A stretch of 64,000 nt of DNA from Bacteroidales bacterium (GTDB taxonomy: Bacteria; Bacteroidota; Bacteroidia; Bacteroidales; F082): NCBI GenBank assembly GCA_017395365.1, contig JAFPUN010000003.1:248001-312000 (forward strand), given 5' to 3'. Under the pieces are notes generated by a model. The model did not search any database. It was not told the DNA's origin and was given only the letters and a program-made list of their open reading frames with translations. Position numbers and translations under genes: made by a program. Below, piece by piece: positions 1 through 64,000 of the stretch; position 1 is the stretch's first letter; every line of letters starts with the position of its first letter.

Positions 1-1104
1 GACCGCGTGTTTGACCAGCCGCTGCTTTACACCGGCTTCGAGAACCTGATGGCCTTGTTTGGCTATTCGCTCCAAGTCTATGCTGACTTCTCGGGCTACA
101 CCGACATTGCCATTGGTGTCGCCATGCTCATGGGTTTCTACCTCCCCAAGAACTTCAACTCTCCCTATAAGGCCAAGAGCCCTGGCGAGTTTTGGAAACG
201 CTGGCACATGTCGCTTTCGCGTTGGCTGCAGGACTATCTATATATCCCGCTTGGCGGTAACCGCAACGGCACCTTTGGTTCATTCTGCATCATCGCCATG
301 GTGGCTGCCATCGCCGTGTTCCTCTCGGGCAGTTGGTGGGTTGGCTTGGGTGTAGGCATCGTCACTGTCATCCTTGTATTGTTGGCTGTCTTCAGGCCCA
401 ATTCGCGAAAGACCATCACCACCGAAATCAACCGCATGGACACCATGCTCCTCGGAGGCTTGTGGCACGGCGCCTCGTGGAACTTCATGATTTGGGGCGG
501 TTTGAATGGCATCGGCATGCTGTTCTATCGTTTTTGGAAAGACTGGAGCATTTATGGCCGGACCTTATTTATCTTGTCCGTCACTTTCCTGCTACGCATC
601 TTATGTGTCTTCGTGCCACAGCCCGTGTTTAATGTTCTCTTTGCCTGGTGTCTTGTCGTGCTGGCTGGCAATATGATACGGATGCTTTACAACCTCTTTG
701 GCGGAAAGAAGGCATGGCAGTGGCTGCAAGACGCCTGGGCCATCTTCCAGACCTTTACTTTCATCACCTTCACGCGACTGTTTTTCCGCAGCGGTTCCAA
801 CCTCGACCCTGCCGTAGCGAACGAAACGGCATGGAACACCGCCAAGAACATGGTGAACCAAATGGGCAGCCATTGGGAGGTAAGCAAGATTCCGGAAATC
901 GTTTTACACTATCGCAATGTGTTCATCCTCATTGTAATAGGACTGGTCATCCATTGGCTGCCGGAGAAGTTCAAGCGTCGTTACCGTATATGGTTCGCCA
1001 AGATGCCCATCCCTGTGATGATCCTGGTGTGCGCCCTCATTGTCTTCGTGATTTACCAGTTCATCACGGCCGATTTGCAGGCGTTTATCTATTTCCAATT
1101 CTGA
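1..1104 (+). CDS. MBOAT-family membrane O-acyltransferase (AlgI/DltB-like), 5' truncated by window edge
   Basis: Integral membrane enzyme of the MBOAT family that moves an acyl group onto an extracytoplasmic hydroxyl (alginate, teichoic acid or other surface glycans in known members). The reading frame is open from base 1, so about the first quarter to third of the usual 470-500 residues lies outside the window. Visible hallmarks are QVYADFSGYTDIAIG, a WHMSLSRWLQDYLYIPLGGN segment and the catalytic-His motif GLWHGASWNF (His near visible residue 156). Between the GGN motif and the catalytic His there are about 65 residues with an extra hydrophobic stretch, longer than I expect for AlgI. The acceptor cannot be inferred; a partner SGNH/AlgX-like protein would be expected upstream. 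The stop at 1102-1104 is followed at once by a palindromic repeat. Confidence 0.9.
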   Translation, partial: DRVFDQPLLYTGFENLMALFGYSLQVYADFSGYTDIAIGVAMLMGFYLPKNFNSPYKAKSPGEFWKRWHMSLSRWLQDYLYIPLGGNRNGTFGSFCIIAMVAAIAVFLSGSWWVGLGVGIVTVILVLLAVFRPNSRKTITTEINRMDTMLLGGLWHGASWNFMIWGGLNGIGMLFYRFWKDWSIYGRTLFILSVTFLLRILCVFVPQPVFNVLFAWCLVVLAGNMIRMLYNLFGGKKAWQWLQDAWAIFQTFTFITFTRLFFRSGSNLDPAVANETAWNTAKNMVNQMGSHWEVSKIPEIVLHYRNVFILIVIGLVIHWLPEKFKRRYRIWFAKMPIPVMILVCALIVFVIYQFITADLQAFIYFQF

Positions 1105-1111
1105 TAAAAAA

Positions 1112-1141
1112 TGTAGAGACGCGGCACGCCACGTCTCTACA
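1112..1141. repeat. 30-bp palindromic element, copy 1 (terminator-like position)
   Basis: Perfect 10-bp arms TGTAGAGACG / CGTCTCTACA enclose a GC-rich, nearly self-complementary core. It lies 8 bases after the MBOAT stop and 28 bases before the end of the convergent map gene, so it could act as a bidirectional transcription terminator. Related copies are at 7849-7878, 33738-33767 and 54150-54179. Confidence 0.85.
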
Positions 1142-1168
1142 ATGATTCTGTTAAACACGATTGGAAAA

Positions 1169-2023
1169 TCAATGCGTCAGGATTTCCAGTCCTGTCTCGG
1201 TCATCAAGAAGGTGTGCTCCCACTGGGCTGAAGGCAGTTCGTCTTCGGTGATGACAGTCCAGCCGTCAGCGCTGTCGATGAAGACTTTCCAAGTGCCCAT
1301 GTTAATCATCGGTTCGATGGTGAACACCATGCCGGGGACGAGCAACATGCCCGTGCCTTTCTTTCCATAGTGAAGCACCTCGGGCTCATCATGGAACTTG
1401 ACACCCACACCATGGCCACAGAGGTCGCGTACCACGCTGAAGCCATTCTTATGGGCATGTAGTTGGATGGCGTTACCGATGTCGCCAACAAAACCGAAAG
1501 GCTTGGCAGCTTCCATGCCTACATAAAGGCATTCCTTGGCCACATCGACCAGCTTCTGCTTGCGGGCTGTCGTTTGTCCGATGACATACATACGGGAAGC
1601 GTCGGCATAATAGCCATTCAAGATGGTGGTGCAGTCCACATTGACGATGTCGCCTTCCTTGAGGATTTCCTTGGCAGAGGGGATGCCGTGGCAGACCACC
1701 TCGTTGATGGAGACACAAACGCTCTTCGGGTAGCCTTCATAGCCCAAGGTAGCCGGGATAGCACCATGTTCGATGGTGTAGTTGTGGACAAGCTCATCGA
1801 TTTCAAGCGTACTCATGCCTGCGTGGATCTTCTCACCCACGAGGTCGAGGATGGCCGTGTTGATGACACCGCTCTTTCTGATGCCTTCAATCTCTTCGGG
1901 AGTGCGGATGAGGCTGCGCTTGGGCACCATCACGCCTTTGGCTTCCAAAGCCATCACTTTTTTATCCAATGCTGTCGGTTCCTGTCCGGCCGGCACACGC
2001 CATCTTTTACGCCTTGTGAACAT
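1169..2023 (-). CDS. map: Methionine aminopeptidase type I
   Basis: Cytosolic metalloprotease that removes the initiator methionine from nascent proteins. The 284-residue protein carries the MetAP-I core: the CHGIPS motif, the metal-binding segment VNVDCTTILNGYYADASR, the later GHGVGVKFHDEP histidine motif and the VFTIEPMI glutamate motif, with a final acidic ligand near ITEDELPSAQ. It has an N-terminal basic extension of about 35 residues compared with the minimal 250-residue enzyme. The promoter box at 2044-2051 lies 20 bases upstream of the ATG at 2023, which supports the extended start. Downstream internal Met codons (residues 24 and 32) are alternatives. It stands alone, convergent with the MBOAT gene and downstream of dnaG on the same strand. 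Confidence 0.95.
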   Translation of the reverse strand: MFTRRKRWRVPAGQEPTALDKKVMALEAKGVMVPKRSLIRTPEEIEGIRKSGVINTAILDLVGEKIHAGMSTLEIDELVHNYTIEHGAIPATLGYEGYPKSVCVSINEVVCHGIPSAKEILKEGDIVNVDCTTILNGYYADASRMYVIGQTTARKQKLVDVAKECLYVGMEAAKPFGFVGDIGNAIQLHAHKNGFSVVRDLCGHGVGVKFHDEPEVLHYGKKGTGMLLVPGMVFTIEPMINMGTWKVFIDSADGWTVITEDELPSAQWEHTFLMTETGLEILTH

Positions 2024-2043
2024 GCTGTTTGTATTTTGGGCTG

Positions 2044-2051
2044 CAAAAATA
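2044..2051 (-). promoter_or_regulatory. Promoter -7 box of map
   Basis: The minus strand reads TATTTTTG followed by C, matching the Bacteroidota -7 consensus TAnnTTTG. It lies 20 bases before the map ATG and inside the short dnaG-map gap. Confidence 0.6.
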
Positions 2052-2058
2052 GTGTTTT

Positions 2059-4011
2059 TTATTTAGTTATCACTATTCCTAATTCATCATTGATTTGTTT
2101 GCGCATGTCGTCCAAGTCTTTCTTCCGCTTGAGGAGAATGAACTGGTCGTCTAGGTCTTCGGTGGTTTTCAGTTCCTCTTCGATGGCCTTGCAACGATCA
2201 TCCACAATAATTTCCCTGTAGCGAGCCACTGATGATTTTACCACCGACCTTAACATGTTTTCCTCCCGCTTGACGAAAATGCTGTATTTCTCCCATTGGT
2301 CAAGCTTGTATGGCGTCGAAAGCAGGTCGGCAGCGCGCTCGGCGATGGTCTCATCTTCATGGGAAACAAAGAATTGGTCATTGGGGATGCGGCCTTCATC
2401 GAGAGCATGGTCGAAGATGTCGAAGATCTTGCGGTTGACCACATTGGTAAACAAAAAGCCATCCTGTTTTAACTCATCGATAATATACTGGGCCACAGAG
2501 ACTTGTTCATATACAATCTCCCCATTTTCGTCTTTGCGATCGTCAACGAACAATTCTCCTCCATACATGAGCAACAGCTTCACCAACTCGCGCTCTTGAT
2601 AATAGCCCGCAGGCAACTGGTCCTCGACGGTCTCCTCTTGTTTGGGCGATGTCGTGGTGTCAGTTTCAGGAGCCACATTATCCTCAATGCCTAAAGTCTT
2701 CTTCAGTTTGGCCCGCAGTATCTTATTCAGTTCGTTGGTAAGCGTCTGTTCGGGCATATCCAAAAGACGGCTGCATTCCTTAACATAGGTGATGCGGAAG
2801 ATGCTATCAGGAATGACGGAGATGGACTCCACAATGTCGCGGATGACCTGTCCCCGCTTGACGGGGTCGTTTTCAGCGTCTTTTAGCAGCAACTCCGTCT
2901 TGAAGCGGATAAAGTCTTTAGCGTTCTCTTTCAGGTAGTTACTGACATATTCTACCGAAAACTCCTTGCCAAAAGTGTCGGGGTCGTGTTCGGGGGGCAG
3001 CAACACTACACGCACATTCATGCCCTCGGAGAGGATCATGTCGGTACCCCGCAAGGCAGCATGCTGCCCAGCAGCATCGCCATCGTAGAGCATGGTGATA
3101 TTCTTTGTATAGCGCTTCACGAGGCGGATCTGCTCCATCGTCAGTGAGGTACCGCTACTGGCCACCACATTCTCGATGCCGATCTGATGCATGCGCAACA
3201 CATCGAAATAACCTTCCACAAGGATGCACTCGTCCTGACGGGCAATGGCATTTTTGGCAAAGTAGATGCCATAAAGTGTCTGCTTCTTGTCGTAGATCTC
3301 CGACTCGGGCGAGTTCTGGTATTTCGGGCTTTTCTTGTCGTTGGTGAGGATACGGCCGCCGAAACCGATGACACGACCTGTGAGGTTATGGATAGGAAAC
3401 ATCACACGACCATGATAGCGGTCGTAAAGACCCTTCTGCCCTTTTATCGAGAAGCCGATTTGCTCCAAGAGCTCGTCGGCATAACCATTCTGTTTGGCAT
3501 GGGTAGTAAAGGCATCCCATTTGGCAGGGCTATAGCCGAGGTGGAACTTTTCTATAATCGGGTCGAAATAGCCACGCTCGCGGAAATACTCGAGACCGAT
3601 GGTCTTGCCCTCATCGGTGTTCCACAGCGTATCAACGAAATACTTGTCGGCGAACTCGTTGATGTTGAACATCTTCTCGCGGATGCTCTGCTGCATGATC
3701 TCCTCTGGGGTCTGCTGCTTCTCCTCGATTTTGATGTTGTACTTTTTCGCCAAGTAGCGCAGCGCTTCGGGATAGGTGAAATGCTCGTGTTCCATGAGGA
3801 ACTTGGCCGAGTCGCCCGCCTTGCCGCAGCCGAAGCATTTGAAGATGTTGCGCGCTGGATTAACGCTAAACGACGGCGTCTTCTCATTGTGGAAGGGACA
3901 ATTGCCCCATAGGTTCGACCCACGCTTCTTCAGCGTGACGAACTCGCCTACAACCTCCTCAATGTGAGCGGCTTGCAGGATTTGCTCCACTGTCTCTCTT
4001 GGTATGGCCAT
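2059..4011 (-). CDS. dnaG: DNA primase DnaG
   Basis: Replicative primase that makes RNA primers for lagging-strand synthesis with the DnaB helicase. The 650-residue protein begins with a CHC2-type zinc ribbon (Cys38, His41, Cys59, Cys62 within CPFHNEKTPSFS and FKCFGCGKAGD), then the RNA-polymerase core with GRVIGFGGR. The TOPRIM motifs are ILVEGYFDVLRMHQIG (about residue 262) and LYDGDAAGQHAALRG (about 310). The C-terminal 180 residues are a less conserved helicase-interaction region. The ATG at 4011 sits 17 bases after a clear -7 box (4029-4036). map follows on the same strand but has its own promoter. Confidence 0.97.
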   Translation of the reverse strand: MAIPRETVEQILQAAHIEEVVGEFVTLKKRGSNLWGNCPFHNEKTPSFSVNPARNIFKCFGCGKAGDSAKFLMEHEHFTYPEALRYLAKKYNIKIEEKQQTPEEIMQQSIREKMFNINEFADKYFVDTLWNTDEGKTIGLEYFRERGYFDPIIEKFHLGYSPAKWDAFTTHAKQNGYADELLEQIGFSIKGQKGLYDRYHGRVMFPIHNLTGRVIGFGGRILTNDKKSPKYQNSPESEIYDKKQTLYGIYFAKNAIARQDECILVEGYFDVLRMHQIGIENVVASSGTSLTMEQIRLVKRYTKNITMLYDGDAAGQHAALRGTDMILSEGMNVRVVLLPPEHDPDTFGKEFSVEYVSNYLKENAKDFIRFKTELLLKDAENDPVKRGQVIRDIVESISVIPDSIFRITYVKECSRLLDMPEQTLTNELNKILRAKLKKTLGIEDNVAPETDTTTSPKQEETVEDQLPAGYYQERELVKLLLMYGGELFVDDRKDENGEIVYEQVSVAQYIIDELKQDGFLFTNVVNRKIFDIFDHALDEGRIPNDQFFVSHEDETIAERAADLLSTPYKLDQWEKYSIFVKREENMLRSVVKSSVARYREIIVDDRCKAIEEELKTTEDLDDQFILLKRKKDLDDMRKQINDELGIVITK

Positions 4012-4028
4012 CGTTGCGTTTTGTTTTG

Positions 4029-4036
4029 CAAAACTA
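4029..4036 (-). promoter_or_regulatory. Promoter -7 box of dnaG
   Basis: The minus strand reads TAGTTTTG followed by C, 17 bases upstream of the dnaG ATG. It diverges from the promoter of the secreted protein gene at 4065-4097. Confidence 0.55.
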
Positions 4037-4064
4037 CGAAAAAAAACGGAAAAACAGTTAATAG

Positions 4065-4097
4065 TTTGTCAACTAGAACAGAAAAGTTGTATATTTG
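4065..4097 (+). promoter_or_regulatory. Promoter (TTTG ... TATATTTG) of secreted protein gene
   Basis: A TTTG -33 element (4065-4068) and a TATATTTG -7 box (4090-4097) are separated by 21 bases, a good fit to the Bacteroidota promoter. Transcription would start near 4103, giving an untranslated leader of nearly 100 bases. Confidence 0.6.
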
Positions 4098-4124
4098 CAT
4101 CAAGTTGATAAGGAGTGCTTAAAC

Positions 4125-4182
4125 AGGACTTCAGCATCCTGACAACTCGAAACCGAAATAATCAAAATAGTTTAGAAGTCCT
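4125..4182 (+). other. Possible structured leader with 8-bp inverted repeat
   Basis: Within the predicted leader of the gene at 4201, AGGACTTC (4125-4132) pairs perfectly with GAAGTCCT (4175-4182) across a 42-base loop, just before the start region. I do not recognise a known riboswitch. It may be a folded 5' UTR or chance pairing. Confidence 0.3.
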
Positions 4183-4200
4183 CACAAAACAAATAAAACC

Positions 4201-5283
4201 ATGAAACAGATTCAAATCGGACTGCTTATTATGTTCTCATTGTTGTTGGCTGTTCCGGCCAGCGCCCAAAATGATAATCAAGAGCCAGCGCGTCACGATC
4301 TACTGGCGCTGACACCCTCCAGCAGAGACAGCAAGACTGGAGAGCTCCTTGACTTAACCGCGTGGTCCCTCCTCCAATATGATCCAGACCAGATTAAGGA
4401 GTTTACCGAACAGCTTTGTACGCGAGTCAATTGGGATATCAAGGTCGTTGATGAGATGGCGGAAGGAAAACGGCCGAAAAATGAAAAACTAGAAAAGGCA
4501 TTGGTTGACGAATGCAATGTGTTTGTGGATTTCATCCTTCGCATCGGCCAAATTGCCGAGCAGCACACGAACGTCAAGATGAAAAGAAACAACCAGGGAG
4601 AATGGACCTATTCGCTGACGCCCGCGCCTGAATTCGAAACGAAACTCTGGACGACCCACTATCCGCAAGCCATGAAAAAGAAGGATGTGAAAGCCTACGC
4701 TGCCTGTATGGTCAACGAGGTGTACTATTTCTGCGAGCGACCCTTAGGCGGTGGTTTCGTTCCTGTTATCCTCGATGACGATGAACTGTACATTGCCTAT
4801 GTTTCGGTTGGATTGATCCGCAACTTCGCGCTAGTCTATGAATATGGTGCACTAGCCGTTGTCAAGGATCTGTTTTCAAGCGACTATGACAAGGATAACT
4901 TTGAGCGCTCTTATCATACCTGTCAGCTTTATCTGGAATCCGTATCCAAGGCCATCGAAAACAACGACAAGATTGAGATCGAATACAAACCGATGCCGAA
5001 GGCGGGTGCGATGAACGCCTCCTACAAAACCAAGGTGCTTCCGCTCGAAAAGGCTGTCTCCGACAAAGTCGTTGACTGTGTAGTGACCTCAGACGGCTGG
5101 GAAGTGCAGAGAGATGCCGCTGGCAACATCCTCCGGAGAGTCATCCAAGGCTATTCGATCGTCCAGACCAAACGTGGCAAACAAGCCGTGCGTGTATCCT
5201 GGGCTGAAGACCACATGGGAGGTGGCAAGTATGGTTCCATCCACGCCTATGGCAACGGCGGCGCGCAGTTCTACGTCAAATAG
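4201..5283 (+). CDS. Hypothetical secreted protein, 360 aa
   Basis: I do not recognise the family. A Sec signal peptide with a hydrophobic core and an AxA-type cleavage site (PASAQ, about residue 22) points to export to the periplasm or outside. The mature part is hydrophilic with no membrane segment, no lipobox and no T9SS sorting domain. The C-terminal third is rich in beta-type sequence and ends in a glycine-rich stretch (MGGGKYGSIHAYGNGG). A central segment has CMVNEVYYFCERPLGGG. The gene stands alone between divergent dnaG and the GH92 gene, with its own promoter and a leader of about 100 bases that may fold. Confidence 0.75.
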   Translation: MKQIQIGLLIMFSLLLAVPASAQNDNQEPARHDLLALTPSSRDSKTGELLDLTAWSLLQYDPDQIKEFTEQLCTRVNWDIKVVDEMAEGKRPKNEKLEKALVDECNVFVDFILRIGQIAEQHTNVKMKRNNQGEWTYSLTPAPEFETKLWTTHYPQAMKKKDVKAYAACMVNEVYYFCERPLGGGFVPVILDDDELYIAYVSVGLIRNFALVYEYGALAVVKDLFSSDYDKDNFERSYHTCQLYLESVSKAIENNDKIEIEYKPMPKAGAMNASYKTKVLPLEKAVSDKVVDCVVTSDGWEVQRDAAGNILRRVIQGYSIVQTKRGKQAVRVSWAEDHMGGGKYGSIHAYGNGGAQFYVK

Positions 5284-5439
5284 AGCTAGAGAACAAAAAA
5301 TTTGATAGCGCAACAACCCTGTTGCCAACTCTTAATATTGCTTTTATTATTTCCCTTTTTGGTATAGCACATACCCATTCTCTTGCGCATACTGCTGAGT
5401 TATCAAAAGAGAAGGGTAGTTAACACCATTATTCATTTA

Positions 5440-5472
5440 TTGTCGGAAGTTTCATTATTTATTCTAATTTTG
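5440..5472 (+). promoter_or_regulatory. Promoter of the GH92 gene
   Basis: TTG at 5440-5442 and the -7 box TAATTTTG at 5465-5472 are separated by 22 bases. The box ends 21 bases before the ATG at 5494. Confidence 0.5.
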
Positions 5473-5493
5473 CCATTCTAAACCTTCAGACAA

Positions 5494-7845
5494 ATGAAGC
5501 TATATCATTATTTATTGATTTTCATGGGATTAGTGGCTTTCGGATGCAGCGAAAAACCCGTTCCAACTATCGAGTCAGAGTCCACCGCCGATTACATCCA
5601 ATATGTCAACCCAATCATCGGAACGAACGGCATGGGACATACCTTTCCAGGGGCTTGTGCGCCATTCGGCATTGTGCAGCTCAGTCCCGACACCGACACT
5701 GTGCCACACAACATCGACGGCGTTTACCAACCTCGGGTATATGAGTATTGCGCTGGCTATCAACACAAAGACAGCACTATCGTGGGCTTCAGCCATACCC
5801 ATTTCAGCGGGACGGGGCATTCCGACTTGGGCGACATCTTGGTGATGCCTGTTACGGGAGAAATCAAGTTCAATCCGGGCACACAAACCAATCCCGATGC
5901 AGGTTATCGCTCACGTTTTAGCCACGACACGGAGATTGCCGTTCCAGGTTATTATGAGGTCTTCTTGCAGGATTATGGCATCAAAGCGCAACTGACTGCT
6001 ACGGAATACGCTGGTATCCATTGCTATACCTATCCGGAAGGCCAAGACGGGAGCATCATCCTTGACTTGCAGCACGGCATCTACAACTACGACGGCAAGA
6101 CCCTCTGGGCCAACCTTCGCGTAGAGAACGACACCCTGCTGACGGGCTACCGCATCACCAACGGCTGGGCGAGGACAAACTATACCTACTTCGCCATCAG
6201 TTTCAACCAACCCATCAAGGACTATGGTTATCGTGAGCTGGAGAAGCCCAAATACAATGGAGGCTGGGGCAAGTTTGATGTCAAACACAACTTCCCCGAG
6301 ATGACAGGGCGCAAGATTGTGGCTTATTTCACCTTTAACAATCCCAATACTCTGGAGATGAAAGTCGCTCTCTCCGCCACCAGCACCGAAGGTGCCTTGC
6401 GCAACCTTCATGCCGAGACCGACGGTCGCAACTTTGAGCAATTGTTGGCCGAAACGCAATCCAAATGGAACAAGGAGCTTTCCATCTTGCAAGCCGAAGG
6501 CACTGAAGATCAGAAGGCTATGCTTTACACCTCGTTGTATCACACCATGATCAATCCCTCCATCTATATGGATGTGGACGGACAATACCGTGGCCTCGAC
6601 CACAACATCCACCAAGCCGAGGGCTTTACCAACTACACCGTGTTCTCGCTTTGGGACACCTACCGCGCCCTGCATCCGCTCTTCAATGTGTTGCAACCTC
6701 AACGCAATGCCGATATGGTGCAATCCATGCTGAAACACAGTGAACAGAGCGTCCACGGACTACTACCTGTGTGGTCACACATGGGCAACGACAACTGGTG
6801 CATGATCGGCTACCACGCCGTGTCGGTGCTTTCGGATGCCCATGCCAAGGGCGTTGCCGACCAAAAAGACGCTATGTTGAAAGCCATGCAACGGAGTTCC
6901 ACATGCCCGTATTATGTCAACCTTGATGACTACCAACAGCTCGGTTATGTTCCCTTCGACAAGAACAACGGCTGTGTCTCCATCACTTTGGAATATGCCT
7001 ATGACGATTGGGCCATCTACCAAGCCGCTCTAAAGGCTGGAAACCAAGAGATGGCCAACATCTACAAACAACGCGCTGCCAATTGGCGCAACACCTTCGA
7101 CACGGAGTTGGGCTTTGCCCGTCCCAAGATGAGCGACGGCACTTGGAAGACGCCCTTCAGCCTCTTCGACACCGAAGGCGAAGGCTTTGTTGAAGGCAAC
7201 TCTTGGGTGTATTCGTTCTATGTGCCACAGAATGTGAAAGGCCTCATCGAGGCTATGGGCGGCGATGCGCAGTTCATCCACAACCTCGACACCTTGTTCG
7301 TCATGCAACTGCCGCCCGAGTTCTTTGAGAACACCGAAGATGTCACCGAAGAGGGCTTGATGGGATGCTACAACCATGGAAACGAACCCGCACACCATAT
7401 CGCCTACCTCTACAACTGGACCTCACAACCTTACAAGACCCAATACTGGCTGCGCGAGATCATGAACCGCTTCTACAAAAACAACATAGACGGCCTCTGC
7501 GGCAACGACGACTGCGGCCAGATGTCGGCATGGTACATCTTCTCCGCCATGGGCTTCTATCCAGTATGTCCCGGCAGCGACCAATATGTATTTGGTGCTC
7601 CTTATCTGCCTTATCTGAAAGTACGCTTGGGCAATGGCAAGACATTGGAAATCAAAGCACCTAATGTGAATGATGAGAACCGTTATGTGCAGAAAGTGAC
7701 GCTCAATGGGCAGGAGATCAACAAATTGTACCTTACCCACGAGCAGCTGATGCAAGGTGGGGAGCTGGTCTTTGAAATGGACAGCACGCCCAACCTTGAG
7801 CGCGGTTTGAAACCCGAGGATAAACCATATTCGATGACGGAATGA
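5494..7845 (+). CDS. GH92 family alpha-mannosidase, lipoprotein
   Basis: Exo-acting calcium-dependent alpha-mannosidase of glycoside hydrolase family 92, which trims mannose from N-glycans or yeast mannan. The 783-residue protein starts with a lipoprotein signal (VAFGCS, Cys18), so it should be anchored on the outer membrane or in the periplasm. Family signatures are YVNPIIGTNGMGHTFPGACA at the start of the beta-sandwich domain, FSHTHFSGTGHSDLGD, FSLWDTYRALHPL, and in the (alpha/alpha)6 domain EGNSWVYSF and GLCGNDDCGQMSAWY, where the catalytic acid and base regions of the family lie. No SusC/SusD pair is adjacent, so this is not a classical utilisation locus. The stop is followed by a 30-bp palindromic repeat at 7849. 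Confidence 0.95.
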   Translation: MKLYHYLLIFMGLVAFGCSEKPVPTIESESTADYIQYVNPIIGTNGMGHTFPGACAPFGIVQLSPDTDTVPHNIDGVYQPRVYEYCAGYQHKDSTIVGFSHTHFSGTGHSDLGDILVMPVTGEIKFNPGTQTNPDAGYRSRFSHDTEIAVPGYYEVFLQDYGIKAQLTATEYAGIHCYTYPEGQDGSIILDLQHGIYNYDGKTLWANLRVENDTLLTGYRITNGWARTNYTYFAISFNQPIKDYGYRELEKPKYNGGWGKFDVKHNFPEMTGRKIVAYFTFNNPNTLEMKVALSATSTEGALRNLHAETDGRNFEQLLAETQSKWNKELSILQAEGTEDQKAMLYTSLYHTMINPSIYMDVDGQYRGLDHNIHQAEGFTNYTVFSLWDTYRALHPLFNVLQPQRNADMVQSMLKHSEQSVHGLLPVWSHMGNDNWCMIGYHAVSVLSDAHAKGVADQKDAMLKAMQRSSTCPYYVNLDDYQQLGYVPFDKNNGCVSITLEYAYDDWAIYQAALKAGNQEMANIYKQRAANWRNTFDTELGFARPKMSDGTWKTPFSLFDTEGEGFVEGNSWVYSFYVPQNVKGLIEAMGGDAQFIHNLDTLFVMQLPPEFFENTEDVTEEGLMGCYNHGNEPAHHIAYLYNWTSQPYKTQYWLREIMNRFYKNNIDGLCGNDDCGQMSAWYIFSAMGFYPVCPGSDQYVFGAPYLPYLKVRLGNGKTLEIKAPNVNDENRYVQKVTLNGQEINKLYLTHEQLMQGGELVFEMDSTPNLERGLKPEDKPYSMTE

Positions 7846-7848
7846 TGA

Positions 7849-7878
7849 TGTAAAGACGTTGCGCGCAATGTCTCTACA
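7849..7878. repeat. 30-bp palindromic element, copy 2
   Basis: A diverged copy of the element at 1112-1141 with arms TGTAAAGACG and TGTCTCTACA around TTGCGCGCAA. It begins 4 bases after the GH92 stop and ends 15 bases before the mnmA promoter box, so it may terminate GH92 transcription. Confidence 0.75.
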
Positions 7879-7892
7879 AACCGAAAAATACC

Positions 7893-7900
7893 TATTTTTG
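7893..7900 (+). promoter_or_regulatory. Promoter -7 box of mnmA
   Basis: TATTTTTG followed by C, 17 bases upstream of the mnmA ATG, between the palindromic repeat and the gene. Confidence 0.55.
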
Positions 7901-7917
7901 CAGAAAATATCTAACCC

Positions 7918-9003
7918 ATGAATATTGCCGCGTTGGTTTCGGGGGGCGTCGACAGCTCCGTGGTGGTGCCGCTACTCAAAGAGCAGGGCTACGACCCGCA
8001 TATCTTCTATATCAAGATCGGTATGGAAGGCAAGGAAGACCTGTCGAGCTGTCCGTCGGAGGAGGACATTGAAATCACAACCTATATCGCCAAGAAATAC
8101 GGCTGCAAGTTCGATATCGTGGACCTGCAGCACGAGTATTTTGAGACCGTCGGAAAATACACCATGGAGATGGTGCGCAAGGGCCTCACGCCCAACCCCG
8201 ACGTGATGTGCAACCGCTGGATCAAACTCGGTGCCTTTGAGGAGAAAGAAGGCCACAACTTCGACAAGATCGCCACAGGTCATTATGCCCGCTCGTGGGA
8301 GGATGAAAACGGCATCTTCTGGCTCGGCACAGCGGCCGACACCTTCAAAGACCAGACCTATTTCTTGGGCCGTATCACCTACGCACAACTAAGCAAGGTT
8401 ATCTTCCCCATTGGCGACATCCCTAAACCCGAGGTGCGTCGGTTGGCCGCACAATACAAGTTGCCGAGTGCAGAACGTCATGATAGCCAAGGCATCTGCT
8501 TCTTGGGAAAGATTAACTACAACGACTATATCCGCGAATACCTTGGCGAGATGCCGGGCGACATCGTTGAGCTCGAAACAGGAAAGAAACTAGGTCGCCA
8601 CAAGGGCTTCTGGTTCCATACCATAGGTCAGCGCAAGGGTTTGGGTCTCAGCGGTGGTCCGTGGTTTGTGGTCAAGAAAGACATACCAAACAACATCGTG
8701 TATGTGTCGCAAGGCTACGACCCCGTGGCACAATACACCAACATCGTCCCCATGGGCGACCTGCAGCCAATGAATCCTGCCTTGCAGTTCGTCGACGGCC
8801 AGCGTATCCGCTTCAAGATACGTCACCAGCCAGAGTTTACTTATGGTCAAATCCGCCTCACCGAGCGTGGTGCCGACATCGTATCTGAAGTGGCCATCTC
8901 GGGTGTAGCTCCAGGACAGTTTGGCGTGGTATATCACGAGGTGGAGCCGTATGTTATTGGGAGTGGGGTTATCTGTGAGTCGGAGGAGTCGTTAACAGGT
9001 TAA
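7918..9003 (+). CDS. mnmA: tRNA-specific 2-thiouridylase MnmA
   Basis: Cytosolic ATP-dependent enzyme that thiolates U34 in the anticodon of Lys, Glu and Gln tRNAs. The 361-residue protein has the PP-loop SGGVDSS (residues 8-14), the catalytic Cys98 in PDVMCNRWIK and the persulfide Cys194 in QGICFLGKI, in the expected order, then the C-terminal beta-barrel domain. Residues 30-50 (YIKIGMEGKEDLSSCPSEED) differ from the usual proteobacterial stretch, as in other Bacteroidota. It is monocistronic and followed by a repeat-rich gap carrying the transposase. Confidence 0.95.
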   Translation: MNIAALVSGGVDSSVVVPLLKEQGYDPHIFYIKIGMEGKEDLSSCPSEEDIEITTYIAKKYGCKFDIVDLQHEYFETVGKYTMEMVRKGLTPNPDVMCNRWIKLGAFEEKEGHNFDKIATGHYARSWEDENGIFWLGTAADTFKDQTYFLGRITYAQLSKVIFPIGDIPKPEVRRLAAQYKLPSAERHDSQGICFLGKINYNDYIREYLGEMPGDIVELETGKKLGRHKGFWFHTIGQRKGLGLSGGPWFVVKKDIPNNIVYVSQGYDPVAQYTNIVPMGDLQPMNPALQFVDGQRIRFKIRHQPEFTYGQIRLTERGADIVSEVAISGVAPGQFGVVYHEVEPYVIGSGVICESEESLTG

Positions 9004-9030
9004 AGAGTGTAAGCCGGCTTTCTTTCTGTC

Positions 9031-9196
9031 GTCCCTACGGGACTTGACCGAGACAGGCGAGCTAGACTAGAACACAGGGACTCACGTCGCCTGCATATAG
9101 ATATACCGTCCCTCCGGGACTCTACGAGATCCCGTAGGGGTGACAAACCTGTAAACAGGCGACGTGAGTCCCTGCGAGGCGACATGAGTCCCTGCA
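9031..9196. repeat. REP-like palindrome cluster upstream of the Y1 transposase
   Basis: The palindromes GTCCCTACGGGAC (9031-9043) and GTCCCTCCGGGAC (9108-9120) are present, with a degenerate CCCGTAGGGG at 9130-9139. A perfect 19-bp inverted repeat, CAGGGACTCACGTCGCCTG (9075-9093), is matched by its complement at 9156-9174, and a third partial copy follows at 9177-9196, just before the transposase start. The 9123-9175 stretch is also repeated directly downstream of the transposase (9663-9713). Confidence 0.85.
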
Positions 9197-9211
9197 CCAA
9201 AACAAAACGCT

Positions 9212-9661
9212 ATGGCAAACACCTACACAAAACTAAACATCCACATCGTGTTCCACGTAAAGAGCACTGGTGTCTGCATAAAGAATGAAGACCTGCCTAA
9301 AGTCTTCGCATATATAGGAGGTATCGTACGAAATGTTGATGGCTATCCTCTTACCGTTGGTGGCATAGAAAACCACATCCACATTTTAGCTACCATACCC
9401 AAGACCATGAGTGTGTCTGAATTTGTGCAGAAAGTCAAGGCCAACAGCAGTAGGTGGATAAAGACCCTTGACAAATACTATGAATCATTTGCCTGGCAAG
9501 AAGGCTATGGCGCTTTCTGTGTCAGTCCGTCACTGCTGAAAAAGACTATACATTACATCGAGACACAAAAAGAGCACCACTACAAAGAATCTGTCCGCGC
9601 TGAATTCATACGGTTCCTCCAAGAAAACGGCATCGAATTTAACGAACGTTATCTCCTCTAA
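9212..9661 (+). mobile_element. IS200-like / REP-associated tyrosine (Y1) transposase
   Basis: A 149-residue single-strand transposase of the HUH Y1 family. It shows the HUH motif in ENHIHIL (about residue 52) and the catalytic-tyrosine region WQEGYGAFCVS (about residues 95-105), followed by the typical HYIETQKEHH and C-terminal NERYLL. The ORF is intact. It is flanked on both sides by GTCCCTACGGGAC-type palindromes and by roughly 50-bp direct repeats, and lacks an accessory TnpB. This arrangement fits a domesticated REP-associated transposase (RAYT) better than a free IS200. Similar CTACGG palindromes at 28.8 kb may be related non-autonomous copies. Confidence 0.88.
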
Positions 9662-9664
9662 CCC

Positions 9665-9713
9665 GAGTCCCGTAGGGACGACAAACCAGCAAGCAGGCGA
9701 CGTCAGTCCCTGC
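9665..9713. repeat. REP-like palindrome and direct repeat downstream of the transposase
   Basis: GTCCCGTAGGGAC (9667-9679) is followed by a segment that matches 9140-9175 upstream of the transposase with a few mismatches (shared core CAGGCGACGT and AGTCCCTGC). Together the two segments bracket the transposase as imperfect direct repeats. Confidence 0.8.
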
Positions 9714-9729
9714 TCTTAAACAAACGACT

Positions 9730-10416
9730 ATGAGCAACATATCAAATAGAATCCTCTACGAAGACAATCACCTGATCATCGTGAACAAGCTCCCCTCCGA
9801 GATCGTACAGGGCGACAAAACGGGTGACGTCTGCCTGCTCGACGATGTGAAGGAATACATCAAGGAGAAATACGACAAGCCAGGGAATGTGTTCGCTGGT
9901 TTAGTCCATCGTATCGACCGCCCTGTGAGCGGTGCTGTGGTCTTCGCCAAGACGAGCAAAGCCCTGTCGCGCATGACCGTGAAGGTGAAAGACCGCGACT
10001 TCCGCAAGACCTACCTTGCCCTTGTGAAGAACCACCCACCCAAGCAAGCCGACGTGTTGGAGGATTACCTCGTCAAGAACGAGAAGATGAACAAGTCGTT
10101 CGTCGTGCCAGAAGGGACCAAAGAGGCCAAGTTGGCTCGACTCAGCTATCGTGTGGTTGGAAAGTCAGATACTTTTTATCTGCTTGAAGTCGAGTTGTTT
10201 ACAGGAAGACATCATCAGATTCGTTGCCAGCTGGCGCATATCGGCTGCCCAATCCGTGGCGACTTGAAATATGGCTACCCGCGCAGCAACCCCGATGCCT
10301 CCATCAGCCTGCATGCCTGGCGTATAGCCTTTGAACACCCTGTTTTGAAGACACAAATAGAAATCACAGCGCCCTTGCCGGAAGTGGCGCCATGGACAGC
10401 ATTTCAGCAGTCTTGA
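9730..10416 (+). CDS. RluA-family pseudouridine synthase
   Basis: Cytosolic enzyme isomerising uridine to pseudouridine in rRNA or tRNA. The 228-residue protein is a stand-alone catalytic domain without an N-terminal S4 domain. The family motif GLVHRIDRPVSGAVVFAK carries the catalytic Asp63, and the later FTGRHHQIRCQLAHIGCPIRGD is the second signature. The short form resembles the RluC/TruC-like group, but the target position cannot be read from the sequence. It starts 16 bases after the transposase-associated repeat and is convergent with the DUF308 gene, leaving an 11-base gap. Confidence 0.92.
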   Translation: MSNISNRILYEDNHLIIVNKLPSEIVQGDKTGDVCLLDDVKEYIKEKYDKPGNVFAGLVHRIDRPVSGAVVFAKTSKALSRMTVKVKDRDFRKTYLALVKNHPPKQADVLEDYLVKNEKMNKSFVVPEGTKEAKLARLSYRVVGKSDTFYLLEVELFTGRHHQIRCQLAHIGCPIRGDLKYGYPRSNPDASISLHAWRIAFEHPVLKTQIEITAPLPEVAPWTAFQQS

Positions 10417-10427
10417 GTATGAAGGGA

Positions 10428-11060
10428 TTAGGCGTCAGTTGAACTCTCCGCCTTGGGTTCTTCGACGACCTCGGCCTTAACGTCTTCTATCGTTTCTTTT
10501 GTCGCTTTGGCCAATTCTTTTTCAGCGCGATGGATGGCGAAACCAAACATCAACATGATAAGGCCAAACACCAAGGCAATGACACCCGACAAGATAATGA
10601 ACCATTTAACAAAGCCAAACGGGTGAGCGATGAGTAACACACCAAAGAGAATGCTCAAGATGGCACAAACGATATAAAAACCCTTGTTCCAAAGGTTCTT
10701 GGTTCGCGCCATCACTAGCAACATGAAAGCGCCAATCATGGCTGACCAAATACCTATGAGGATCACCAGCAAAGCCAAGGCTTGGTTGGCATAAATACTT
10801 GAAAGCACACCTACCACAATGAGTGCCACGGCTTCGAGAAGAATCAGACCCCAAGGTAACTTCTTCCTCATACGCAGGATGGCAGCCACAAGGAAAACAC
10901 CACCTGTAACGGCAATGCATATGCCAGAGATGCGCATGATCATTTTAAGAATATCGACAAATTGGTCCGTCAACATGATGGCCAAGATGCCATAACCTAT
11001 GGCTACGATGCCGCTCACAAGGAACGCAACCCAGCCTGAATTTGTTTTTTTCTCTTCCAT
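10428..11060 (-). CDS. DUF308 / HdeD-like membrane protein
   Basis: 210-residue inner-membrane protein with six hydrophobic segments arranged as three pairs, the HdeD/DUF308 pattern. A short charged C-terminal tail of about 35 residues is rich in Lys, Glu and Ala and ends in ESSTDA. HdeD of E. coli is linked to acid resistance, but the molecular role of the family is unclear. It is the last gene of a minus-strand operon, beginning 17 bases after the LysE-type exporter. Confidence 0.8.
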   Translation of the reverse strand: MEEKKTNSGWVAFLVSGIVAIGYGILAIMLTDQFVDILKMIMRISGICIAVTGGVFLVAAILRMRKKLPWGLILLEAVALIVVGVLSSIYANQALALLVILIGIWSAMIGAFMLLVMARTKNLWNKGFYIVCAILSILFGVLLIAHPFGFVKWFIILSGVIALVFGLIMLMFGFAIHRAEKELAKATKETIEDVKAEVVEEPKAESSTDA

Positions 11061-11077
11061 GTTTACTGAATTTATGA

Positions 11078-11866
11078 TTATTTAATAAGTTCCAGAATTC
11101 CTTCTATGATAATAAAATAGGCTCCACAAAGCATCAAAAGCACACCAGCCACCCGATTCATCAATATGGTACGTTTCGGATTGAAGAACCGTTTCAACCT
11201 GGCTGCACCCCATGCCTTCAGCAACTCAATAGTCAATGTGGTGCCCAAAATAATAGCAAAGAAAACCAAGGTGCTCACCTTGTTGCCACCCATATTGCCT
11301 GCCACGATGGCCACTGAAGAGAACCAGAAAATCCAGACAAAGGGATTTAAGATATTGAGCGCGAATCCTTTGCCAAGGAAGACAAACCAGGCGGGCTTGA
11401 CATCGTTTTTAACAACCACAGCCTTTACTTCCTCGTCGAGACTATCCTTGGTCTTTTCTTTTTTCACATTTTTGATCACCACACCCTTGCTTTCCTGATT
11501 GACGCTGTCCAATGTCCTCACTTTCCTTCGGAAGGTAAAAATACCAAACAGCAGCAAGATGACCCCTGCCCCGATGCAGAACAATGCGGGATCAATCTTT
11601 GAGTCTTTCATGCTCACCTGCACCGAGGTCAAGATGCAGAGCGAGACAATCATGGCATCGTTGAGAATGACACCTAAGGCAAACCATGCTGCTGACCTGA
11701 ATCCACGATGAAGGCTGGTTTGCACCAAAGTGATGAACGCTGGACCCATGTTGACAACCAACGATAGAAACACACCGATCAGGATAGCCCACAACAGGAA
11801 ACTGAACGAGCCAATACGGCTGATCTCCGGCATTTTCTCAAACAAGCCCATCTCTGTATTGCCCAT
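11078..11866 (-). CDS. LysE/RhtB-type amino acid exporter
   Basis: 262-residue inner-membrane protein of the LysE superfamily. The N-terminal hydrophobic segment contains GVFLSLVVNMGPAFITLVQT, with the conserved GP, followed by GFRSAAWFALGVILNDAMIV, which matches the LysE pattern G..aG...GlD. A charged cytoplasmic loop of about 50 residues after the third segment is longer than usual and contains two imperfect copies of a VIKNVKKEK/VVKNDVK-like sequence. It starts within 4 bases of the stop of the GH3-type gene, implying translational coupling. The substrate is unknown; the neighbour suggests an amino acid or an aminoacyl conjugate. Confidence 0.82.
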   Translation of the reverse strand: MGNTEMGLFEKMPEISRIGSFSFLLWAILIGVFLSLVVNMGPAFITLVQTSLHRGFRSAAWFALGVILNDAMIVSLCILTSVQVSMKDSKIDPALFCIGAGVILLLFGIFTFRRKVRTLDSVNQESKGVVIKNVKKEKTKDSLDEEVKAVVVKNDVKPAWFVFLGKGFALNILNPFVWIFWFSSVAIVAGNMGGNKVSTLVFFAIILGTTLTIELLKAWGAARLKRFFNPKRTILMNRVAGVLLMLCGAYFIIIEGILELIK

Positions 11867-11869
11867 GAT

Positions 11870-13459
11870 TTATGATTTCAAGTTATTGACATATTCAAAC
11901 CACATCTCCATGCGTTTGCCTTTCATCACACGAGGAAATTTGGTGGCACCACCCCATTTGCCTATCTTCTGTTCCATGAACTCATAGAAGCATTTGGTAG
12001 GCAGGACATCGACAAAGAGCTCCTTGATGGCCTCGGTACGCTCAACAGCATAGTCATCGTTCAACTTGCAAAGATTTTCATCTATCTTCTTTATTGCCAA
12101 CTCTTTATCCAGTGGCTCGTCACAACCAAGGAACCAATGGTGGGCGTACATCGTGTCGTGACGTATGCCAGCCACGGTAAATTCAGTGATTGTGACGCCA
12201 AGTTCCTCGGCCATCATCTCGACCGCGCGCGTCATATTGTCTTGCGAGAGGTGTTCACCCGTGATGCTCAAGAATTGCTTGGTACGTCCAGTGATGACAA
12301 TTTCACAGTTCTCCGTATTGAGGAACTTAATGGTGTCGCCAATCAGATAACGCCACGTGCCGGCACATGTCGAGAGTAGGAGGGCATATTCCTTGTCAGC
12401 TTCCACTTCTGAAAGCAACAAGGTCTTGGGATTGGCAACGATGGTACCGTCTTCGTCAAAGTTCTCTTCAGTGAATGGAACAAACTCGAAATAGATACCA
12501 TTGTCAACCAAAAGCTGCATCACGCGGCGTTTCAGGTCGACCTGATAGGCAATGTAACCCTCTGAAGCCAAATAACTTTCAACGAACAGCACCTCCTTGC
12601 CGAAGATACGCTCAAAACTCTTCTCGTAGGGAGCAAAGGCCACACCACTATGCACATAAACCATCAGGTTGGGCCAGATGTCATGGATGGTCTTGAGATT
12701 GTATTCCTTGATAATGCGTTCAAGCAGGATTTGCACCCATGCCGGCACACCCACGATAACGCCGATGTCCCATTTGGGCGCCTCTTTCACCATCAAGTCC
12801 ATCTTCTCGGCCCAATCTTTCACTTTCGAAATCTTTTGTCCGGGCTTGTAGAACGACTCGAACCACGACGGAATCTTACCTGCCGAGATGCCCGAAAGGT
12901 CACCGGCATAATAACCGAATTCCTTATTGTATTGCAAGTCGGTGCTGCCGCCAATCATCAAGATGCCACGGTTGTAGAATCCAATAGGGAAATCATAGCG
13001 GGTGGCCGACACCAACTGTCGGATGCCCGCACGGGTGATTCTATTGTTTAAACCCTTGGTGATGGGGATGTATTTACTGGCGGCTTCCGAGGTGCCCGAA
13101 CTCAAAGCAAAATACTTAATCTTGCCCGGCCATGCGATATTGCGCTTGCCTTGCAGGTTGAGGTGCCACCACTCGTCGTGCATCTTGTTGTAGTCAAACA
13201 CAGGCACACGCTTGCGAAAAGCCTCCATGATGTCTTTTGACAACAGAATCTCATCAAAATGATAGTACTTGCCAAATTCAGTGAATTGCGCTTTCGTCAG
13301 TAGTTTCCTCAACTCACGTCTTTGGGCACGAATAGGATTGGTATGGTTCTGACGAATCTCAACAGGAATATTCTTAATCTCTGCCGCAGCCTTCACAAGG
13401 GCTCCCAAAATAGGAATCGGCATCAATTTCTTTTTTCTTCTTATGATAGGACGTTTCAT
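11870..13459 (-). CDS. GH3-family acyl-adenylating enzyme (auxin-responsive GH3-like)
   Basis: 529-residue cytosolic enzyme of the GH3 branch of the ANL adenylate-forming superfamily, known in plants for conjugating amino acids to acyl hormones and widespread but uncharacterised in Bacteroidota. Seen in the sequence: the ATP-binding loop YFALSSGTSEAASKYIP, MIGGSTDL, the FVESYLASEGY region, and the hinge TGRTKQFLSITGEHLS. An amino acid exporter follows with coupled translation, which suggests that a conjugate or its precursor is exported. The promoter box at 13480-13487 lies 20 bases upstream of the ATG. The first residues are strongly basic (RRKKK). Confidence 0.88.
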   Translation of the reverse strand: MKRPIIRRKKKLMPIPILGALVKAAAEIKNIPVEIRQNHTNPIRAQRRELRKLLTKAQFTEFGKYYHFDEILLSKDIMEAFRKRVPVFDYNKMHDEWWHLNLQGKRNIAWPGKIKYFALSSGTSEAASKYIPITKGLNNRITRAGIRQLVSATRYDFPIGFYNRGILMIGGSTDLQYNKEFGYYAGDLSGISAGKIPSWFESFYKPGQKISKVKDWAEKMDLMVKEAPKWDIGVIVGVPAWVQILLERIIKEYNLKTIHDIWPNLMVYVHSGVAFAPYEKSFERIFGKEVLFVESYLASEGYIAYQVDLKRRVMQLLVDNGIYFEFVPFTEENFDEDGTIVANPKTLLLSEVEADKEYALLLSTCAGTWRYLIGDTIKFLNTENCEIVITGRTKQFLSITGEHLSQDNMTRAVEMMAEELGVTITEFTVAGIRHDTMYAHHWFLGCDEPLDKELAIKKIDENLCKLNDDYAVERTEAIKELFVDVLPTKCFYEFMEQKIGKWGGATKFPRVMKGKRMEMWFEYVNNLKS

Positions 13460-13479
13460 TATGCTAACTAAATAGACCG

Positions 13480-13487
13480 CAAAGATA
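13480..13487 (-). promoter_or_regulatory. Promoter -7 box of the GH3-LysE-DUF308 operon
   Basis: The minus strand reads TATCTTTG followed by C, 20 bases before the GH3-type ATG, in the divergent intergenic region. Confidence 0.5.
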
Positions 13488-13529
13488 CAAAAAGAAAGAC
13501 AAAAAACATCCTTGAAGACAGAAAAGCAC

Positions 13530-13537
13530 TATTTTTG
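13530..13537 (+). promoter_or_regulatory. Promoter -7 box of the beta-helix protein gene
   Basis: TATTTTTG followed by C. It overlaps the upstream TTG that a longest-ORF rule would choose as start, so translation must begin downstream, at the ATG at 13565. Confidence 0.55.
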
Positions 13538-13564
13538 CCACACACTAATGCATTCCTATTGACT

Positions 13565-15148
13565 ATGAGAACTAAACTATTATTGGCTTTCTTGCTTTGC
13601 ATCCTCTTCGCCAAAGCGCAAACCATAGAAGTATCGGGGCTCCAATCGGGTTGTTGGGAAGCCGACACCGTTATGATAATCGACAATGTCGTTGTTCAAG
13701 ATTCGTTGAACATCATGCCGGGTACCACGGTCCTATTTGACGGGTTTTTCAACATTTTGGTCGAAAAAAACGCCTCACTGAAAGCCCTCGGCACGGAAAA
13801 CGATTCCATCCTGTTCACCGTGGTCGACACAACAGGATTCTCCATCTTCGACTCGGGTCGTGGTGGATGGAATGGCATCCGTATGGAAAAGGCGGGCCAA
13901 TGCCGCTTTGAGTATTGTCGCTTCCAATATGGCAAAGCGGCTTTGGACAATGACCAAGACGGCGGCGCCCTGCGCATTTTCAATAGCCATGATGTGGAAA
14001 TCAGTCACTGCACCTTGTTTTGCAACTTCTCGCGCGAACATGGTGGTGGTTTGAATGCCGAGGACTCTAAAGTAATGATGCACGATTGTTCCATCAACAA
14101 TAACTTGACTTACAGCCGAATAGACACCATTTACTTTATGTATGGCGGTGGACTGCGTTTCCTGAAATGTGAGGTGGATATCACCAAGACCGATTTCCGA
14201 AACAACAATGGTGAATCGGCCATCGGGGGTGCCTTGAGTATCGACAGTTGCTTGGCGAGGATCGACCGCTGCCAGTTTGAGTACAATTATGGCATCAACG
14301 GCGCCGGATTGTACATGATTCGCTGCTACGACAACCCTTGCAGCATCACCAACTCGCTCTTTTCCGACAACACATCGGGACACTTCGGAGGCGGCTTGGC
14401 CATCAGCGACTCGTCGCCTTTGGTAGCCAACCTCACCGTGGTGAACAACCATTCCATCGGCGTCAACTGTGGTGGCATCTTTTTCTATCAGCAGAGTTCT
14501 CCCGTATTGTGGAACTGCATCGTTTACGGCAATACCAACGAAGTCCCACTTGACGAACCCGTGCAGATGTGGTCCTGGACATACGAAGATTATGCCCCAG
14601 AGTTCCACAATTGCTTGGTACAATACGGATTTGAGAACATCTCCAATCACGAAATCATCCTTGTCTACGAGAATTGCATCGATGAAGATCCGCTCTTCGC
14701 TGCACCTGACGAACAGAATTACCGATTGGGATCTGACAGCCCGTGCGTTGATTCGGGCTCGCCCGACACGCCCGAAGCCATCCTCAACAGCTTCGATTTA
14801 GACGGCAATCCTCGACTGGCCGGCGGTCGAATCGACATAGGTGCCTATGAGTTTGCAAGTGTCGGCATTCAAGAATTCCCCAAAAACGAGTGCCAACTCC
14901 GCATCGTTGGTAACCCCATAACGACTTCTAGTTATGCCGAAATTGAATGTGAAAGCGTTTGCAGTTTATTTGCAAAAGTGTATTCAATAGAAGGCAAACT
15001 TTTGGTCAACAAGAATTTAGGCTTTACTCAAATAGGTCTCAACCGCATTGAAATCGGTGAGCTATTCCAGAGTTTGTCAAGTGGATCCTATTTGCTTGTT
15101 GTCCAAGCAGCAGGAAGAACTCGTGTAGCAAAAGTCGTCAAACCCTGA
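13565..15148 (+). CDS. Secreted right-handed beta-helix protein with T9SS sorting domain
   Basis: 527-residue exported protein. A signal peptide ending in FAKAQ is followed by a parallel beta-helix with polymorphic-outer-membrane-protein-like turns (GGALRIFNSHDVEISHC, NNNGESAIGGALSI, SDNTSGHFGGGLAIS), then a choice-of-anchor region ending DLDGNPRLAGGRIDIGAYEF. The last 80 residues are a type-A T9SS C-terminal sorting domain (VYSIEGKLLV, GSYLLVVQAAG, terminal KVVKP), so the protein should cross the outer membrane by the Por system and be anchored or released. Carbohydrate binding or lyase activity is possible but no catalytic motif is evident. The start was chosen from the promoter position. 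Its 3' end overlaps the convergent gene by 11 bases. Confidence 0.85.
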   Translation: MRTKLLLAFLLCILFAKAQTIEVSGLQSGCWEADTVMIIDNVVVQDSLNIMPGTTVLFDGFFNILVEKNASLKALGTENDSILFTVVDTTGFSIFDSGRGGWNGIRMEKAGQCRFEYCRFQYGKAALDNDQDGGALRIFNSHDVEISHCTLFCNFSREHGGGLNAEDSKVMMHDCSINNNLTYSRIDTIYFMYGGGLRFLKCEVDITKTDFRNNNGESAIGGALSIDSCLARIDRCQFEYNYGINGAGLYMIRCYDNPCSITNSLFSDNTSGHFGGGLAISDSSPLVANLTVVNNHSIGVNCGGIFFYQQSSPVLWNCIVYGNTNEVPLDEPVQMWSWTYEDYAPEFHNCLVQYGFENISNHEIILVYENCIDEDPLFAAPDEQNYRLGSDSPCVDSGSPDTPEAILNSFDLDGNPRLAGGRIDIGAYEFASVGIQEFPKNECQLRIVGNPITTSSYAEIECESVCSLFAKVYSIEGKLLVNKNLGFTQIGLNRIEIGELFQSLSSGSYLLVVQAAGRTRVAKVVKP

Positions 15149-15764
15149 TGGCTTCTTCGTAAAACGAACGCCTTTGCTCCTCTGAAATCTTGAACTTACG
15201 ATATCGTCCCGTTTCAAGATCACAATCAAATAAAGTTTGAATTTGTGAAAGGAAGAGCCGCGAATAAAGCCGGTTTTGGTAGGCTTGTTTTTCCATCATA
15301 AAGGCGATGGTCTGCTTGATTTGGTCGAGGTCGAGGTCTTCTTTGGTGAAGACGAAGAGGCCAAACTCATCGAAATCGCCATAAAAGCCGTCGTTCACCT
15401 TGTTCATCTTGATTTCGAGGATACGCTTGAGGGGTAAAGCCAATGACCAGTATTCGTATTCATTGCGACCGATGATGCTGCCATCACCCAAGCCGTAGGC
15501 ATAACCGCTCTGGTTGATGTGAAGCAGGTCCGCCGCATTCACCTCTTTGATGTCTTCGCCCGCCATCTCGTTGACCAAGGCATTGGCCACATTTTTGTTT
15601 TCGCGGATGGCCCTCGTCACCTCGATGCCGATGCTTTGTCCCTCATCCTGCAGGTCGGGCCTGTCACGGTTGACTAGATGGGCATAATGCTCACCTAACA
15701 GCGTGGCCAACGAGACCATGGCATAACGCTCAAAGAAACAAGTATCGAATTTCGGGTCCAACAT
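15138..15764 (-). CDS. Hypothetical cytosolic protein, 208 aa
   Basis: Unrecognised. It has no signal peptide or membrane segment and is mildly acidic. The N-terminal half (LATLLGEHYAHLVNRDRPDLQDEGQSIGIEVTRAI, cited as separate pieces LATLLGEHYAHL and GQSIGIEVTRAI) resembles a small enzyme or nuclease-like fold in layout, with an acidic IGIEV strand, but this is weak. The C-terminal half is helical. It starts 13 bases downstream of the esterase stop on the same strand, so it may be co-transcribed with it. The tail overlaps the convergent beta-helix gene by 11 bases. Confidence 0.7.
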   Translation of the reverse strand: MLDPKFDTCFFERYAMVSLATLLGEHYAHLVNRDRPDLQDEGQSIGIEVTRAIRENKNVANALVNEMAGEDIKEVNAADLLHINQSGYAYGLGDGSIIGRNEYEYWSLALPLKRILEIKMNKVNDGFYGDFDEFGLFVFTKEDLDLDQIKQTIAFMMEKQAYQNRLYSRLFLSQIQTLFDCDLETGRYRKFKISEEQRRSFYEEAIRV

Positions 15765-15776
15765 CGGTCACGGGTT

Positions 15777-16880
15777 TTATTTCGTCAGCAATAGCTTCTG
15801 TGCAGCGCCTTTTTCGTCTTTGATGAAATACAAGCCTTCGGGGAGGTTGCCCAAGTCGATTGAATGCGTGCCAGGTTTCATTGCATATTTGGCCACGCAA
15901 CGGCCTTGAATATCTATCACCTCAAGGTTGGTGGTGTTTTCCACTTTGAGGGAGAAAGAGCCCGAGGTCGGATTGGGCCAAAGGTTGAGTTGTTTGGGCT
16001 CAGGTTCGACAATGCCTACATTGCCACCTCCATCGCCAACAAAAAACTTATGGATTTCGGTCATATAGCCGATATCGTATTGGGATTCGCTATGGTACCA
16101 GCTATGGTTGCCGCCGATGACCTTGATATGTTGCAGTTCGGCATCGCCTTCGTAGGTGTAGCGCACAAACAACAAGCCGTCGTTTTTGAGGTCGGGGAAG
16201 GTGTCGATGACGGGTTCGTCCACACAATGGTTGGCGTTTTTCCAATACTCAATAATGGCATCGGCGCCGAGGCCGAGATTACCGAAGTATTGCGAGGTCC
16301 CACTATAGCCCACCACGGGGTCGTCCGTGCCGTGGATATAGAGCATACGCACGGGCGCCACCGCCGTGTGGTTAGCCATGGAATGGGTAATCAGTCCGCT
16401 GACGGGCGCGCAAGCGGTGATGCGGTCGCCGTATTCGATGGCCATGCGATGTGTCATGAAACCGCCCATGGAGAAACCTGTGAAAAAGACACTATCGAGG
16501 TTTAGGTGGTAAGGCTCAACCAACGAATCAAGAAGTGCCATCAAGAAGCCCGAGTCATCGGTATTGCTGGCATTCAAACCTGCATTCCACATGGTACCGG
16601 ACCCCTCATCCAAGGCTTGTGGAATAACGATTGTCCACTCAAACTGATCCGCAATCTGTTGGAAATGAAACTCATTGTCGACATGGGTGATGTTGTCGGT
16701 CCATCCGTGCAAGAAATACAGCACTGGCATTGTGGCCTTGTCGGTTTGTTGAGGGACTCTGATGAGATATTGCCGTTGAACCCCTTGCCATTCAAAAGTC
16801 TGAATTTGTGAAAACAACGGGGTGCAAAGCATCACAAGCAGTGATAATACACTGATTCTTAGTATGTTTTTTGTTTTCAT
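15777..16880 (-). CDS. Secreted CE1-like esterase / PHB-depolymerase-like hydrolase with T9SS sorting domain
   Basis: 367-residue exported alpha/beta hydrolase of the feruloyl-esterase/LpqC group, expected to cleave ester side chains from plant polysaccharides. Visible: a signal peptide ending TPLFSQ, the oxyanion-hole motif YFLHGWTDN, the nucleophile elbow TGFSMGGFM, an Asp in YIHGTDDPVV and a late His in GGNHSWYH. A type-A sorting domain follows (LNLWPNPTSGSFSLKV through to LPEGLYFIKDEKGAAQKLL). The ATG at 16880 was preferred over the longer frame because the promoter box at 16910-16917 lies inside the extension. Confidence 0.87.
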   Translation of the reverse strand: MKTKNILRISVLSLLVMLCTPLFSQIQTFEWQGVQRQYLIRVPQQTDKATMPVLYFLHGWTDNITHVDNEFHFQQIADQFEWTIVIPQALDEGSGTMWNAGLNASNTDDSGFLMALLDSLVEPYHLNLDSVFFTGFSMGGFMTHRMAIEYGDRITACAPVSGLITHSMANHTAVAPVRMLYIHGTDDPVVGYSGTSQYFGNLGLGADAIIEYWKNANHCVDEPVIDTFPDLKNDGLLFVRYTYEGDAELQHIKVIGGNHSWYHSESQYDIGYMTEIHKFFVGDGGGNVGIVEPEPKQLNLWPNPTSGSFSLKVENTTNLEVIDIQGRCVAKYAMKPGTHSIDLGNLPEGLYFIKDEKGAAQKLLLTK

Positions 16881-16909
16881 AGGAACAGGTGTGATTTGAT
16901 TATTTTTGG

Positions 16910-16917
16910 CAAAGATA
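16910..16917 (-). promoter_or_regulatory. Promoter -7 box of the esterase gene
   Basis: The minus strand reads TATCTTTG followed by C. It lies between the SGNH-like gene and the esterase start, 29 bases upstream of the ATG. Confidence 0.5.
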
Positions 16918-16926
16918 CACTTTTTC

Positions 16927-17967
16927 TTATTGCTTGACAATCCTTTCCACTACAATTCCTTGCTGGGTAATCACTTTAAAAAGATAGATACCCGAAGGCA
17001 AACCTTCCATAGAAAGACGGGTTATACCATTAGCCTTTTGGTTCCAAAGGATATGACCGTCGGTGCTGTATAAGAAAAACTCGGCAGTTGTTTCTTGAGG
17101 CATGTGAAGCGTCACCTCGTCATGTGTCGGATTAGGACTGACATTGATTTCAAAACCCTGTCTTTCGGAAGGCAGCACATACGGATCAGGCCGTTGCCAT
17201 TTCCAGAGCGAGTCGTACACCACCTCATGCACAGCCGAACGGATAATGCCAGCCGTCTTCATGCCCAAACCTGCCTCGTAGGTGATGCTGTCGGGGTCAC
17301 GACCAAACATCATGGTATAGAAAGCGCAGGCTGCGGCATAGCTACCCGCCAGAGAGGGATGGCTTTCATCGGGCGTATAAAGCTCAATTTCACCATGTGT
17401 ATCGCGGAGATAGTGCCAAACCTGACCCACGGGGCACACGGAGGCATCGTTGGTCTCCGCCATATACATATAACGCGCATAAAGTAGGCTATCCATGCCT
17501 TCGTAGGTGCTCATCATAGGATACATCGGGCCAAACTCCGTGTCGCCGTTCTTACGGCCCCAGGTCATGTAAAACATGGCCTCGCCATCAGGATTGAAGG
17601 CATAGGTGGAATCCACCAATTGCTTCGCAAAAGGAAAGACCATCTCCTCCACCATCTCAATGGGGAAAGCCGGCAGCTGGCTCTGCTCCTGCAGCACCAC
17701 GAAATCCCATCCACCTTGACAAATCCTGTCCATCGAGGCATTGGAGCAGTGCAACTCAAAAGTACAAGCACCAGGAGTATTGCTGGCATAAATCAGCTCA
17801 TCGCCCATGCTTTGCGCAATGTCAGCCACCATATGCGGCAAGTCGTTGACTGATGTGTAACTGTTGCCCGCAAAAAACGCGCGAAGACTCTGTTGTGCCC
17901 ACGAAGGCAAACATAAAAACGCAAACAAAGCGATTAAAACGGCCGTTTTTGTTGCACTGTTCTTCAT
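16927..17967 (-). CDS. Secreted SGNH-hydrolase-like protein with T9SS sorting domain
   Basis: 346-residue exported protein. After a signal peptide (CLPSWAQQ) comes FFAGNSYTSVNDLPHMVADI, the block-I region of SGNH/GDSL hydrolases, in which GNSYT carries the candidate nucleophile Ser. WDFVVLQEQSQLP follows as block II/III and ESHPSLAGSYAAAC carries the Asp/His pair near the end of the domain. The last 75 residues are a type-A sorting domain (VSPNPTHDEVTLHM, GLPSGIYLFKV). The substrate is unknown; the family includes acetyl-esterases acting on polysaccharides. Its ATG overlaps the stop of the upstream GNAT gene (ATGA), so the two are translationally coupled. The upstream in-frame extension is rejected because it would be inside GNAT. 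Confidence 0.82.
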   Translation of the reverse strand: MKNSATKTAVLIALFAFLCLPSWAQQSLRAFFAGNSYTSVNDLPHMVADIAQSMGDELIYASNTPGACTFELHCSNASMDRICQGGWDFVVLQEQSQLPAFPIEMVEEMVFPFAKQLVDSTYAFNPDGEAMFYMTWGRKNGDTEFGPMYPMMSTYEGMDSLLYARYMYMAETNDASVCPVGQVWHYLRDTHGEIELYTPDESHPSLAGSYAAACAFYTMMFGRDPDSITYEAGLGMKTAGIIRSAVHEVVYDSLWKWQRPDPYVLPSERQGFEINVSPNPTHDEVTLHMPQETTAEFFLYSTDGHILWNQKANGITRLSMEGLPSGIYLFKVITQQGIVVERIVKQ

Positions 17968-18482
17968 CGTACAATCTCCAATCTCATCACTCGTGTCGGT
18001 TTTGTCGTGCCCGTCAGTTTCTCGTCGATGCAGGACTCGCCAGTGGGCTGGAACCCACATTTCTCCATCACTTTTCCCGAAGCGGGATTGTCGAAGTAAT
18101 GGCTGCTGATCAGTGATTTGATGTCGGTGGTCTTACGGATATGGTCAAGCATCAATTCAAGCGCTTCCGTGCAAATGCCCTGGTTCCAGTAGGGTTTGCC
18201 AACCCAATAACCTATCAACGGCTCGCCATCGCGCGTTGGAAGATTGCTTTCAGGCGCAGGCACATAACCTATCGCGCCGATGGCCTCGCCTGTCGCCTTA
18301 AGTTCAATGGCCCAATTGGTGTCGTTATGAAACACGGTGTGGATAATCTCAAGGCTCTCTTCCACACTTTTATGCGGGGGCCAGCCTGCGCGAGGACCCA
18401 CTTCGGGGTCGGAGGCGTATTTGAAAAGTGACGCTGCGTCATCGTCGCGCCAGGGGCGGAGTAGGATTCTTTCGGTTTCCAT
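17964..18482 (-). CDS. GNAT acetyltransferase (RimJ/RimL-like)
   Basis: 172-residue cytosolic N-acetyltransferase of the RimJ/RimL group (acetylation of protein N-termini, ribosomal proteins or small amines). It begins METERILLRPWRDDDAASLF, a classic RimL start, and has the acetyl-CoA segment IGYWVGKPYWNQGICTEAL with the conserved W-x-x-G-x-x-T-E pattern, then NPASGKVMEKCGF. It has its own promoter (18503-18510) and is coupled to the downstream SGNH-like gene. Confidence 0.88.
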   Translation of the reverse strand: METERILLRPWRDDDAASLFKYASDPEVGPRAGWPPHKSVEESLEIIHTVFHNDTNWAIELKATGEAIGAIGYVPAPESNLPTRDGEPLIGYWVGKPYWNQGICTEALELMLDHIRKTTDIKSLISSHYFDNPASGKVMEKCGFQPTGESCIDEKLTGTTKPTRVMRLEIVR

Positions 18483-18502
18483 TGTAAACGTTTATTACGC
18501 TG

Positions 18503-18510
18503 CAAAAATA
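18503..18510 (-). promoter_or_regulatory. Promoter -7 box of the GNAT gene
   Basis: The minus strand reads TATTTTTG followed by C, 20 bases upstream of the GNAT ATG and just after the end of the phosphatidyltransferase gene. It separates GNAT-SGNH from the upstream operon. Confidence 0.5.
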
Positions 18511-18518
18511 TGGCAAAT

Positions 18519-19028
18519 TCATGGTTTCTCCAACCCCGTTCTGATGAAATGCCCCTCTTGAACAGCAGCAAATGTCGCGACAATGGCTACAATGACCATC
18601 GGAACAATCGATTCCAAAAATACTGTCAAAGGAACTCCAACAAAAAGCAGAAACCCCGTTACTTTATTTGCAACAGTGTGAGGAAAAACGCATTTCTTGT
18701 ACATCACTAACGCAGAGATTTGATTGATGACCTTGATGGCGACAATCACTCCGCCCAAAATCCACAACCATTTTGGGAAGGCCAAAACAGGTATCAATTT
18801 AAAGCAGCAACAAACCACAAAAACCAAATCTGCCAAACTATCCAGTATTGCGCCTGTTTTGCTTTCACATCCGAGTTTTCGGGCGAGATAGCCATCTGCC
18901 ATATCGCTTAGGCCACAGCCGAAATAAATGGCCCAGAAAGCACAACCCTCAACTCCAAAAAATAGAATGCAAACGGCCCCTAAAAATCGAAGTGCCGATA
19001 TGGCATTTGGCAGATGTTTCATCAACAA
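18519..19028 (-). CDS. CDP-alcohol phosphatidyltransferase family protein
   Basis: 169-residue integral membrane enzyme that transfers a phosphatidyl (or similar) group from a CDP-activated donor to an alcohol. The family signature D-x2-DG-x2-AR-x8-G-x3-D-x3-D is seen as SDMADGYLARKLGCESKTGA followed by ILDSLAD. Five to six hydrophobic segments surround it. It starts 3 bases after the zinc-ribbon/PNPOx stop, so it is the third gene of a minus-strand operon. A fragment of a paralogue lies at 24294-24407. The acceptor alcohol is unknown. Confidence 0.87.
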   Translation of the reverse strand: MLMKHLPNAISALRFLGAVCILFFGVEGCAFWAIYFGCGLSDMADGYLARKLGCESKTGAILDSLADLVFVVCCCFKLIPVLAFPKWLWILGGVIVAIKVINQISALVMYKKCVFPHTVANKVTGFLLFVGVPLTVFLESIVPMVIVAIVATFAAVQEGHFIRTGLEKP

Positions 19029-19031
19029 TCT

Positions 19032-19757
19032 TTACCCAATTACAAAGCTCCTCGGGTAGAAATCGCTGTAGAAACGGCCATCGGTGGCGGTGAATTTCAG
19101 CACGCAATAGTTCGGGTCGGTGACGCCGCCTGGGTAATATTCCGTGTCGCCATCGCGCCAAATCATCTCCTTGCTCTTGGCATCGGTCAGCACCTCCATA
19201 GTACCGCGCAGCATCATGCCCTTGAAGCCTTCGGCATCGCAGAAATAGATGCTCGCCTTGGAGTTGGCCTTGTAGTGGGCCACACGCAACGAGAAGGTGT
19301 TGGTGGTGAAATAAAACACCTTGATACCTTCACGCACTCGAGGTGACAGCATGGCTTTGGTGCAAGGGAAGCCCTCCTCATCGACCGACGATATCATAGT
19401 GATGGGCAGCGTGTCGGCCATCTTGGCGATAAGTTCTTTAACGCCCGTCAAGGCAGGGTTTTCTGGAGTGTCATCATCTATCGACAATTCTTTACGCCAG
19501 CGTTTCAGGTGCGGGAAGTACATCTTCATCTGGCCGATGTATTCTTCCTTCGTGATGGGCTGTGGCAATCCTTTGTTTACCTCGTCCACAAACTGGGCAC
19601 AATGCGCTATCATCTCATCCATTGTGCAGTCTTGGGTGAACTTGCCATCCTTATAGCAATAGATGCAATAATCCTCGTTTTTGCTTCCATCGGCATTGGT
19701 GCCGAGAATTTCGTTGGTAAGCGGCATTCCGCAACTTTGACAAAACTTTTGTTCCAT
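19032..19757 (-). CDS. Zinc ribbon fused to PNPOx-like flavin split-barrel protein
   Basis: 241 residues in two modules. Residues 1-90 are a putative zinc-ribbon domain (FCQSCGMPL, then DYCIYCYKDGKFTQDC) that includes the helical tail HCAQFVDEVNKG and KEEYIGQMKMYFPHLKRW. Residues 100-241 are a pyridoxamine-5'-phosphate-oxidase-like split barrel (MADTLPITMISSVDEEGFPC, then KVFYFTTNTFSLRVAHYKAN), which usually binds FMN or a related cofactor. The zinc-ribbon module recurs alone at 31837-32112 and fused to a GNAT domain at 22500-23243. Cytosolic. The gene sits 11 bases after the DUF2807 lipoprotein gene and 3 bases before the phosphatidyltransferase gene. Its substrate is unknown. Confidence 0.85.
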   Translation of the reverse strand: MEQKFCQSCGMPLTNEILGTNADGSKNEDYCIYCYKDGKFTQDCTMDEMIAHCAQFVDEVNKGLPQPITKEEYIGQMKMYFPHLKRWRKELSIDDDTPENPALTGVKELIAKMADTLPITMISSVDEEGFPCTKAMLSPRVREGIKVFYFTTNTFSLRVAHYKANSKASIYFCDAEGFKGMMLRGTMEVLTDAKSKEMIWRDGDTEYYPGGVTDPNYCVLKFTATDGRFYSDFYPRSFVIG

Positions 19758-19768
19758 GGCTAAATGTA

Positions 19769-20608
19769 TTACAGCGTATCATGATAGATGTCAGAACCGC
19801 CAGAGGTAGTGCTGCCCGTAGTGGCGGCATTGCCCGTATAGTGCAGGTCGCTGGCACCCGAGAGGTTGACTTTGATGGTGCCGTCGCAATGGATGTATAC
19901 ATTGCTGGCGCCCGATACCGAGCCTTCGCATTGGTCGCAAGCAAAGCCGTATCTGTTGCCGTTGATGGTCTTATTGATGTCGCTAGCCCCCGTCAAATCA
20001 ATCTTGAGCGTGCCGACTTGTCCCTCAATGGTAGCCTCCGAAGCGCCGCTCAAGTCAAGGTCAAGTTCATCGGCATCCACATAACCCTTGATTTTGGAAC
20101 TACCCGACAAGTCCATCTCGATTTCGTCAGCCAAAACTTCGCCAAAGAAATCGGAGGCACCTGAAAGGCTAATGTTAACTTCATCGGCATCGACGTCACA
20201 ATAAAAATCTGAAGCACCCGACAAGCTCACTTCAACCTTTTCGCCTTCAAGGCCATATTCCGAATGGAATTCCGAAGCTCCCGACAGGTCAACGCTCGTC
20301 AAGTTAGCGTTATAAGGCAAGATTACCGTCATATCCGTTCCACGGTTGGAATGCCAACCTTTAAGGTAGATTTTCAAAGTGTTCTCAACGGTTTCCACCA
20401 CCACATTCGGCATGACATATTCACCCGCAGTGATGGTGATTTGTGTCGCAGCATCGCTGACCGTGACGTCAAATGCATCCTCCACTTCAAGCTCGGTGTA
20501 GGTACCTGAAATGCTGAAATTCTTTGAAACGGGATCGCCTGCATATTTGCTACAACCACTAAACGCAAACAAAACAACGACTGATAGAATTGCCAAATAC
20601 TTTTTCAT
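19769..20608 (-). CDS. DUF2807 (GIN domain) beta-solenoid lipoprotein
   Basis: 279-residue lipoprotein (signal with FAFSGCSKY, Cys about residue 19) made mostly of the DUF2807 adhesin-head-like domain. Near-identical turns repeat: VDLSGASEF, VSLSGASDFYCDVDADEVN, ISLSGASDFFGEV, DLDLSGASEAT, predicting a right-handed beta-helix. Function in the family is unknown; members are often near envelope-stress regulators. The start at 20608 has a proper lipoprotein signal, whereas the longer frame runs into intergenic repeats. It is first in a three-gene operon with the zinc-ribbon/PNPOx and phosphatidyltransferase genes. Confidence 0.85.
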   Translation of the reverse strand: MKKYLAILSVVVLFAFSGCSKYAGDPVSKNFSISGTYTELEVEDAFDVTVSDAATQITITAGEYVMPNVVVETVENTLKIYLKGWHSNRGTDMTVILPYNANLTSVDLSGASEFHSEYGLEGEKVEVSLSGASDFYCDVDADEVNISLSGASDFFGEVLADEIEMDLSGSSKIKGYVDADELDLDLSGASEATIEGQVGTLKIDLTGASDINKTINGNRYGFACDQCEGSVSGASNVYIHCDGTIKVNLSGASDLHYTGNAATTGSTTSGGSDIYHDTL

Positions 20609-20644
20609 TGTAAAATGTCCGCCGTTATATACCATCGGGGCATT

Positions 20645-20835
20645 GGTTTTAATAAGTAACTGTTCAAAATTAAACTGCATTATCCTTTGACTTCGGGACA
20701 CGGGACTTCGGGACTTTTTGACCATGACCATTGACCATGACCATGACCGCTTTCACGAAAATGCTGAAGTTTCAGCCTTTGATTAAAGCTGTCATGGTCA
20801 TAGTCATAAGTCATAGTCCCGTGGTCTCATGTCAT
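20645..20835. repeat. Imperfect palindromic repeat (family A), copy 1
   Basis: Upstream of the DUF2807 gene. Read on the minus strand, the gene-proximal part is CCCGAAGTC, then a segment matching the leaders at 41.7 and 46.9 kb (TGCAGTTTAATTTTGAACA). The distal part is built from short words (GACTTCGGGAC, GACCATGACC) that pair with GTCATGGTCATAG at 20791-20803, forming a long imperfect hairpin. This fills most of the 433-base gap between 20608 and 21042. Confidence 0.65.
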
Positions 20836-20895
20836 ACTTGTATACTAAATATAATCAACTACTTTCGATTTACATCGTAAATACCTAAACGGCTG

Positions 20896-20965
20896 CAAAA
20901 ATAGTTTATTATCTATTTCGAAATGAAAACCACACATGGACATTTTTATGTACTTTGCGACATTT
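20896..20965 (-). promoter_or_regulatory. Conserved promoter/operator element, copy 3 (DUF2807 operon, divergent from TetR gene)
   Basis: The minus strand reads TGTCCATGTGTGGTTTTCAT, then TTCGAAATAGATAATA and the -7 box TATTTTTG (20903-20896). It aligns with the elements at 23268-23330 and 25762-25823 over about 60 bases, and contains the palindrome ATTTCGAAAT. It faces the DUF2807 operon, with a leader near 290 bases, and lies 77 bases upstream of the TetR-like start. Confidence 0.65.
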
Positions 20966-21002
20966 TGTTCTCAAAACGCACTGAATTTGCATGGGATTTC
21001 CT

Positions 21003-21010
21003 TACTTTTG
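21003..21010 (+). promoter_or_regulatory. Promoter -7 box of the TetR-like gene
   Basis: TACTTTTG followed by C, 31 bases upstream of the ATG at 21042. A TTTG at 20986-20989 is too close to be an ideal -33 element. Confidence 0.5.
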
Positions 21011-21041
21011 CAGTGGATAATAACGGAACAGTTGTTTTATT

Positions 21042-22025
21042 ATGGCAAGACCGACAAGCATAACGAAAGAAAAAATACTCGCTGCTGCTATTGACATCGT
21101 GAGAAAAGGCGGCACTTCCGCACTTACTGCCCGAAACCTTTCTTCGGCGTTGGGTTGTGGTGCCAATGCCGTTTTCTCGAAATTCGGCTCCATGGAAGGT
21201 GTTCTGGAAGCCGTCCGCACCGAAGCTTGTCGTTTGTTCAAAGAGCGTGTAGGCGCAGGCTTCTCCTTGAACCCGCCTTTCAAGGGGATGGGATTGGCTT
21301 TCCTATGGTTTGCGATAGACGAGCCCCAGCTCTTCAAATTGGTGATGGACGACAAGGCTTCGGCAACCTCTTTCGAGGATTACATCGACACCCAAGTGGG
21401 TTTCAAGCAGGAGTCGATTGCCGCCATCAGCCAGTCTTTCGGTTTGCAGGGGAAAGATGCCGAAATGCTCTATTACCAACTGATGCTTGTCGGCATTGGG
21501 CTGGCGCATACTTGCGTGGAAGGCGGTGCTGCACTCAGCATCCCGCAAGTGTCCGAAATCTTCGGCAAAAACGTGCGGGCATTTTTGATGGTCATTCGTG
21601 CTGGCAATGATGATCGCGAATCGTTTATGCCTCAAGAAGGCGCCGGGCCCGAAGGCGACGTTGAATCCTATCTCCTGATACAATCCCTTGCTGACCAGAA
21701 CCACCTGCTGCAAGAGCTTCACGCCGCGCCCCGCTATATTCAAGACAATGAATGGATAGAAATGGAACGCGTGTTCCGAAACGGCTTCTCCATCACACCT
21801 AAATCGCTTCGGGAGAAGCATCCCAACCTCACCCGTGGCGATGTCCGCCTGATCATGCTTTCCCAGCTTCAGTTTTCCGTGACCGAGCAAGCCCTTCTTT
21901 TGGGTATTTCGCCTGCCTCAGTCACCAAGGCGCGGCAGCGGCTTAAGGCCAAGTGTCACGACCGTTGGGTCAATCCGCATCATTACCGCGCCAGCCACGG
22001 CACCGATTCCGATGAACAAAGTTAG
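21042..22025 (+). CDS. TetR-type regulator with an additional C-terminal HTH
   Basis: 327-residue DNA-binding protein with an unusual plan. Residues 1-60 are a TetR/AcrR helix-turn-helix (ITKEKILAAAIDIVRKGGTS, then LTARNLSSALGCGANAVF), and residues 60-190 a TetR-like ligand-binding region. Residues 255-310 form a second HTH (ITPKSLREKHPNLTRGDVRL, then FSVTEQALLLGISPASVTKA) of the kind found at the end of Bacteroidota TPR regulators, such as the one at 40036-41448 here. One chain could thus bind two sites. It is divergent from the DUF2807 operon and adjacent to a shared operator element also found before two other operons. The downstream gene is convergent. Confidence 0.85.
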   Translation: MARPTSITKEKILAAAIDIVRKGGTSALTARNLSSALGCGANAVFSKFGSMEGVLEAVRTEACRLFKERVGAGFSLNPPFKGMGLAFLWFAIDEPQLFKLVMDDKASATSFEDYIDTQVGFKQESIAAISQSFGLQGKDAEMLYYQLMLVGIGLAHTCVEGGAALSIPQVSEIFGKNVRAFLMVIRAGNDDRESFMPQEGAGPEGDVESYLLIQSLADQNHLLQELHAAPRYIQDNEWIEMERVFRNGFSITPKSLREKHPNLTRGDVRLIMLSQLQFSVTEQALLLGISPASVTKARQRLKAKCHDRWVNPHHYRASHGTDSDEQS

Positions 22026-22055
22026 GATTTTTCAAGTGTTTTCATCTTTTCGTGT

Positions 22056-22487
22056 TCATCTTTCTACCTCTATCCTCATTTCGCAATCCGGTCCACCACC
22101 CATGATGGAATGACAAAGCGTTATGTTGAAGTTTTTGCCTTTCCACAAACTTTGCATCGAATACATCACGCTTTGGCGCGAACATTCACAGAGCAAAGGT
22201 ATTGTGACATATCCCTTTTTGCACAATTCACAAGTGCATTCCAAAAAGACAAGCCGATAGACACGACCTTTCTCGACGACCTCACCTTTCACTCCAGGCA
22301 AATCATTGGTCATCTCAAAGAAAACATCCATGTCACCTTTAGCGTCCTCATAGAGTTTTTGGTAAACCGAAAGCGTACTGCCTTTCACACAGTTCTTTCC
22401 GCATTCCGCGAAGAAAACTGACCGTTGTTCTGGTGAAAGCTGTGCAATGCCTTTCTCGAAGCCCTTAAACCAATTTGATAATTCCAT
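22056..22487 (-). CDS. Hypothetical cysteine-rich protein, 143 aa
   Basis: Unrecognised cytosolic protein. It has eight cysteines, several in pairs that suggest metal or redox chemistry: FAECGKNCVKG, ECTCELCKKG and LLCECSRQS, ending in GGGPDCEMRIEVER. The layout recalls families of uncharacterised Cys-rich proteins linked to V4R or hydrolase-like folds, but no assignment is safe. It begins 12 bases downstream of the GNAT/zinc-ribbon gene and is likely co-transcribed from the conserved promoter at 23268-23330. Confidence 0.75.
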   Translation of the reverse strand: MELSNWFKGFEKGIAQLSPEQRSVFFAECGKNCVKGSTLSVYQKLYEDAKGDMDVFFEMTNDLPGVKGEVVEKGRVYRLVFLECTCELCKKGYVTIPLLCECSRQSVMYSMQSLWKGKNFNITLCHSIMGGGPDCEMRIEVER

Positions 22488-22499
22488 AACGATGTGGTT

Positions 22500-23243
22500 T
22501 TATACTTTCAAGATCTTGCCATCAGCATAACAATCCTTGCAGTAGTTGAAATTAGTGCCGCCGTCGGTATTCGTGCCGCAATCCTCGTTCTTGGAGAGCG
22601 GCTTACCGCAACTCTGACAGAATTGAGGTAATTGGCCTGGCTGCAAAGTTTTTACTTTCTTTTGGAAAGCGGCTTCGTAAGCCTCGAAAGCCTCTGGGTT
22701 TTTATCAGCAACGAAATATCCTTGGGGAGGGCAATAAGTACCCTCGCGATTGCCCCAATAGTCGGGGATTAGTTCTTGGGCGAGGAAGAAAGGCACTTCT
22801 TCGTCCTGCGGCATATCATGGTAATGGATGTGAAGCTTGCTGGCGAGGTCGAAGCCTGCATGCTTGTAGAAGTCGATGTTGCCCTCCATTTGGAGCAGGC
22901 CGATACCCATCTCACGTGCTTTCTCCAACGCATAGTTTAGGAGTCGCAACCCGTAGCCATTGCGTTTGTAATCTGGGTGAATGCTGATGGGTCCAAAAGT
23001 CCATGAAGGGAAGTGGCTGCCATCGTTAAGGATGATTTCGGCTTTCGAGAACATCACATGGCCGATGATGTGATTATCTTCTTCCATCACGAAATCCAAC
23101 TCTGGGATGAAGTCGGGATTGTGTCTAAACTGGTTGAGCACATAATGCTCAGTGCATCCAGGACGATAGACGTTCCAAAACGCTTCGCGCGTCAGGTTTT
23201 CCACCTCACGCCAATCTTGCGGTTGTTCTAATCTTATGTTCAT
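22500..23243 (-). CDS. GNAT acetyltransferase fused to C-terminal zinc ribbon
   Basis: 247-residue cytosolic protein. Residues 1-150 are a GNAT N-acetyltransferase (MNIRLEQPQDWREVENLTRE start, FGPISIHPDYKRNGYGLRLL as the acetyl-CoA loop, then IGLLQMEGNIDFYKHAGF), similar to YhbS-type enzymes. Residues 205-247 are a zinc ribbon (FCQSCGKPLSKNEDCGTNTD, then NYCKDCYADGKIL) homologous to the one at 19032-19757 and 31837-32112, here at the C-terminus. The gene is preceded by the conserved promoter/operator element with a leader of about 20 bases and followed by the Cys-rich gene. Confidence 0.88.
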   Translation of the reverse strand: MNIRLEQPQDWREVENLTREAFWNVYRPGCTEHYVLNQFRHNPDFIPELDFVMEEDNHIIGHVMFSKAEIILNDGSHFPSWTFGPISIHPDYKRNGYGLRLLNYALEKAREMGIGLLQMEGNIDFYKHAGFDLASKLHIHYHDMPQDEEVPFFLAQELIPDYWGNREGTYCPPQGYFVADKNPEAFEAYEAAFQKKVKTLQPGQLPQFCQSCGKPLSKNEDCGTNTDGGTNFNYCKDCYADGKILKV

Positions 23244-23267
23244 AACTCTTCCACATCAAATCGACCG

Positions 23268-23330
23268 CAAAATTAGCACATTATCCGTTCCGAAACGAAA
23301 ACCTTATGTGGACAATGATGTAGACATTTA
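23268..23330 (-). promoter_or_regulatory. Conserved promoter/operator element, copy 1 (GNAT-zinc ribbon operon)
   Basis: The minus strand reads ATGTCTACAT and TTGTCCACAT as two direct half-sites 2 bases apart, then GGTTTTCGTTTCGGAACGGA, TAATGTGC and the -7 box TAATTTTG (23275-23268). It is nearly identical to copy 2 at 25762-25823 and clearly related to copy 3 at 20896-20965. Confidence 0.75.
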
Positions 23331-23366
23331 GGAACAAGCCAGAATTGCAAATGGAAAGATGAAACC

Positions 23367-23399
23367 AAAAGCCGAGACCACTAACTGGCCTCGGCTTTC
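23367..23399. terminator. Hairpin terminator downstream of the MerR gene
   Basis: AAAGCCGAG and CTCGGCTTT form a 9-bp stem with a loop of about 14 bases. It lies 13 bases after the MerR stop on the minus strand and upstream of the GNAT-zinc ribbon promoter. The T-run is short, so efficiency is uncertain. Confidence 0.6.
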
Positions 23400-23412
23400 A
23401 TCGTTCTAAGGA

Positions 23413-24237
23413 TTACTCTATTGGTATCTGAATCACCGACAGCCATTTCTCAGGGTCTTCTTGGTTCCATACTCCATCGATGTAGCATGTACGATGTTGC
23501 CCAACCGCCTTATAGCCCTGCTCCTCAATATAGCGGAAGGCCTCTGTGTACGATTCGTAGAAACGTTCGTATGGACCGACATGCTTCATGCAGAGTGCCT
23601 TGGGCACGGCTGGCAGACGCTTGAACTGGATGATGTCGCTATCTTGGCCCATCTCTTCAACTTGTTCGCAATACTCAATGTCGATGTCTGTCAGCGTGTA
23701 CTCCTTGTTGTGCTCCATGGTGAAACAGTAGCCGGGCGGTGGACACTTGCAACCGAGCCTTTGCATCTCGGGGCCGATGACGTTGACGCACAGTGGGCCA
23801 AGGGCGGCATAGTTAGGGATGACTTCACGATGGCTTGCCACGATGATTTCGGGCAGTGATTGGATGCTGAATATTTCCATTTTAGTGATTTGTTTGCGAG
23901 AGTCCCTCCAATTGAGCAGTTGGTCACGGCGGGCAATCAGTTGCTTTAGCTGCTTTTCCGTTTCCTTTATCTTCTCGTCCATCTGCCGGATGTCGGGCGT
24001 GTGCGAACCGTCTTCGTACAGTTCTTTGATTTCATCCAGCGAGAACCCGAGCCGTTGCAGGTCGCGGATGGCTTGCAGCGTCTGCATTTGTTCGATGCTG
24101 TAGTAGCGGTAGCCCGTCCACTCGTCCACCTCGTCAGGCAGGAGTAGTCCCTTCTGCTCGTAATGGCGCAAGGTCTTCACAGTCACTTGCATCATCTTAG
24201 AGAACTCTCCGATTTTTAACTTTGTTTTGTTACTCAT
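23413..24237 (-). CDS. MerR-family regulator with GyrI-like effector-binding domain
   Basis: 274 residues. The N-terminal MerR HTH (IGEFSKMMQVTVKTLRHYEQ, then GLLLPDEVDEWTGYRYYS) is followed by a coiled-coil dimerisation helix (about residues 75-110, KIKETEKQLKQLIARRDQLL). The C-terminal GyrI/AraC-E domain has LPEIIVASHREVIPNYAALG and KALCMKHVGPYERFYESYTE. Such BmrR/TipA-like proteins sense hydrophobic drugs and activate by untwisting an over-long promoter. A dyad in its own promoter (24279-24290) suggests autoregulation. The gene is monocistronic. Confidence 0.9.
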   Translation of the reverse strand: MSNKTKLKIGEFSKMMQVTVKTLRHYEQKGLLLPDEVDEWTGYRYYSIEQMQTLQAIRDLQRLGFSLDEIKELYEDGSHTPDIRQMDEKIKETEKQLKQLIARRDQLLNWRDSRKQITKMEIFSIQSLPEIIVASHREVIPNYAALGPLCVNVIGPEMQRLGCKCPPPGYCFTMEHNKEYTLTDIDIEYCEQVEEMGQDSDIIQFKRLPAVPKALCMKHVGPYERFYESYTEAFRYIEEQGYKAVGQHRTCYIDGVWNQEDPEKWLSVIQIPIE

Positions 24238-24264
24238 CGTACGATATTAATGCTTAAGCGGCTG

Positions 24265-24297
24265 CAAAGTTAAATCATGCCCCAAGGGACGAGTCAA
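24265..24297 (-). promoter_or_regulatory. MerR promoter with candidate MerR operator
   Basis: The minus strand reads TTGAC (24297-24293), then the dyad GTCCCTTGGGGC (24290-24279) and the -7 box TAACTTTG (24272-24265), with 22 bases between TTG and the box. A GC-rich dyad between -33 and -7 elements is the usual MerR-family operator layout. Confidence 0.6.
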
Positions 24298-24407
24298 GAG
24301 TTTTTTTCAGTTTTTTTCTGAAAAGTTGTTCCTTCAACATCACATAGCAGCAGAGTTATACCCCCAACAATCCGGAACAACGACAGGATATTCGGCAGAC
24401 GGCTCAT
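24294..24407 (-). pseudogene. N-terminal fragment of a CDP-alcohol phosphatidyltransferase
   Basis: A 37-codon frame reads MSRLPNILSLFRIVGGITLL followed by CDVEGTTF, which aligns with the start of the intact enzyme at 18519-19028 (MLMKHLPNAISALRFLGAVC, then VEGCAF): shared LPN, S, R, G and VEG. The rest of the gene, including the catalytic DG-x2-AR motif, is gone and the frame ends in the MerR promoter. It starts 4 bases after the choloylglycine-hydrolase-like gene, so it was probably the third gene of that operon. Confidence 0.75.
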
Positions 24408-24411
24408 CCAG

Positions 24412-25095
24412 TTAGAATCTTTTAGTCTCAATTTGACCATAATCGCGATTGTGACACCAATAGACGGCTTTATCGGTAACATCGAAAACCATTGAAATCA
24501 CTGTGGGACAGACGGTTTGTGATACTTCATTGAGCACTTGGAAGCAGTCGTCCACATCAAAATCGTCGGTTGCGATACCGAGCAGACTTTCCGCCTTCCG
24601 ATAGCGGTCGAGTCCCATCCACGGGTGCTGTAGCGGGTTCGGCACAAAGGGCGGAAAATTGGTCATGATCTTGTAATCGGGCTTTTCGTAATACTTGAAC
24701 CCAAGTCCTGGGACAATGTGCAGCACATTGCCGTTGCTGTCCGACAACGAAGACATGAATGTGAGTTCAGGAACGCTGCAAACCCTGTTATCTTGCACAA
24801 AATCACAAACCTGCTGCAAGGTCTTTTTCATCATCAACAGGTCGATATTCAGCATGATAACATTGGTGTCGCCGCCAGCCGGATTGCTGCGCTCGTTATG
24901 CGGCCAGCAGGTTGGCATCCCAACGAAATCGCCCCTGCGGTTGGCTCCGAACAGCGGAATCCAGCCTTCGGTGGCATCATTAATCTCAATGAAAACGCCA
25001 TCGTCAGTGGGGCGGATTCGATACTCAAAATCCGTGATGTCAAGATTCCACCCGACAATAGTCTTTTTCTTGTTCACCACTATGCTTGTACACAT
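24412..25095 (-). CDS. Choloylglycine-hydrolase-like (Ntn, linear amide C-N hydrolase) protein
   Basis: 227-residue protein that probably belongs to the Ntn-hydrolase superfamily of penicillin V acylases and bile salt hydrolases. Cys2 directly follows the initiator Met (MCTSIVV), as required for a nucleophile exposed by Met removal, and GWNLDIT, LFGANRRGDFVGMPTCW and VYWCHNRDYGQIE resemble the family's later motifs. At 227 residues it is shorter than the usual 320-350, so it is a compact or divergent member. No signal peptide. It starts 9 bases after the CAT-like gene and should be co-transcribed from the promoter at 25762-25823. Substrate unknown. Confidence 0.7.
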   Translation of the reverse strand: MCTSIVVNKKKTIVGWNLDITDFEYRIRPTDDGVFIEINDATEGWIPLFGANRRGDFVGMPTCWPHNERSNPAGGDTNVIMLNIDLLMMKKTLQQVCDFVQDNRVCSVPELTFMSSLSDSNGNVLHIVPGLGFKYYEKPDYKIMTNFPPFVPNPLQHPWMGLDRYRKAESLLGIATDDFDVDDCFQVLNEVSQTVCPTVISMVFDVTDKAVYWCHNRDYGQIETKRF

Positions 25096-25104
25096 GATTT
25101 TATG

Positions 25105-25725
25105 TCATTTGATTGAATTAATCACTGTTTGCAGTTCATCCAAAAACTGTGCAGCGTGTCCACCGTCCATCTGAACATGATGGAACTGGAAGGATATGGG
25201 TAAGGTGACCTTGAACCAACCTTTGCGATACTTGCCCCACATTACCATAGGATTGCAAAACTGGTCTGTATATTGGTTGATGATGCCATCCAATTCGGTA
25301 GTAGTCATTGCCGAAGTCCCGATGACCATAGAATCAGCCTCGAAAGTGCTATTACAAGATAAACTCACCGATTGAGTCAAAGTCAAGTATTCGGTACTAA
25401 ACTGCTCAAAATCATCAGTATAAGGAATGTCACACGAATTGATACCACCCATCTTATTGTTTACGATGACATTGATGGCTAAACGGTCGTACTTGAACAA
25501 TTTCCCATGCTCGGGAAGCAAGTAGAATTCTTCCATCTGGCTTGCTGCCTTGCCGATGCACCAGCACAAAATCGCATTGAATTTCAACCCTTTTCGTCGG
25601 CTCACCTTATAAAGCCGCGTCACATCGAAGGTCTTGGTGAGCGTCACCATCGGCATAGGCGACTTCATCCATAGCTCAAATGCTTGTGCCCGATTCGTCT
25701 CCTGTGGATTGATTTCTTGCTTCAT
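25105..25725 (-). CDS. Chloramphenicol-acetyltransferase-like acyltransferase
   Basis: 206-residue cytosolic acetyl-CoA-dependent O-acyltransferase of the CAT trimer family. The C-terminal catalytic motif FHHVQMDGGHAAQFLDELQ (HHxxxDG, His about residue 183) is intact, and KGLKFNAILCWCIGKAA is the usual early helix. The N-terminus and drug-pocket regions diverge from typed CatA enzymes, so true chloramphenicol resistance is not implied. It is the first gene of a three-gene unit under a promoter element nearly identical to that of the GNAT-zinc ribbon operon. Confidence 0.85.
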   Translation of the reverse strand: MKQEINPQETNRAQAFELWMKSPMPMVTLTKTFDVTRLYKVSRRKGLKFNAILCWCIGKAASQMEEFYLLPEHGKLFKYDRLAINVIVNNKMGGINSCDIPYTDDFEQFSTEYLTLTQSVSLSCNSTFEADSMVIGTSAMTTTELDGIINQYTDQFCNPMVMWGKYRKGWFKVTLPISFQFHHVQMDGGHAAQFLDELQTVINSIK

Positions 25726-25761
25726 TGTAGGTATGCCATTTTGTCCATATCAATTCGGTTA

Positions 25762-25823
25762 CAAAATTAGCGCATTATCCGTTCCGACAAGAAAACCAAA
25801 TGTGGACAATTACATGGACATTA
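25762..25823 (-). promoter_or_regulatory. Conserved promoter/operator element, copy 2 (CAT-like operon)
   Basis: The minus strand reads ATGTCCATGT and TTGTCCACAT two bases apart, then GGTTTTCTTGTCGGAACGGA, TAATGCGC and the -7 box TAATTTTG (25769-25762). About 50 of 60 positions match copy 1. The leader to the CAT-like ATG is about 30 bases. Confidence 0.75.
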
Positions 25824-25920
25824 TAAAATCATTTTACCATTGATAATGAAAATGTTGTAGTTTTGCGGTGTAAACCATATTTGAGCGAAATAAGTTTGTA
25901 GATACGAGATAATAGCTGTT

Positions 25921-25999
25921 TGGCTGTCAGCCTTCAGCCATCAGCAGTCAGCTAAAATGCTACCAAGCTGATAGCTGACGGCTGATTGCTTACAGCTAA
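25921..25999. repeat. Dispersed GTCAGC-type repeat, copy 1
   Basis: It lies in the 306-base gap before the C10 peptidase gene. The stretch 25958-25999 matches the reverse complement of 55633-55674 at 40 of 42 positions, and the flanking part (CTGACTGCTGATGGCTGA on the minus strand) also matches. The rest of the gap holds a TAGTTTTG box at 25858-25865 and nothing else I can identify. Confidence 0.85.
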
Positions 26000-26031
26000 T
26001 AAGCCAATAGAAATCGAAAAAACTACATAAT

Positions 26032-27114
26032 ATGTCAAAAGTACTATCCTTCCTAGTAATTGTTCTTTGCGCTTTGAATGGCTGGGCGCAGACTCCTCTC
26101 CTGAAAACCGTTGAAAAACCAGATGCGGCCACACCGACGCTTCGTGCGGATGGCTTGCTTCATTCGCACTGGACTCAGGATTTTCCCTACAACCAGCTTT
26201 GCCCCAGAGACCCAGTGAATGGCAATGCCTATAGCGTTGCAGGATGTCCTGCCGTTGCCATGGGACAGATTATCAACTATTTGCAAACAACAGAAGGCAC
26301 CCGCTTTACCGACGATGACGACTATAACCATTACTACGCTGGCCGTAATTATGTTATTGATGACGATTGGATGTCCTTGAAATTCCCATCCTTCCCGCAA
26401 TTGAACGAAATGTTGGATTCCGTCGATGCCGCTTTCCAGCGCGGAGAGGAACTATCTGACCTGCTGTGCGCCGCTGTGGTCTTTGCTTGCGGCACGGCTT
26501 GTACGCAGGTCTATACTTCGGAAAGTTCCGGCACCTTTTATGTAGACCAAGCCTTTGAGGCCTACCAACGCTTTGGCTTTACAGACTGCGTGCTGTTTCG
26601 TGAGCCCGATTCTTTAATGTACGCCACCTTGATTTCCAATCTGCAAGCTGGTTATCCCGCCCATCTTGCTGTCGAGAATCCCGCGGGGACGGTCGGGCAC
26701 AATGTCGTGGTCGATGGCTATCGTGAGTCGGATGGCAAGTTCCATATCAATTTCGGCTACGGTGGCACTTTGGACAACTGGTACGACATCCCCGACCCCA
26801 ATTTCTATTACGGTATGACCAAGGTGGAAGGCATTATCTTGAATATCATCCCCTCCATGGGGCCTTTGACTGTTCACGAGTCTATCGCCCAACAGCCGTT
26901 AGAAGTTTATCCCAACCCCGTTTCCGATATCCTCTTTATTAAAAACCTTCCTTGCGAAACTGTGGAGTATTCCATTTTCAATTTGATGGGACAAGAAGTG
27001 GCTGCAGGTTCCTCCAGCGGAACCATCTCCGTTGCCGGACTGGAAAAGGGGATTTATTTCTTGCAGGTGAAGGGAGAAGGCACCTGTGAAACAGCGAAAT
27101 TTGTTGTGAAGTAA
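26032..27114 (+). CDS. Secreted C10 (streptopain-like) cysteine peptidase with T9SS sorting domain
   Basis: 360-residue exported protease. After a signal peptide (NGWAQ) come HWTQDFPYNQLCP, the catalytic Cys72 in SVAGCPAVAMGQIINYL (family pattern GCVATA.AQ) and the catalytic His223 in GTVGHNVVVDGY, then HINFGYGGTLDNWYDI, which supplies the oxyanion/Trp region. The last 80 residues are a type-A sorting domain (LEVYPNPVSDILFI, GLEKGIYFLQVKGEGTCET), so it goes to the cell surface or outside by T9SS. It lacks the long propeptide of streptopain. The alpha/beta hydrolase gene follows after 22 bases. Confidence 0.87.
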   Translation: MSKVLSFLVIVLCALNGWAQTPLLKTVEKPDAATPTLRADGLLHSHWTQDFPYNQLCPRDPVNGNAYSVAGCPAVAMGQIINYLQTTEGTRFTDDDDYNHYYAGRNYVIDDDWMSLKFPSFPQLNEMLDSVDAAFQRGEELSDLLCAAVVFACGTACTQVYTSESSGTFYVDQAFEAYQRFGFTDCVLFREPDSLMYATLISNLQAGYPAHLAVENPAGTVGHNVVVDGYRESDGKFHINFGYGGTLDNWYDIPDPNFYYGMTKVEGIILNIIPSMGPLTVHESIAQQPLEVYPNPVSDILFIKNLPCETVEYSIFNLMGQEVAAGSSSGTISVAGLEKGIYFLQVKGEGTCETAKFVVK

Positions 27115-27136
27115 AACCATTAATATACACCAATTC

Positions 27137-28021
27137 ATGAACCAACATCCCATTCAAGAAGGCTATATGCCTTATCTCGGCTACCAGACTTACTACCGCA
27201 TTGTCGGTGAACCTTCAAGCAAGCCTGCACTGCTTTGTCTGCACGGCGGACCAGGCAGCACGCACAACTATTTCGAAGTCTTAGACCGCATTGCCGACAC
27301 GGGCCGTCAGGTCATCTCCTACGACCAAATCGGCTGCGGCAACTCCTACCTCGACGGCCATCCCGAACTGTGGACCCAAGAGACCTGGATCAACGAGCTC
27401 ATCGCCTTGCGCGAACACCTGCACCTCGACCAACTCCACCTCCTTGGCCAGTCGTGGGGCGCCATGCAGGCCATTGCCTACATCATCGACTGCCAGCCCA
27501 AGGGCATCAAGTCGGTCATCCTCTCTTCGGGCCATGCCTCCAGCTCGCTGTGGGCCAGCGAGCAGCACCGCCTCATCAAATACATGTCGGCAGAAGACCA
27601 AGAAGCCATCCGCCATGCCGAAGCCACCGGAAAATGGGACGACCCCGACTATCTCCGCGCCAACGAGCATTACTATGAGCGTTATGTCATCAGTGTGGAT
27701 GAAAACTCACCCGAGTGTATCCGTCGCCCGAAACGCGCCGGCAACGAAGCCTACCTCTACGGATGGGGGCCCAATGAATACCAACCCTTGGGCGATCTGG
27801 CCGATTTCGAATACACCGACCGTCTGCACGAAATTACGCAACCCTGCCTGATATGCAGCGGCACCCGCGACATCTGCACTCCCGTGGTGGCTGCCTCGCT
27901 CTACGAGAACATCCCCAACAGCCGCTGGGAAGTCTTCAAAGGTGCACGCCACACCTGCTTCGTCGAGCAAACCGACAAATACTGCAAGATACTGGAGAAG
28001 TGGTTGGAGGATAATGATTGA
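27137..28021 (+). CDS. Proline iminopeptidase-like alpha/beta hydrolase (S33)
   Basis: 294-residue cytosolic serine peptidase of the S33 group, which removes N-terminal proline or other residues from peptides. Motifs: the oxyanion loop CLHGGPGSTHNYF, DQIGCGNS, the nucleophile elbow LLGQSWGAMQA, the Asp of CSGTRDICTP and the His of KGARHTCFVE. The cap region is the usual all-helical insertion. It is close downstream of the C10 peptidase, and the pair could form a protein-degradation unit. Confidence 0.92.
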   Translation: MNQHPIQEGYMPYLGYQTYYRIVGEPSSKPALLCLHGGPGSTHNYFEVLDRIADTGRQVISYDQIGCGNSYLDGHPELWTQETWINELIALREHLHLDQLHLLGQSWGAMQAIAYIIDCQPKGIKSVILSSGHASSSLWASEQHRLIKYMSAEDQEAIRHAEATGKWDDPDYLRANEHYYERYVISVDENSPECIRRPKRAGNEAYLYGWGPNEYQPLGDLADFEYTDRLHEITQPCLICSGTRDICTPVVAASLYENIPNSRWEVFKGARHTCFVEQTDKYCKILEKWLEDND

Positions 28022-28056
28022 GACTCTGACCTTAGCGTCTAATAGTCTCCTGTCCC

Positions 28057-28752
28057 CTACTTACAATGCTCTACAAAGCATGAGAAAATCGCTAAGCTAT
28101 CCAAATCCGTCCTGAAAAGATATTCGGGATGCCATTGGACAGCCCAGACAAAACGTTTGCCCGACATTTGTGCCGCTTCGATGATGCCATCGGGCGCAAC
28201 CGCCATCGGCATCAAACCGCTGCCAAGGTCTTTGATGGCTTGATGGTGCAACGTATTCACTTCCAATATGTTTTTGCGCAACAATGCCTGAAGGTCGCCG
28301 TTCAGCGTGACCTGATGCGTAGGAACGTCGTAAGGCTTGCCTTGTCGGTGGACAATCTCAGAAGGATGTTGCGAGGGCAGGTCCTGCCATAACGTACCGC
28401 CCAAAAATACGTTGATGAACTGAAGCCCCCGACAGATGCCGAGAACAGCCTTGTCCGCTTGCAGGGCTTTCGACAGCAAGAGCGTTTCCATCTTGTCGCG
28501 TTCTGGACTGGCAACGATGGTTCCTGTGGCATCCTTCATCCCATAAAGTACGGGCGAGACATCCTGCCCGCCGGTAAACAGGAATCCGTCGCAGGTCTCC
28601 ACAACCTGATTCGCGTCCGACTCCGACATTTCAAGGGGCAAGACGACAGGGAGACCACCCGCAGCCTTGATGCCATCCAGATAATCCGGCAACATCCAAA
28701 CACTTTGGCGTGCCGCATCCCAAAGTGGTGTAACACCGATCATTGGCTTCAC
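28057..28752 (-). CDS. Gamma-glutamyl-gamma-aminobutyrate hydrolase-like (peptidase C26)
   Basis: 231-residue class-I glutamine-amidotransferase-like hydrolase (PuuD group). Motifs: FTGGQDVSP, the nucleophile elbow LGICRGLQFINVFLGG, and the late His/Glu pair in AVQWHPEY. It probably cleaves a gamma-glutamyl amide in polyamine or related catabolism. The start is a GTG at 28752 (NVKPMIGVTP frame) after a GGAGG-like site; the ATG at 28743 is an alternative. The ATG at 28800 is excluded because the promoter box 28788-28795 lies downstream of it. Convergent with the S33 gene. Confidence 0.88.
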   Translation of the reverse strand: MKPMIGVTPLWDAARQSVWMLPDYLDGIKAAGGLPVVLPLEMSESDANQVVETCDGFLFTGGQDVSPVLYGMKDATGTIVASPERDKMETLLLSKALQADKAVLGICRGLQFINVFLGGTLWQDLPSQHPSEIVHRQGKPYDVPTHQVTLNGDLQALLRKNILEVNTLHHQAIKDLGSGLMPMAVAPDGIIEAAQMSGKRFVWAVQWHPEYLFRTDLDSLAIFSCFVEHCK

Positions 28753-28787
28753 GTTTCTTCCTCCATCCTTAGTTTTTAATGCTGCCA

Positions 28788-28795
28788 CAAAAGTA
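28788..28795 (-). promoter_or_regulatory. Promoter -7 box of the C26 hydrolase gene
   Basis: The minus strand reads TACTTTTG, 35 bases upstream of the GTG start. It decides against the longer reading frame. Confidence 0.5.
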
Positions 28796-28812
28796 AACAA
28801 ATTCTATTAGGG

Positions 28813-28913
28813 GACTTCTAAAAATCAAGCAAAAGAAAACTCCTACGGAGTACATGTTGAACAATTGTGTTTTGTTATTAAAAGAAAGCTCCTACGGAGC
28901 AATTTTAGAAGTC
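28813..28913. repeat. Composite palindromic element with two CTCCTACGGAG units
   Basis: Outer 11-bp inverted repeats GACTTCTAAAA (28813-28823) and TTTTAGAAGTC (28903-28913) enclose two copies of an AAAAGAAA-prefixed palindrome, ACTCCTACGGAGT (28839-28851) and GCTCCTACGGAGC (28888-28900). The right end overlaps the last codons and the stop of the gene at 28892-29308. The CTACGG core resembles the palindromes around the transposase at 9.2 kb. Confidence 0.8.
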
Positions 28914-29308
28914 TTAATGAAAGGTTTCCGCATGTTCACGATGTCCATCACATTGCCGAAGATGCTGAAGACAGCGAATCCCATAAACAATGAAAGTACG
29001 GTCGTAACGATGATTCTGGAGTGCTCACTAAGCCATAACAGGGTGGCCGACTGTGCATTAAATGTGAAAAGCGGGACCTCGGCGGGCATGGAAAGCACGA
29101 AAGCGATAGTGATGGCACCACTGATGATGCCCACGACAAAGGCTGCCACCATAGCCCATTTATAACGGCGAATCGTGGCCTCTTGGTGCTGTTTGACATA
29201 CTCCACGGCATCCAAACGCTTGTTGAGCGATGCCATAAAGGCCTCGTTGTCATCGAAATGCGGTTGCTGGGCGAGGAAGAGTTCCTCAAGTTCTTTGTCT
29301 TTGTTCAT
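28892..29308 (-). CDS. Small membrane protein downstream of ECF sigma factor (possible anti-sigma)
   Basis: 138 residues: a charged cytoplasmic N-terminal region of about 50 residues (LAQQPHFDDNEAFMASLNKR), then two hydrophobic segments (WAMVAAFVVGIISGAITIAF and VLSLFMGFAVFSIFGNVM). Its start overlaps the sigma factor stop by 4 bases, so it is translationally coupled and probably restrains it, though no zinc anti-sigma motif is present. The last residues (KTSKIAP) and the TAG stop are encoded by the right end of the palindromic element at 28813-28913, so the original C-terminus may have been replaced. Confidence 0.75.
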   Translation of the reverse strand: MNKDKELEELFLAQQPHFDDNEAFMASLNKRLDAVEYVKQHQEATIRRYKWAMVAAFVVGIISGAITIAFVLSMPAEVPLFTFNAQSATLLWLSEHSRIIVTTVLSLFMGFAVFSIFGNVMDIVNMRKPFIKTSKIAP

Positions 29309-29781
29309 GGCTTCAGTTTCTCCTTTAGTTTGTCGCGTCCGCGCGAGAGTTGTTTCTTTACGGCATCTTCCGAGGTATCGGTGACGGCCGCTATTTCCTT
29401 GATATTGTAACCGTTGAAGTAGAATAGCGTGATGGCTGAGCGTTCCTTGGGCGGCAGGGTGCGCAGGGCAAGATAGAGGTCTTGGTGCGCAAAGGAAGCA
29501 TCGGCGGAAGTTTTGCTGACGAGTGCCCGTGCCTCATCAAGGCTTTCCGTGGTGCGGCAACTGGCCTTGTGGTTGAGGAAGGTGTTGTGGGCAATCTTGA
29601 ACAGCCACGAGCGAAACCGTCCCTTCTCCTGATAGCCTGCCGAAGAGAGGTAAGCCTTGACCAAAGCGTCTTGCGCGATGTCGTCGGCTTCGTCCTTGTT
29701 GCCGCAGCAAAGGTAGAGCAAGAAGCCCCGAAGTGCATCTTGCTCGCGCTCCACAAGTGCTATGAATCCTTCGCGTGTCAC
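29305..29781 (-). CDS. ECF-type RNA polymerase sigma factor
   Basis: 158-residue sigma-70 family factor of the extracytoplasmic-function type. Region 2 is seen in LCCGNKDEADDIAQDALVKA and FRSWLFKIAHNTFLNHK, region 4 in LPPKERSAITLFYFNGYNIK followed by EIAAVTDTSEDAVKKQLSRG. It is the middle gene of DUF6249 - sigma - small membrane protein, with a 3-base gap upstream and a 4-base overlap downstream. The regulon is unknown. Confidence 0.93.
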   Translation of the reverse strand: MTREGFIALVEREQDALRGFLLYLCCGNKDEADDIAQDALVKAYLSSAGYQEKGRFRSWLFKIAHNTFLNHKASCRTTESLDEARALVSKTSADASFAHQDLYLALRTLPPKERSAITLFYFNGYNIKEIAAVTDTSEDAVKKQLSRGRDKLKEKLKP

Positions 29782-29784
29782 GGA

Positions 29785-30270
29785 TTATTTCTGTATGTTC
29801 ATTTTGCTTTCTTCGGCTTCAATCTCCTTGGCGAGCATCTTTCTACCTACGCCATAGTTGATGATGAATGCGGCACCTATGGCCAGAAGAATCACGCCGA
29901 AAGCAATGGCGGTCTGAACATCGTCTGCCATGTGAATCTTCTGCGTATCTTTGCTTATTGTATTAATAAGGAAGATGCCAAATCCAATCAAGCCGATGCC
30001 CGATATGGTGGTGATGCAGCCCCAAAGCAGTTTCGAAAGCAGCTTCTCCTTCAAGAGCTTTTTCTTCGGCGAAATCTTTTTGAGCAGTTCCTCGACATCC
30101 ATGTCGGGATTTTTCTCCAAGGCCGCCGTGACGATTTGCGTGCGAGCATTGGTCTCGTTCATTTTACGACGTGTTTCCATCCAAATGAAGATAATGGGGA
30201 GTACGCATCCGCATAAAATGATGGGTAACATACTGATGAGTTCATCCAGAATTAAATAAGTGTTATTCAT
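29785..30270 (-). CDS. DUF6249-like membrane protein
   Basis: 161 residues with an N-terminal hydrophobic segment (SMLPIILCGCVLPIIFIWME), a basic linker (KKISPKKKLLKEKLLSK) and two more hydrophobic segments, ending in a charged tail. This layout matches the DUF6249 proteins that accompany ECF sigma factors in Bacteroidales. The start MNNTYLILDE at 30270 was preferred to the longer frame, which has no signal or homologous content. It precedes the sigma factor by 3 bases and may act as a membrane sensor for it. Confidence 0.72.
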   Translation of the reverse strand: MNNTYLILDELISMLPIILCGCVLPIIFIWMETRRKMNETNARTQIVTAALEKNPDMDVEELLKKISPKKKLLKEKLLSKLLWGCITTISGIGLIGFGIFLINTISKDTQKIHMADDVQTAIAFGVILLAIGAAFIINYGVGRKMLAKEIEAEESKMNIQK

Positions 30271-30398
30271 TTTTCTTATCGTTTTAAGTGTTAGACTTCT
30301 GTTTTCTTGAACCAGTTCGCCCTTATAACAAGTCTGGATGGCAAAAGGTGACGTCAGGATTGAAATATTTTCAGACGTTTCATCTTTCCCATCCTGAA

Positions 30399-31832
30399 TT
30401 ATGCCCCAACAAACTCCACGCCAAGGTCCTTGCAAACCGTTTGTGCTGTGCTGCGACCGCTTTGGGCTGCCAGGGGAAGTCCGCCGGAATAGGCCGTCCG
30501 CTGCCCCGTGAAGTAAAGGCCTTCACGATAACGGACAGGCGCATGGTACAAGCGTCGGAAGGGCGGCCAGTCCGTCATGTAGCTTCCCTCGAATGTGCTG
30601 CAATAACGCTCGTAGGTGAGCGGCGTGGCCATGTCGGTCACAGCCACGGCATCCTTGATTTCGGGAATCACCTCTTTTTTCTTGTCTGCATAGCTGCCGT
30701 CTTCCTTGGCTGCTTTCCAATAACCGTAGGTGGGGCCGTGAAGCAGACAAGTGATGACACTGCAACCTTCGGGAGCATAGCCTTCCTCTGTGACATAGTT
30801 GTTTACGACAATCGTTTTGTAAGTGTGCCCTGCAACTTGCAGAGGATGAGGCAGCACAATCTGCATGGAACGGGGCCACGAAGACAAATCGGTATTGACT
30901 CCGACACCGAGAAACATGCATTGGGTCGTTCGAAGCCCCGTCCGCATCTTTTTGGCCCAGCCAACCTGCAAAGGCTCCTTGAAAAGTGTGTCGATGGCAC
31001 TTCGGGCATCCGCCGAAACGACTACGACATCAGCCTTAAGCACCTCGTCCTTGGTACGAACCGACCACTGTTTCCCTTCAAGGAAAACCTTCTCCGCAGG
31101 GGTCTGGTATCGGATTACTCCACCACAACTTTTGAATGTGTCGGCCATATTTTGCGCCATGCGCAGGGAGCCGCCTTTTGGGTAGCCACTGTCGCCCACA
31201 TTGAAGGTGCCGAGGGTGTAGATGAACGACAACGCATTGATGTCAGGTTCCACGACGGCGGCCAAAAGTGCCCTTATCCGTGGATTCTTGAACCATTTGG
31301 CATAGGCACGAGCCGACTGGGCCATCAAAAATGGCGTGACGAGGACGGCAGGCAGCATCTTGACATATTCCCAAATGGAAAACGGCTTGGGGTTTCGGAC
31401 TTTAAGGCCCCTTAAATCTCCGATAGGCTGATGGAAATTCTTGAAACAGACCAAGTGGAAACGAAGACGCCACAAGGCAAGCTTATCCCTAATGCCAGTA
31501 ACTTCCAGCCCATGCAAGTCGCGAAACAGCGGCATGCTACCTTTTTCGTCCACCAAGGTATAAATAGGATCTTTGAAAAAGACAGGGTTGTTATCCTGCA
31601 ACGCGCCAGTTTCCAACCAAATCTGATGCAAAGGAATCTCCTTCTTGGCTCCGATAAGCCAATGGATGCCACCCTCGAAAGTGTAGCCTTTGCGCTTCCA
31701 GCTGGTGGAGACTCCTCCAGGGCCAGCGGCTTTCTCCAAGACAAGCGTCTGGATGCCTGAACGCTGCAGATAGACAGCCGTGGTAAGTCCCGAGATGCCT
31801 GCTCCGATGATTATTGCAGTCCGCTGTGCCAT
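30399..31832 (-). CDS. CrtI/RetSat-type FAD-dependent oxidoreductase (phytoene desaturase family)
   Basis: 477-residue flavoprotein. The N-terminal dinucleotide-binding motif IIIGAGISGLTTAVYLQRSG and LVLEKAAGPGGVSTSWKRKG are typical of carotenoid desaturases and retinol saturases, as is the C-terminal LYFTGQRTAYSGGLPLAAQS. It acts on polyisoprenoid or similar lipid double bonds in known members; no carotenoid genes are nearby, so the substrate is open. It starts 4 bases after the small zinc-ribbon gene and is probably co-transcribed with it. Confidence 0.88.
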   Translation of the reverse strand: MAQRTAIIIGAGISGLTTAVYLQRSGIQTLVLEKAAGPGGVSTSWKRKGYTFEGGIHWLIGAKKEIPLHQIWLETGALQDNNPVFFKDPIYTLVDEKGSMPLFRDLHGLEVTGIRDKLALWRLRFHLVCFKNFHQPIGDLRGLKVRNPKPFSIWEYVKMLPAVLVTPFLMAQSARAYAKWFKNPRIRALLAAVVEPDINALSFIYTLGTFNVGDSGYPKGGSLRMAQNMADTFKSCGGVIRYQTPAEKVFLEGKQWSVRTKDEVLKADVVVVSADARSAIDTLFKEPLQVGWAKKMRTGLRTTQCMFLGVGVNTDLSSWPRSMQIVLPHPLQVAGHTYKTIVVNNYVTEEGYAPEGCSVITCLLHGPTYGYWKAAKEDGSYADKKKEVIPEIKDAVAVTDMATPLTYERYCSTFEGSYMTDWPPFRRLYHAPVRYREGLYFTGQRTAYSGGLPLAAQSGRSTAQTVCKDLGVEFVGA

Positions 31833-31836
31833 GAAA

Positions 31837-32112
31837 TCATTGTTTCCAACGCTTCAGCATCGGGAAAAACTGCCGCATCATACCTTTGTACTCGTCCTTG
31901 GTCATGGGCTTGGGCATGTTCTTGTTGACTTCATCGACAAACTGTGAGCAGAACTCGATCATCTCTTCCATGGTACAGTCCTGCGTGAACTTGCCGTCCT
32001 TGTAGCAATACATGCAATAGTCTTCGTTCTTGCTTCCGTCGGCATTGGTGCCGAGAATCTCTTGGGTGAGCGGCATTCCGCAGCTCTGACAAAACTTCAT
32101 TTCGCTTTCCAT
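31837..32112 (-). CDS. Stand-alone zinc-ribbon protein, 91 aa
   Basis: The whole protein is the module found at the N-terminus of the PNPOx fusion at 19032-19757: FCQSCGMPLTQEILGTNADG, then DYCMYCYKDGKFTQDCTMEE and FCSQFVDEVNKNMPKPMTKD, ending PMLKRWKQ. Four conserved Cys in two CxxC pairs should hold one zinc. The near-identity of the two modules shows recent duplication. It leads the operon with the CrtI-like oxidoreductase and has a promoter box at 32147-32154. Confidence 0.85.
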   Translation of the reverse strand: MESEMKFCQSCGMPLTQEILGTNADGSKNEDYCMYCYKDGKFTQDCTMEEMIEFCSQFVDEVNKNMPKPMTKDEYKGMMRQFFPMLKRWKQ

Positions 32113-32146
32113 ATTCTTATGTTATTTCAATCTGTATTGTACAATG

Positions 32147-32154
32147 CAAAAATA
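32147..32154 (-). promoter_or_regulatory. Promoter -7 box of the zinc ribbon-oxidoreductase operon
   Basis: The minus strand reads TATTTTTG followed by C, 34 bases upstream of the ATG at 32112, divergent from the promoter at 32175-32203. Confidence 0.5.
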
Positions 32155-32174
32155 GGCCATTTTTGCCAAACTTG

Positions 32175-32203
32175 TTTGCCTATGTAATATATTTGTATTT
32201 TTG
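32175..32203 (+). promoter_or_regulatory. Promoter (TTTG-N17-TATTTTTG) of lipoprotein gene
   Basis: A -33 TTTG at 32175-32178 and a -7 box TATTTTTG at 32196-32203 are 17 bases apart, followed by a leader of about 60 bases to the ATG at 32271. Confidence 0.55.
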
Positions 32204-32270
32204 CCTGCTTTTTCAAATACAAAAACCGACATAATACCATTATTAACTTATAACAATAGCTATTATCACA

Positions 32271-32825
32271 ATGAAAAAACTTACTATGATCGCAGTCGCA
32301 ACAATTGCCTTGGCTTTTGCTTCCTGTGGCAACCAAGGCTCAAACAACACTACCACTCCTACTCCCGCCGCTAAAAGTGAAGAAGCCCCGGCCAAAGTGG
32401 CTTATGAGCAAATCACCGTTGAGAAGTACGGATTTACTTTCGACATCCTGAAAGGCATGCGCCGCACCGACGACCCCTCCAATGACAATGGTGGTGTCTG
32501 GACACTTGTGCCTGAAAATAGTGACGATTTTGCCATCGACGCCACGGTACAAGCTGGTGTGTATGAATCCATATTTGGACCTTATGACGACGAAAGAATC
32601 CAGAGGGAATTCGATGAAGAAATCCCTGCAGAGGCCGAAAAGAAGCTTGACCTGGAGAAAAAGGAGTACACTTATTCCGTCGCTGGTGAAATTAGCGAGT
32701 TCCACCGTGTCATCTTCAAGGACAACCAGCAGATTAATATCATGGTGGCCTATACTGAAAAATGGGCTCCCAAACTCGGCGGCGAGGTTCGCGACCACAT
32801 CCTGAACTCTGCCAAGTTCAATTAA
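32271..32825 (+). CDS. Hypothetical lipoprotein, 184 aa
   Basis: Unrecognised. A lipoprotein signal (LAFASCGNQ, Cys about residue 20) is followed by a low-complexity Asn/Thr/Pro/Ala linker of about 20 residues and a compact domain of about 130 residues. Its opening YEQITVEKYGFTFDILKGMR recalls small periplasmic domains that bind peptides or lipids. The gene is monocistronic, with a clear promoter and a strong terminator at 32847-32888. Confidence 0.8.
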   Translation: MKKLTMIAVATIALAFASCGNQGSNNTTTPTPAAKSEEAPAKVAYEQITVEKYGFTFDILKGMRRTDDPSNDNGGVWTLVPENSDDFAIDATVQAGVYESIFGPYDDERIQREFDEEIPAEAEKKLDLEKKEYTYSVAGEISEFHRVIFKDNQQINIMVAYTEKWAPKLGGEVRDHILNSAKFN

Positions 32826-32846
32826 TCAGGAAAACACTCTCTAAAT

Positions 32847-32888
32847 AAAAAAGGCAGCGCCTATCACGATGACGGATGCTGCCTTTTT
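32847..32888 (+). terminator. Rho-independent terminator after the lipoprotein gene
   Basis: AAAAAGGCAGC (32847-32857) pairs with GCTGCCTTTTT (32878-32888), giving a GC-rich stem and a T-run, 22 bases after the stop. The A-run on the other side makes it bidirectional, and it would also terminate the esterase remnant on the minus strand. Confidence 0.85.
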
Positions 32889-32937
32889 ATTGGTCACACG
32901 GGGATTCAATCCAACACAAAACTATGGGTTTTATGAT

Positions 32938-33461
32938 TTACTCTTCATATGATTTGCGTACCTCTATCGGTTGAGCTTTTGAAACGAATATCATCCCGTC
33001 GTAAAGCTCCGTAGGCGAAGACCAAACGCGGTAAGCCATCGGCATGATGTGTTGTACTCGCGCATCCACGAAATCAGTTGTTCCATTTGCTCAGTCTGAT
33101 AGATGGGGAAACCGATGGCCGCCGCCGCTTTCTGTGCCGTTCCACTTCCCCCATCAATATACCGGTTCACTACCTCGCAACCGCCGTAGTCGCCTTCAAG
33201 GGCAAAGGCACGCACACCGTATTTTTCGACCATTATCTTGAAAACCTCCAATTTGAGTTGTTGAAACTCGATGTTGCCGTGTGTGGCTTCCCCTAGCCCA
33301 ATGACGCGTGCCTGTGCGGGAACGGAAATGTCCGAAATCGTTCCGGCATATTTCGCAAACTCTTCAGTGTCGGCGCATTTCCCCGTACCGAAACCTCCGA
33401 AATATGAGAAAAAACATGCAATCACAAGCACCACTACAAGCAGTGCATGTATCGTTTCCAT
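32938..33461 (-). pseudogene. Erythromycin esterase-like gene with internal deletion and frameshift
   Basis: The N-terminal 135 codons encode a membrane anchor and the start of an erythromycin-esterase-type domain (VIGLGEATHGNIEFQQLKLE, then FALEGDYGGCEVVNRYIDG), ending near MEQLISWMREYN. The same frame then runs to a stop after unrelated residues. In another frame the DNA continues as MPMAYRVWSSPTELYDGMIF followed by VSKAQPIEVRKSYEE, a plausible native C-terminus, stopping at 32938-32940. About 230 of the usual 400 residues are missing, so an internal deletion with frameshift has inactivated the gene. Its start overlaps the winged-helix gene by 28 bases. Confidence 0.75.
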
Positions 33462-34477
33462 TCTTCTTGGAGGTCAGCCTCATGCTCACCCATGAAGAAC
33501 GTTGCCTGTAGGTCATCCTTGAAAGGCGTCCAGTTGCCGCAGATGATGCCATCGTGGGCGATGATAGGCTGGAAGATGCCGCTGTTGTTGTGGGCCTTGT
33601 GGCTATAGTCAGGTGAGAGGACGATGTCGCGGCTCTTGTAGCCGATGAGGTATTCATCATAAGGCGGAATCAGGAGATATTTGCCTTTGCGGAAACCTCG
33701 GGTGCGGCAATCGTCTGTAAAATAATATTCCCTGCGTGGTAGAGACGCAAAATTTTGCGTCTCTACATGCAGGGAATTACCTAATATCTCAATTCCCCGC
33801 CTGCATTCGTTGATATTCAGCCCCGACCACCACACGAAATCCTCCAACGTGGCTGGTTGGCGGCTTTGAAAATATTTCCGCGCAAGCATCGCCAAAGCCT
33901 CATCGCGGTCCATCTTGACATGGTTCTTTACCTTTTCTGAAGCGAGGGCGTAGGTCGCCTTCATTGGCAACAAGTCGCCGCTGCAAAGCGTCCCCGACAG
34001 TTCAGCATAGCGGATGTGGTACGAAAGGCGATGGTCGTCCATGTGGATGTCTTTCTCCGCCAAGGCCTCAACACAGTCTTCCTTGGTAACGCTGCCCTTT
34101 TCGGCAGCCGTCTGGACAAGGATTTCCCTAATGCGTTTTACCTCCTCATCGGGAATGCTAATCTTATTACTGTGCATCCATCCCTTGATGACCGCCAAGG
34201 CCTTTGCCGAACAAAGCTCGAGCAAGGGCCAGTAGTCCTCGGCCGACACGAGTTGCCAAGTGCCGCGCATCAGGTGCAGACGGATGATCTGTCCGCTGTC
34301 GAAGGCCTTTTTGAAGGCTTTGGCAGAGGGCTTTTGGGTCCGCATCGCCACCGCCCAGCGCATCAGGCGGTACTCCTGAGCCTGCATCGCACCCATGTGG
34401 CTGACCACCGCTTCGGGCTTGTCGAACTGGGGGCAGATGAGCTGCTGGTTGAGCAACCGGATGGCAACGGGATTCAT
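33434..34477 (-). CDS. Winged-helix DNA-binding protein, YcaQ/AlkX-like (HTH_42)
   Basis: 347-residue cytosolic protein of the winged-helix family that includes the DNA glycosylases AlkX/YcaQ and AlkZ. Signatures: HMGAMQAQEYRLMRWAVAMR (the QxQ motif of the catalytic loop in glycosylase members), LHLMRGTWQLVSAEDYWPLL, and LIPPYDEYLIGYKSRD. A 51-bp palindromic insertion at 33727-33777 encodes 17 in-frame residues (about NSLHVETQNFASLPRRE) between two beta-rich segments of the third winged helix region. The reading frame is preserved on both sides. It is followed, with overlap, by the esterase remnant and preceded by a thioesterase gene. Confidence 0.85.
   Translation of the reverse strand: MNPVAIRLLNQQLICPQFDKPEAVVSHMGAMQAQEYRLMRWAVAMRTQKPSAKAFKKAFDSGQIIRLHLMRGTWQLVSAEDYWPLLELCSAKALAVIKGWMHSNKISIPDEEVKRIREILVQTAAEKGSVTKEDCVEALAEKDIHMDDHRLSYHIRYAELSGTLCSGDLLPMKATYALASEKVKNHVKMDRDEALAMLARKYFQSRQPATLEDFVWWSGLNINECRRGIEILGNSLHVETQNFASLPRREYYFTDDCRTRGFRKGKYLLIPPYDEYLIGYKSRDIVLSPDYSHKAHNNSGIFQPIIAHDGIICGNWTPFKDDLQATFFMGEHEADLQEEWKRYMHCL
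33727..33777. repeat. Palindromic element, copy 3, inserted in frame in the winged-helix gene
   Basis: The core 33738-33767 is the 30-bp palindrome (GTAGAGACGCAAAA and TTTTGCGTCTCTAC around the centre). The symmetry extends outward with ATTCCCTGC (33727-33735) and GCAGGGAAT (33769-33777). The total of 51 bp equals 17 codons and has no stop in the host frame. Confidence 0.85.
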
Positions 34478-34485
34478 TGTAGGGC

Positions 34486-34872
34486 TTATTTGAACTTGGA
34501 CATGAACTTCTCGCTCTCCACGATAAAGCGTTCGTGGATGCCTTCGCCAACAAGCGTTGTGTCTTCAAAACACTTCACTTCGAACACCAGGCGGCGGCGG
34601 TCCACTTCAACGAGTTCGGCCTCACAGCGGATGGTGCTGCCCACAGGACTGGCTTTCAAATGCTTGATGTTCACGGCAATGCCCACTGTCGTGTTGTCTT
34701 CTCCAATCTTGTCGCAAACGCTCATCAGGCAGGTTTTTTCCATAAGGGCAATCATGGCGGGCGTGGCAAACACCTCCAACGCGCCCGAGCCATACACGGC
34801 GGCGGTGTCCTTGTGTTCAACCACAAGCTGTTCGCTGTGGCGAAGTCCTTTCAAAGTGTCGAATTCTGTCAT
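34486..34872 (-). CDS. Thioesterase-like hot-dog protein (FlK group)
   Basis: 128-residue cytosolic protein with the hot-dog pattern of fluoroacetyl-CoA-specific thioesterase relatives: VFATPAMIALMEKTC, followed by NTTVGIAVNIKHLKASPVGS and RRRLVFEVKCFEDTTLVGEG. The ATG at 34872 is preferred; the longer frame would need a TTG inside the peptidase gene. It begins one base after the M28 stop and is followed by the winged-helix gene after 8 bases. Probable housekeeping role in clearing unwanted acyl-CoAs. Confidence 0.82.
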   Translation of the reverse strand: MTEFDTLKGLRHSEQLVVEHKDTAAVYGSGALEVFATPAMIALMEKTCLMSVCDKIGEDNTTVGIAVNIKHLKASPVGSTIRCEAELVEVDRRRLVFEVKCFEDTTLVGEGIHERFIVESEKFMSKFK

Positions 34873-34873
34873 T

Positions 34874-36139
34874 TCAATATCTCTCAATAAAGTCCGTTAC
34901 AATCTTAAAAACCGGTTCGTAGCTATCAAAGATAGCGTTCTTGTATGTGTCATAGATGGTGTGGTAGTACTTGAACGCATCGCCTCCTTCATTCTCGAAG
35001 AAGATGCAAGGCACTTGACGTGCGGCGAAGGGGTAATGGTCGCTGTTGGCGGCCAACTTGCCACGATTCAATGCCTTGAAATAGTGCTTTTCGTTGTTGA
35101 TTTCCTCAAACAAGGCAAAACCACGCAAACCCTCTTCGCTGGCCTCGCAGTACTGCACGGGGTTGTTGTCGCCAATCATGTCAATGTTGAAGAGGTATTT
35201 AATCTGCTCCAACGGGACAATGGGATGCCAGGCATAATACTCCGATCCGCGCAGGTTGGCGTCCTCGCCCGAGAAAGCGATGAAATACATGTCGTATTCA
35301 GGACGGTTTTGAGCATAGTATTTCGCTAAAGTGACGATAGTGGCCGTGCCCGAGGCGTTGTCGTTGGCACCTGCATAAAACACCTTCTTACCGAGGTTGC
35401 CCAAATGGTCGTAATGCGCCGTGAACACATAGCAGCTGTCATGCCGACGACCTTCTACCTTGGCGATGACGTTGAAGCATTCGTAGTCCTTCAAGAACTT
35501 GTTTTCCATGTTCAGCTTGATGGTCTTTGCGTCCTTGGGGAAACGATAAGGCACCCAGATGACGGGCTTGGGGAAGACCTTCTCTCCGTAAGCCTTGTAA
35601 AACTTCAAAGGCTCCTCCCAAGTGAAGAGTATGCCTGCCACAGGACCGAACTCCTTGCTTTGCATGCGCTTGAAGTCATCCCCATGCTTGTAACTGAACA
35701 TAAAGTCGCAGACCACAAAAACATTTTGGTTCTCGGGTTTCGCCAAGTCATTGAAGATCTTTTCAGCGTCATAAGTGGCCGTGTCGATGTAATAAAGCCC
35801 AAACTCACCCTTGATGCTTGGGTTGAACTCGCGCACGGTGAAGTCAACGCCAGGGATCTGTTTCTTCCCGTCCACCCACATCTCCATTTCTCCTGGGAAC
35901 GTGTTGATATCCAACGTAAAAGGCTGACAGAGGACCCTGTCAACACCCATCTTGGCAAACTCTTTGGCAAGATAATTCCCAGCCTTGTTGGCACCGTCTT
36001 TGGCGTAACCGCGACCTTGGTACTTTGAAGAACTTAACTCCTTGACAATCTTTTTGTATTGTTTCAAGTCCTGTGCGTTTACCTGCACTGCGGCAAAAAA
36101 CACAGTGAAAAGAAGTACAAATAATGTTCTTTTAATCAT
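34874..36139 (-). CDS. Secreted M28-family zinc aminopeptidase
   Basis: 421-residue exported peptidase. A signal peptide (VQVNAQ) is followed by a PA-domain-like insertion (about residues 110-220) and the M28 core: YVFTAHYDHLG (metal His and Asp), AGANDNASGTATIV (bridging Asp), FIAFSGEDANLRGSEYY (catalytic and metal Glu/Asp), LFNIDMIGDN (metal Asp) and SDHYPFAARQVP (metal His). All five ligands are in place. The start is at 36139 because the promoter box 36164-36171 overlaps the longer frame. It is the first gene of the operon M28 - thioesterase - winged-helix. Confidence 0.93.
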   Translation of the reverse strand: MIKRTLFVLLFTVFFAAVQVNAQDLKQYKKIVKELSSSKYQGRGYAKDGANKAGNYLAKEFAKMGVDRVLCQPFTLDINTFPGEMEMWVDGKKQIPGVDFTVREFNPSIKGEFGLYYIDTATYDAEKIFNDLAKPENQNVFVVCDFMFSYKHGDDFKRMQSKEFGPVAGILFTWEEPLKFYKAYGEKVFPKPVIWVPYRFPKDAKTIKLNMENKFLKDYECFNVIAKVEGRRHDSCYVFTAHYDHLGNLGKKVFYAGANDNASGTATIVTLAKYYAQNRPEYDMYFIAFSGEDANLRGSEYYAWHPIVPLEQIKYLFNIDMIGDNNPVQYCEASEEGLRGFALFEEINNEKHYFKALNRGKLAANSDHYPFAARQVPCIFFENEGGDAFKYYHTIYDTYKNAIFDSYEPVFKIVTDFIERY

Positions 36140-36163
36140 AACGATAGAATTTGAAATTTGTCG

Positions 36164-36171
36164 CAAAAATA
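36164..36171 (-). promoter_or_regulatory. Promoter -7 box of the M28 operon
   Basis: The minus strand reads TATTTTTG followed by C, 24 bases upstream of the ATG at 36139. Confidence 0.55.
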
Positions 36172-36203
36172 GTTTTTTCCTGCAATCTATTTAGAAAAAG
36201 AAG

Positions 36204-36211
36204 TACTTTTG
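36204..36211 (+). promoter_or_regulatory. Promoter -7 box of outer-membrane barrel gene (leaderless)
   Basis: TACTTTTG ends only 6 bases before the ATG at 36218, so transcription should begin at or within a base or two of the start codon. Confidence 0.5.
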
Positions 36212-36217
36212 CAATCT

Positions 36218-36853
36218 ATGAAAGAGAAAAAACTGCTCATATTGCTTCTCCTTTGGCTCATCGGTACAGGCTCGTTGATGGCCCAGCGCCTTGGTGGCGG
36301 CTTGATGTTGGGCCCGACCTTCAGCACCATGAGCATCAGCGGGAACGACAGCACGCGGTTCCGTCCCGACTTCACAGGTGGTGTGCGCATCGCCCTCTTC
36401 CCTAAACGTTCTATCGTTGGCGCTGAAATCGATGTGCTCTATTCGCGACAGGGTACGAGTTCAAAGAAAGGCTTGGATGCCAACAACAACACGATTCGCT
36501 ATTTGGAGAAGTCGCATTACATCAATGTGCCCTTGCTGCTCAATATCTATTTCCGCAAATGGAACGAGGACGACGAGGACGAATCGATGATTCCGAGGCT
36601 GCGCATCGGACCACAAGTGGGCTTTTGCATCGGTGGCAATGACGTGACGGATCTAAAGATCAAGAAGAAAAGGCAGCAATACATCACTCCATGGGAGTCG
36701 GGCAGTTTCAACCGCATCGACTATGGCATTACGGCTGCCTTGAGTTATTGGTTCATCGAAGTGCGCTACACCTTTGGCATGGCCAATGTCTTCAAGGAAG
36801 GCGAGAAATCCACCAACCATGTGATTTCGGTCACTTGGTCGGATATTTGGTAG
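36218..36853 (+). CDS. PorT-like outer membrane beta-barrel protein
   Basis: 211-residue exported protein with a signal peptide ending SLMAQ. Alternating-hydrophobicity strands then follow in the pattern of the outer-membrane-protein beta-barrel family (PF13568-like): GGGLMLGPTFSTMSI, VGAEIDVLYSRQGTS, HYINVPLLLNIYF, LRIGPQVGFCIGG, and the closing FIEVRYTFGMANVF. About eight to ten strands are expected. The C-terminal residue is Trp (SDIW), suitable for Bam recognition. The gene is monocistronic with a predicted leaderless transcript. Confidence 0.87.
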   Translation: MKEKKLLILLLLWLIGTGSLMAQRLGGGLMLGPTFSTMSISGNDSTRFRPDFTGGVRIALFPKRSIVGAEIDVLYSRQGTSSKKGLDANNNTIRYLEKSHYINVPLLLNIYFRKWNEDDEDESMIPRLRIGPQVGFCIGGNDVTDLKIKKKRQQYITPWESGSFNRIDYGITAALSYWFIEVRYTFGMANVFKEGEKSTNHVISVTWSDIW

Positions 36854-36879
36854 GGATTACGAAAAAAACTATACATTTG
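36846..36879 (+). promoter_or_regulatory. Promoter of trkA
   Basis: TTTG at 36846-36849 (overlapping the end of the preceding gene) and a -7 box TACATTTG at 36872-36879, 22 bases apart and 22 bases before the trkA ATG. Confidence 0.5.
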
Positions 36880-36901
36880 CAGTTTTGAAATATTGTAAAC
36901 C

Positions 36902-38242
36902 ATGAACATCGTAATAGCTGGAGACGGAGAAGTAGGCATGCACTTGGCGGAGGCCTTGGTGCGCAGCAACCATAACATCACCATCGTGGACCCACACGAG
37001 GAACTGCTGAAGATGATGGAATCGCACAGCGACCTGATGACAGTCACGGGCGACTCCACCTCAACCGCCGTGCTGCAACGCGCCAATGTGAAAAAAGCCG
37101 ACCTTATGATGGCCGTGCTCCACGACGAGCACATCAACCTGCTGACGGGCATCATCGCCAAAAAACTGGGCGCCAAGAAAGTCATCGCACGCGTCAACAC
37201 GATGGAGAACTTGAGTCCCGAGGTATGGCGCATGTACCAAGACCTCGGCATCGACGGACTGCTCTCGCCCGAAGACATTGCCGCACAAGAGATCATCTCG
37301 CTATTGAAGAAAAACGCCTCGTCGGAGACCTATGACTTCGCAGGCGGCAATCTGCAACTCTTCATGGTGAAGCTGGAACCTGAAGCGGAGATCCTCGGCA
37401 AGACCGTCGACGAGGTCATCGACCAATATGAACACATTGAGTTCCGCGTGGCAGCCATCCATCGTCGTCAGAACACCTTCGTGCCGCAAGGTGACGAGAT
37501 CTTCCAAGTGTCCGACATGGTGTATGTGGTCACCAAGCCGCATGCCATCAAAGACATCATCAAATTGAGCGGCAAGAAACAAATCAATGTACACAATGTG
37601 ATGATTGTCGGCGGCGGGCGCGTGGGACGCATCACCGCCAAACGCCTTGAGAAAGAGTTGAATATCAAGATTTTGGAAATCGACAAAGAGCGTTGCATGG
37701 ACCTGACCAACTACCTCTCGGAGGCTTTGGTCGTCAACGCCGACGCCCGTAACCTCGACTTGCTCGAAGACGAGGGCATCAAGGACATGGACGCCTTCAT
37801 CGCCGTCACTGACAACACCGAGACCAACATCTTGACTTGCCTGCAAGCCAAGTCATTCGGCGTGAAGAAGACCATCGCCCTCGTCGAGAACATCGACTAC
37901 ATCGACATCTCACAGAACATTGGCATCGACTCCATCATCAACAAGAAACTCATCGCGGCCAGTTACATGGTGAAATACACTTTAGGCGCCAAAGTGGCGT
38001 CACTGAAAAGCTTAAGTGGCATCGATGCCGACATTGTGGAGTTCCAAGTAAGGGCCGGCTCTGCGGTCACACGCAAGCCTATCGGCCAACTGGCCATGCC
38101 TACTGATGCCATCATCTGCGGCATCACCCGCGACGGCGAGAGTTACATCCCCACCGACGATTTCCAGATCGAGACCGACGACCAGGTTGTGGTGCTGGCC
38201 TTGCCTGCTGGCATCCCCGCTGTTGAACGCTTATTCCATTAA
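36902..38242 (+). CDS. trkA: Trk potassium uptake regulatory subunit TrkA
   Basis: 446-residue peripheral NAD-binding protein that gates the TrkH potassium channel. It has two RCK (TrkA-N) Rossmann domains, opening with IVIAGDGEVGMHLAEAL (residues 2-18) and VMIVGGGRVGRITAKRL (about 235), each with an acidic residue at the end of strand 2. Each is followed by a TrkA-C domain, the last near VEFQVRAGSAVTRKPIGQLA. The tandem double-RCK form is the standard bacterial TrkA. The trkH gene follows, with a possible small ORF between. Confidence 0.96.
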   Translation: MNIVIAGDGEVGMHLAEALVRSNHNITIVDPHEELLKMMESHSDLMTVTGDSTSTAVLQRANVKKADLMMAVLHDEHINLLTGIIAKKLGAKKVIARVNTMENLSPEVWRMYQDLGIDGLLSPEDIAAQEIISLLKKNASSETYDFAGGNLQLFMVKLEPEAEILGKTVDEVIDQYEHIEFRVAAIHRRQNTFVPQGDEIFQVSDMVYVVTKPHAIKDIIKLSGKKQINVHNVMIVGGGRVGRITAKRLEKELNIKILEIDKERCMDLTNYLSEALVVNADARNLDLLEDEGIKDMDAFIAVTDNTETNILTCLQAKSFGVKKTIALVENIDYIDISQNIGIDSIINKKLIAASYMVKYTLGAKVASLKSLSGIDADIVEFQVRAGSAVTRKPIGQLAMPTDAIICGITRDGESYIPTDDFQIETDDQVVVLALPAGIPAVERLFH

Positions 38243-38246
38243 TGCT

Positions 38247-38363
38247 ATGGCATCACAAAACAGACAAAACTATCAAAACCGTTTGTTGAGCATAGAAAGT
38301 CGCCAACCGGCTCCTTTCCAACGCATCCTAAAGGATGCCCGAAAGCCTTTGCAGGTTTTGTAG
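38247..38363 (+). CDS. Candidate small ORF between trkA and trkH, 38 aa
   Basis: The ATG at 38247 lies 4 bases after the trkA stop and the TAG at 38361 is 22 bases before the trkH ATG. The product, starting MASQNRQNYQNRLLSIESRQ, is basic and has no membrane segment. The same DNA forms an imperfect inverted repeat (ATCACAAAACAGACAAAAC near 38252 against AGGTTTTGTAGGTTTTGTGA at 38353-38372), so the frame may be incidental to an RNA or DNA structure. Confidence 0.3.
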   Translation: MASQNRQNYQNRLLSIESRQPAPFQRILKDARKPLQVL

Positions 38364-38385
38364 GTTTTGTGACAAAAAACAACCC

Positions 38386-39849
38386 ATGAAGTGGAAAACT
38401 AAAATAAACCATCCTTTAGTCCTCCGCATCGAAGGCCAGCTGATACTCATCGAAGGTCTCATGATGCTGACGGTGCTCCCCGTGACCTATCTCCACCACG
38501 GGCTTTACGCCTTCAGCATGCCTTTCTCGGCCCTCATCACCCTGCTCACTGGCTTCATCCTACTCATCGCCACACGCAAGCACAAAGACGAAAAAACAAG
38601 TTCGCGCGACGGCGTCTATGTCGTCTGCATCTCATGGCTTGTGCTCTCGCTTTTCGGCGCCATGCCCTACCTGCTCAGCAAGAGCGTACCCAACTTTACC
38701 GATGGCTTTTTTGAAGCCTTGTCGGGCTTCACCACCACGGGAGCCACCATCTTCACGCGTATCGAGGATGTTCCGAAAGACATCCTCCTCTGGCGCAGCA
38801 TGACGCAATGGTTGGGCGGCTTGGCCATCATCGTGTTCACCATCGCCATCCTTCCCTATCTCGGCATGAGTGGCATGCAACTCTTCGTGGCGGAAATCAA
38901 TGGCATCAACTACGACAAACTGCATCCGCGCATCATGCATACCGTCAGGCGCATCTGGGGTATGTATCTCTTTTTCACCCTATTGGAGACACTCCTTCTC
39001 TATTGGGGTGACATGGACTTCTACGATGCCATCTGCCACTCGATGACTACCATCAGCTCGGGAGGATTCTCCACCCGGACGGAAAGCCTCGGCGCTTTCT
39101 CTAACTACTCGCAGGTTGTGGTCACCATCTTTATGGTGCTGTCGGGCTGCAACTTCTCGTTGCTCCTGCTCTCGTTGAGTTGGCGGTCGTTTGCCATCTT
39201 CAAAAACCAAGAATTCAAGACCTTCCTGCTTTACATCCTATTCATCAGCCTCGGCATCGGAATCGTGTTGGTATTCGCCCGCCATCTGAGTTTCGGCACT
39301 GCCTTCCGCCAATCGTTCTTCGGTGTCATCTCGGCTTTCACCACCACGGGGTTCTTCATCGGCGACTACACAGCCTGGCCTTCTTTCCTTTGGGTTATGC
39401 TCTTCTTGCTCATGTTTATTGGTGGCTGTTCAGGTTCCACCTCGGGTGGCGTGAAGATCTTCCGCCATCTCATCTTCACCAAAAACTCGATGCTTGAGTT
39501 GAAGCGCATCATCCACCCCAACGCCGTGTTGCCCGTGAAAGTCAACGGGAAGTCCATTTCGACCAGTGGCGTCTACAAAAATGTCTCGTTCATCTTCATC
39601 TATTTCCTCGTCTTCCTTGCCGGAGCCATCGTCTTGCTCTTCACGGGTACCGACTTCAACACTGCCATTGGTGCTTCGGTGGCCACCTTGAGCAATGTAG
39701 GCACGGGTGTTGGACTCGTAGGGCCTGGCGGTTCCTATGTCGCCTTCCCATTGGGCGCCAAGTGGATCCTTATGCTTCTGATGATCCTCGGCAGGGTGGA
39801 GCTTTTCTCATTGATTACGCTACTTTCGCGGAGTTTTTGGAGAAATTAA
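38386..39849 (+). CDS. trkH: Trk potassium uptake channel TrkH
   Basis: 487-residue inner-membrane potassium channel subunit. It has four pore-loop repeats with selectivity-filter glycines: ALSGFTTTGATIF, SMTTISSGGFSTR, VISAFTTTGFFIG and VATLSNVGTGVGL, each preceded by a hydrophobic helix pair. It works with TrkA encoded just upstream. The start at 38386 (MKWKTKINHP) is preferred over the longer frame that would run through the intergenic repeat. Confidence 0.95.
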   Translation: MKWKTKINHPLVLRIEGQLILIEGLMMLTVLPVTYLHHGLYAFSMPFSALITLLTGFILLIATRKHKDEKTSSRDGVYVVCISWLVLSLFGAMPYLLSKSVPNFTDGFFEALSGFTTTGATIFTRIEDVPKDILLWRSMTQWLGGLAIIVFTIAILPYLGMSGMQLFVAEINGINYDKLHPRIMHTVRRIWGMYLFFTLLETLLLYWGDMDFYDAICHSMTTISSGGFSTRTESLGAFSNYSQVVVTIFMVLSGCNFSLLLLSLSWRSFAIFKNQEFKTFLLYILFISLGIGIVLVFARHLSFGTAFRQSFFGVISAFTTTGFFIGDYTAWPSFLWVMLFLLMFIGGCSGSTSGGVKIFRHLIFTKNSMLELKRIIHPNAVLPVKVNGKSISTSGVYKNVSFIFIYFLVFLAGAIVLLFTGTDFNTAIGASVATLSNVGTGVGLVGPGGSYVAFPLGAKWILMLLMILGRVELFSLITLLSRSFWRN

Positions 39850-39973
39850 GGTCAAAAACCTCCTAAATCCTTGGACTTCCCCGAAAAAAGTTTGGAACGA
39901 ATAAACTTTCAACTAATTCATTCACAAATTATTACATTTCAAAAACCTTGAAAAAGTTTGGACTGCCCTTTCA

Positions 39974-39999
39974 ACCGCTTGTCGAAAGTGGTAGTTTTG
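39974..39999 (+). promoter_or_regulatory. Palindromic operator-like element with -7 box, upstream of the TPR/HTH gene (copy 1)
   Basis: ACCGCTTGTCGAAAGTGGT (39974-39992) is an interrupted dyad that runs directly into the -7 box TAGTTTTG (39992-39999). The same arrangement recurs at 41560-41585 after the gene, within longer stretches of similarity that include GTTTGGA words upstream. Confidence 0.55.
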
Positions 40000-40022
40000 T
40001 GATGCTGAAACGAGATCTTGTT

Positions 40023-40030
40023 TATTTTTG
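40023..40030 (+). promoter_or_regulatory. Second -7 box of the TPR/HTH gene (leaderless)
   Basis: TATTTTTG ends 5 bases before the ATG at 40036, implying a leaderless transcript from this promoter. The box at 39992-39999 would instead give a leader of about 30 bases. Confidence 0.45.
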
Positions 40031-40035
40031 TCCCC

Positions 40036-41448
40036 ATGAAACTGCAGCATCTGGTTTTGTCTTTCCTTGTTACCATGTTGGCTGCTTGCCATCCTACATC
40101 CCGTGATGTGAAGCAAGTTGCCCAAGATGCCTTGGAAAACGCTCGTATTCAGTTGGATTCAGGCAATAAAGTGGAGGCTATGCGCTTGTTTAAAGAAGCG
40201 GAGCATTACGGCATTATGGCAAATCAAACTCTGATGGTGGCTCATGCACGGTATCATATTGCGCAATGCTTGGGCTACTATGCTGACAAAGAAGAAGTTG
40301 TTTCGTTGTTGAAGGCTGCTGCCGAGGGCTTTGGCGAAGACTATGCCGACCGAGCCGAGGCATTGAGGGAGTTGGGCGATTTCTATCAGTACCATGGACA
40401 ATTTGATAGCTCAGCATATTATTTGGATCAGGCCCTAGAGTATGCCGAGCAAAGCGGGTCTTTGGAAGCAAAGCGCGACTGCTTGTCGGCCTTTCATGTC
40501 ATGTATTTCAATGCGGGGGATTACGAAAAGTCGGCCAACTACCTTAGCCAGTTTTGGCAAGCTTCGATTGCAAATGCTGACGACAACTTGCTGATGTATT
40601 ATTATCATGACATGGGGAACATCTTTTATGAGTCCGGCAACTTGGATTCTGCTGATTATTATTACAGCCGTTTGGAGGAACTTGTGTCCCAAACAGAGCC
40701 AAACGCGGATACTTGGTTCTATTACGGTGTCTTGTCCGATTATGCCGAAGAACTCGGCGATTATGAAACCGCTTGCAAATATGGATGTTTGTACGAAGAA
40801 GGCAACAATCTAAAAGAAATAGAGCAACAGGAGAACAATCTTGCGCTTATCAGCCATAAATACGACAGCGAGGTGATGCAGAACGAGTTGAATCGTAAAA
40901 TCATTATCAAGCAACGCATCATCGTCATTGTCAGTTTGGTAGCGACTTTGGTCTTGGCTGCGTTGTTGGTTTCGCAAATCCGCTTGGCAAGGCGACGCAA
41001 GCGCGAGGCCGAAATCAATGCCGAGCTGTTCCACTTCAAGCAGCAGAACAAAGACTTGGCACAAAAACACGCCGAGCATGAGCAAATCCAGCAGGATTAT
41101 GCCGACCGCCTTTCGGAGGCCTTGATGAAGGAACAGCGTATCATGTTGTTGTTGGACAATTATCTGAACAGCAACAAAAAAGCCAATCTTCTCAAGGATT
41201 TGGAGACCTCCGTTTATGACGACAAAGACCATTGGGAAGCCATGCTGGAAGTGATTGACCAACTCTATCCCGACCTTACAGCAACCCTTCAGCAGAAGTA
41301 TCCCGATTTGGACGAGGACGAAAAGAAATCCTACATCCTCTCTTATTTCAAACTCTCGCGCCAAGAGGAAGCGGATTACCTTGGAACCACCGTCAATATG
41401 GTGGACAAACTGCGCGGAAGACGGAGGAAAAAGATGGAGAAAGGGTAA
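40036..41448 (+). CDS. TPR lipoprotein regulator with transmembrane helix, coiled coil and C-terminal HTH
   Basis: 470 residues. A lipoprotein-type N-terminus (MLAACHPTS, Cys18) precedes about 280 residues of TPR-like helical repeats (ALRELGDFYQYHGQFDSSAY, DMGNIFYESGNLDSADYYYS), one transmembrane segment (IIVIVSLVATLVLAALLVSQ, about residues 300-320) and a long coiled coil. The C-terminal HTH reads YPDLDEDEKKSYILSYFKLS then RQEEADYLGTTVNMVDKLRG. This is the Bacteroidota membrane-tethered regulator type. The topology places TPRs outside and HTH inside, so it may sense an envelope signal. Flanking duplicated dyads suggest autoregulation and control of the DUF1573 gene downstream. Confidence 0.85.
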   Translation: MKLQHLVLSFLVTMLAACHPTSRDVKQVAQDALENARIQLDSGNKVEAMRLFKEAEHYGIMANQTLMVAHARYHIAQCLGYYADKEEVVSLLKAAAEGFGEDYADRAEALRELGDFYQYHGQFDSSAYYLDQALEYAEQSGSLEAKRDCLSAFHVMYFNAGDYEKSANYLSQFWQASIANADDNLLMYYYHDMGNIFYESGNLDSADYYYSRLEELVSQTEPNADTWFYYGVLSDYAEELGDYETACKYGCLYEEGNNLKEIEQQENNLALISHKYDSEVMQNELNRKIIIKQRIIVIVSLVATLVLAALLVSQIRLARRRKREAEINAELFHFKQQNKDLAQKHAEHEQIQQDYADRLSEALMKEQRIMLLLDNYLNSNKKANLLKDLETSVYDDKDHWEAMLEVIDQLYPDLTATLQQKYPDLDEDEKKSYILSYFKLSRQEEADYLGTTVNMVDKLRGRRRKKMEKG

Positions 41449-41559
41449 AAAACTTTGGACTGTTTCCAAAAAATGTTTGGAATAGGTGTTGAGCTATCTC
41501 TTTTGTTTTCAAGATTTTAGGTTATTTTAATACTCGGAATTGTTCGGAATGACTGTCCA

Positions 41560-41585
41560 ACCGCTTGACAAAGGCGGTAGTTTCG
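41560..41585 (+). promoter_or_regulatory. Palindromic operator-like element, copy 2 (upstream of DUF1573 gene)
   Basis: ACCGCTTGACAAAGGCGGT (41560-41578) continues into TAGTTTCG. Compared with copy 1, one stem pair changes from G-T to G-C, preserving the dyad, while the -7 box has decayed by one base. The 336-base gap between 41448 and 41785 holds this element, the repeat at 41629-41745 and an A/T-rich leader. Confidence 0.5.
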
Positions 41586-41628
41586 CAGCATCATTTCAAA
41601 TTAGATGAGCATGTTGAGTTTACATATT

Positions 41629-41745
41629 GACGCGAGACGGCGAGACGCGAGACGCGAGACATTGGCTTGTCTCGTGTCCCGAAGTCCCGTGTCCCGTGTC
41701 AAAAGAATAACTGTATAGTAATAATTCTGAACACTTACTTAAAAC
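41629..41745. repeat. Imperfect palindromic repeat (family A), copy 2
   Basis: GACGCGAGACGGCGAGACGC-type words (41629-41660) face CTCGTGTCCCGAAGTCCCGT-type words (41671-41702). They are followed by the gene-proximal segment TCTGAACACTTACTTAAA shared with the copies before the DUF2807 (20.6 kb) and anti-sigma-like (46.9 kb) genes. Confidence 0.7.
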
Positions 41746-41784
41746 ACAAATCACTTATTATTCACATTTTAAAAACATAACAAA

Positions 41785-42243
41785 ATGAAAAAAATGATTT
41801 ATCTGCTTGGTATTATGCTCCTTATGGCAGGAGCAGCCAAGGCGCAAGACGCAAAGACCCAGAGCGGTCCTGAAATCGAATTTGAGAAAGTCGTTCACGA
41901 CTACGGCGATGTGCCCTACAACGGCAACGGTGAATGTGAATTCCGTTTCACCAACACGGGCACAGAACCACTGCTGGTGCTGAAACCAAAGTCAAGTTGC
42001 GGCTGCACTATCCCTTCCTGGCCTCAGGAACCCATACTCCCAGGTGAGTCGGAAGTCATCAAGGTGACCTACCGCACCAACCGTCCCGGCATCATCAACA
42101 AGACGGTGACCGTGACCTCCAACGCCGTCAACAATCCCACAGTTGTGCTTCGCATCAAGGGCCGAGTGCTAGACCAAACCACCGAAGTCCTCCCCGAGAA
42201 GACAAACGGTTTCGGCAACGGTTCTCCCGTCAACAAGAACTGA
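41785..42243 (+). CDS. DUF1573 secreted protein
   Basis: 152-residue exported protein: a signal peptide (GAAKAQ) followed by one DUF1573 immunoglobulin-like domain (FEKVVHDYGDVPYNGNGECE, FTNTGTEPLLVLKPKSSCGC, then VTYRTNRPGIINKTVTVTSN). Such proteins are common and abundant in Bacteroidota but of unknown role. The CGC pair may bind metal or form a disulfide. The A-rich site before the ATG is typical of the group. A strong terminator follows at 42268-42302. Confidence 0.9.
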   Translation: MKKMIYLLGIMLLMAGAAKAQDAKTQSGPEIEFEKVVHDYGDVPYNGNGECEFRFTNTGTEPLLVLKPKSSCGCTIPSWPQEPILPGESEVIKVTYRTNRPGIINKTVTVTSNAVNNPTVVLRIKGRVLDQTTEVLPEKTNGFGNGSPVNKN

Positions 42244-42267
42244 TCTGAAGTAATTATTTGGTGATCT

Positions 42268-42302
42268 TAAAGCCGTCTAATGTTACCGTTAGATGGCTTT
42301 TA
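42268..42302 (+). terminator. Rho-independent terminator after the DUF1573 gene
   Basis: AAAGCCGTCTAA and TTAGATGGCTTTT form a 12-bp stem (one G-T pair) with a loop of about 8 bases and a T-run, 25 bases after the stop. Confidence 0.85.
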
Positions 42303-42499
42303 TTATATGGATAAAGCCACCAAAGACCTTGAAATGTGATGCTTGGAACACAGTTTAAAGCCATCTGATTCCTTTCTTTACTAATTTTCATAGGGACAAA
42401 ATTTTGTCCATATCGTATTCATATTGTTGATTGTCAAAGAAATAAGATTTTACAATCAAAAAAAGCATGGACAGAATTTTTAGGCCTCCCGAAAACCCC

Positions 42500-42528
42500 T
42501 TGACAAGCATTTTTTTGCTATACTTTTG
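42500..42528 (+). promoter_or_regulatory. Promoter of the LRR protein gene
   Basis: TTGACA at 42500-42505 and the -7 box TACTTTTG at 42521-42528 (18 bases from TTG to the box). The leader to the ATG at 42555 is about 20 bases. Confidence 0.55.
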
Positions 42529-42554
42529 TCGGTGCAATTCAAAATCATACGACT

Positions 42555-44084
42555 ATGAAAACGACAAAACAATTTATGATGATTTGCTGCCTGATGGTGA
42601 TGGCAGCAACAACCTTTGGCCAATCCAACCCTTGGGATGGTTATGATTTCAGCACCGAGTGTGAAACGGGACAAACCCTGTATTACATCATTACAGACTC
42701 CATTAATCACGAGGTGACCTTGACGCATCCTGCTCCTTATAGTTATGTCACCTTGGATTATTGGGACGGCTTCGAGGAACCCGCAGGCAACATCGTTTTT
42801 CCATCGGAAGTGACTTACGAAGGGCAAACCTACATCGTTACTAGTATTGATGACGGAGCCTTTAGGGGATGTAGCGGAATGACAGGTTCTTTGGTGATTC
42901 CGAGTACGGTGACTTACATCGGCAGTTATGCTTTCGACGGATGCTCTCAATTTACTGGCAATTTGGTGATTCCTGATCTCGTGGTGTTCATTGGCGACTG
43001 GGCATTCAACGGCTGCATGAGTATCACTGGCGAGATTAATATCCCCAATTCAGTAGTTTCCATAGGATCGTATGCCTTTTCCAGTTTTTGGAAAATCACG
43101 GCTTTCAGAATTCCTGAATCGGTTACTTATCTGGGTCCTGGTTTCATCTGGGCCTGTTCTAAACTCGTGACTTTGGAAGTGGATGAGAACAACCCCGTCT
43201 ATTATTCTGAAAGCAACGCCATTATTGAACGAGAGACCAAGAAACTGATTCAAGGCACGAAAACGACCGTCATCCCGGAAGACATTATTGTCATTGGAGA
43301 AAGGGCTTTTTTAGCCGTTGAGAACCAAGGCCAACTTGTCATTCCACAATCTGTTATTTCTATTGAGGATGAGGCTTTCAAATATGCCACATTTACAGGC
43401 ACTTTGACGCTTCCAGAAAATTTACAACATATCGGTAAATATGCATTTTACACTACTTATTTCACTGGAAATCTGTATGTTCCAGATGGCGTTTTCTCCA
43501 TTGGCGATCATGCGTTTGCCCGTACAAGATTCAAGGAAATCCACCTTCCCGAATCGTTAAAAACCATCGAATGGGACCTGTTTTGGGATTGTGGCCGCTT
43601 GGAGCAACTTGAAATCGGTTCGCAAGTCGATACCATACAATCGGGTGTTTTCCAATATTGCGATAGGCTGAATTGCATGAAAGTCCATTGCGAGATTCCG
43701 CCAACGGCTTGGTACAATGCCTTTTATGGTGTGAATAAAGACATTCCCGTCCACATCCCCGTCGGGACGCTTGCCGACTATCAGAGTGCGCCTTATTGGA
43801 ACGAGTTCACCAACTTCATCGAGGACGATTTGATGTCGGTGGACGAGGAAGAAACGAGCCTGGTTCAAGTGACTTGCTATCCTAATCCTGCGACGACTAC
43901 GGTGACCATAGACGGCAACGAAGCCGCAGAGGTGCAGGTTTATAATGCCATTGGGCAGTTGGTGAAGAGGGTGCGGAACTCAAACGAAATTAATGTGGCT
44001 GGTTTGGCGGAAGGAGTTTATTTGGTGAGGATTACCGATGCAAAAGGAGTTTCGCAGACGGAACGCATTACGGTAAAAAGATAA
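42555..44084 (+). CDS. Secreted BspA-type leucine-rich-repeat protein with T9SS sorting domain
   Basis: 509-residue surface protein. After the signal peptide (TTFGQ) come about ten LRR_5 (BspA/TpLRR) repeats of about 23 residues with the pattern IPSTVTYIGSYAFDGC, IPNSVVSIGSYAFSSF, LPENLQHIGKYAFYTT, and a YYSESNAIIERETKKLIQGT insert. It ends with a type-A sorting domain (VTCYPNPATTTVTIDGNEAA, GLAEGVYLVRITDAKGV). BspA-like proteins mediate adhesion to host or other bacteria. The barrel gene at 44119 follows after 34 bases. Confidence 0.92.
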   Translation: MKTTKQFMMICCLMVMAATTFGQSNPWDGYDFSTECETGQTLYYIITDSINHEVTLTHPAPYSYVTLDYWDGFEEPAGNIVFPSEVTYEGQTYIVTSIDDGAFRGCSGMTGSLVIPSTVTYIGSYAFDGCSQFTGNLVIPDLVVFIGDWAFNGCMSITGEINIPNSVVSIGSYAFSSFWKITAFRIPESVTYLGPGFIWACSKLVTLEVDENNPVYYSESNAIIERETKKLIQGTKTTVIPEDIIVIGERAFLAVENQGQLVIPQSVISIEDEAFKYATFTGTLTLPENLQHIGKYAFYTTYFTGNLYVPDGVFSIGDHAFARTRFKEIHLPESLKTIEWDLFWDCGRLEQLEIGSQVDTIQSGVFQYCDRLNCMKVHCEIPPTAWYNAFYGVNKDIPVHIPVGTLADYQSAPYWNEFTNFIEDDLMSVDEEETSLVQVTCYPNPATTTVTIDGNEAAEVQVYNAIGQLVKRVRNSNEINVAGLAEGVYLVRITDAKGVSQTERITVKR

Positions 44085-44118
44085 GCCATAGAATATGTAA
44101 CTTTAAAATCAATGAGTT

Positions 44119-44718
44119 ATGAGAGCAAATAGTTTCAATAAGCAGATTTTGGCCACAATGGCCATCGCTTTGCTTTGCTGCTTCACGGCAAAGGCACAGG
44201 ACTCGAAAGAATGGTCGATTATTCCTTATACAAAAATAGGATATGTATTGGATGGTTCGGTAAGACTATTAGATGAGGTCTATCACGCGAATGCAGGAGT
44301 GGACGCCAAAGTCAGTTTCAACGAGCATTGGTCGTTGCTGGCTGGTGTTGAGTATAATTACCGATGGGGCTTTTCCGAAGGCGGTTATATTATTCCAGAC
44401 GACCACAGGGAAGGACTACGGCATTTCATCCGCATTCCTGTTCGCGCCGAGTTCACGCACAAATGGTTTTATGTCAATGCAGGACTTTTTGTGGAACGCG
44501 CGACAAACACACGCTATGATGCCAACGAGACTATTAACTTTGGTATAGGCCCAGAAGTGGAATTGGGCGGTCGCATACGACTATCCGAAAATGATCGTCT
44601 CCGTATAGGCATGCAAAGTCAATTATGTGCCAACCATGTAACCGAAAAAGGCCAATCCTCTTTTTATGGAGGTTTCTTCGGTACCTTTCTTACAATGGGT
44701 TATGAGCATCGGTTCTAA
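44119..44718 (+). CDS. Predicted outer-membrane beta-barrel protein, 199 aa
   Basis: Exported protein (signal peptide FTAKAQ) with strands of a small barrel: WSIIPYTKIGYVLDG, WSLLAGVEYNYRWGF, HFIRIPVRAEFTHKWFYVNA, INFGIGPEVELGGRI, and a closing MGYEHRF with terminal Phe, the usual Bam signal. This resembles the outer-membrane-protein beta-barrel family seen at 36218 and 47648. It closely follows the LRR gene without an obvious promoter, so it may be co-transcribed. Function unknown. Confidence 0.8.
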   Translation: MRANSFNKQILATMAIALLCCFTAKAQDSKEWSIIPYTKIGYVLDGSVRLLDEVYHANAGVDAKVSFNEHWSLLAGVEYNYRWGFSEGGYIIPDDHREGLRHFIRIPVRAEFTHKWFYVNAGLFVERATNTRYDANETINFGIGPEVELGGRIRLSENDRLRIGMQSQLCANHVTEKGQSSFYGGFFGTFLTMGYEHRF

Positions 44719-44767
44719 ACATACTTCATAGTTACTCCTAAGCCATCGAAAGCGCTTGCACTAAAAA

Positions 44768-46117
44768 TCACACTATCATCTTTTCAGGTGGCGTTGAGGA
44801 AATAAAAAACATGACAAAATAAACGGGAAGGTAAGTCACTTTCCCGTTTTGTGTGACTTCTCGTTCGTTTGATAACACAAAGCCCTGCTTGATGTGATAG
44901 TCCGGTGTAGAGACAAAAGCATCCAACGAGGCATGTATGTTGTAATCCTTCCCCGACTTCACTTCGACAGGAACCACCGAAAGCAGGTCATAGTCGTTTA
45001 CAAGGAACTCAACCTCGCCTTTTTTCTTATTGTCATAATAGAACAGCGGGAAGCCGTGTGCAACAAGTTCGCTGCACACCACCGATTCATACACCGAACC
45101 CAGGTTGACGCTTTTTTCATCATTCATGATGGCGGAAATACTATACTGATAAAGAAGCCGCGTCAACAGCCCCACATCGTTCAGATACAGTTTCAGCAGG
45201 TTCTTGCTCTCCGATTCCACAAGCGGGAACCTTGGGTTGGAGACGGCCTTCACCTCGTTGCAGATACCGCTTTTCACAAGATACTCAAACTCAGCTTGAT
45301 ACTGCCATGCTCTTGCCTGTTTCTTGTTCTCTATCTGGTTGAAATGAACCCGTTTCTTTTTGTTCTCAAGATAGGAGGGCACCAACTCATATATGCGCTC
45401 AATGACCAATTTCCGTTCTTTGTCGTACTGGCTCGCATCGCCCTTGTAAAGTTCATAGACATCCTTTTGTGCCGATCTCACTTCGACAATATTATGTGTC
45501 TCTATGAACTTGTTCACGGCATCAGGTAGCCCCCCGACCAATAGATATTTTTTGAACAAGTCCATCATTCGATTATGCAACGGTTCGTCCAATGAGACTC
45601 TTTGCATATAACTCTGTCGTGCATGATTGATAAACTCCTCTCCTACATTGTTAGCCCATAGAAACTCCTCAAAATCAAGCTGAAACATTTTCACCACCTT
45701 GATTCTCCCACCAGGCTTTGAGAGCGTCTCGTTTAACGCAATCCCCAACTGCGAACCGCTGACGATATAAGTAAACCTATCATCTTGACGCAAGAATTTC
45801 AAAAGGGTGAGCATGTCGGGATAGGCTTGTATCTCATCCAAAAACACCAATGTGTTTGATTTCTCACCCAATCGGTTGCCGGCAATGGTGCTGAGCCGGA
45901 GGTAAAAGTCTTCTTTATTACGGGTACCTTCAAAAAGCCGGTCGCCTTTCTTATCCTCATACAAATCAATCTCGATGTAATTCTTGAAACGCTTTTTCCC
46001 TTCATGTCTAATGATATAGGACTTTCCTATCTGTCGTGCTCCATCGAGAATCAGTATCTTTTCAGACCCATTATCAAGATATTCAGCGATTTCTGTTTGA
46101 ACTTTTCTTCTTAACAT
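44768..46117 (-). CDS. AAA ATPase with DUF4143 domain
   Basis: 449 residues. The N-terminal ATPase has Walker A in LDGARQIGKSYIIRHEG (residues 25-41) and Walker B in NTLVFLDEIQAYPDML, followed by the sensor segment YIVSGSQLGIAL. The C-terminal DUF4143 part (VVPVEVKSGKDYNIHASLDA, near residue 390) looks like a PD-(D/E)xK nuclease-type EVKSGK core. The family is abundant and variable in Bacteroidota and its role is not established. Four 12-bp repeats with a 32-33 bp period lie over its promoter and start codon, suggesting autoregulation or a recognition site. Confidence 0.9.
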   Translation of the reverse strand: MLRRKVQTEIAEYLDNGSEKILILDGARQIGKSYIIRHEGKKRFKNYIEIDLYEDKKGDRLFEGTRNKEDFYLRLSTIAGNRLGEKSNTLVFLDEIQAYPDMLTLLKFLRQDDRFTYIVSGSQLGIALNETLSKPGGRIKVVKMFQLDFEEFLWANNVGEEFINHARQSYMQRVSLDEPLHNRMMDLFKKYLLVGGLPDAVNKFIETHNIVEVRSAQKDVYELYKGDASQYDKERKLVIERIYELVPSYLENKKKRVHFNQIENKKQARAWQYQAEFEYLVKSGICNEVKAVSNPRFPLVESESKNLLKLYLNDVGLLTRLLYQYSISAIMNDEKSVNLGSVYESVVCSELVAHGFPLFYYDNKKKGEVEFLVNDYDLLSVVPVEVKSGKDYNIHASLDAFVSTPDYHIKQGFVLSNEREVTQNGKVTYLPVYFVMFFISSTPPEKMIV

Positions 46118-46225
46118 ACACTTTTCCTATAATTTTTCACCTGCAAAAATACACTTTTCCGCATAAATAGCAACAAAAAAATACACTTTTCCAAAAAAAC
46201 TACAGGTCGAAATATACACTTTTCC
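46116..46225 (-). repeat. Four iteron-like 12-bp repeats upstream of the DUF4143 ATPase
   Basis: ATACACTTTTCC occurs perfectly at 46116-46127, 46149-46160, 46181-46192 and 46214-46225 (spacings 33, 32 and 33). Copy 1 overlaps the ATPase start codon. Copy 2 overlaps the minus-strand -7 box TATTTTTG at 46151-46144. A period of about three helical turns puts all copies on one face of the DNA, as for cooperative protein binding. Confidence 0.85.
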
Positions 46226-46302
46226 AAAGTTTGTTGTGTTTTTTCCTAAAAAATGTAAGATTCCGCCCATTTCCACGATATAATAGCAAACGACCGAAGG
46301 TA

Positions 46303-46794
46303 ATGACGACCGAAGAGTTCAAACGAGACATCCTGCGACTGCAACCCCGATTGCAGCGGACCGCCGAGATCATCATCGGCGATGCCGACAGCGCAGCGGA
46401 TGCCGTCCAAGAAGCCGTCATCACACTTTGGGAACAACACGCGACGATAAAAAGCCAGGACATGGAAAAACTCAGCCTGACCATCGTCAAGCGGCGCAGC
46501 ATCGACTTGCTTAGGAAACAACGACCCACCGTGCCTATCGATACGGAGAGCCTAATGCTTACCGAGCCACCGCAGGACGATAATGAGGAACGCTACCGAC
46601 TGGCCCGAAAACTCGTCGAACAACTGCCCCAGCGCCAACGCGACACCATCTTGATGAAATACGAGGACGGCCTCAGCGTAGAGGAAATCGAGAAGGCGAC
46701 GGGCATGAGCAGCACCCATGTGTATGCAACGCTGTCGCGCGCCTACAAGTCGTTGCGTGAAGCCATAAAACAGCATAAAGAAGAGCAAATGTAA
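46303..46794 (+). CDS. ECF-type RNA polymerase sigma factor
   Basis: 163-residue sigma factor. Region 2 reads RTAEIIIGDADSAADAVQEA and VITLWEQH, with SLTIVKRRSIDLLRKQRP after it. Region 4 reads LPQRQRDTILMKYEDGLSVE then EIEKATGMSSTHVYATLSRA. The ATG at 46303 gives the canonical start MTTEEFKRDI. The longer frame would extend into the ATPase repeats. It is followed by an anti-sigma-like gene and an outer-membrane barrel gene, a typical envelope-sensing cluster. Confidence 0.92.
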   Translation: MTTEEFKRDILRLQPRLQRTAEIIIGDADSAADAVQEAVITLWEQHATIKSQDMEKLSLTIVKRRSIDLLRKQRPTVPIDTESLMLTEPPQDDNEERYRLARKLVEQLPQRQRDTILMKYEDGLSVEEIEKATGMSSTHVYATLSRAYKSLREAIKQHKEEQM

Positions 46795-46806
46795 ATTACA
46801 TAATAG

Positions 46807-46917
46807 ACAATGGACTACGGGACTGCGAGACTACGAGACGGGCAGCCCTCGAAGTCCCGAAGTCCCGAAGTCTCGAAGTCAAAATATTGCAGTTAAACTT
46901 TGAACACTTACTTAAAG
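46807..46917. repeat. Imperfect palindromic repeat (family A), copy 3
   Basis: GGACTACGGGACTGCGAGAC (46810-46829) faces CCCGAAGTCCCGAAGTCTCG-type words up to 46880. Then TGCAGTTAAACTTTGAACAC and TTACTTAAA follow, shared with the copies at 20.6 and 41.7 kb. It lies between the sigma gene and the anti-sigma-like gene and fills the gap. Confidence 0.7.
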
Positions 46918-46927
46918 GGAAACAAGG

Positions 46928-47635
46928 ATGAATACTGAAAACGAAATCAATGAGGAAGTCCGCCAGCTGCTAGATAGTCTGGAAGAACATGGGAAGAACG
47001 CCCGCCGACAAAAGGAACTTGGCGACCTGATTGACCGTCTTGCCGATGAAGAAAAAACGGTTGCCATGCCGCACAAGCATAGAACACTCACCCCGCTTTG
47101 GTGGGCCATGGGTGCGGCAGCCGCATGCCTTCTGCTTTGGCTACTCGTCAAACCAAGCGCGAAACAGCAACCTGAGATGGAACAGGAAATCCTTGTCGAG
47201 GAAACGAAAGCCGTTGATTCCGTCAAGACCGAGGTGAACGATGCCGTGTTTGAACGACCTGTTGCTAACGAAACATTTTTGGCAGAAGAGACACCCGTCG
47301 TCCCACAAAACGCCCCGATGAAGAAAGAGAAGCCAAAGACACAAATCATCGAAGAAGTGGTCGAACAACCCATGCTTGCAGAGGTCAAGCCGACGGAGCC
47401 CCATGACACTACGAATATTGGATCCAACACCATACCCACTGAAAACGAAACGCCTTCAGCCGTTCAAAAGCCCCAGCGGAGAGTCATCCGGAGCCTCAAC
47501 CTGGTGTGCTACGAATGTCAGAAGGACCCCGAATTCTTCACCAAACCTGTCATGGAAGACAGAACCTTATTCGGTCAGCCACAAGACCCGAACATGAAAA
47601 ACGGATCGCTGGCCTTGGAAATCAAACTCAATTAA
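46928..47635 (+). CDS. Anti-sigma-factor-like membrane protein
   Basis: 235 residues: an acidic cytoplasmic N-terminus (INEEVRQLLDSLEEHGKNAR), one transmembrane segment (LWWAMGAAAACLLLWLLV, about residues 57-75), then a periplasmic low-complexity region rich in Glu, Pro, Thr and Val and a short C-terminal part with a CYEC motif. Position after an ECF sigma gene and before an outer-membrane protein gene suggests an anti-sigma role, but the sequence lacks a recognisable zinc anti-sigma domain. The palindromic repeat at 46807 separates it from the sigma gene. Confidence 0.7.
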   Translation: MNTENEINEEVRQLLDSLEEHGKNARRQKELGDLIDRLADEEKTVAMPHKHRTLTPLWWAMGAAAACLLLWLLVKPSAKQQPEMEQEILVEETKAVDSVKTEVNDAVFERPVANETFLAEETPVVPQNAPMKKEKPKTQIIEEVVEQPMLAEVKPTEPHDTTNIGSNTIPTENETPSAVQKPQRRVIRSLNLVCYECQKDPEFFTKPVMEDRTLFGQPQDPNMKNGSLALEIKLN

Positions 47636-47647
47636 AACTTGGAAACC

Positions 47648-48952
47648 ATGAAACGCATCTTTTTATCATTAGCCATTCTTTTGGCCGCACAGATAGGCTT
47701 CGCCCAGGAAGAAGTCGCCATCGAGCAAAACATCAACCAGCGCATCAACAAGCTGGAAATCAATTCAGGATGGAATATCCATCTGATTCACCACGAGGCC
47801 GACAGTGGCTATCGCGTGGCCATCATCACCGAAGAGGATTTAGCGGCACGGGCCTACAATGTGCAGCTCTGCAACGTCAAGGACCAAACCTTGACCATCC
47901 TTGAGAACACCCAGTTGCCCCAAGGCACCGTGGTGGAGATAGAAGGTCCCATGAACTTCGGGCAAATCAGCCTTTTGGACAGAGCGACGGCTGAAGCGGA
48001 TTATGTCGTTGTATCCGTGGCGTCCGTACCGAAGGACTTGACCAACCTCAACCTTTCAAAGCATTCAAGCTTTCATATCCGGCACTATCACATTCCCAAC
48101 CCAGAAAACTCGCCCGGTATGGAGATTTGGGACCAAGCCCAATTGACTATCGATACCATTTCGGGCGAAGGTGACGCTGTGGTGAATGTTTATGCAGACG
48201 CAAACTTTCAATATGGCTCCAACACCTTGCGAGGTAAAATCACCCTGTATGATTATGAGGCAACCAACAATTATCCTTATTGGCAAAAGGAAAGAAGAGA
48301 AATCAAGACCAAAGAAGTCGATGGCAAGCTGGTCACCACCAATCAGCGAAAGATATGGAGTCAGTCCATTTCTCTTGACGGAGGAATTGGCATCCGTAAA
48401 GGCGACACCCCGAAAGATCCCAATAGTCCTCTATTGCAGAACAGCACCTTGTCGATAAAACTGGGCATGAGTACCTATTTTAAACTCAGCAACCATTGGG
48501 GTTTAAGTACAGGAATATTATGGAATCATAATATAAAGACATTGAGTCATCATGTGAAATACGAAGACAACGAATTGGTGGTGATAGATGGTCAAGGGAT
48601 TTTCCAACGCAATAGGCTTTTGAACCATTATTTAGGTGTTCCTGTTACCTTAAACTATTACCTTGGAAAACGTCAAACAGAAAGTTTCTCATTGGATTTC
48701 TATTGCGCCCGACTGTTGGGAGAAAGGCTCAGTACGAGTATTGACCCAACACAGTCCACCGGTATAGCATGGACGGGAGAAAGTATCAATAACATCTTCA
48801 ACCCTTGGAAATTGGAAGTGGGTCTCAGTTTCAACACCCAGCATTTGGGCATCATCCACGGCATTCGGGTCTTCACTAACCTTCTGCCTGAGTACAAGCC
48901 AGGGGTCACGACGGACAAGTTCAGGAGCGTTGGCGTCGAGATTAAACTATAA
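47648..48952 (+). CDS. Outer-membrane protein: GIN/DUF2807-like head plus beta-barrel
   Basis: 434 residues with a signal peptide (AAQIGFAQ). The first 200 residues resemble the DUF2807/GIN adhesin head (INKLEINSGWNIHLIHHEAD, then GDAVVNVYADANFQYGSNTL). A hinge of about 60 residues contains a small Lys/Glu-rich loop, and the C-terminal half is a porin-like barrel (LSIKLGMSTYFKLSNHWGLS, then LNHYLGVPVTLNYYLGKRQT) ending in GVEIKL. Such two-part proteins follow ECF sigma/anti-sigma pairs in Bacteroidales. It starts 12 bases after the anti-sigma-like gene and is probably the structural output or sensor of the cluster. Confidence 0.8.
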   Translation: MKRIFLSLAILLAAQIGFAQEEVAIEQNINQRINKLEINSGWNIHLIHHEADSGYRVAIITEEDLAARAYNVQLCNVKDQTLTILENTQLPQGTVVEIEGPMNFGQISLLDRATAEADYVVVSVASVPKDLTNLNLSKHSSFHIRHYHIPNPENSPGMEIWDQAQLTIDTISGEGDAVVNVYADANFQYGSNTLRGKITLYDYEATNNYPYWQKERREIKTKEVDGKLVTTNQRKIWSQSISLDGGIGIRKGDTPKDPNSPLLQNSTLSIKLGMSTYFKLSNHWGLSTGILWNHNIKTLSHHVKYEDNELVVIDGQGIFQRNRLLNHYLGVPVTLNYYLGKRQTESFSLDFYCARLLGERLSTSIDPTQSTGIAWTGESINNIFNPWKLEVGLSFNTQHLGIIHGIRVFTNLLPEYKPGVTTDKFRSVGVEIKL

Positions 48953-48980
48953 CCTACAGCCTGCCGGATGAATTATTTCT

Positions 48981-49067
48981 CACGCAGAAATCGCAGAATA
49001 CGCTGAACCTGCCAGAGGCAAACTTCGCATCGCTTTGCGTTTCATATAGTTCTGCGGATTCTGCGTG
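48981..49067. repeat. Inverted-repeat element (CACGCAGAAATCGCAGAA arms)
   Basis: CACGCAGAAATCGCAGAA (48981-48998) pairs with TTCTGCGGATTCTGCGTG (49050-49067) with 2 mismatches in 18. The 51-base interior contains a second small dyad (CGCATCGCTTTGCG). It looks like a small non-autonomous element or stable hairpin between the barrel gene and the GH97 terminator. Confidence 0.65.
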
Positions 49068-49087
49068 CCAAATAAAGAGGCATCATT

Positions 49088-49121
49088 AAAGCCATCGAAA
49101 GCGATTTCGGTGGCTTTTTTT
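49088..49121 (+). terminator. Rho-independent terminator upstream of the GH97 gene
   Basis: AAAGCCATCGAAA and TTTCGGTGGCTTT form a 13-bp stem (one G-T pair) with a four-base loop, followed by seven T. It ends the barrel gene transcript and is directly followed by the GH97 promoter. Confidence 0.85.
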
Positions 49122-49150
49122 GTGAAGTGTGGCAAAAATCTTTATTTTTG
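49119..49150 (+). promoter_or_regulatory. Promoter of the GH97 gene
   Basis: TTTG at 49119-49122 (in the T-run of the terminator) and the -7 box TATTTTTG at 49143-49150, 20 bases apart and 21 bases before the ATG. Confidence 0.6.
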
Positions 49151-49171
49151 CCTGCATAAAACTATACCAAC

Positions 49172-51160
49172 ATGAAAAAACTCCTCCTCTTTACGCTCAT
49201 TATGCTTTGCGTGAGCGCCTTTGCCCAAAAGCAATACACCTTGCAATCGCCCGACAAGGACATCACCGTCACCATTGAGGCGGGCGAACAGCTTACCTAC
49301 GCTGTATCGCATGGAAACACCTGCGTATTGACGCCCTCGCCCATAGGGATGAAACTCACCGACGGCACCACGCTTGGCACAAAACCAGTCGTGAAAAGCG
49401 CCAAAACGCGCTCGGTCAACCAGTCTTTAACCTCACCCCTATACAAAAAAGCCGAAATCCCTGAAGTCTACGAGGAACTGACACTAACCTTCAAAGGCAA
49501 CTACAAAGTTGTCTTCCGCGCCTACGATGCTGGTGTGGCATACCGTTTCGAGACCGACTTCCGTAAGCCTATCATCATAGAAAACGAGACCGCAGATTTT
49601 AACTTTGACAAGGATTATCAAGGCCTTATCCCATATGTTTTAAGGCGTGCCGGACAAGAAGGTCCACTCATCGACCAGCAGTTCTACAACTCTTTTGAGA
49701 ACACCTACTCCCACATCAACCTCAACCAGATGGACCCCGAAAAGCTCGCCTTCTTACCTTTGCTGGTCGAACTCAAGGACGGGAAAAAAGCCGTCATTAC
49801 TGAAGCCGACTTGGAGGACTTCCCCGGCTTGTATCTACGTAACGCCAACGGCAAAAACGGACTCTCCGCCGTCCACGCGCCCTATCCCAAGACCCGCGAG
49901 CAAGGCGGCCACAACAACCTGCAATGGATTGTGAAAGAACGCGAGAACTACATTGCCAAGACCGCTGGCAAACGCGCTTTCCCTTGGCGCATCATCACCA
50001 TCTCTGAAAATGACAAAGAGCTAGCCGACAACGATTTGGTTTATCTCCTGGCCTCACCCAACCGCATTGGTGATGTCTCGTGGATCCAGCCTGGAAAGGT
50101 GGCGTGGGACTGGTGGAACGCATGGAACATCTATGGCGTCGACTTCAAGGCGGGCATCAACAACGATACCTATAAGTACTACATCGACTTCGCCTCGCAA
50201 TACGGCATCGAATATGTCATCCTCGATGAAGGATGGGCTGTCAACAAAAAGGCTGACCTCTTCCAAGTGGTGCCTGAAATCGACATCAAGGAACTGGTGG
50301 ACTATGGTGCCGAGCGCAATGTGGGCATCGTGCTTTGGGTGGGCTATGCCGCCATCGACAAGGACATGGAACATGTGTGCCAACACTATGCTGACATGGG
50401 CGTGAAAGGCTTCAAGGTCGACTTCATGGACGGCGACGACCAGATGATCGTCGACTTCTACTACCGCATGGCCGAGACCGCCGCCCGTCACCACCTCTTC
50501 ATCGACTTCCACGGTGCCTACAAGCCCACGGGCCTCAACCGTACTTATCCCAATGTGCTCAACCACGAGGGAGTGTATGGTCTCGAGCAAGCCAAATGGG
50601 ACAACGAGAGCGACCTTGTCACCAACGAAGTTACCATCCCCTTCATCCGCATGTTGGCCGGTCCGCTCGACTACACCCAAGGCGCGATGAAAAACGCCAA
50701 CAAGAACAACTTCGCCGCCATCTACACCGAGCCGATGAGCCAAGGCACGCGCTGCCGTCAGTTGGCTGAATATGTAATCTTTGAGTCCCCGTTCAATATG
50801 CTCTGCGACAGCCCGAGCAACTACATGAAGGAAGACGAATGCACCCAATTCATCGCTTCCGTTCCCACCACTTGGGATGAGACCATGGTGCTCGACGGCA
50901 AGGTGGGCGAATACCTCGTCATCGCCCGCCGCAAGGACTTCCGTTGGTATGTGGGTGCCATCACCAACTGGGAAGAACGCGACATAGAAATCGACCTCGG
51001 TGTGTTGCCCAACTTCGGCGCCAAGTCGGGCCACATCTTCCGCGACGGTCCCAATGCCAACCGCGTGGCTAAGGACTATGTGTCAGAACAAGCCCAAGTG
51101 TGGGGCAACAAGGTGAAAGTGCATCTCGCCAAAGGCGGCGGTGCCGTGATGGTGTTCTAA
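49172..51160 (+). CDS. GH97 family glycosidase (SusB-like alpha-glucosidase)
   Basis: 662-residue exported (beta/alpha)8-barrel enzyme of glycoside hydrolase family 97. It has a signal peptide (VSAFAQ) and an N-terminal beta-sandwich (YTLQSPDKDITVTIEAGEQL). The barrel shows KVAWDWWNAWN, YVILDEGWAVNK, GVKGFKVDFMDGDDQMIVDF and HLFIDFHGAYKPTGLNRTYP, then NHEGVYGLEQAKW, which carries family acidic residues, and a C-terminal sandwich. SusB degrades starch oligosaccharides; other GH97 members are alpha-galactosidases. No SusCD genes accompany it. Three small unknown proteins and a GH78 enzyme follow on the same strand. Confidence 0.95.
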   Translation: MKKLLLFTLIMLCVSAFAQKQYTLQSPDKDITVTIEAGEQLTYAVSHGNTCVLTPSPIGMKLTDGTTLGTKPVVKSAKTRSVNQSLTSPLYKKAEIPEVYEELTLTFKGNYKVVFRAYDAGVAYRFETDFRKPIIIENETADFNFDKDYQGLIPYVLRRAGQEGPLIDQQFYNSFENTYSHINLNQMDPEKLAFLPLLVELKDGKKAVITEADLEDFPGLYLRNANGKNGLSAVHAPYPKTREQGGHNNLQWIVKERENYIAKTAGKRAFPWRIITISENDKELADNDLVYLLASPNRIGDVSWIQPGKVAWDWWNAWNIYGVDFKAGINNDTYKYYIDFASQYGIEYVILDEGWAVNKKADLFQVVPEIDIKELVDYGAERNVGIVLWVGYAAIDKDMEHVCQHYADMGVKGFKVDFMDGDDQMIVDFYYRMAETAARHHLFIDFHGAYKPTGLNRTYPNVLNHEGVYGLEQAKWDNESDLVTNEVTIPFIRMLAGPLDYTQGAMKNANKNNFAAIYTEPMSQGTRCRQLAEYVIFESPFNMLCDSPSNYMKEDECTQFIASVPTTWDETMVLDGKVGEYLVIARRKDFRWYVGAITNWEERDIEIDLGVLPNFGAKSGHIFRDGPNANRVAKDYVSEQAQVWGNKVKVHLAKGGGAVMVF

Positions 51161-51198
51161 TTCGATGATATTGAGAAAACCACCAAAACAATAATACC

Positions 51199-51864
51199 AT
51201 GAAAAGACACATCATTCTTGCTCTTATTGCATTGACATTGGTTTCGTGCGGTGGAGCACAACAACAAAACCTGTCAAATGAAAAGTTGATCGACAATTTC
51301 GCAGCACTTGTCGACACACCAGCAACTGAAAACCCAGACGAGAACACTTTTCCCGAACTGGTGTTCGAAGACTTTGACTTCGAAAAAGCAGACGACAACG
51401 AATCTGTTGTCGTCCCACAAGTGCTGCTGAATGCCCAAAAGATGATAATCAATGGGAAGCAAGTAAAGATTACCGATGGAAAGAAAGAAATAACCGCGCA
51501 GATAGACCTTAAAGAAAGCTATGAAGATATTAGTTCTGACGGGGTTTATTCTTGGGTGTTTAATACTAAAGATAACGACGCCCTACCAAAAGTGAACTAT
51601 ATTTCCATCGAGACCAACTATCCCGTGGAGCACATGGAGCAGATGCAACCCTATATGGGCGCCGAACACGCTCCACTTAAAATTACCGTCGACAACATTG
51701 GCAACTACTATCCCAAGCGCTTTAACCAATGGAAGGACATTAGACGCAAATTGTTGGCCAATTGTCCTTCCAACGGAGAGTATTACGACAACATGGATTG
51801 GGCAAATAGCGATCAAACCACAGAAGGCTTGGAAGCATTACGAGGCATTGATGGAGACCACTAA
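51199..51864 (+). CDS. Hypothetical lipoprotein, 221 aa
   Basis: Unrecognised. The N-terminus is a lipoprotein signal (TLVSCGGAQ, Cys17). The mature part is acidic, with an Asp/Glu-rich linker (ENTFPELVFEDFDFEKADDN) and a beta-rich core (MIINGKQVKITDGKKEITAQ). Terminal residues are polar. It starts 38 bases after the GH97 stop and is probably in the same transcript. Confidence 0.75.
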   Translation: MKRHIILALIALTLVSCGGAQQQNLSNEKLIDNFAALVDTPATENPDENTFPELVFEDFDFEKADDNESVVVPQVLLNAQKMIINGKQVKITDGKKEITAQIDLKESYEDISSDGVYSWVFNTKDNDALPKVNYISIETNYPVEHMEQMQPYMGAEHAPLKITVDNIGNYYPKRFNQWKDIRRKLLANCPSNGEYYDNMDWANSDQTTEGLEALRGIDGDH

Positions 51865-51932
51865 AGAAAAGAATAACAAACAACCATTACAATAACTTAC
51901 TTATGTCAAACTAATAACGAAAGGAACAAACT

Positions 51933-52358
51933 ATGATTAATTTGATTGGAAAATGGAAAGCTGCAGAGATGGTTTACTTCAACGAAGAAAAAGGCACCAT
52001 GGATTGGGCCAAGGTAGAAGACATCCTTGCAAAAGACGATCTCGACAAGGACACACGCTTTATGGCCAATATGGTGTATGTGTTCGGCGAAGACGGCACG
52101 ATTACCATGTTGACTCCCTTGCCTGAAGGTGTCAGCCAAGCCGAAGTGGATGCTGCCGTGAAGGCCGGCCAACTTGAATTAAGAGACGGCATGATGTTCA
52201 TGGGAGAACAGCATTGGAAGGTCGAAGACGGAAAGAATATGACCGATACGGGCCTCGAAGGCGAATTGCTGGGCGAGAAGGTTGGCCCGTGGGAGGAAGT
52301 CAAAGAAATCGATGAAAAAACCATCCAGATAATGCTTTATCGCTTGAAGAAAGTCTAA
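51933..52358 (+). CDS. Lipocalin-like cytosolic protein, 141 aa
   Basis: No signal peptide. The sequence starts MINLIGKWKAAEMVYFNEEK and continues as predicted beta strands (MANMVYVFGEDGTITMLTPL, then GQLELRDGMMFMGEQHW), which resembles lipocalin-like domains where GKW opens the barrel. Ligand unknown. It is followed after 4 bases by the next gene, implying co-translation. Confidence 0.7.
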   Translation: MINLIGKWKAAEMVYFNEEKGTMDWAKVEDILAKDDLDKDTRFMANMVYVFGEDGTITMLTPLPEGVSQAEVDAAVKAGQLELRDGMMFMGEQHWKVEDGKNMTDTGLEGELLGEKVGPWEEVKEIDEKTIQIMLYRLKKV

Positions 52359-52362
52359 CTTG

Positions 52363-52797
52363 GTGATAGACATCTTTTTCGAGAAAGAGTATTGGGTGGT
52401 GGATTTCCTGCCCAAACAGGTTCCAGAAAATGCCGGAGGAAGGTTTTTCTCCGTAGAAGACTATTATCTAGAGCCATCGCGCTATGTTGTCCTACGGGAA
52501 CAGTTCTCCGACATCCTGTTGAAGCTGTATTGTTACTATGATTTGCGTTTGTTCATAGGCGACGACACCGAAGGCCTCGTCAACCCTGACCCAGAGAGAC
52601 TCGCCGACCTTGTCAAAGGCAACCAGGATAATTTATGCATCCTCGTAGGCACATCAGATGCCCTCATTACTGTGAGCCGCGACGACACTTGTATGACCGC
52701 TTACGCGCCCGCCGAAGACTTGCTGGAACTGATTCGGGCACTTGCGGGGGCGGTGGGATTGTTTGTTTGGAAACCAGCCGTTCAATCTGATATGTAA
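52363..52797 (+). CDS. Hypothetical protein, 144 aa (GTG start)
   Basis: Unrecognised. No ATG is available at the beginning; the GTG at 52363, 4 bases after the preceding stop, is the best start (a TTG lies just before it). Features are an IDIFFEKEYWVVDFLPKQ opening, a PSRYVVLREQFSDILLKLYC segment and NLCILVGTSDALITVSRDD. No signal peptide, membrane segment or metal motif is visible. It probably belongs to the unit with the lipocalin-like gene. Confidence 0.65.
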   Translation: MIDIFFEKEYWVVDFLPKQVPENAGGRFFSVEDYYLEPSRYVVLREQFSDILLKLYCYYDLRLFIGDDTEGLVNPDPERLADLVKGNQDNLCILVGTSDALITVSRDDTCMTAYAPAEDLLELIRALAGAVGLFVWKPAVQSDM

Positions 52798-52835
52798 TCC
52801 AGAACAAACAATAAACATTTGATAAACAGTACACC

Positions 52836-55610
52836 ATGAAATATCGACTCCTATTCTTCCTCACACTTGCAGCAACATCCCTATTGCTTTTCGCCTGCAA
52901 CGACAAGCTCAACATCACCATCACCAACCCCAATGTGGAACAACAAGTCCACGAGCAGCCTTTGGCCACGGCGCAGCCGCGTTTCAGTTGGAATTATGGG
53001 ACCGACCGCCGAAGTGATGAAGAAAATCCAACCACGGAAAGTGAGGTCATGCAACAAAACTACCGCATCATCGTGGCCACAACCGCCGAAAACGCCAAAA
53101 AAAGCATCGGCGACCTTTGGGATTCGGGTGTGGTTCCTTCAAATCAAATGCTTTACATCCCTTATACAGGCAAGGAGCTGAAAAGCCGCGACAAGGCCTA
53201 CTGGAAAGTCATCACGACGGTGACAGCTAAAGGTGGAAAGAAAGCCAAGCTTGCAAGCGAAGTCAAATCGTTTGAAATCAGTCTGTTGAACCAAGACGAC
53301 TGGCAGGCCAAATGGATTGGCCATGAGTTTGAGGACGATGTGCTGATAGGGAAAACCCGATTGGCAGCGCGTTATCTCCGCAAGGAATTTGCCCTCAAAA
53401 GCGAGGTCAGCGAGGCGAGGCTCTATGTCAGCGGCATGGGCGTTTATAGCGCCTACCTCAATGGACGGGAAATCGCGCCCGAGGAACTGCTGAAGCCTAC
53501 GCTTTCATGGTACTCGAAGCGCGTGTATTTCAACACCTATGATGTGACCAAGATGCTCCAGCAAGGCGACAACGCCGTGGGCATTATCCTTGAAGGCGGA
53601 CGCTATACTTCCCTCCGCTACAACGCCGCCAATCCCAATTGGGATGGCACAGACCATGTGTTTGGCTTCGGTACGCCACGACTGCTTCTGCAACTCGAAG
53701 TGACGTATAAGGATGGCCAAAAGGAGACCATCGTCAGCGATGAGACATGGAAGATTACCAACCGTGGCCCCATCCGCACCGCCAACGAATGGGATGGCGA
53801 GACCTATGACGGAAACTTTGACCTCGGCGACTGGAACCAAGCCGACTACGATGATTCCGCATGGCATCAAGCCGAACTTGTAGAAGCCCCAGAAGGTCAA
53901 CTCACGGCCCAACCCAATCCTAACATCACGGTGATGGAGAAACTGAAACCTGTCAGTCTGTTCCAAAAAGGTGACAAATGGTATCTTGACATGGGCCAAA
54001 ACATGGTCGGCTTCATCGATATGAAGGCTCGCGGACAACAACCCAGAGACACCATCACCCTGCGTTATGCCGAACTACTCACCCCCGACAGCCTTCTCTA
54101 TACCGCCAACCTGCGCAGTTCCGAAAACACCGATCGTTTTATTGTTGACTGTAGAGACGTGGCGCGCCGCGTCTCTACAAACCAACAATCAACAATACAC
54201 TGGCACCCGATGTTCGTCTACCATGGTTTCCGTTACGTTGAAATCTCTGGCCTGCGCGAGGCGCCCAATTTGGACGACTTCGAAGGCTGGGTCATCTATG
54301 ACGAGATGCCCGTAACGGGTTCGTTTGAGACCTCCAACGAGATCATCAATGCGGTGTACCACAACGCCTACTGGGGCATCCGCAGCAACTACCGCTCCAT
54401 GCCCACCGACTGCCCGCAACGCGATGAACGCATGGGCTGGACAGGCGATCGCACTACGGGTAACTACGGCGAGTCGTATATCTTCAATAACCACCAACTT
54501 TACGCCAAGTGGCTCACCGATGGCGACGACAGCCAACAGGAAAATGGCTCGTTGGCCAATGTCATCCCGCCCTATTGGCGTGGCTACACCGACAACATGA
54601 CCTGGCCTGGCGCCATGATCACCGTGACGGACATGCTTTATACCCGCTTTGGCGACTTGGAGCCCATCCGCCAACACTATGTAGCTTGGAAGAAGTGGAT
54701 GCTCCACATGAAAAACGACTATATGCGGGCCGGCCTCATGCCCCGCGACACTTACGGCGATTGGTGCATGCCGCCCGAGTCGCTTGAACTCATCCACTCC
54801 AATGACGCGACCCGCATTACCGATGCGACGGTCATCTCCACGCCGTTCTACTGCTACCTCTGCGGCAAGATGGCCAAATTCGCCGAGATTTTAGGCTTCG
54901 ATGAAGATGTGGCATTCTTCCAGAAGGAAATTACCACCTCCACCATCGCCTTCAACGACAAGTATTTCAACCGTGTGACAGGCGTCTACGCCAACAACAC
55001 CGTCACTGCCAATATCCTGCCCTTGTGGTTTGGCATGGTACCTAAAGGTTTGGAAGACAAGGTGATGGAAAACATCGTGGACAAGACCGAGAACGAATGT
55101 GGCGGCCATGTCTCGACGGGCGTGGTCGGCATCCAGCAGCTGATGCGTTGCCTGACAGAATACGGCCACGGCGACCTTGCTTTCAAGATTGCCTCCAACG
55201 ACACCTATCCGAGCTGGGGGTACATGTATCGTAACGGTGCTACCACCATTTGGGAACTTTGGAATGGCAATACCGCCGATCCTGCCATGAACTCTGGCAA
55301 CCATGTCATGCTCCTTGGTGACCTCATCCTTTGGGAATACGAATACCTCGGTGGCATCCGTGCCTTGGAGCCAGGCTATAGCAAAATCCAACTCAAGCCT
55401 TATCCCATTGAGGGACTGGATGTTGTGAATTGTGCCTACAACTCTGTTTCAGGTCGCATAGAAAGCAATTGGAAACGCGAAGGCAAACGATTTGAATGGG
55501 ATTTCACCATCCCTGCCAACACTACAGCAGAGGTCTGTCTGCCTACGGCAAACGGTTATGAGGTGAAAACCTACGGCAGCGGGAAATACCATCTGTCGTC
55601 TGAGTTGTGA
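52836..55610 (+). CDS. GH78 alpha-L-rhamnosidase, lipoprotein
   Basis: 924-residue enzyme that releases rhamnose from plant polysaccharides (rhamnogalacturonan) or flavonoids. It has a lipoprotein signal (LLLFACNDK), an N-terminal fibronectin-like domain, the lectin-like domain (LYVSGMGVYSAYLNGREIAP, then YFNTYDVTKMLQQGDNAVGI), the catalytic (alpha/alpha)6 barrel (PTDCPQRDERMGWTGDRTTG, carrying catalytic acids) and the C-terminal sandwich. A 30-bp palindrome (54150-54179) is inserted in frame, giving CRDVARRVST in a loop just before the conserved HPMFVYHGFRYVEISG. The gene otherwise has no frameshift. No T9SS domain, consistent with lipoprotein anchoring. Confidence 0.95.
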   Translation: MKYRLLFFLTLAATSLLLFACNDKLNITITNPNVEQQVHEQPLATAQPRFSWNYGTDRRSDEENPTTESEVMQQNYRIIVATTAENAKKSIGDLWDSGVVPSNQMLYIPYTGKELKSRDKAYWKVITTVTAKGGKKAKLASEVKSFEISLLNQDDWQAKWIGHEFEDDVLIGKTRLAARYLRKEFALKSEVSEARLYVSGMGVYSAYLNGREIAPEELLKPTLSWYSKRVYFNTYDVTKMLQQGDNAVGIILEGGRYTSLRYNAANPNWDGTDHVFGFGTPRLLLQLEVTYKDGQKETIVSDETWKITNRGPIRTANEWDGETYDGNFDLGDWNQADYDDSAWHQAELVEAPEGQLTAQPNPNITVMEKLKPVSLFQKGDKWYLDMGQNMVGFIDMKARGQQPRDTITLRYAELLTPDSLLYTANLRSSENTDRFIVDCRDVARRVSTNQQSTIHWHPMFVYHGFRYVEISGLREAPNLDDFEGWVIYDEMPVTGSFETSNEIINAVYHNAYWGIRSNYRSMPTDCPQRDERMGWTGDRTTGNYGESYIFNNHQLYAKWLTDGDDSQQENGSLANVIPPYWRGYTDNMTWPGAMITVTDMLYTRFGDLEPIRQHYVAWKKWMLHMKNDYMRAGLMPRDTYGDWCMPPESLELIHSNDATRITDATVISTPFYCYLCGKMAKFAEILGFDEDVAFFQKEITTSTIAFNDKYFNRVTGVYANNTVTANILPLWFGMVPKGLEDKVMENIVDKTENECGGHVSTGVVGIQQLMRCLTEYGHGDLAFKIASNDTYPSWGYMYRNGATTIWELWNGNTADPAMNSGNHVMLLGDLILWEYEYLGGIRALEPGYSKIQLKPYPIEGLDVVNCAYNSVSGRIESNWKREGKRFEWDFTIPANTTAEVCLPTANGYEVKTYGSGKYHLSSEL
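54150..54179. repeat. 30-bp palindromic element, copy 4, inserted in frame in the GH78 gene
   Basis: TGTAGAGACGTGGCGCGCCG followed by CGTCTCTACA is almost perfectly self-complementary. Outer flanks ATTGTTGAC (54141-54149) and CAACAAT words (54183-54196) extend the symmetry. The host frame reads CRDVARRVST across it. The 30-bp length preserves the frame. Confidence 0.9.
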
Positions 55611-55632
55611 TTAATCAAACTTCATTAGCTTC

Positions 55633-55707
55633 TTAGCTGTAAGCAATCAGCCGTCAGTTTTCAGCTTGGTAGCACCAAGGCTGACTGCTGATGGCTGACT
55701 GCTGACG
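55633..55707. repeat. Dispersed GTCAGC-type repeat, copy 2
   Basis: 55633-55674 matches the reverse complement of 25958-25999 at 40 of 42 positions, and the rest (CTGACTGCTGATGGCTGACT) matches its flank. It lies between the GH78 stop and the convergent ruvC end. Confidence 0.85.
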
Positions 55708-55726
55708 ACTTTTGATCATTTACTTA

Positions 55727-56314
55727 TTATGATTTCTTCACCCTATCCGGATTCTCGGCGATAAACTGGCTCCAGTCGGGGCGACGGTGCGCCTTGGCCT
55801 TCTCTGTGGTGTGTTTGGTATAATTCACATCCTTGCCCTTCGAGATGGAGTGGCACACTGCCGCAGCCACGGCATCAGTGGCATCAAAAAATTGGGGGTC
55901 TTCCTCGGTCTTGAGGATGAAATGCACCATCTTGGCCACCTGTTCCTTTGAGGCATTGCCGTTGCCCGTGATGTTCTGCTTGATGGTCTTCGGCGAATAC
56001 TCAAAAATGGGAATGTCGCGGTAAAGCGCAGCCGCCATGGCCACGCCTTGGGCGCGTCCCAGTTTCAACATCGACTGCACATTCTTCCCAAAGAAAGGTG
56101 CTTCGATGGCCAGTTCATCAGGATGGTACTCATCTATGATTTCCAATACGCGCTCAAAAATCTTCTTTAGCTTAAGCGCTTGGTTTTCTAGCTTTTTCAA
56201 ATTGATAACCCCCATCGTAAGGAGTTCCATCTGCTTACCTTGCTCGCGGATAACGCCATAGCCCATCACCATCGTGCCAGGGTCGATGCCCAATATGATC
56301 TTTTCTGAATCCAT
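55727..56314 (-). CDS. ruvC: Holliday junction endonuclease RuvC
   Basis: 195-residue nuclease that resolves Holliday junctions with RuvAB. Catalytic acids are in IILGIDPGTMVMGYG (Asp8), LAIEAPFFGKN (Glu) and FDATDAVAAAVCHS (Asp pair). The basic C-terminal tail is slightly longer than in E. coli. The promoter box is at 56328-56335. It is monocistronic and divergent from the AAA ATPase gene. Confidence 0.95.
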   Translation of the reverse strand: MDSEKIILGIDPGTMVMGYGVIREQGKQMELLTMGVINLKKLENQALKLKKIFERVLEIIDEYHPDELAIEAPFFGKNVQSMLKLGRAQGVAMAAALYRDIPIFEYSPKTIKQNITGNGNASKEQVAKMVHFILKTEEDPQFFDATDAVAAAVCHSISKGKDVNYTKHTTEKAKAHRRPDWSQFIAENPDRVKKS

Positions 56315-56327
56315 ACTCGATTTTTGG

Positions 56328-56335
56328 CAAAGATA
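56328..56335 (-). promoter_or_regulatory. Promoter -7 box of ruvC
   Basis: The minus strand reads TATCTTTG followed by C, 13 bases upstream of the ruvC ATG, so the leader is short. Confidence 0.5.
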
Positions 56336-56480
56336 GAGAATTAATGGCGAATAGGACCCAAAGAAAAAACAATTCTCTTTTTTGGCGTTTTTTTCATTTC
56401 AAGGTTGAAAAAACGGTTCAATGCCACTATAGAATAAGGAATGCACCGGAACAATATAAAGATTAACAAAACCTACCACC

Positions 56481-58229
56481 ATGAGACGCAGACCTTCATC
56501 CGACTTCTTGTATGACGACGACTTCGACGGCGACACCCATGAAAAAAACACACAAGAGAAACCTCTGAACAAGACACAACTCAAGTCCATGACCCTCTTG
56601 GACAAGTTGGAACACCTTATCGAGTTGACCAAAAGCTGTGGTCTTGACAACACCTTCTTCAAGATCCATAAACTCTTGATAGAATCGGTAGCCAACGAAT
56701 TGGTTATCACTCCTGTACAAACTGTTTTATTATGTCCTTTCATCTCCATGCCTGGAAGAAGTCTTGACGACAGCGACTTGCAGCACTATTTTCAATGCAC
56801 CAGCATCACCATCATGCGTCATTGGGACGAGCTGACAGGTTTGCGCCGGCGCCGCTACATCCGCAACTGCGGTGGCTTCAACCGAGGCAACATGTGCCTG
56901 ACAGAGAAGGCCCGCCTCGCCCTCTGCAAAAACCAACCCTTACCCGTTATCAACATTACTGGTTTGAGTGCCGCTGACTTCATGAGCCATTTTCGCTCAT
57001 TAGTCGTCGACAACGAAAAAAACCGTGAAATGGACGCCGAAGAGCTGTTGCAAGAGACCATGGAGCTTATCCGAGCAAACCAGCATCTGGAAATCGCACA
57101 AGCCATCAACAATCTCCAGGTCGATGACGAAGCCAAGATGGTCATCCTCACCTACTGCAAAGCTCTCGTCAAAGACAAGCAGGACGGCATCCCGCTCAAT
57201 TACTTCGATGACCTCATCGAAGACTATTATGAATTCAAGGAAGCCATCCTTAACGGTAAGCATCCCTTCATCACGGAGGGTCTGCTGGAACACAGGAAGG
57301 TGGATGACTTCTTCTCGCGCGACGTCTTCGCACTCACCGACAAAGCACGCAAACTGCTGCTCAAAGAGTACGATGTCCCAAAACGCGAGATCGTAGCCGA
57401 AACGCCAAACAGCGATGTCATTCGGAGCAAAGACATCAAGCCTAAACCCATGTACTACTGCGATGAGGACGAAGGCCAAATCAACACACTCTTTGGCTTA
57501 CTCGAAGACAAGAAGCTGACCTCTATCCGCAAGCGTCTGGAGAAAGCCAACCTGCGCAAGGGATTCAACTGTCTCTTCTATGGTGCCCCAGGCACCGGAA
57601 AGACCGAGACTGCCTTACAACTGGCCCGAGCCACAGGTCGCGACATCATGCAAGTCGACATCTCCTCAATTCGTGACAAGTGGTATGGAGAGACCGAAAA
57701 GATAGTCAAAAGCATTTTCGAGAACTACGCGCAACTGGTGAAGCGTTCGCCAAAAATCCCCATCTTGCTCATCAACGAGGCCGACGCCATCCTCTCGGTG
57801 CGCACCAACATCGGCGGCAGCAACCCCAGCATCGACAAGACCGAGAACGCCATCCAGAACATCCTGTTGGAGGCTATGGAGAACATCGATGGCATCATGA
57901 TAGCCACCACCAACCTGACATGCAATCTCGATAGCGCTTTCGACCGACGCTTTTTATATAAGGTGGAGTTTCACCAGCCTAGCGTTGAGGCAAAGACCCA
58001 CATCTGGAAGGTCTTCTTACCCGACCTCAACACGGCCGATGCCCGCTGGCTGGCACGCTCCTTCGACTTCAGCGGAGGCCAGATTGAGAACATCGCACGC
58101 AAAGTCATGGTCGACCACCTGCTCTTCGGTGACACACCCGACCTTGCCCGTATCGAGGAGATTTGTATAAAGGAGCAAATCTCGGGACGAACAGGTGGCA
58201 ATCGCAGGCCGATTGGATTCAACAGTTAG
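56481..58229 (+). CDS. AAA+ ATPase with tandem N-terminal winged-helix-like repeats
   Basis: 582 residues. The C-terminal half is a classical AAA module: Walker A LFYGAPGTGKTETALQLAR (about residue 367), a Walker B in which Asp is replaced, ILLINEADAIL (NE instead of DE), sensor-1 IMIATTNL and the arginine-finger region SAFDRRFLYKVEF. The N-terminal half has two stretches resembling winged-helix ends (GNMCLTEKARLALCKN and FSRDVFALTDKARKLLLKEY). Some Bacteroidota AAA proteins share this NEAD variant, which usually still binds ATP. Target unknown. A sigma factor gene follows after a 345-base gap. Confidence 0.85.
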   Translation: MRRRPSSDFLYDDDFDGDTHEKNTQEKPLNKTQLKSMTLLDKLEHLIELTKSCGLDNTFFKIHKLLIESVANELVITPVQTVLLCPFISMPGRSLDDSDLQHYFQCTSITIMRHWDELTGLRRRRYIRNCGGFNRGNMCLTEKARLALCKNQPLPVINITGLSAADFMSHFRSLVVDNEKNREMDAEELLQETMELIRANQHLEIAQAINNLQVDDEAKMVILTYCKALVKDKQDGIPLNYFDDLIEDYYEFKEAILNGKHPFITEGLLEHRKVDDFFSRDVFALTDKARKLLLKEYDVPKREIVAETPNSDVIRSKDIKPKPMYYCDEDEGQINTLFGLLEDKKLTSIRKRLEKANLRKGFNCLFYGAPGTGKTETALQLARATGRDIMQVDISSIRDKWYGETEKIVKSIFENYAQLVKRSPKIPILLINEADAILSVRTNIGGSNPSIDKTENAIQNILLEAMENIDGIMIATTNLTCNLDSAFDRRFLYKVEFHQPSVEAKTHIWKVFLPDLNTADARWLARSFDFSGGQIENIARKVMVDHLLFGDTPDLARIEEICIKEQISGRTGGNRRPIGFNS

Positions 58230-58574
58230 ACTCCCAAAGACCCATGGCTCCAAAAAAAGTCATGGGTCTTCCCCATGGTAACCGCGATACAAACAAGCAT
58301 AAAAGGGTTACCAAAACTTTTTTCAACTTTTTTTTGTTTTGGACTAAGGGTAAAAGCCAAGTTATGTGTTTCGAATAAGGAGCGAGAAAAAATGATAAAA
58401 AAACGAAAAGATCTGATAGGATTTTTGACTGTTCTCGCTCTTTTATAAAGATTATGACTCACAGCATTTGACCTTTTTTACGGCTTCTTTAGGTTTGTGC
58501 CCTTTTTTGCCTTGCCTAAAAATGAGATAAACAACTGGTTAACAATAATATAAACAAAAAAAAAACAGTCACCC
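58230..58574. other. Intergenic region with two hairpins, AAA gene to sigma gene
   Basis: A perfect 10-bp stem AAGACCCATG / CATGGGTCTT (58236-58270 region) follows the AAA stop but lacks a T-run. A second stem, GAGCGAGAA (58380-58388) with TTCTCGCTC (58432-58440), is followed by TTTT and could terminate transcription. The rest is A/T-rich, with no clear ORF or TAnnTTTG box before the sigma gene. Confidence 0.45.
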
Positions 58575-59159
58575 ATGGAAAACAACCACATGCTTGTCGA
58601 AACCCACATGGACTTGGTCGTCAGAATGGCCAAGCAAATGATGAAGAAGAACACCAACTGCGACTGGCTGACGGAGGACGACCTCGTCGGAGCCGGACAC
58701 GAAGCCCTTGTCGCAGCAGCCCACACCTATGATGCCTCACGCGAGGCGTCGTTTAAGACCTATGCCACGACTTGCATCAGAAATGCCATGTTGGCCGAAA
58801 TCAGGAATATGTTTCCCGTGAAAGTCAACGAACAACAAACCAGAAAATGCCTCGTCAGAAACGACGAGACCGGGGGTGACACCGAGGTCTACGAACTGGC
58901 GAAGCTGTTGGAACACTGGGAATGGGAGCAACGCAAACAGCAGGAAACCGTGGCGGAGGTCCTGGGGCGACTAAAGCCCGACGAACGCTGGCTGATCCGC
59001 TGCTACTACGGCTTCGACGGTGATGCCATGACGCTTCAGAACATCGCCGACCTGCTGTCGGTCAGCCCCCAAGCCGTCCACAAACGCCTGAAGCGCGTCC
59101 ATGACAAGCTGCGCAAGCTTGTCATGGACAGCCGTCCCACTTACCGTATGTGCGCATAA
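58575..59159 (+). CDS. Sigma-70 family factor (non-ECF type)
   Basis: 194 residues with a group-3-like pattern. Region 2 is LTEDDLVGAGHEALVAAAHT followed by YDASREASFKTYATTCIRNA and MLAEIRN, where YDxxxxxxFxTYA is the non-ECF sigma signature. Region 4 reads LQNIADLLSVSPQAVHKRLK. Region 1 and most of region 3 are absent, replaced by a helical acidic linker. It could control an alternative regulon, possibly the secreted repeat proteins downstream, but this is only positional inference. Confidence 0.85.
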   Translation: MENNHMLVETHMDLVVRMAKQMMKKNTNCDWLTEDDLVGAGHEALVAAAHTYDASREASFKTYATTCIRNAMLAEIRNMFPVKVNEQQTRKCLVRNDETGGDTEVYELAKLLEHWEWEQRKQQETVAEVLGRLKPDERWLIRCYYGFDGDAMTLQNIADLLSVSPQAVHKRLKRVHDKLRKLVMDSRPTYRMCA

Positions 59160-59224
59160 GAGGCCATACATAGTTTTTCATTCAAGACTGCCATAACATA
59201 ATGACTACAAATTTTTCACAACCA

Positions 59225-59256
59225 TTTGTTTGGAATGGTTTTTGTTTTTATTTTTG
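59225..59256 (+). promoter_or_regulatory. Promoter (TTTG-N20-TATTTTTG) of the repeat protein pair
   Basis: TTTG at 59225-59228 and TATTTTTG at 59249-59256 with 20-base spacing, a near-consensus Bacteroidota promoter, 31 bases before the ATG at 59288. Confidence 0.65.
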
Positions 59257-59287
59257 CATCGAATAATAACAAAAAACTGAAAGAAAA

Positions 59288-59701
59288 ATGAAAGCATTAC
59301 GTATTTTGATCATGGCTATTGCCATCATGATGACTTCGGGCGCAATGGCCCAGACGGTTTACAGCAGCAGCGGTTCCAACTGTGGTTCCATTAGGTCCGA
59401 TGGCTCCGTGTACAGCAAAAGCGGTTCCAGCATCGGCAAGATCAACAGCGACGGCACCGTGTATAACGGTAGCGGCTCCAAGATCGGCAAGATTGACCGC
59501 GATGGCACCTTCTGGAGCAAAAGCGGTTCCAGGATTGGCAAACTCGACAGCGACGGTACAGTGCGCAACAGCAGTGGCTCCAGCATCGGCAAGGTCGAAA
59601 GCGACGGCACGGTGCGCAACGGCTCCGGCTCCAGCATCGGCAGAGTATCAGGCGTCCCTAAAGAATGGGCAGCGGCCTATTTCTTCTTTTTCTTCGATTA
59701 G
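59288..59701 (+). CDS. Secreted 17-residue-repeat protein A
   Basis: 137 residues. After a signal peptide (SGAMAQ) come four to five 17-residue repeats with consensus SSIGKIDSDGTVRNSSG (SKIGKIDRDGTFWSKSG, SRIGKLDSDGTVRNSSG, SSIGKVESDGTVRNGSG). The strict glycine pattern predicts a beta-solenoid or beta-flower fold. The C-terminus, EWAAAYFFFFFD, is aromatic and hydrophobic. The paralogue at 59736 shares the whole plan, and the two genes are in one transcript. Function unknown; surface or periplasmic location expected. Confidence 0.85.
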   Translation: MKALRILIMAIAIMMTSGAMAQTVYSSSGSNCGSIRSDGSVYSKSGSSIGKINSDGTVYNGSGSKIGKIDRDGTFWSKSGSRIGKLDSDGTVRNSSGSSIGKVESDGTVRNGSGSSIGRVSGVPKEWAAAYFFFFFD

Positions 59702-59735
59702 CCAATGAACGCTCACCTATAAAACAAAAATGATC

Positions 59736-60152
59736 ATGAAAGCATTACGAATTATCATCCTAGCCATAGTCACGATGATGGCTTCAGGCGCGATGGCGCA
59801 GACCGTCTACAACAGCAGCGGTTCGAGCTGCGGCAAGATTGAGAGCGACGGCACCATCCGCAACAGCAGTGGCTCCAGCGTCGGCAGGTTCGACAGCGAC
59901 GGCACCATCCGCAACAGCTCTGGCTCCAGCATCGGAAAGATTGACCGTGACGGTACTTTCCGCAACAGCAGCGGCTCCAGCATCGGCAAGCTTGACAGCG
60001 ACGGCACGGTACGCAACAGCAGCGGCTCCAGCATCGGCAAGGTCGAAAGTGACGGAACGGTGCGCAACAGTTCCGGCTCCTACTCGGGCAAGGCCCCAGG
60101 CATCCCCCGCGAATGGGTAGCCGCCTATTTCTTCTTCTTCCCGTTCTACTAA
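59736..60152 (+). CDS. Secreted 17-residue-repeat protein B
   Basis: 138 residues, tandem paralogue of protein A with nearly the same signal peptide (MKALRIIILAIV, SGAMAQ). It has five to six 17-residue repeats (SSVGRFDSDGTIRNSSG, SSIGKIDRDGTFRNSSG, SSIGKLDSDGTVRNSSG, SSIGKVESDGTVRNSSG). The C-terminus EWVAAYFFFFPFY again ends in aromatic residues, with terminal Tyr. The nucleotide repeats (51 bp) are close to identical within and between the two genes, so unequal recombination is likely. The start at 59736 is chosen over the earlier Met for its match to protein A. Confidence 0.85.
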   Translation: MKALRIIILAIVTMMASGAMAQTVYNSSGSSCGKIESDGTIRNSSGSSVGRFDSDGTIRNSSGSSIGKIDRDGTFRNSSGSSIGKLDSDGTVRNSSGSSIGKVESDGTVRNSSGSYSGKAPGIPREWVAAYFFFFPFY

Positions 60153-60175
60153 CGGCGTAATGAGATGCAAAAATG

Positions 60176-60210
60176 AAACGCCTGCCATGGTTTCGTGGCG
60201 GGCGTTTTTT
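60176..60210 (+). terminator. Rho-independent terminator after the repeat protein pair
   Basis: AAACGCCTGCCA and TGGCGGGCGTTT form a 12-bp GC-rich stem with an 8-base loop and a six-T run, 24 bases after the stop of protein B. Confidence 0.85.
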
Positions 60211-60389
60211 CTTTGCTATAGGTTTTCGTAAGATTTGACTCCGTCGAACGCAGAGCGTTTGCTTCCCTTACCCAAACAACCCCCAACTCATAAAACAAAA
60301 CCACTGGCATAATCTCAATCTTAAATCTATTATAATCAGAATTTTACAAATTAATATCACTTTTTTTGCGAATATTCAAAGATTTGGTT

Positions 60390-60397
60390 TACCTTTG
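60390..60397 (+). promoter_or_regulatory. Promoter -7 box of higBA (near-leaderless)
   Basis: TACCTTTG followed by C, 8 bases upstream of the toxin ATG. TTTG at 60384-60387 is too near for a -33, so the upstream element is unclear. Confidence 0.45.
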
Positions 60398-60405
60398 CAG
60401 GCAAG

Positions 60406-60723
60406 ATGAAGGTAACTTTTGACAAGGAATACTTAAAAGAGCTGTACACCACAGGCCAGTCACCCGACAAGAAGCACCGATTTCCACCCGATGTGGTAAG
60501 GAGATATGTCAAGGTGATAGACATTATGGTGGAGGCGGAGAATGTCAATATGCTTACTTTGATTGGCGGACTTCATTATGAACACTTGTCGGGAGATAAA
60601 GACGGACTTTCCTCTGTTAGAGTGAACAAGAAATACCGCGTTGAATTTACGGAACAAACGGAAGGAAACGAAACTGTAGCCACCATCTGCAACATTATTG
60701 AGTTGTCAAACCATTATGATTGA
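60406..60723 (+). CDS. higB: HigB-like type II toxin
   Basis: 105-residue RelE/HigB-superfamily mRNA interferase. The C-terminal half shows the fold signature: LIGGLHYEHLSGDKDGLSSV then RVNKKYRVEFTEQTEG, with basic residues suited to ribosome-bound mRNA cleavage. The start at 60406 follows a promoter box by 8 bases. The antitoxin gene follows with overlap. Toxin-first order is the hallmark of higBA. Confidence 0.88.
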   Translation: MKVTFDKEYLKELYTTGQSPDKKHRFPPDVVRRYVKVIDIMVEAENVNMLTLIGGLHYEHLSGDKDGLSSVRVNKKYRVEFTEQTEGNETVATICNIIELSNHYD

Positions 60724-61075
60724 AGAAACTATGATACACATTGACGGAATTAAAGACGAAATGATTGCCAATAATCTGACTCCTTTCAGATTTACGCACC
60801 CTGGGGAGATTATCAAAGACGAATTGGAAGACCGTGGCATTTCGCAGCGCGAGTTTGCCCAAAATGTGGGTATGTCTTATTCCGTGCTCAACGAACTGCT
60901 CAATGCCCACCGTCCTCTTACCACCAATACGGCCTTGCTCTTTGAGGCGGCTCTCGGCCTGCCCGCTGAGTTGCTGATGCGCATCCAGACCAAATACAAT
61001 CTTCAGATGGCTCGAAAAGACAAGGATGTCATCCGTTGGATGGCGAAGATTCGGAATGCGGCAGCGGTGTTATAG
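60716..61075 (+). CDS. higA: HigA-like antitoxin (XRE HTH)
   Basis: 119 residues. An XRE HTH in the middle (PFRFTHPGEIIKDELEDRGI, then SQREFAQNVGMSYSVLNELL and NAHRPLTTNTALLFEAALGL) matches HigA/VapI. The ATG at 60716 overlaps the toxin stop by 8 bases; a second ATG at 60731 is a possible alternative. The protein should bind the toxin and repress the pair's promoter. Confidence 0.88.
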   Translation: MIEETMIHIDGIKDEMIANNLTPFRFTHPGEIIKDELEDRGISQREFAQNVGMSYSVLNELLNAHRPLTTNTALLFEAALGLPAELLMRIQTKYNLQMARKDKDVIRWMAKIRNAAAVL

Positions 61076-61126
61076 ATTACGATTGTGGTTTTGACGGATG
61101 GCATATCTTATAAACGAAAGATAATA

Positions 61127-61735
61127 ATGAGCACAACAAAATTCTATAGTTTCCATGAGGGAAGAGGAAGCCTGGTTTTAAATCCTTGTTGCTATAGCCA
61201 AAAAGAATGGGATTCATGGGATGATTTAAAAATCGGAAAGGACGAAGACATTCCGAAAGGAGAACTCCATTTTATGGTCAACCAAAATTTTGGCAAAAAG
61301 TTTTGGGATGTAGTCACGGCTGGAAAGGGGTTGTTGTATGCAGTTTCAGAGAAAGTAGTTAAATTATTGCAGGACAATAATATAACTGGTTGTAAATTCT
61401 ATCCCATAACCATCAATGACCACGAAGATTTAAAGTATTTCCTACTTACGATAACGGGAAAATGCGGAGCGTTCGACATTTCGAAATCCAAGGTGATACG
61501 GACGATAGAATATCCTGAAGAGGCGATTCAAAACTCCGACATAATAATCCCTTCAGGCCGCTTTTCGATAATGAAAGGTTTTTATTTCCCTTTGGAAAGT
61601 TGGGACGGTTGTGATTTTTTCTCACCTGAAGGAAGCGGTAAAATCATTGTGACTGAGCGTGTAAAGAATCTTTTCAAAAAGCATAGCATCACCAATGTCG
61701 TGTTCCAAGACTTAGAGGAAGAAGAATGGATTTAG
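61127..61735 (+). CDS. Immunity-protein-like gene (DUF1629/Imm11-like), orphan
   Basis: 202 residues, cytosolic, no signal peptide. The central segment (GKKFWDVVTAGKGLLYAVSE, then KVVKLLQDNNITGCKFYPIT) and the C-terminal repeat of the same theme (VTERVKNLFKKHSITNVVFQ) resemble the DUF1629-type immunity proteins, in which a strand-helix unit is duplicated. Assignment is by pattern only. Its base composition looks A/T-richer than the neighbours, suggesting recent transfer. No cognate toxin lies beside it. The ATG at 61127 gives a sensible start; it follows higA after 51 bases. Confidence 0.6.
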   Translation: MSTTKFYSFHEGRGSLVLNPCCYSQKEWDSWDDLKIGKDEDIPKGELHFMVNQNFGKKFWDVVTAGKGLLYAVSEKVVKLLQDNNITGCKFYPITINDHEDLKYFLLTITGKCGAFDISKSKVIRTIEYPEEAIQNSDIIIPSGRFSIMKGFYFPLESWDGCDFFSPEGSGKIIVTERVKNLFKKHSITNVVFQDLEEEEWI

Positions 61736-61739
61736 GCAT

Positions 61740-63113
61740 TTATCCAAACAACTCCGCCCCCAACTCATAAACCGAAGCCACGGGCACAATCTGTATCTTA
61801 AACCGTTTGGTATCCAAGCCTTTGGCATTGTATTTCGAGACGAAAATCTTCTCGAAACCCAGTTTGTCGGCTTCGGCGATGCGAGCTTCGATGCGGGTGA
61901 CGGCGCGGATTTCACCCGAAAGGCCTACCTCGGCGGCAAAGGCATAGCGCGATGGGATAGGAATATCCGCATTCGAGGAAAGCACGGCGGCGATGACAGC
62001 CAAATCGATGGCAGGGTCATCCACGTGGAGACCACCTGCGATGTTTAAGAACACATCTTTCACGGAAAGTCGGAAACCTGCACGCTTTTCCAAGACTGCC
62101 AACAACATGTTCATCCTGCGGATGTCGAAGCCCGTGGCGGAACGTTGCGGTGTGCCGTAGGCCGCACTGCTCACTAAGGCCTGCGTCTCGATGAGCATGG
62201 GGCGTTGGCCTTCCATGGTGGCGGCGATGGCGATACCGCTCACTTCTTCATCACGCTGTGAGAGCAGAATCTCGCTGGGATTGGTCACCTCGCGGAGGCC
62301 TGTGGCATTCATCTCGAAGATGCCCAACTCGGAGGCCGACCCGAAGCGGTTCTTGATGGTGCGCAGGATGCGGAAGCCATAATGGCGGTCGCCCTCAAAC
62401 TGCAACACGGTGTCGACGATGTGCTCCAAAATCTTCGGTCCGGCGATGCTGCCGTCTTTGGTGATGTGGCCGATGAGGAACACCGGCACCTGATAGGCCT
62501 TGGCAATTTTGTTCATCTCGGCGGCTGTCTCACGGATTTGTGAGAGGCTGCCCGCTGTGGCGTCCACGTAAGGCGATTCCAGCGTCTGTATGGAGTCGAC
62601 AATCACAATGTCGGGCTGCACATTCTTGAAGTGCTTCAGTATCTCCTGCGTGTTGGTCTCGGTAAGGATGAGGCAGTCGGTGTTGTGGATGCCGATGCGC
62701 TCAGCGCGCATCTTGATTTGGGTCTGGCTTTCCTCGCCAGAGATATAAAGCACCTTTCTTCCTGCGAGTTGCAAGGCTGTCTGCAAGAGCAAGGTCGATT
62801 TGCCGATGCCGGGCTCGCCACCCACGAGGGTCAAGGAGCCGAGCACCAAGCCGCCACCGAGTACACGGTTGAGTTCTTCATAAGGCAATATGATGCGTTG
62901 TTCCTTGGCGTTGCCAATCTCATTGATAGGCGTAGGCAAGCCTTTGTCCATCTCCAATCCAACGCTTTTCTTCACCGATTTGCTGTCTTTTCCCGTGACG
63001 ACAGTCTCTTCCACGCAGGTGTTCCATGCGCCGCAGGCGGGACATTTTCCAAACCATTTCGGCGACTCATTGCCGCATTCCTTGCAGAAAAAGGCGGTTT
63101 TCTCTTTTGCCAT
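61740..63113 (-). CDS. radA: DNA repair protein RadA
   Basis: 457-residue RecA-like ATPase for branch migration in recombinational repair. It has an N-terminal zinc finger (FCKECGNESPKWFGKCPACG), Walker A GGEPGIGKSTLLLQTA (about residue 105), Walker B-like IVIVDSIQTLESPY, the RadA-specific KNRFGS motif (RTIKNRFGSASELG), and a C-terminal Lon-protease-like domain. The ATG at 63113 (MAKEKTAFFC) is preferred because the promoter box at 63135-63142 lies in the longer frame. Convergent with the immunity-like gene. Confidence 0.96.
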   Translation of the reverse strand: MAKEKTAFFCKECGNESPKWFGKCPACGAWNTCVEETVVTGKDSKSVKKSVGLEMDKGLPTPINEIGNAKEQRIILPYEELNRVLGGGLVLGSLTLVGGEPGIGKSTLLLQTALQLAGRKVLYISGEESQTQIKMRAERIGIHNTDCLILTETNTQEILKHFKNVQPDIVIVDSIQTLESPYVDATAGSLSQIRETAAEMNKIAKAYQVPVFLIGHITKDGSIAGPKILEHIVDTVLQFEGDRHYGFRILRTIKNRFGSASELGIFEMNATGLREVTNPSEILLSQRDEEVSGIAIAATMEGQRPMLIETQALVSSAAYGTPQRSATGFDIRRMNMLLAVLEKRAGFRLSVKDVFLNIAGGLHVDDPAIDLAVIAAVLSSNADIPIPSRYAFAAEVGLSGEIRAVTRIEARIAEADKLGFEKIFVSKYNAKGLDTKRFKIQIVPVASVYELGAELFG

Positions 63114-63134
63114 AGTGTTTGTCCGTTTATGCCG

Positions 63135-63142
63135 CAAAAATA
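63135..63142 (-). promoter_or_regulatory. Promoter -7 box of radA
   Basis: The minus strand reads TATTTTTG followed by C, 21 bases upstream of the radA ATG, divergent from the box at 63184-63191. Confidence 0.55.
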
Positions 63143-63183
63143 AGAAAAACGCCTCGTAAAAGAAAAGAGTTTAAGATTTTTCC

Positions 63184-63191
63184 TATTTTTG
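63184..63191 (+). promoter_or_regulatory. Promoter -7 box of the secreted protein gene
   Basis: TATTTTTG, 38 bases upstream of the ATG at 63230. A GGAG at 63221-63224 precedes the ATG by 5 bases, one of the few Shine-Dalgarno-like sites here. Confidence 0.5.
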
Positions 63192-63229
63192 TCCCAAATT
63201 CACAAAAGCAACTTAAATCAGGAGTTTGG

Positions 63230-63955
63230 ATGAAAAGACGTCTATTCACACTGCTTATGGTCATCTTCACTTTGCCGCTCTTCGCGCAGCAAGGCGATGT
63301 GGTGTTGTGTGAGGGCTTTTTCAACCCTTGGCTCGAAGAAGGCTGGGATGCAAAGGGCGATGACTGGGTTGTGTGGTACATCTCCAACACGACCTATGCG
63401 GGATGCAAGCCGCGTGAGATGCAGATGTATCCCGACTTCAACTTTGAAGGCACCACGCGTTTGGTGACACCCATCGTCGAGTTGGAAAAATACGACTTCA
63501 TCAACTTCCAGTTCAACCACTGTCTTGAAGCCACACAGGGCGAACTTGATGTCCGCATTGGCATTGGCATCTCGCCCAACGGCGAGGATTGGGAGAGCAT
63601 CTGGGAAGACACCGTGACGGGAGCCATCCAGCAAAGCCAATACCTGCTCACTTTCGACATGGAGGAATGGGGCACCCGCTCGCCACAGTTCTGCCTATAT
63701 TTCTCGGGGCATGGCGCATACGTCACTAGCTGGTTCATCGACAATGTCATCGTCTACGCTTCGAAGAAAAACAAATACGGCGACATTGAAGACGCCGACG
63801 AAGGTGGTTTTGTGGCCTCGCGCTCCCATATCCTTAACCTGAAAGGTCCCAATGCGGGCTCCGTCACCAAATTCTCCACCTTGCGTAGGTCGCGCAACCG
63901 TTACGCACGCGTTGTTGAAGGCCGACAGAAGAAATGGTGGCAATTCTGGAAATAA
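63230..63955 (+). CDS. Secreted hypothetical protein with jelly-roll-like domain, 241 aa
   Basis: Exported protein (signal peptide LPLFAQQ). The mature part resembles cleaved-adhesin/choice-of-anchor-J jelly rolls: VVLCEGFFNPWLEEGWDAKG, RLVTPIVELEKYDFINFQFN, then HGAYVTSWFIDNVIVYAS. The C-terminal 50 residues are basic with a terminal KKWWQFWK and no T9SS domain, so it is probably periplasmic or membrane-associated. The start is supported by the promoter and the GGAG site. The next gene starts 3 bases downstream. Confidence 0.78.
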   Translation: MKRRLFTLLMVIFTLPLFAQQGDVVLCEGFFNPWLEEGWDAKGDDWVVWYISNTTYAGCKPREMQMYPDFNFEGTTRLVTPIVELEKYDFINFQFNHCLEATQGELDVRIGIGISPNGEDWESIWEDTVTGAIQQSQYLLTFDMEEWGTRSPQFCLYFSGHGAYVTSWFIDNVIVYASKKNKYGDIEDADEGGFVASRSHILNLKGPNAGSVTKFSTLRRSRNRYARVVEGRQKKWWQFWK

Positions 63956-63958
63956 CCT

Positions 63959-64000
63959 ATGAAACTCAAGAAAACGACATCGGTCCTGTTGCTATTGCTT
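63959..64000 (+). CDS. Start of a secreted or membrane protein, truncated by window end
   Basis: Only 14 codons are present: MKLKKTTSVLLLLL, the basic-plus-hydrophobic beginning of a signal peptide or membrane segment. It begins 3 bases after the preceding stop, so the two genes are probably an operon. Product cannot be inferred. Confidence 0.5.
   Translation, partial: MKLKKTTSVLLLLL

What the first reader, a model, noticed from the sequence alone, without database searches (positions are those of the whole stretch)
33727..54179. A 30-bp palindromic element inserted in frame inside two unrelated genes, in two reading frames
Seen: the same palindrome (arms TGTAGAGACG / CGTCTCTACA) lies within the winged-helix gene (33738-33767, extended to a 51-bp dyad) and within the GH78 gene (54150-54179). 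It is read as VETQNFASLP in the first and CRDVARRVST in the second, so in different frames, both open. Only the third frame contains TAG. In GH78 it falls in a loop just before a conserved motif. Known: Rickettsia palindromic elements and a few others insert in frame into genes. Inferred: a mobile palindrome tolerated in surface loops, with length a multiple of three and two open frames per strand.
Basis: partly seen in the sequence, partly recalled or inferred. Interest (0 to 1): 0.72.

Follow-up and report, generated by a model that had tools for sequence, protein, structure and literature searches.

The report
Jumping DNA hairpins with swappable cores
The repeated palindromes are tiny mobile DNA hairpins linked to a known kind of bacterial transposase; they sit in frame inside ordinary genes, and in related species a hairpin can keep its place and its arms while its middle is swapped for another.

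Summary
The window holds four copies and its genome 67 exact ones (28-mer GTAGAGACG-N10-CGTCTCTAC), against none for the reversed pattern. They are 'double-foot' REPs of TnpA_REP/RAYT transposases of the kind Quentin et al. 2018 call subclass 2.4. One such RAYT gene, on another contig, has copies inside and just upstream of it. So this is a known kind of element; Rickettsia elements are an analogy, not the family.

Two things look new. (1) The REP is modular: nearly invariant arms and a palindromic core that follows the RAYT lineage. Inside and flanking cores match in 33 of 34 RAYT loci that have both. (2) In host genes the core is replaced in place. In the AlkZ-like gene 29 of 54 counted orthologues carry a palindrome at the same site, in six core classes needing 18 changes on the flank tree, as many as shuffled labels (mean 18.1). 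Mean differences: core 63%, arms 5-8%, flanks 14-16%. One T9SS and two U32-gene sites also share junctions with different cores. How cores are exchanged is not shown.

The parts
33739..33766 (.). double-foot REP, core CAAAATTTTG, in frame in the AlkZ-like gene (VETQNFASLP on the minus strand)
33727..33777 (.). 51-bp dyad: the REP plus local outer arms; outer arms are not a general feature of the family
54151..54178 (.). double-foot REP, core TGGCGCGCCG, in frame in the GH78 gene (CRDVARRVST)
54141..54189 (.). outer 7-bp arms ATTGTTG/CAACAAT around the GH78 copy, part of a heptamer-like tract
1113..1140 (.). double-foot REP, core CGGCACGCCA, between convergent ORFs
7850..7877 (.). degenerate double-foot REP, core TTGCGCGCAA, just after the end of ORF 5494-7845
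52836..55610 (+). host gene: GH78 alpha-L-rhamnosidase

Best explanation
The palindrome is a double-foot REP, in effect a REPIN collapsed to one 28-bp hairpin, of TnpA_REP/RAYT transposases of subclass 2.4. Shown: the repeat is dispersed; it lies inside and beside RAYT genes in this genome, in related genomes and in some cyanobacteria; RAYT lineages have their own core on nearly invariant arms; at fixed sites in host genes the core differs between species while arms, frame and, in several sets, exact junctions persist. Inferred: the RAYT nicks and transfers single-stranded hairpins, using GTAG and the lower stem as a common handle and the core as its cognate mark; copies land at gene ends and in tolerant protein segments, and those that keep the frame survive; a resident hairpin can be overwritten because its arms match those of an incoming one. 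Odds: REP/RAYT identity about 0.93; core as RAYT mark about 0.75; in-place exchange rather than loss and re-insertion about 0.65; RAYT as the agent of exchange about 0.4.
For: 67 exact dispersed copies, control 0. GTAG at the foot on both strands, palindromic core in 40 of 67 (5 of 5 pairs) and 24 more (4 of 5). RAYT genes with copies inside: own contig 6 and six named Bacteroidota loci; 40 of 76 RAYT loci have a 10-nt-core hairpin inside, 41 within 500 bp, 34 both. REPIN doublets with GTAG outermost. RAYT identity: NF047646 at 48-55 bits, 4ER8 TnpA_REP as nearest solved chain, E 9.9e-8, NHxH, WQ and Y motifs. Inside and flanking cores agree within one base in 33 of 34 loci; 27 of 28 non-redundant, permuted mean 4.1, maximum 11 of 2000. 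Core labels on the RAYT tree: 17 changes, minimum 16, shuffled mean 45. Genomes with a GTGTGCACAC RAYT hold 20, 33, 25 and 15 such stems against a mean of 1.3 in 95 others. Core turnover at fixed sites. Cyanobacteria.
Against: The RAYT matches NF047646 only below its cut-off of 80 bits, and Pfam PF01797 misses three of four tested. 29 of 76 RAYT loci lack a 10-nt-core hairpin; 25 of these carry other GTAG hairpins (control). One genome without a GTGTGCACAC RAYT among the loci examined, G106, has 18 such stems, and for TAGCRYGCTA the link is not clean: G015 has 25 and G032 24 without a matching RAYT among the loci examined, while genomes with one have 7-15. The core at the AlkZ site often does not match the RAYT cores seen in the same genome (own genome: CAAAATTTTG against RAYTs with GTGTGCACAC, CGATTCATCG and CAATGCTTTG). 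In cyanobacteria a RAYT with a CGATGAATCG core falls outside the Bacteroidales class with that core. Some junction changes go with core changes. No activity was tested.
Confidence: 0.8

Rival explanations
1. The hairpins are RAYT REPs, but cores are exchanged without RAYT: a fork stalled at the hairpin switches template to another copy through the 9-bp arms, or short conversion tracts between species carry cores about.
For: Close pairs differ in the core with 0-1 changes in 45 bases to the left (L239/L241, L240/L245). Arms less diverged than flanks. Paired arm changes GTTGAGACG/CGTCTCAAC and GTGGAGACG/CGTCTCCAC at the AlkZ site fit copying between arms.
Against: Nine-base arms are short for ordinary recombination (general knowledge). 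Conversion between species does not by itself explain how six core classes first reached one site.
Confidence: 0.35
2. Each core is a separate insertion into a tolerant hot spot after loss of the former element.
For: Different hairpin families and short forms occupy the same U32-gene sites in different species; different REPs at about the same recB site are reported in two Xanthomonas species (Di Nocera 2013, section 15).
Against: Different cores share the same junction scars and net gains: eight AlkZ alleles with identical ends hold three cores; U32 site 1 has A, G and C cores in one 36-nt frame, site 2 E, N and Q. Of the 25 AlkZ orthologues counted without a palindrome, 22 have the 12-nt native form.
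Confidence: 0.25
3. Native sequence kept for a function, such as a protein-binding site or an RNA hairpin, not a mobile element.
For: Arms shared across phyla; copies at gene ends.
Against: Absent from distant orthologues at the same site, two reading frames and unrelated host genes, copies inside transposase genes, no Rfam match in the window.
Confidence: 0.03
4. Assembly artefact.
For: The own genome is an incomplete assembly (25 contigs, 72.6% complete). Reads were not available.
Against: The same GH78 insert in a second genome (G091) and AlkZ inserts at the same site in 29 counted genomes.
Confidence: 0.01

Closest known systems
TnpA_REP subclass 2.4 and its double-foot REPs (Quentin et al. 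2018, PMC6006769; sections 12 and 23 and passages read, supplements not seen)
   Different: Not described in what I read: a constant lower stem with exchangeable cores that follow RAYT lineage, and core replacement at fixed sites of host genes.
REPINs (PMC3116915; abstract and passages)
   Same: Inverted REP pairs with GTAG outermost occur at several RAYT loci here.
   Different: Most copies in the own genome are single palindromes with both feet.
Intragenic GTAG and CGTC REPs (Di Nocera et al. 2013, PMC3733652; first eighth of the text, section 15 and passages)
   Same: REPs in frame inside genes; different REPs at about the same recB site in two Xanthomonas species.
   Different: GTAG repeats were listed there for Proteobacteria, Cyanobacteria, Chloroflexi and the PVC group, not for Bacteroidetes.
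Rickettsia palindromic elements
   Same: Short palindromes in frame inside genes.
   Different: They end in CGTC (PMC3733652); these end in GTAG/CTAC.
Small dispersed repeats of Nostoc (Elhai et al. 2008; recalled, not in the library)
   Same: Recalled: very small hairpins with compensatory changes, often within heptamer repeats.
   Different: Sequences could not be compared here.

Membership tests
Double-foot REP of TnpA_REP subclass 2.4 | 5' GT[AG]G foot and 3' C[TC]AC foot on one hairpin | tested here: met
   67 exact copies in the own genome
Double-foot REP of TnpA_REP subclass 2.4 | REPs flank the transposase gene | tested here: met
   41 of 76 RAYT loci within 500 bp
Double-foot REP of TnpA_REP subclass 2.4 | REPs inserted in frame inside the transposase gene, after the HuH motif | tested here: met
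   40 of 76; position in alignment A2
Double-foot REP of TnpA_REP subclass 2.4 | protein motifs NH[IFV]H, WQ, YIxNNP | tested here: met
   NHxH invariant, WQ nearly so, YIxNN common; the final P is V in many; table of the paper
REP-associated tyrosine transposase (NF047646) | score over the curated cut-off of 80 bits | tested here: not met
   48-55 bits in 4 of 4 tested; nearest solved chain is nevertheless 4ER8, TnpA_REP
TnpA_REP | cuts and joins its REP | not testable with these tools
   no experiment
REPIN | two REPs in inverted order, GTAG outermost | tested here: met
   doublets at several RAYT loci; the window copies are single hairpins
Rickettsia palindromic element (CGTC REP) | ends in an unpaired CGTC tag | tested here: not met
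   ends are GTAG/CTAC
MITE | target-site duplication | tested here: inconclusive
   no shared flanking pattern beyond T or G before GTAG; empty forms show replacement scars, not clean insertion
Nostoc small dispersed repeats | sequence of the families | not testable with these tools
   paper not in the library

The most novel reading that the evidence does not exclude
A cassette-exchange system: nearly invariant 9-bp arms, found under labels of 12 phyla, are a common docking frame, and the palindromic core is an owner's tag. Different RAYTs overwrite one another's tags in place at long-lived docking sites inside host genes, so the core of a gene's hairpin records the last RAYT that wrote it. 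The site is inherited for long; the tag turns over so fast that it is random with respect to the host gene's tree.
Probability: 0.3. Interest if true: 0.85.

Novelty: new variant of a known kind. Interest (0 to 1): 0.62.

Why it matters
How RAYTs spread REPs is poorly understood (abstract of Corneloup et al. 2021), and the enzymes tested there read different parts of the hairpin. Sixteen core classes (eight seen at two or more RAYT loci), mostly on one constant frame and each beside its own enzyme, are a ready-made set for asking which bases are read. Sites where the core changes while the scar stays offer a natural assay of REP movement or conversion. It also shows that short peptides in annotated proteins of these bacteria (VETxxxxSL, CRDxxxxVST) are mobile DNA.

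Tried and rejected
PF01797 search for the mobiliser gave five Y1 genes, none with the arms within about 1.5 kb; the RAYT came from ORFs next to copies. A general outer dyad: not enriched, so the 51-bp dyad is local. Clean insertion of 30 bp: not borne out at the sites read closely. Copies are under-represented in ORFs: 41 of 67 lie in an ORF of 100 aa or more, against 93% of random windows of the same stretches. Text search for GTAGAGACG: 143 papers, the 20 listed were unrelated. Rfam: 0 hits in the window. Plasmids and phages rarely hold this RAYT (4 of 72,556 records and 1 of 50,697). The 28-mer is in 109 stretches of viral contigs, not followed up. Core classes for the RAYT tree were grouped by me (within 1 nt of listed types) after seeing the cores and before the tree. 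For the AlkZ count L293 (empty segment) and L294 (unresolved 162-nt segment that does hold a palindrome) were dropped. L241 was dropped from the AlkZ protein alignment because a wrong ORF had been taken. Two of 30 GH78 loci (L224, L236) did not align at the site. No account of core replacement appeared in paper searches; subscription papers and supplements were not seen. Structure jobs were unfinished.
Full report
Observation. The window holds two more, at 1112 and 7849. The own genome G000 (2.11 Mb, 25 contigs, 72.6% complete; the window is C16:248001-312000) has 81 copies of the 30-mer with up to two mismatches and 67 exact copies of the 28-mer GTAGAGACG-N10-CGTCTCTAC; the reversed-pattern controls are 0. 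Cores are mostly palindromes themselves: 40 of 67 pair at five of five positions and 24 at four; there are 19 kinds, led by GTGTGCACAC (20) and CGGCGCGCCA (12). With a free core length 294 of 301 matches in the loci then held had 10 nt, but most of those loci had been fetched with a fixed 10-nt pattern, and RAYT lineages with 9- or 11-nt cores turned up later.

Spread. Of 60 relatives, own included, 43 have the 28-mer: own, 34 of 35 others of the genus, and 8 of 24 from other families of the order. In a Bacteroidota sample it is 51 of 395, own included. Perfect cores shared between Cyanobacteria (16 kinds) and Bacteroidota (18 kinds): 4, where 0.28 is expected if all 1024 were equally likely, p 1e-4. 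That may reflect transfer or a limited set of usable cores.

The enzyme. Clustering ORFs within 3 kb of copies in the named loci showed one family at six Bacteroidota loci, each with a palindrome inside the gene. The own genome has a member on contig 6: a 188-aa ORF at L176 2502-3068, one copy just upstream and one inside. The family matches NF047646 (REP_Tyr_transpos) at 48-55 bits, below the cut-off of 80. Its nearest solved relative is 4ER8, TnpA_REP, and it has the NHxH, WQ and Y motifs of subclass 2.4 as tabled by Quentin 2018. In the genus 70 of 99 genomes match. I examined 70 loci (30 returned, 40 fetched; further matches, mostly fragments, were not taken) and 6 named ones. Of the 76, 40 have a 10-nt-core hairpin inside, 41 within 500 bp, 34 both, 29 neither. 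Of the 29, 25 show two or more other GTAG hairpins in a loose scan, among them 9- and 11-nt cores on the same arms; random stretches of similar size show two or more in 4 of 95. Several loci hold REPIN doublets with GTAG outermost. Of 14 cyanobacterial genomes chosen because they hold the palindrome, 11 have a match; at four loci the RAYT contains or is flanked by hairpins of one core type, and a fifth has an 11-nt-core hairpin beside it.

Core and RAYT. Inside and flanking cores agree within one base in 33 of 34 loci; without redundant sets 27 of 28, against a permuted mean of 4.1 and maximum of 11 in 2000. On the RAYT tree the 17 labels (16 core classes and none) need 17 changes where 16 is the minimum and shuffles give 45. 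Near copies make such clustering easier; classes E, B and H are each one side of a well-supported branch (98-99), while A needs 3 changes there and G 2. With cyanobacteria added, a CGATGAATCG RAYT falls outside class E. Four genomes with a GTGTGCACAC RAYT hold 20, 33, 25 and 15 such stems; the other 95 have a mean of 1.3 and a maximum of 18 (G106), Mann-Whitney p 9e-5. Among those 95, G004 has a RAYT with the variant core ATGTGCACAT and no exact stem. For TAGCRYGCTA the link is not clean: 7-15 stems in five genomes with such a RAYT, but 25 and 24 in G015 and G032, where none was among the loci examined.

Host genes. Of 67 own copies 41 lie in an ORF of at least 100 aa, fewer than the 93% of random windows, and 33 in ORFs of at least 180 aa. 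Only the two open frames are used. Hosts include the AlkZ-like gene, GH78, a U32-family gene with four copies, LptD_2, GH77, a GHMP kinase, an isomerase-like gene with two copies, and T9SS sorting domains.

Core replacement. AlkZ orthologues, 56 segments: 55 are a multiple of three; 22 have a 12-nt native form, and the carriers counted have 24-33 nt. With L293 and L294 dropped, 29 of 54 carry a palindrome, in six core classes. On a tree of the flanks presence or absence needs 4 changes, the core 18 among carriers; shuffled labels need 18.1 on average, and 59% of shuffles need no more than observed. Mean pairwise difference: core 0.631, left arm 0.077, first five bases of the right arm 0.052, flanks 0.163 and 0.136. 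Close pairs differ in core but little around it: L239/L241 1 of 45 bases left and 3 of 45 right, L240/L245 0 and 7. One junction class with identical ends holds three cores in eight members. But some junction changes go with the core: GTGTGCACAC and TGCCATGGCG alleles often carry extra AAC triplets on the right. In the U32 gene (30 orthologues, four sites; 120 of 120 segments a multiple of three) site 0 is native in 27; site 1 has nine GTGTGCACAC cores, one CAAAATTTTG and one GTGCATGCAC in the same 36-nt frame; site 2 has CGATTAATCG, TGGCGCGCCG-type and CACGGCCGTG cores in one frame; other species carry unrelated hairpin families or short forms. Six paralogous T9SS domains in the own genome share both junctions with three cores. 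GH78 is less telling: of 28 loci aligned, only G091 shares the own element; five have a TTGCGCGCAA palindrome at a shifted place, others heptamer tracts, other inserts or a short form.

Reading. Identity as a double-foot REP of subclass 2.4 follows from anatomy and gene association. In-frame hosting is then most simply selection on a scattered element. Resemblance of native bases to the REP ends at empty sites (GTGGAG, GAGAC) hints at microhomology on entry; this was noticed, not tested. Shared scars with different cores favour exchange in place over loss and re-insertion. RAYT strand transfer and template switching are both open. The core at the AlkZ site often does not match a RAYT seen in the same genome, the own one included, which is a point against the simplest RAYT-driven model, though the RAYT sample is partial. 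In print: Quentin 2018 names double-foot REPs and their in-frame insertion in the transposase gene (sections read), Di Nocera 2013 intragenic REPs (section read), Nunvar 2010 co-evolution of RAYT and REP (passages), Corneloup 2021 loop reading by group 3 enzymes (abstract and passages). Nine searches of the open library showed no account of core replacement. Surface exposure rests only on sequence gaps against solved homologues, since the structure jobs were unfinished.

Noticed in passing
window 9030-9680: A second, different Y1 transposase gene (9212-9661, PF01797) is flanked by CGTCCCTACGGGAC-type palindromes at 9030 and 9667: another small transposase and repeat pair.
   Followed up: partly
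L413 and L422, U32-gene site 2: Hairpin pairs beginning CGTCATTGCGAG sit at the same in-frame site that holds GTAG REPs in other species; they look like CGTC-type REPs (my reading, consensus not seen). The motif occurs 5 times in 317 kb of own sequence.
   Followed up: partly
L211-L238, GH78 loop: Sister species carry in-frame heptamer tandem repeats (TCAACAA or CTCTCAA type) at the loop where the own genome has the REP.
   Followed up: no
L366 109-400: Four TTACATGTAA double-foot REPs at an exact 89-bp period beside a cyanobacterial RAYT.
   Followed up: no
G485:C22:35019-35569: Five identical REPs within 550 bp in another Bacteroidota genome.
   Followed up: no
L252, L257, L294 (AlkZ site): Both arms changed in step: GTTGAGACG/CGTCTCAAC and GTGGAGACG/CGTCTCCAC, as if one arm had been copied to the other.
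   Followed up: no
L192, L194, L196, L201: The four TAGCGCGCTA-core copies of the own genome lie outside ORFs of 100 aa or more; this core adds a stop to one of the two open frames.
   Followed up: no
window 33742-33763: The arms contain GAGACG/CGTCTC, the BsmBI/Esp3I recognition sequence, pointing outward (site name recalled).
   Followed up: no
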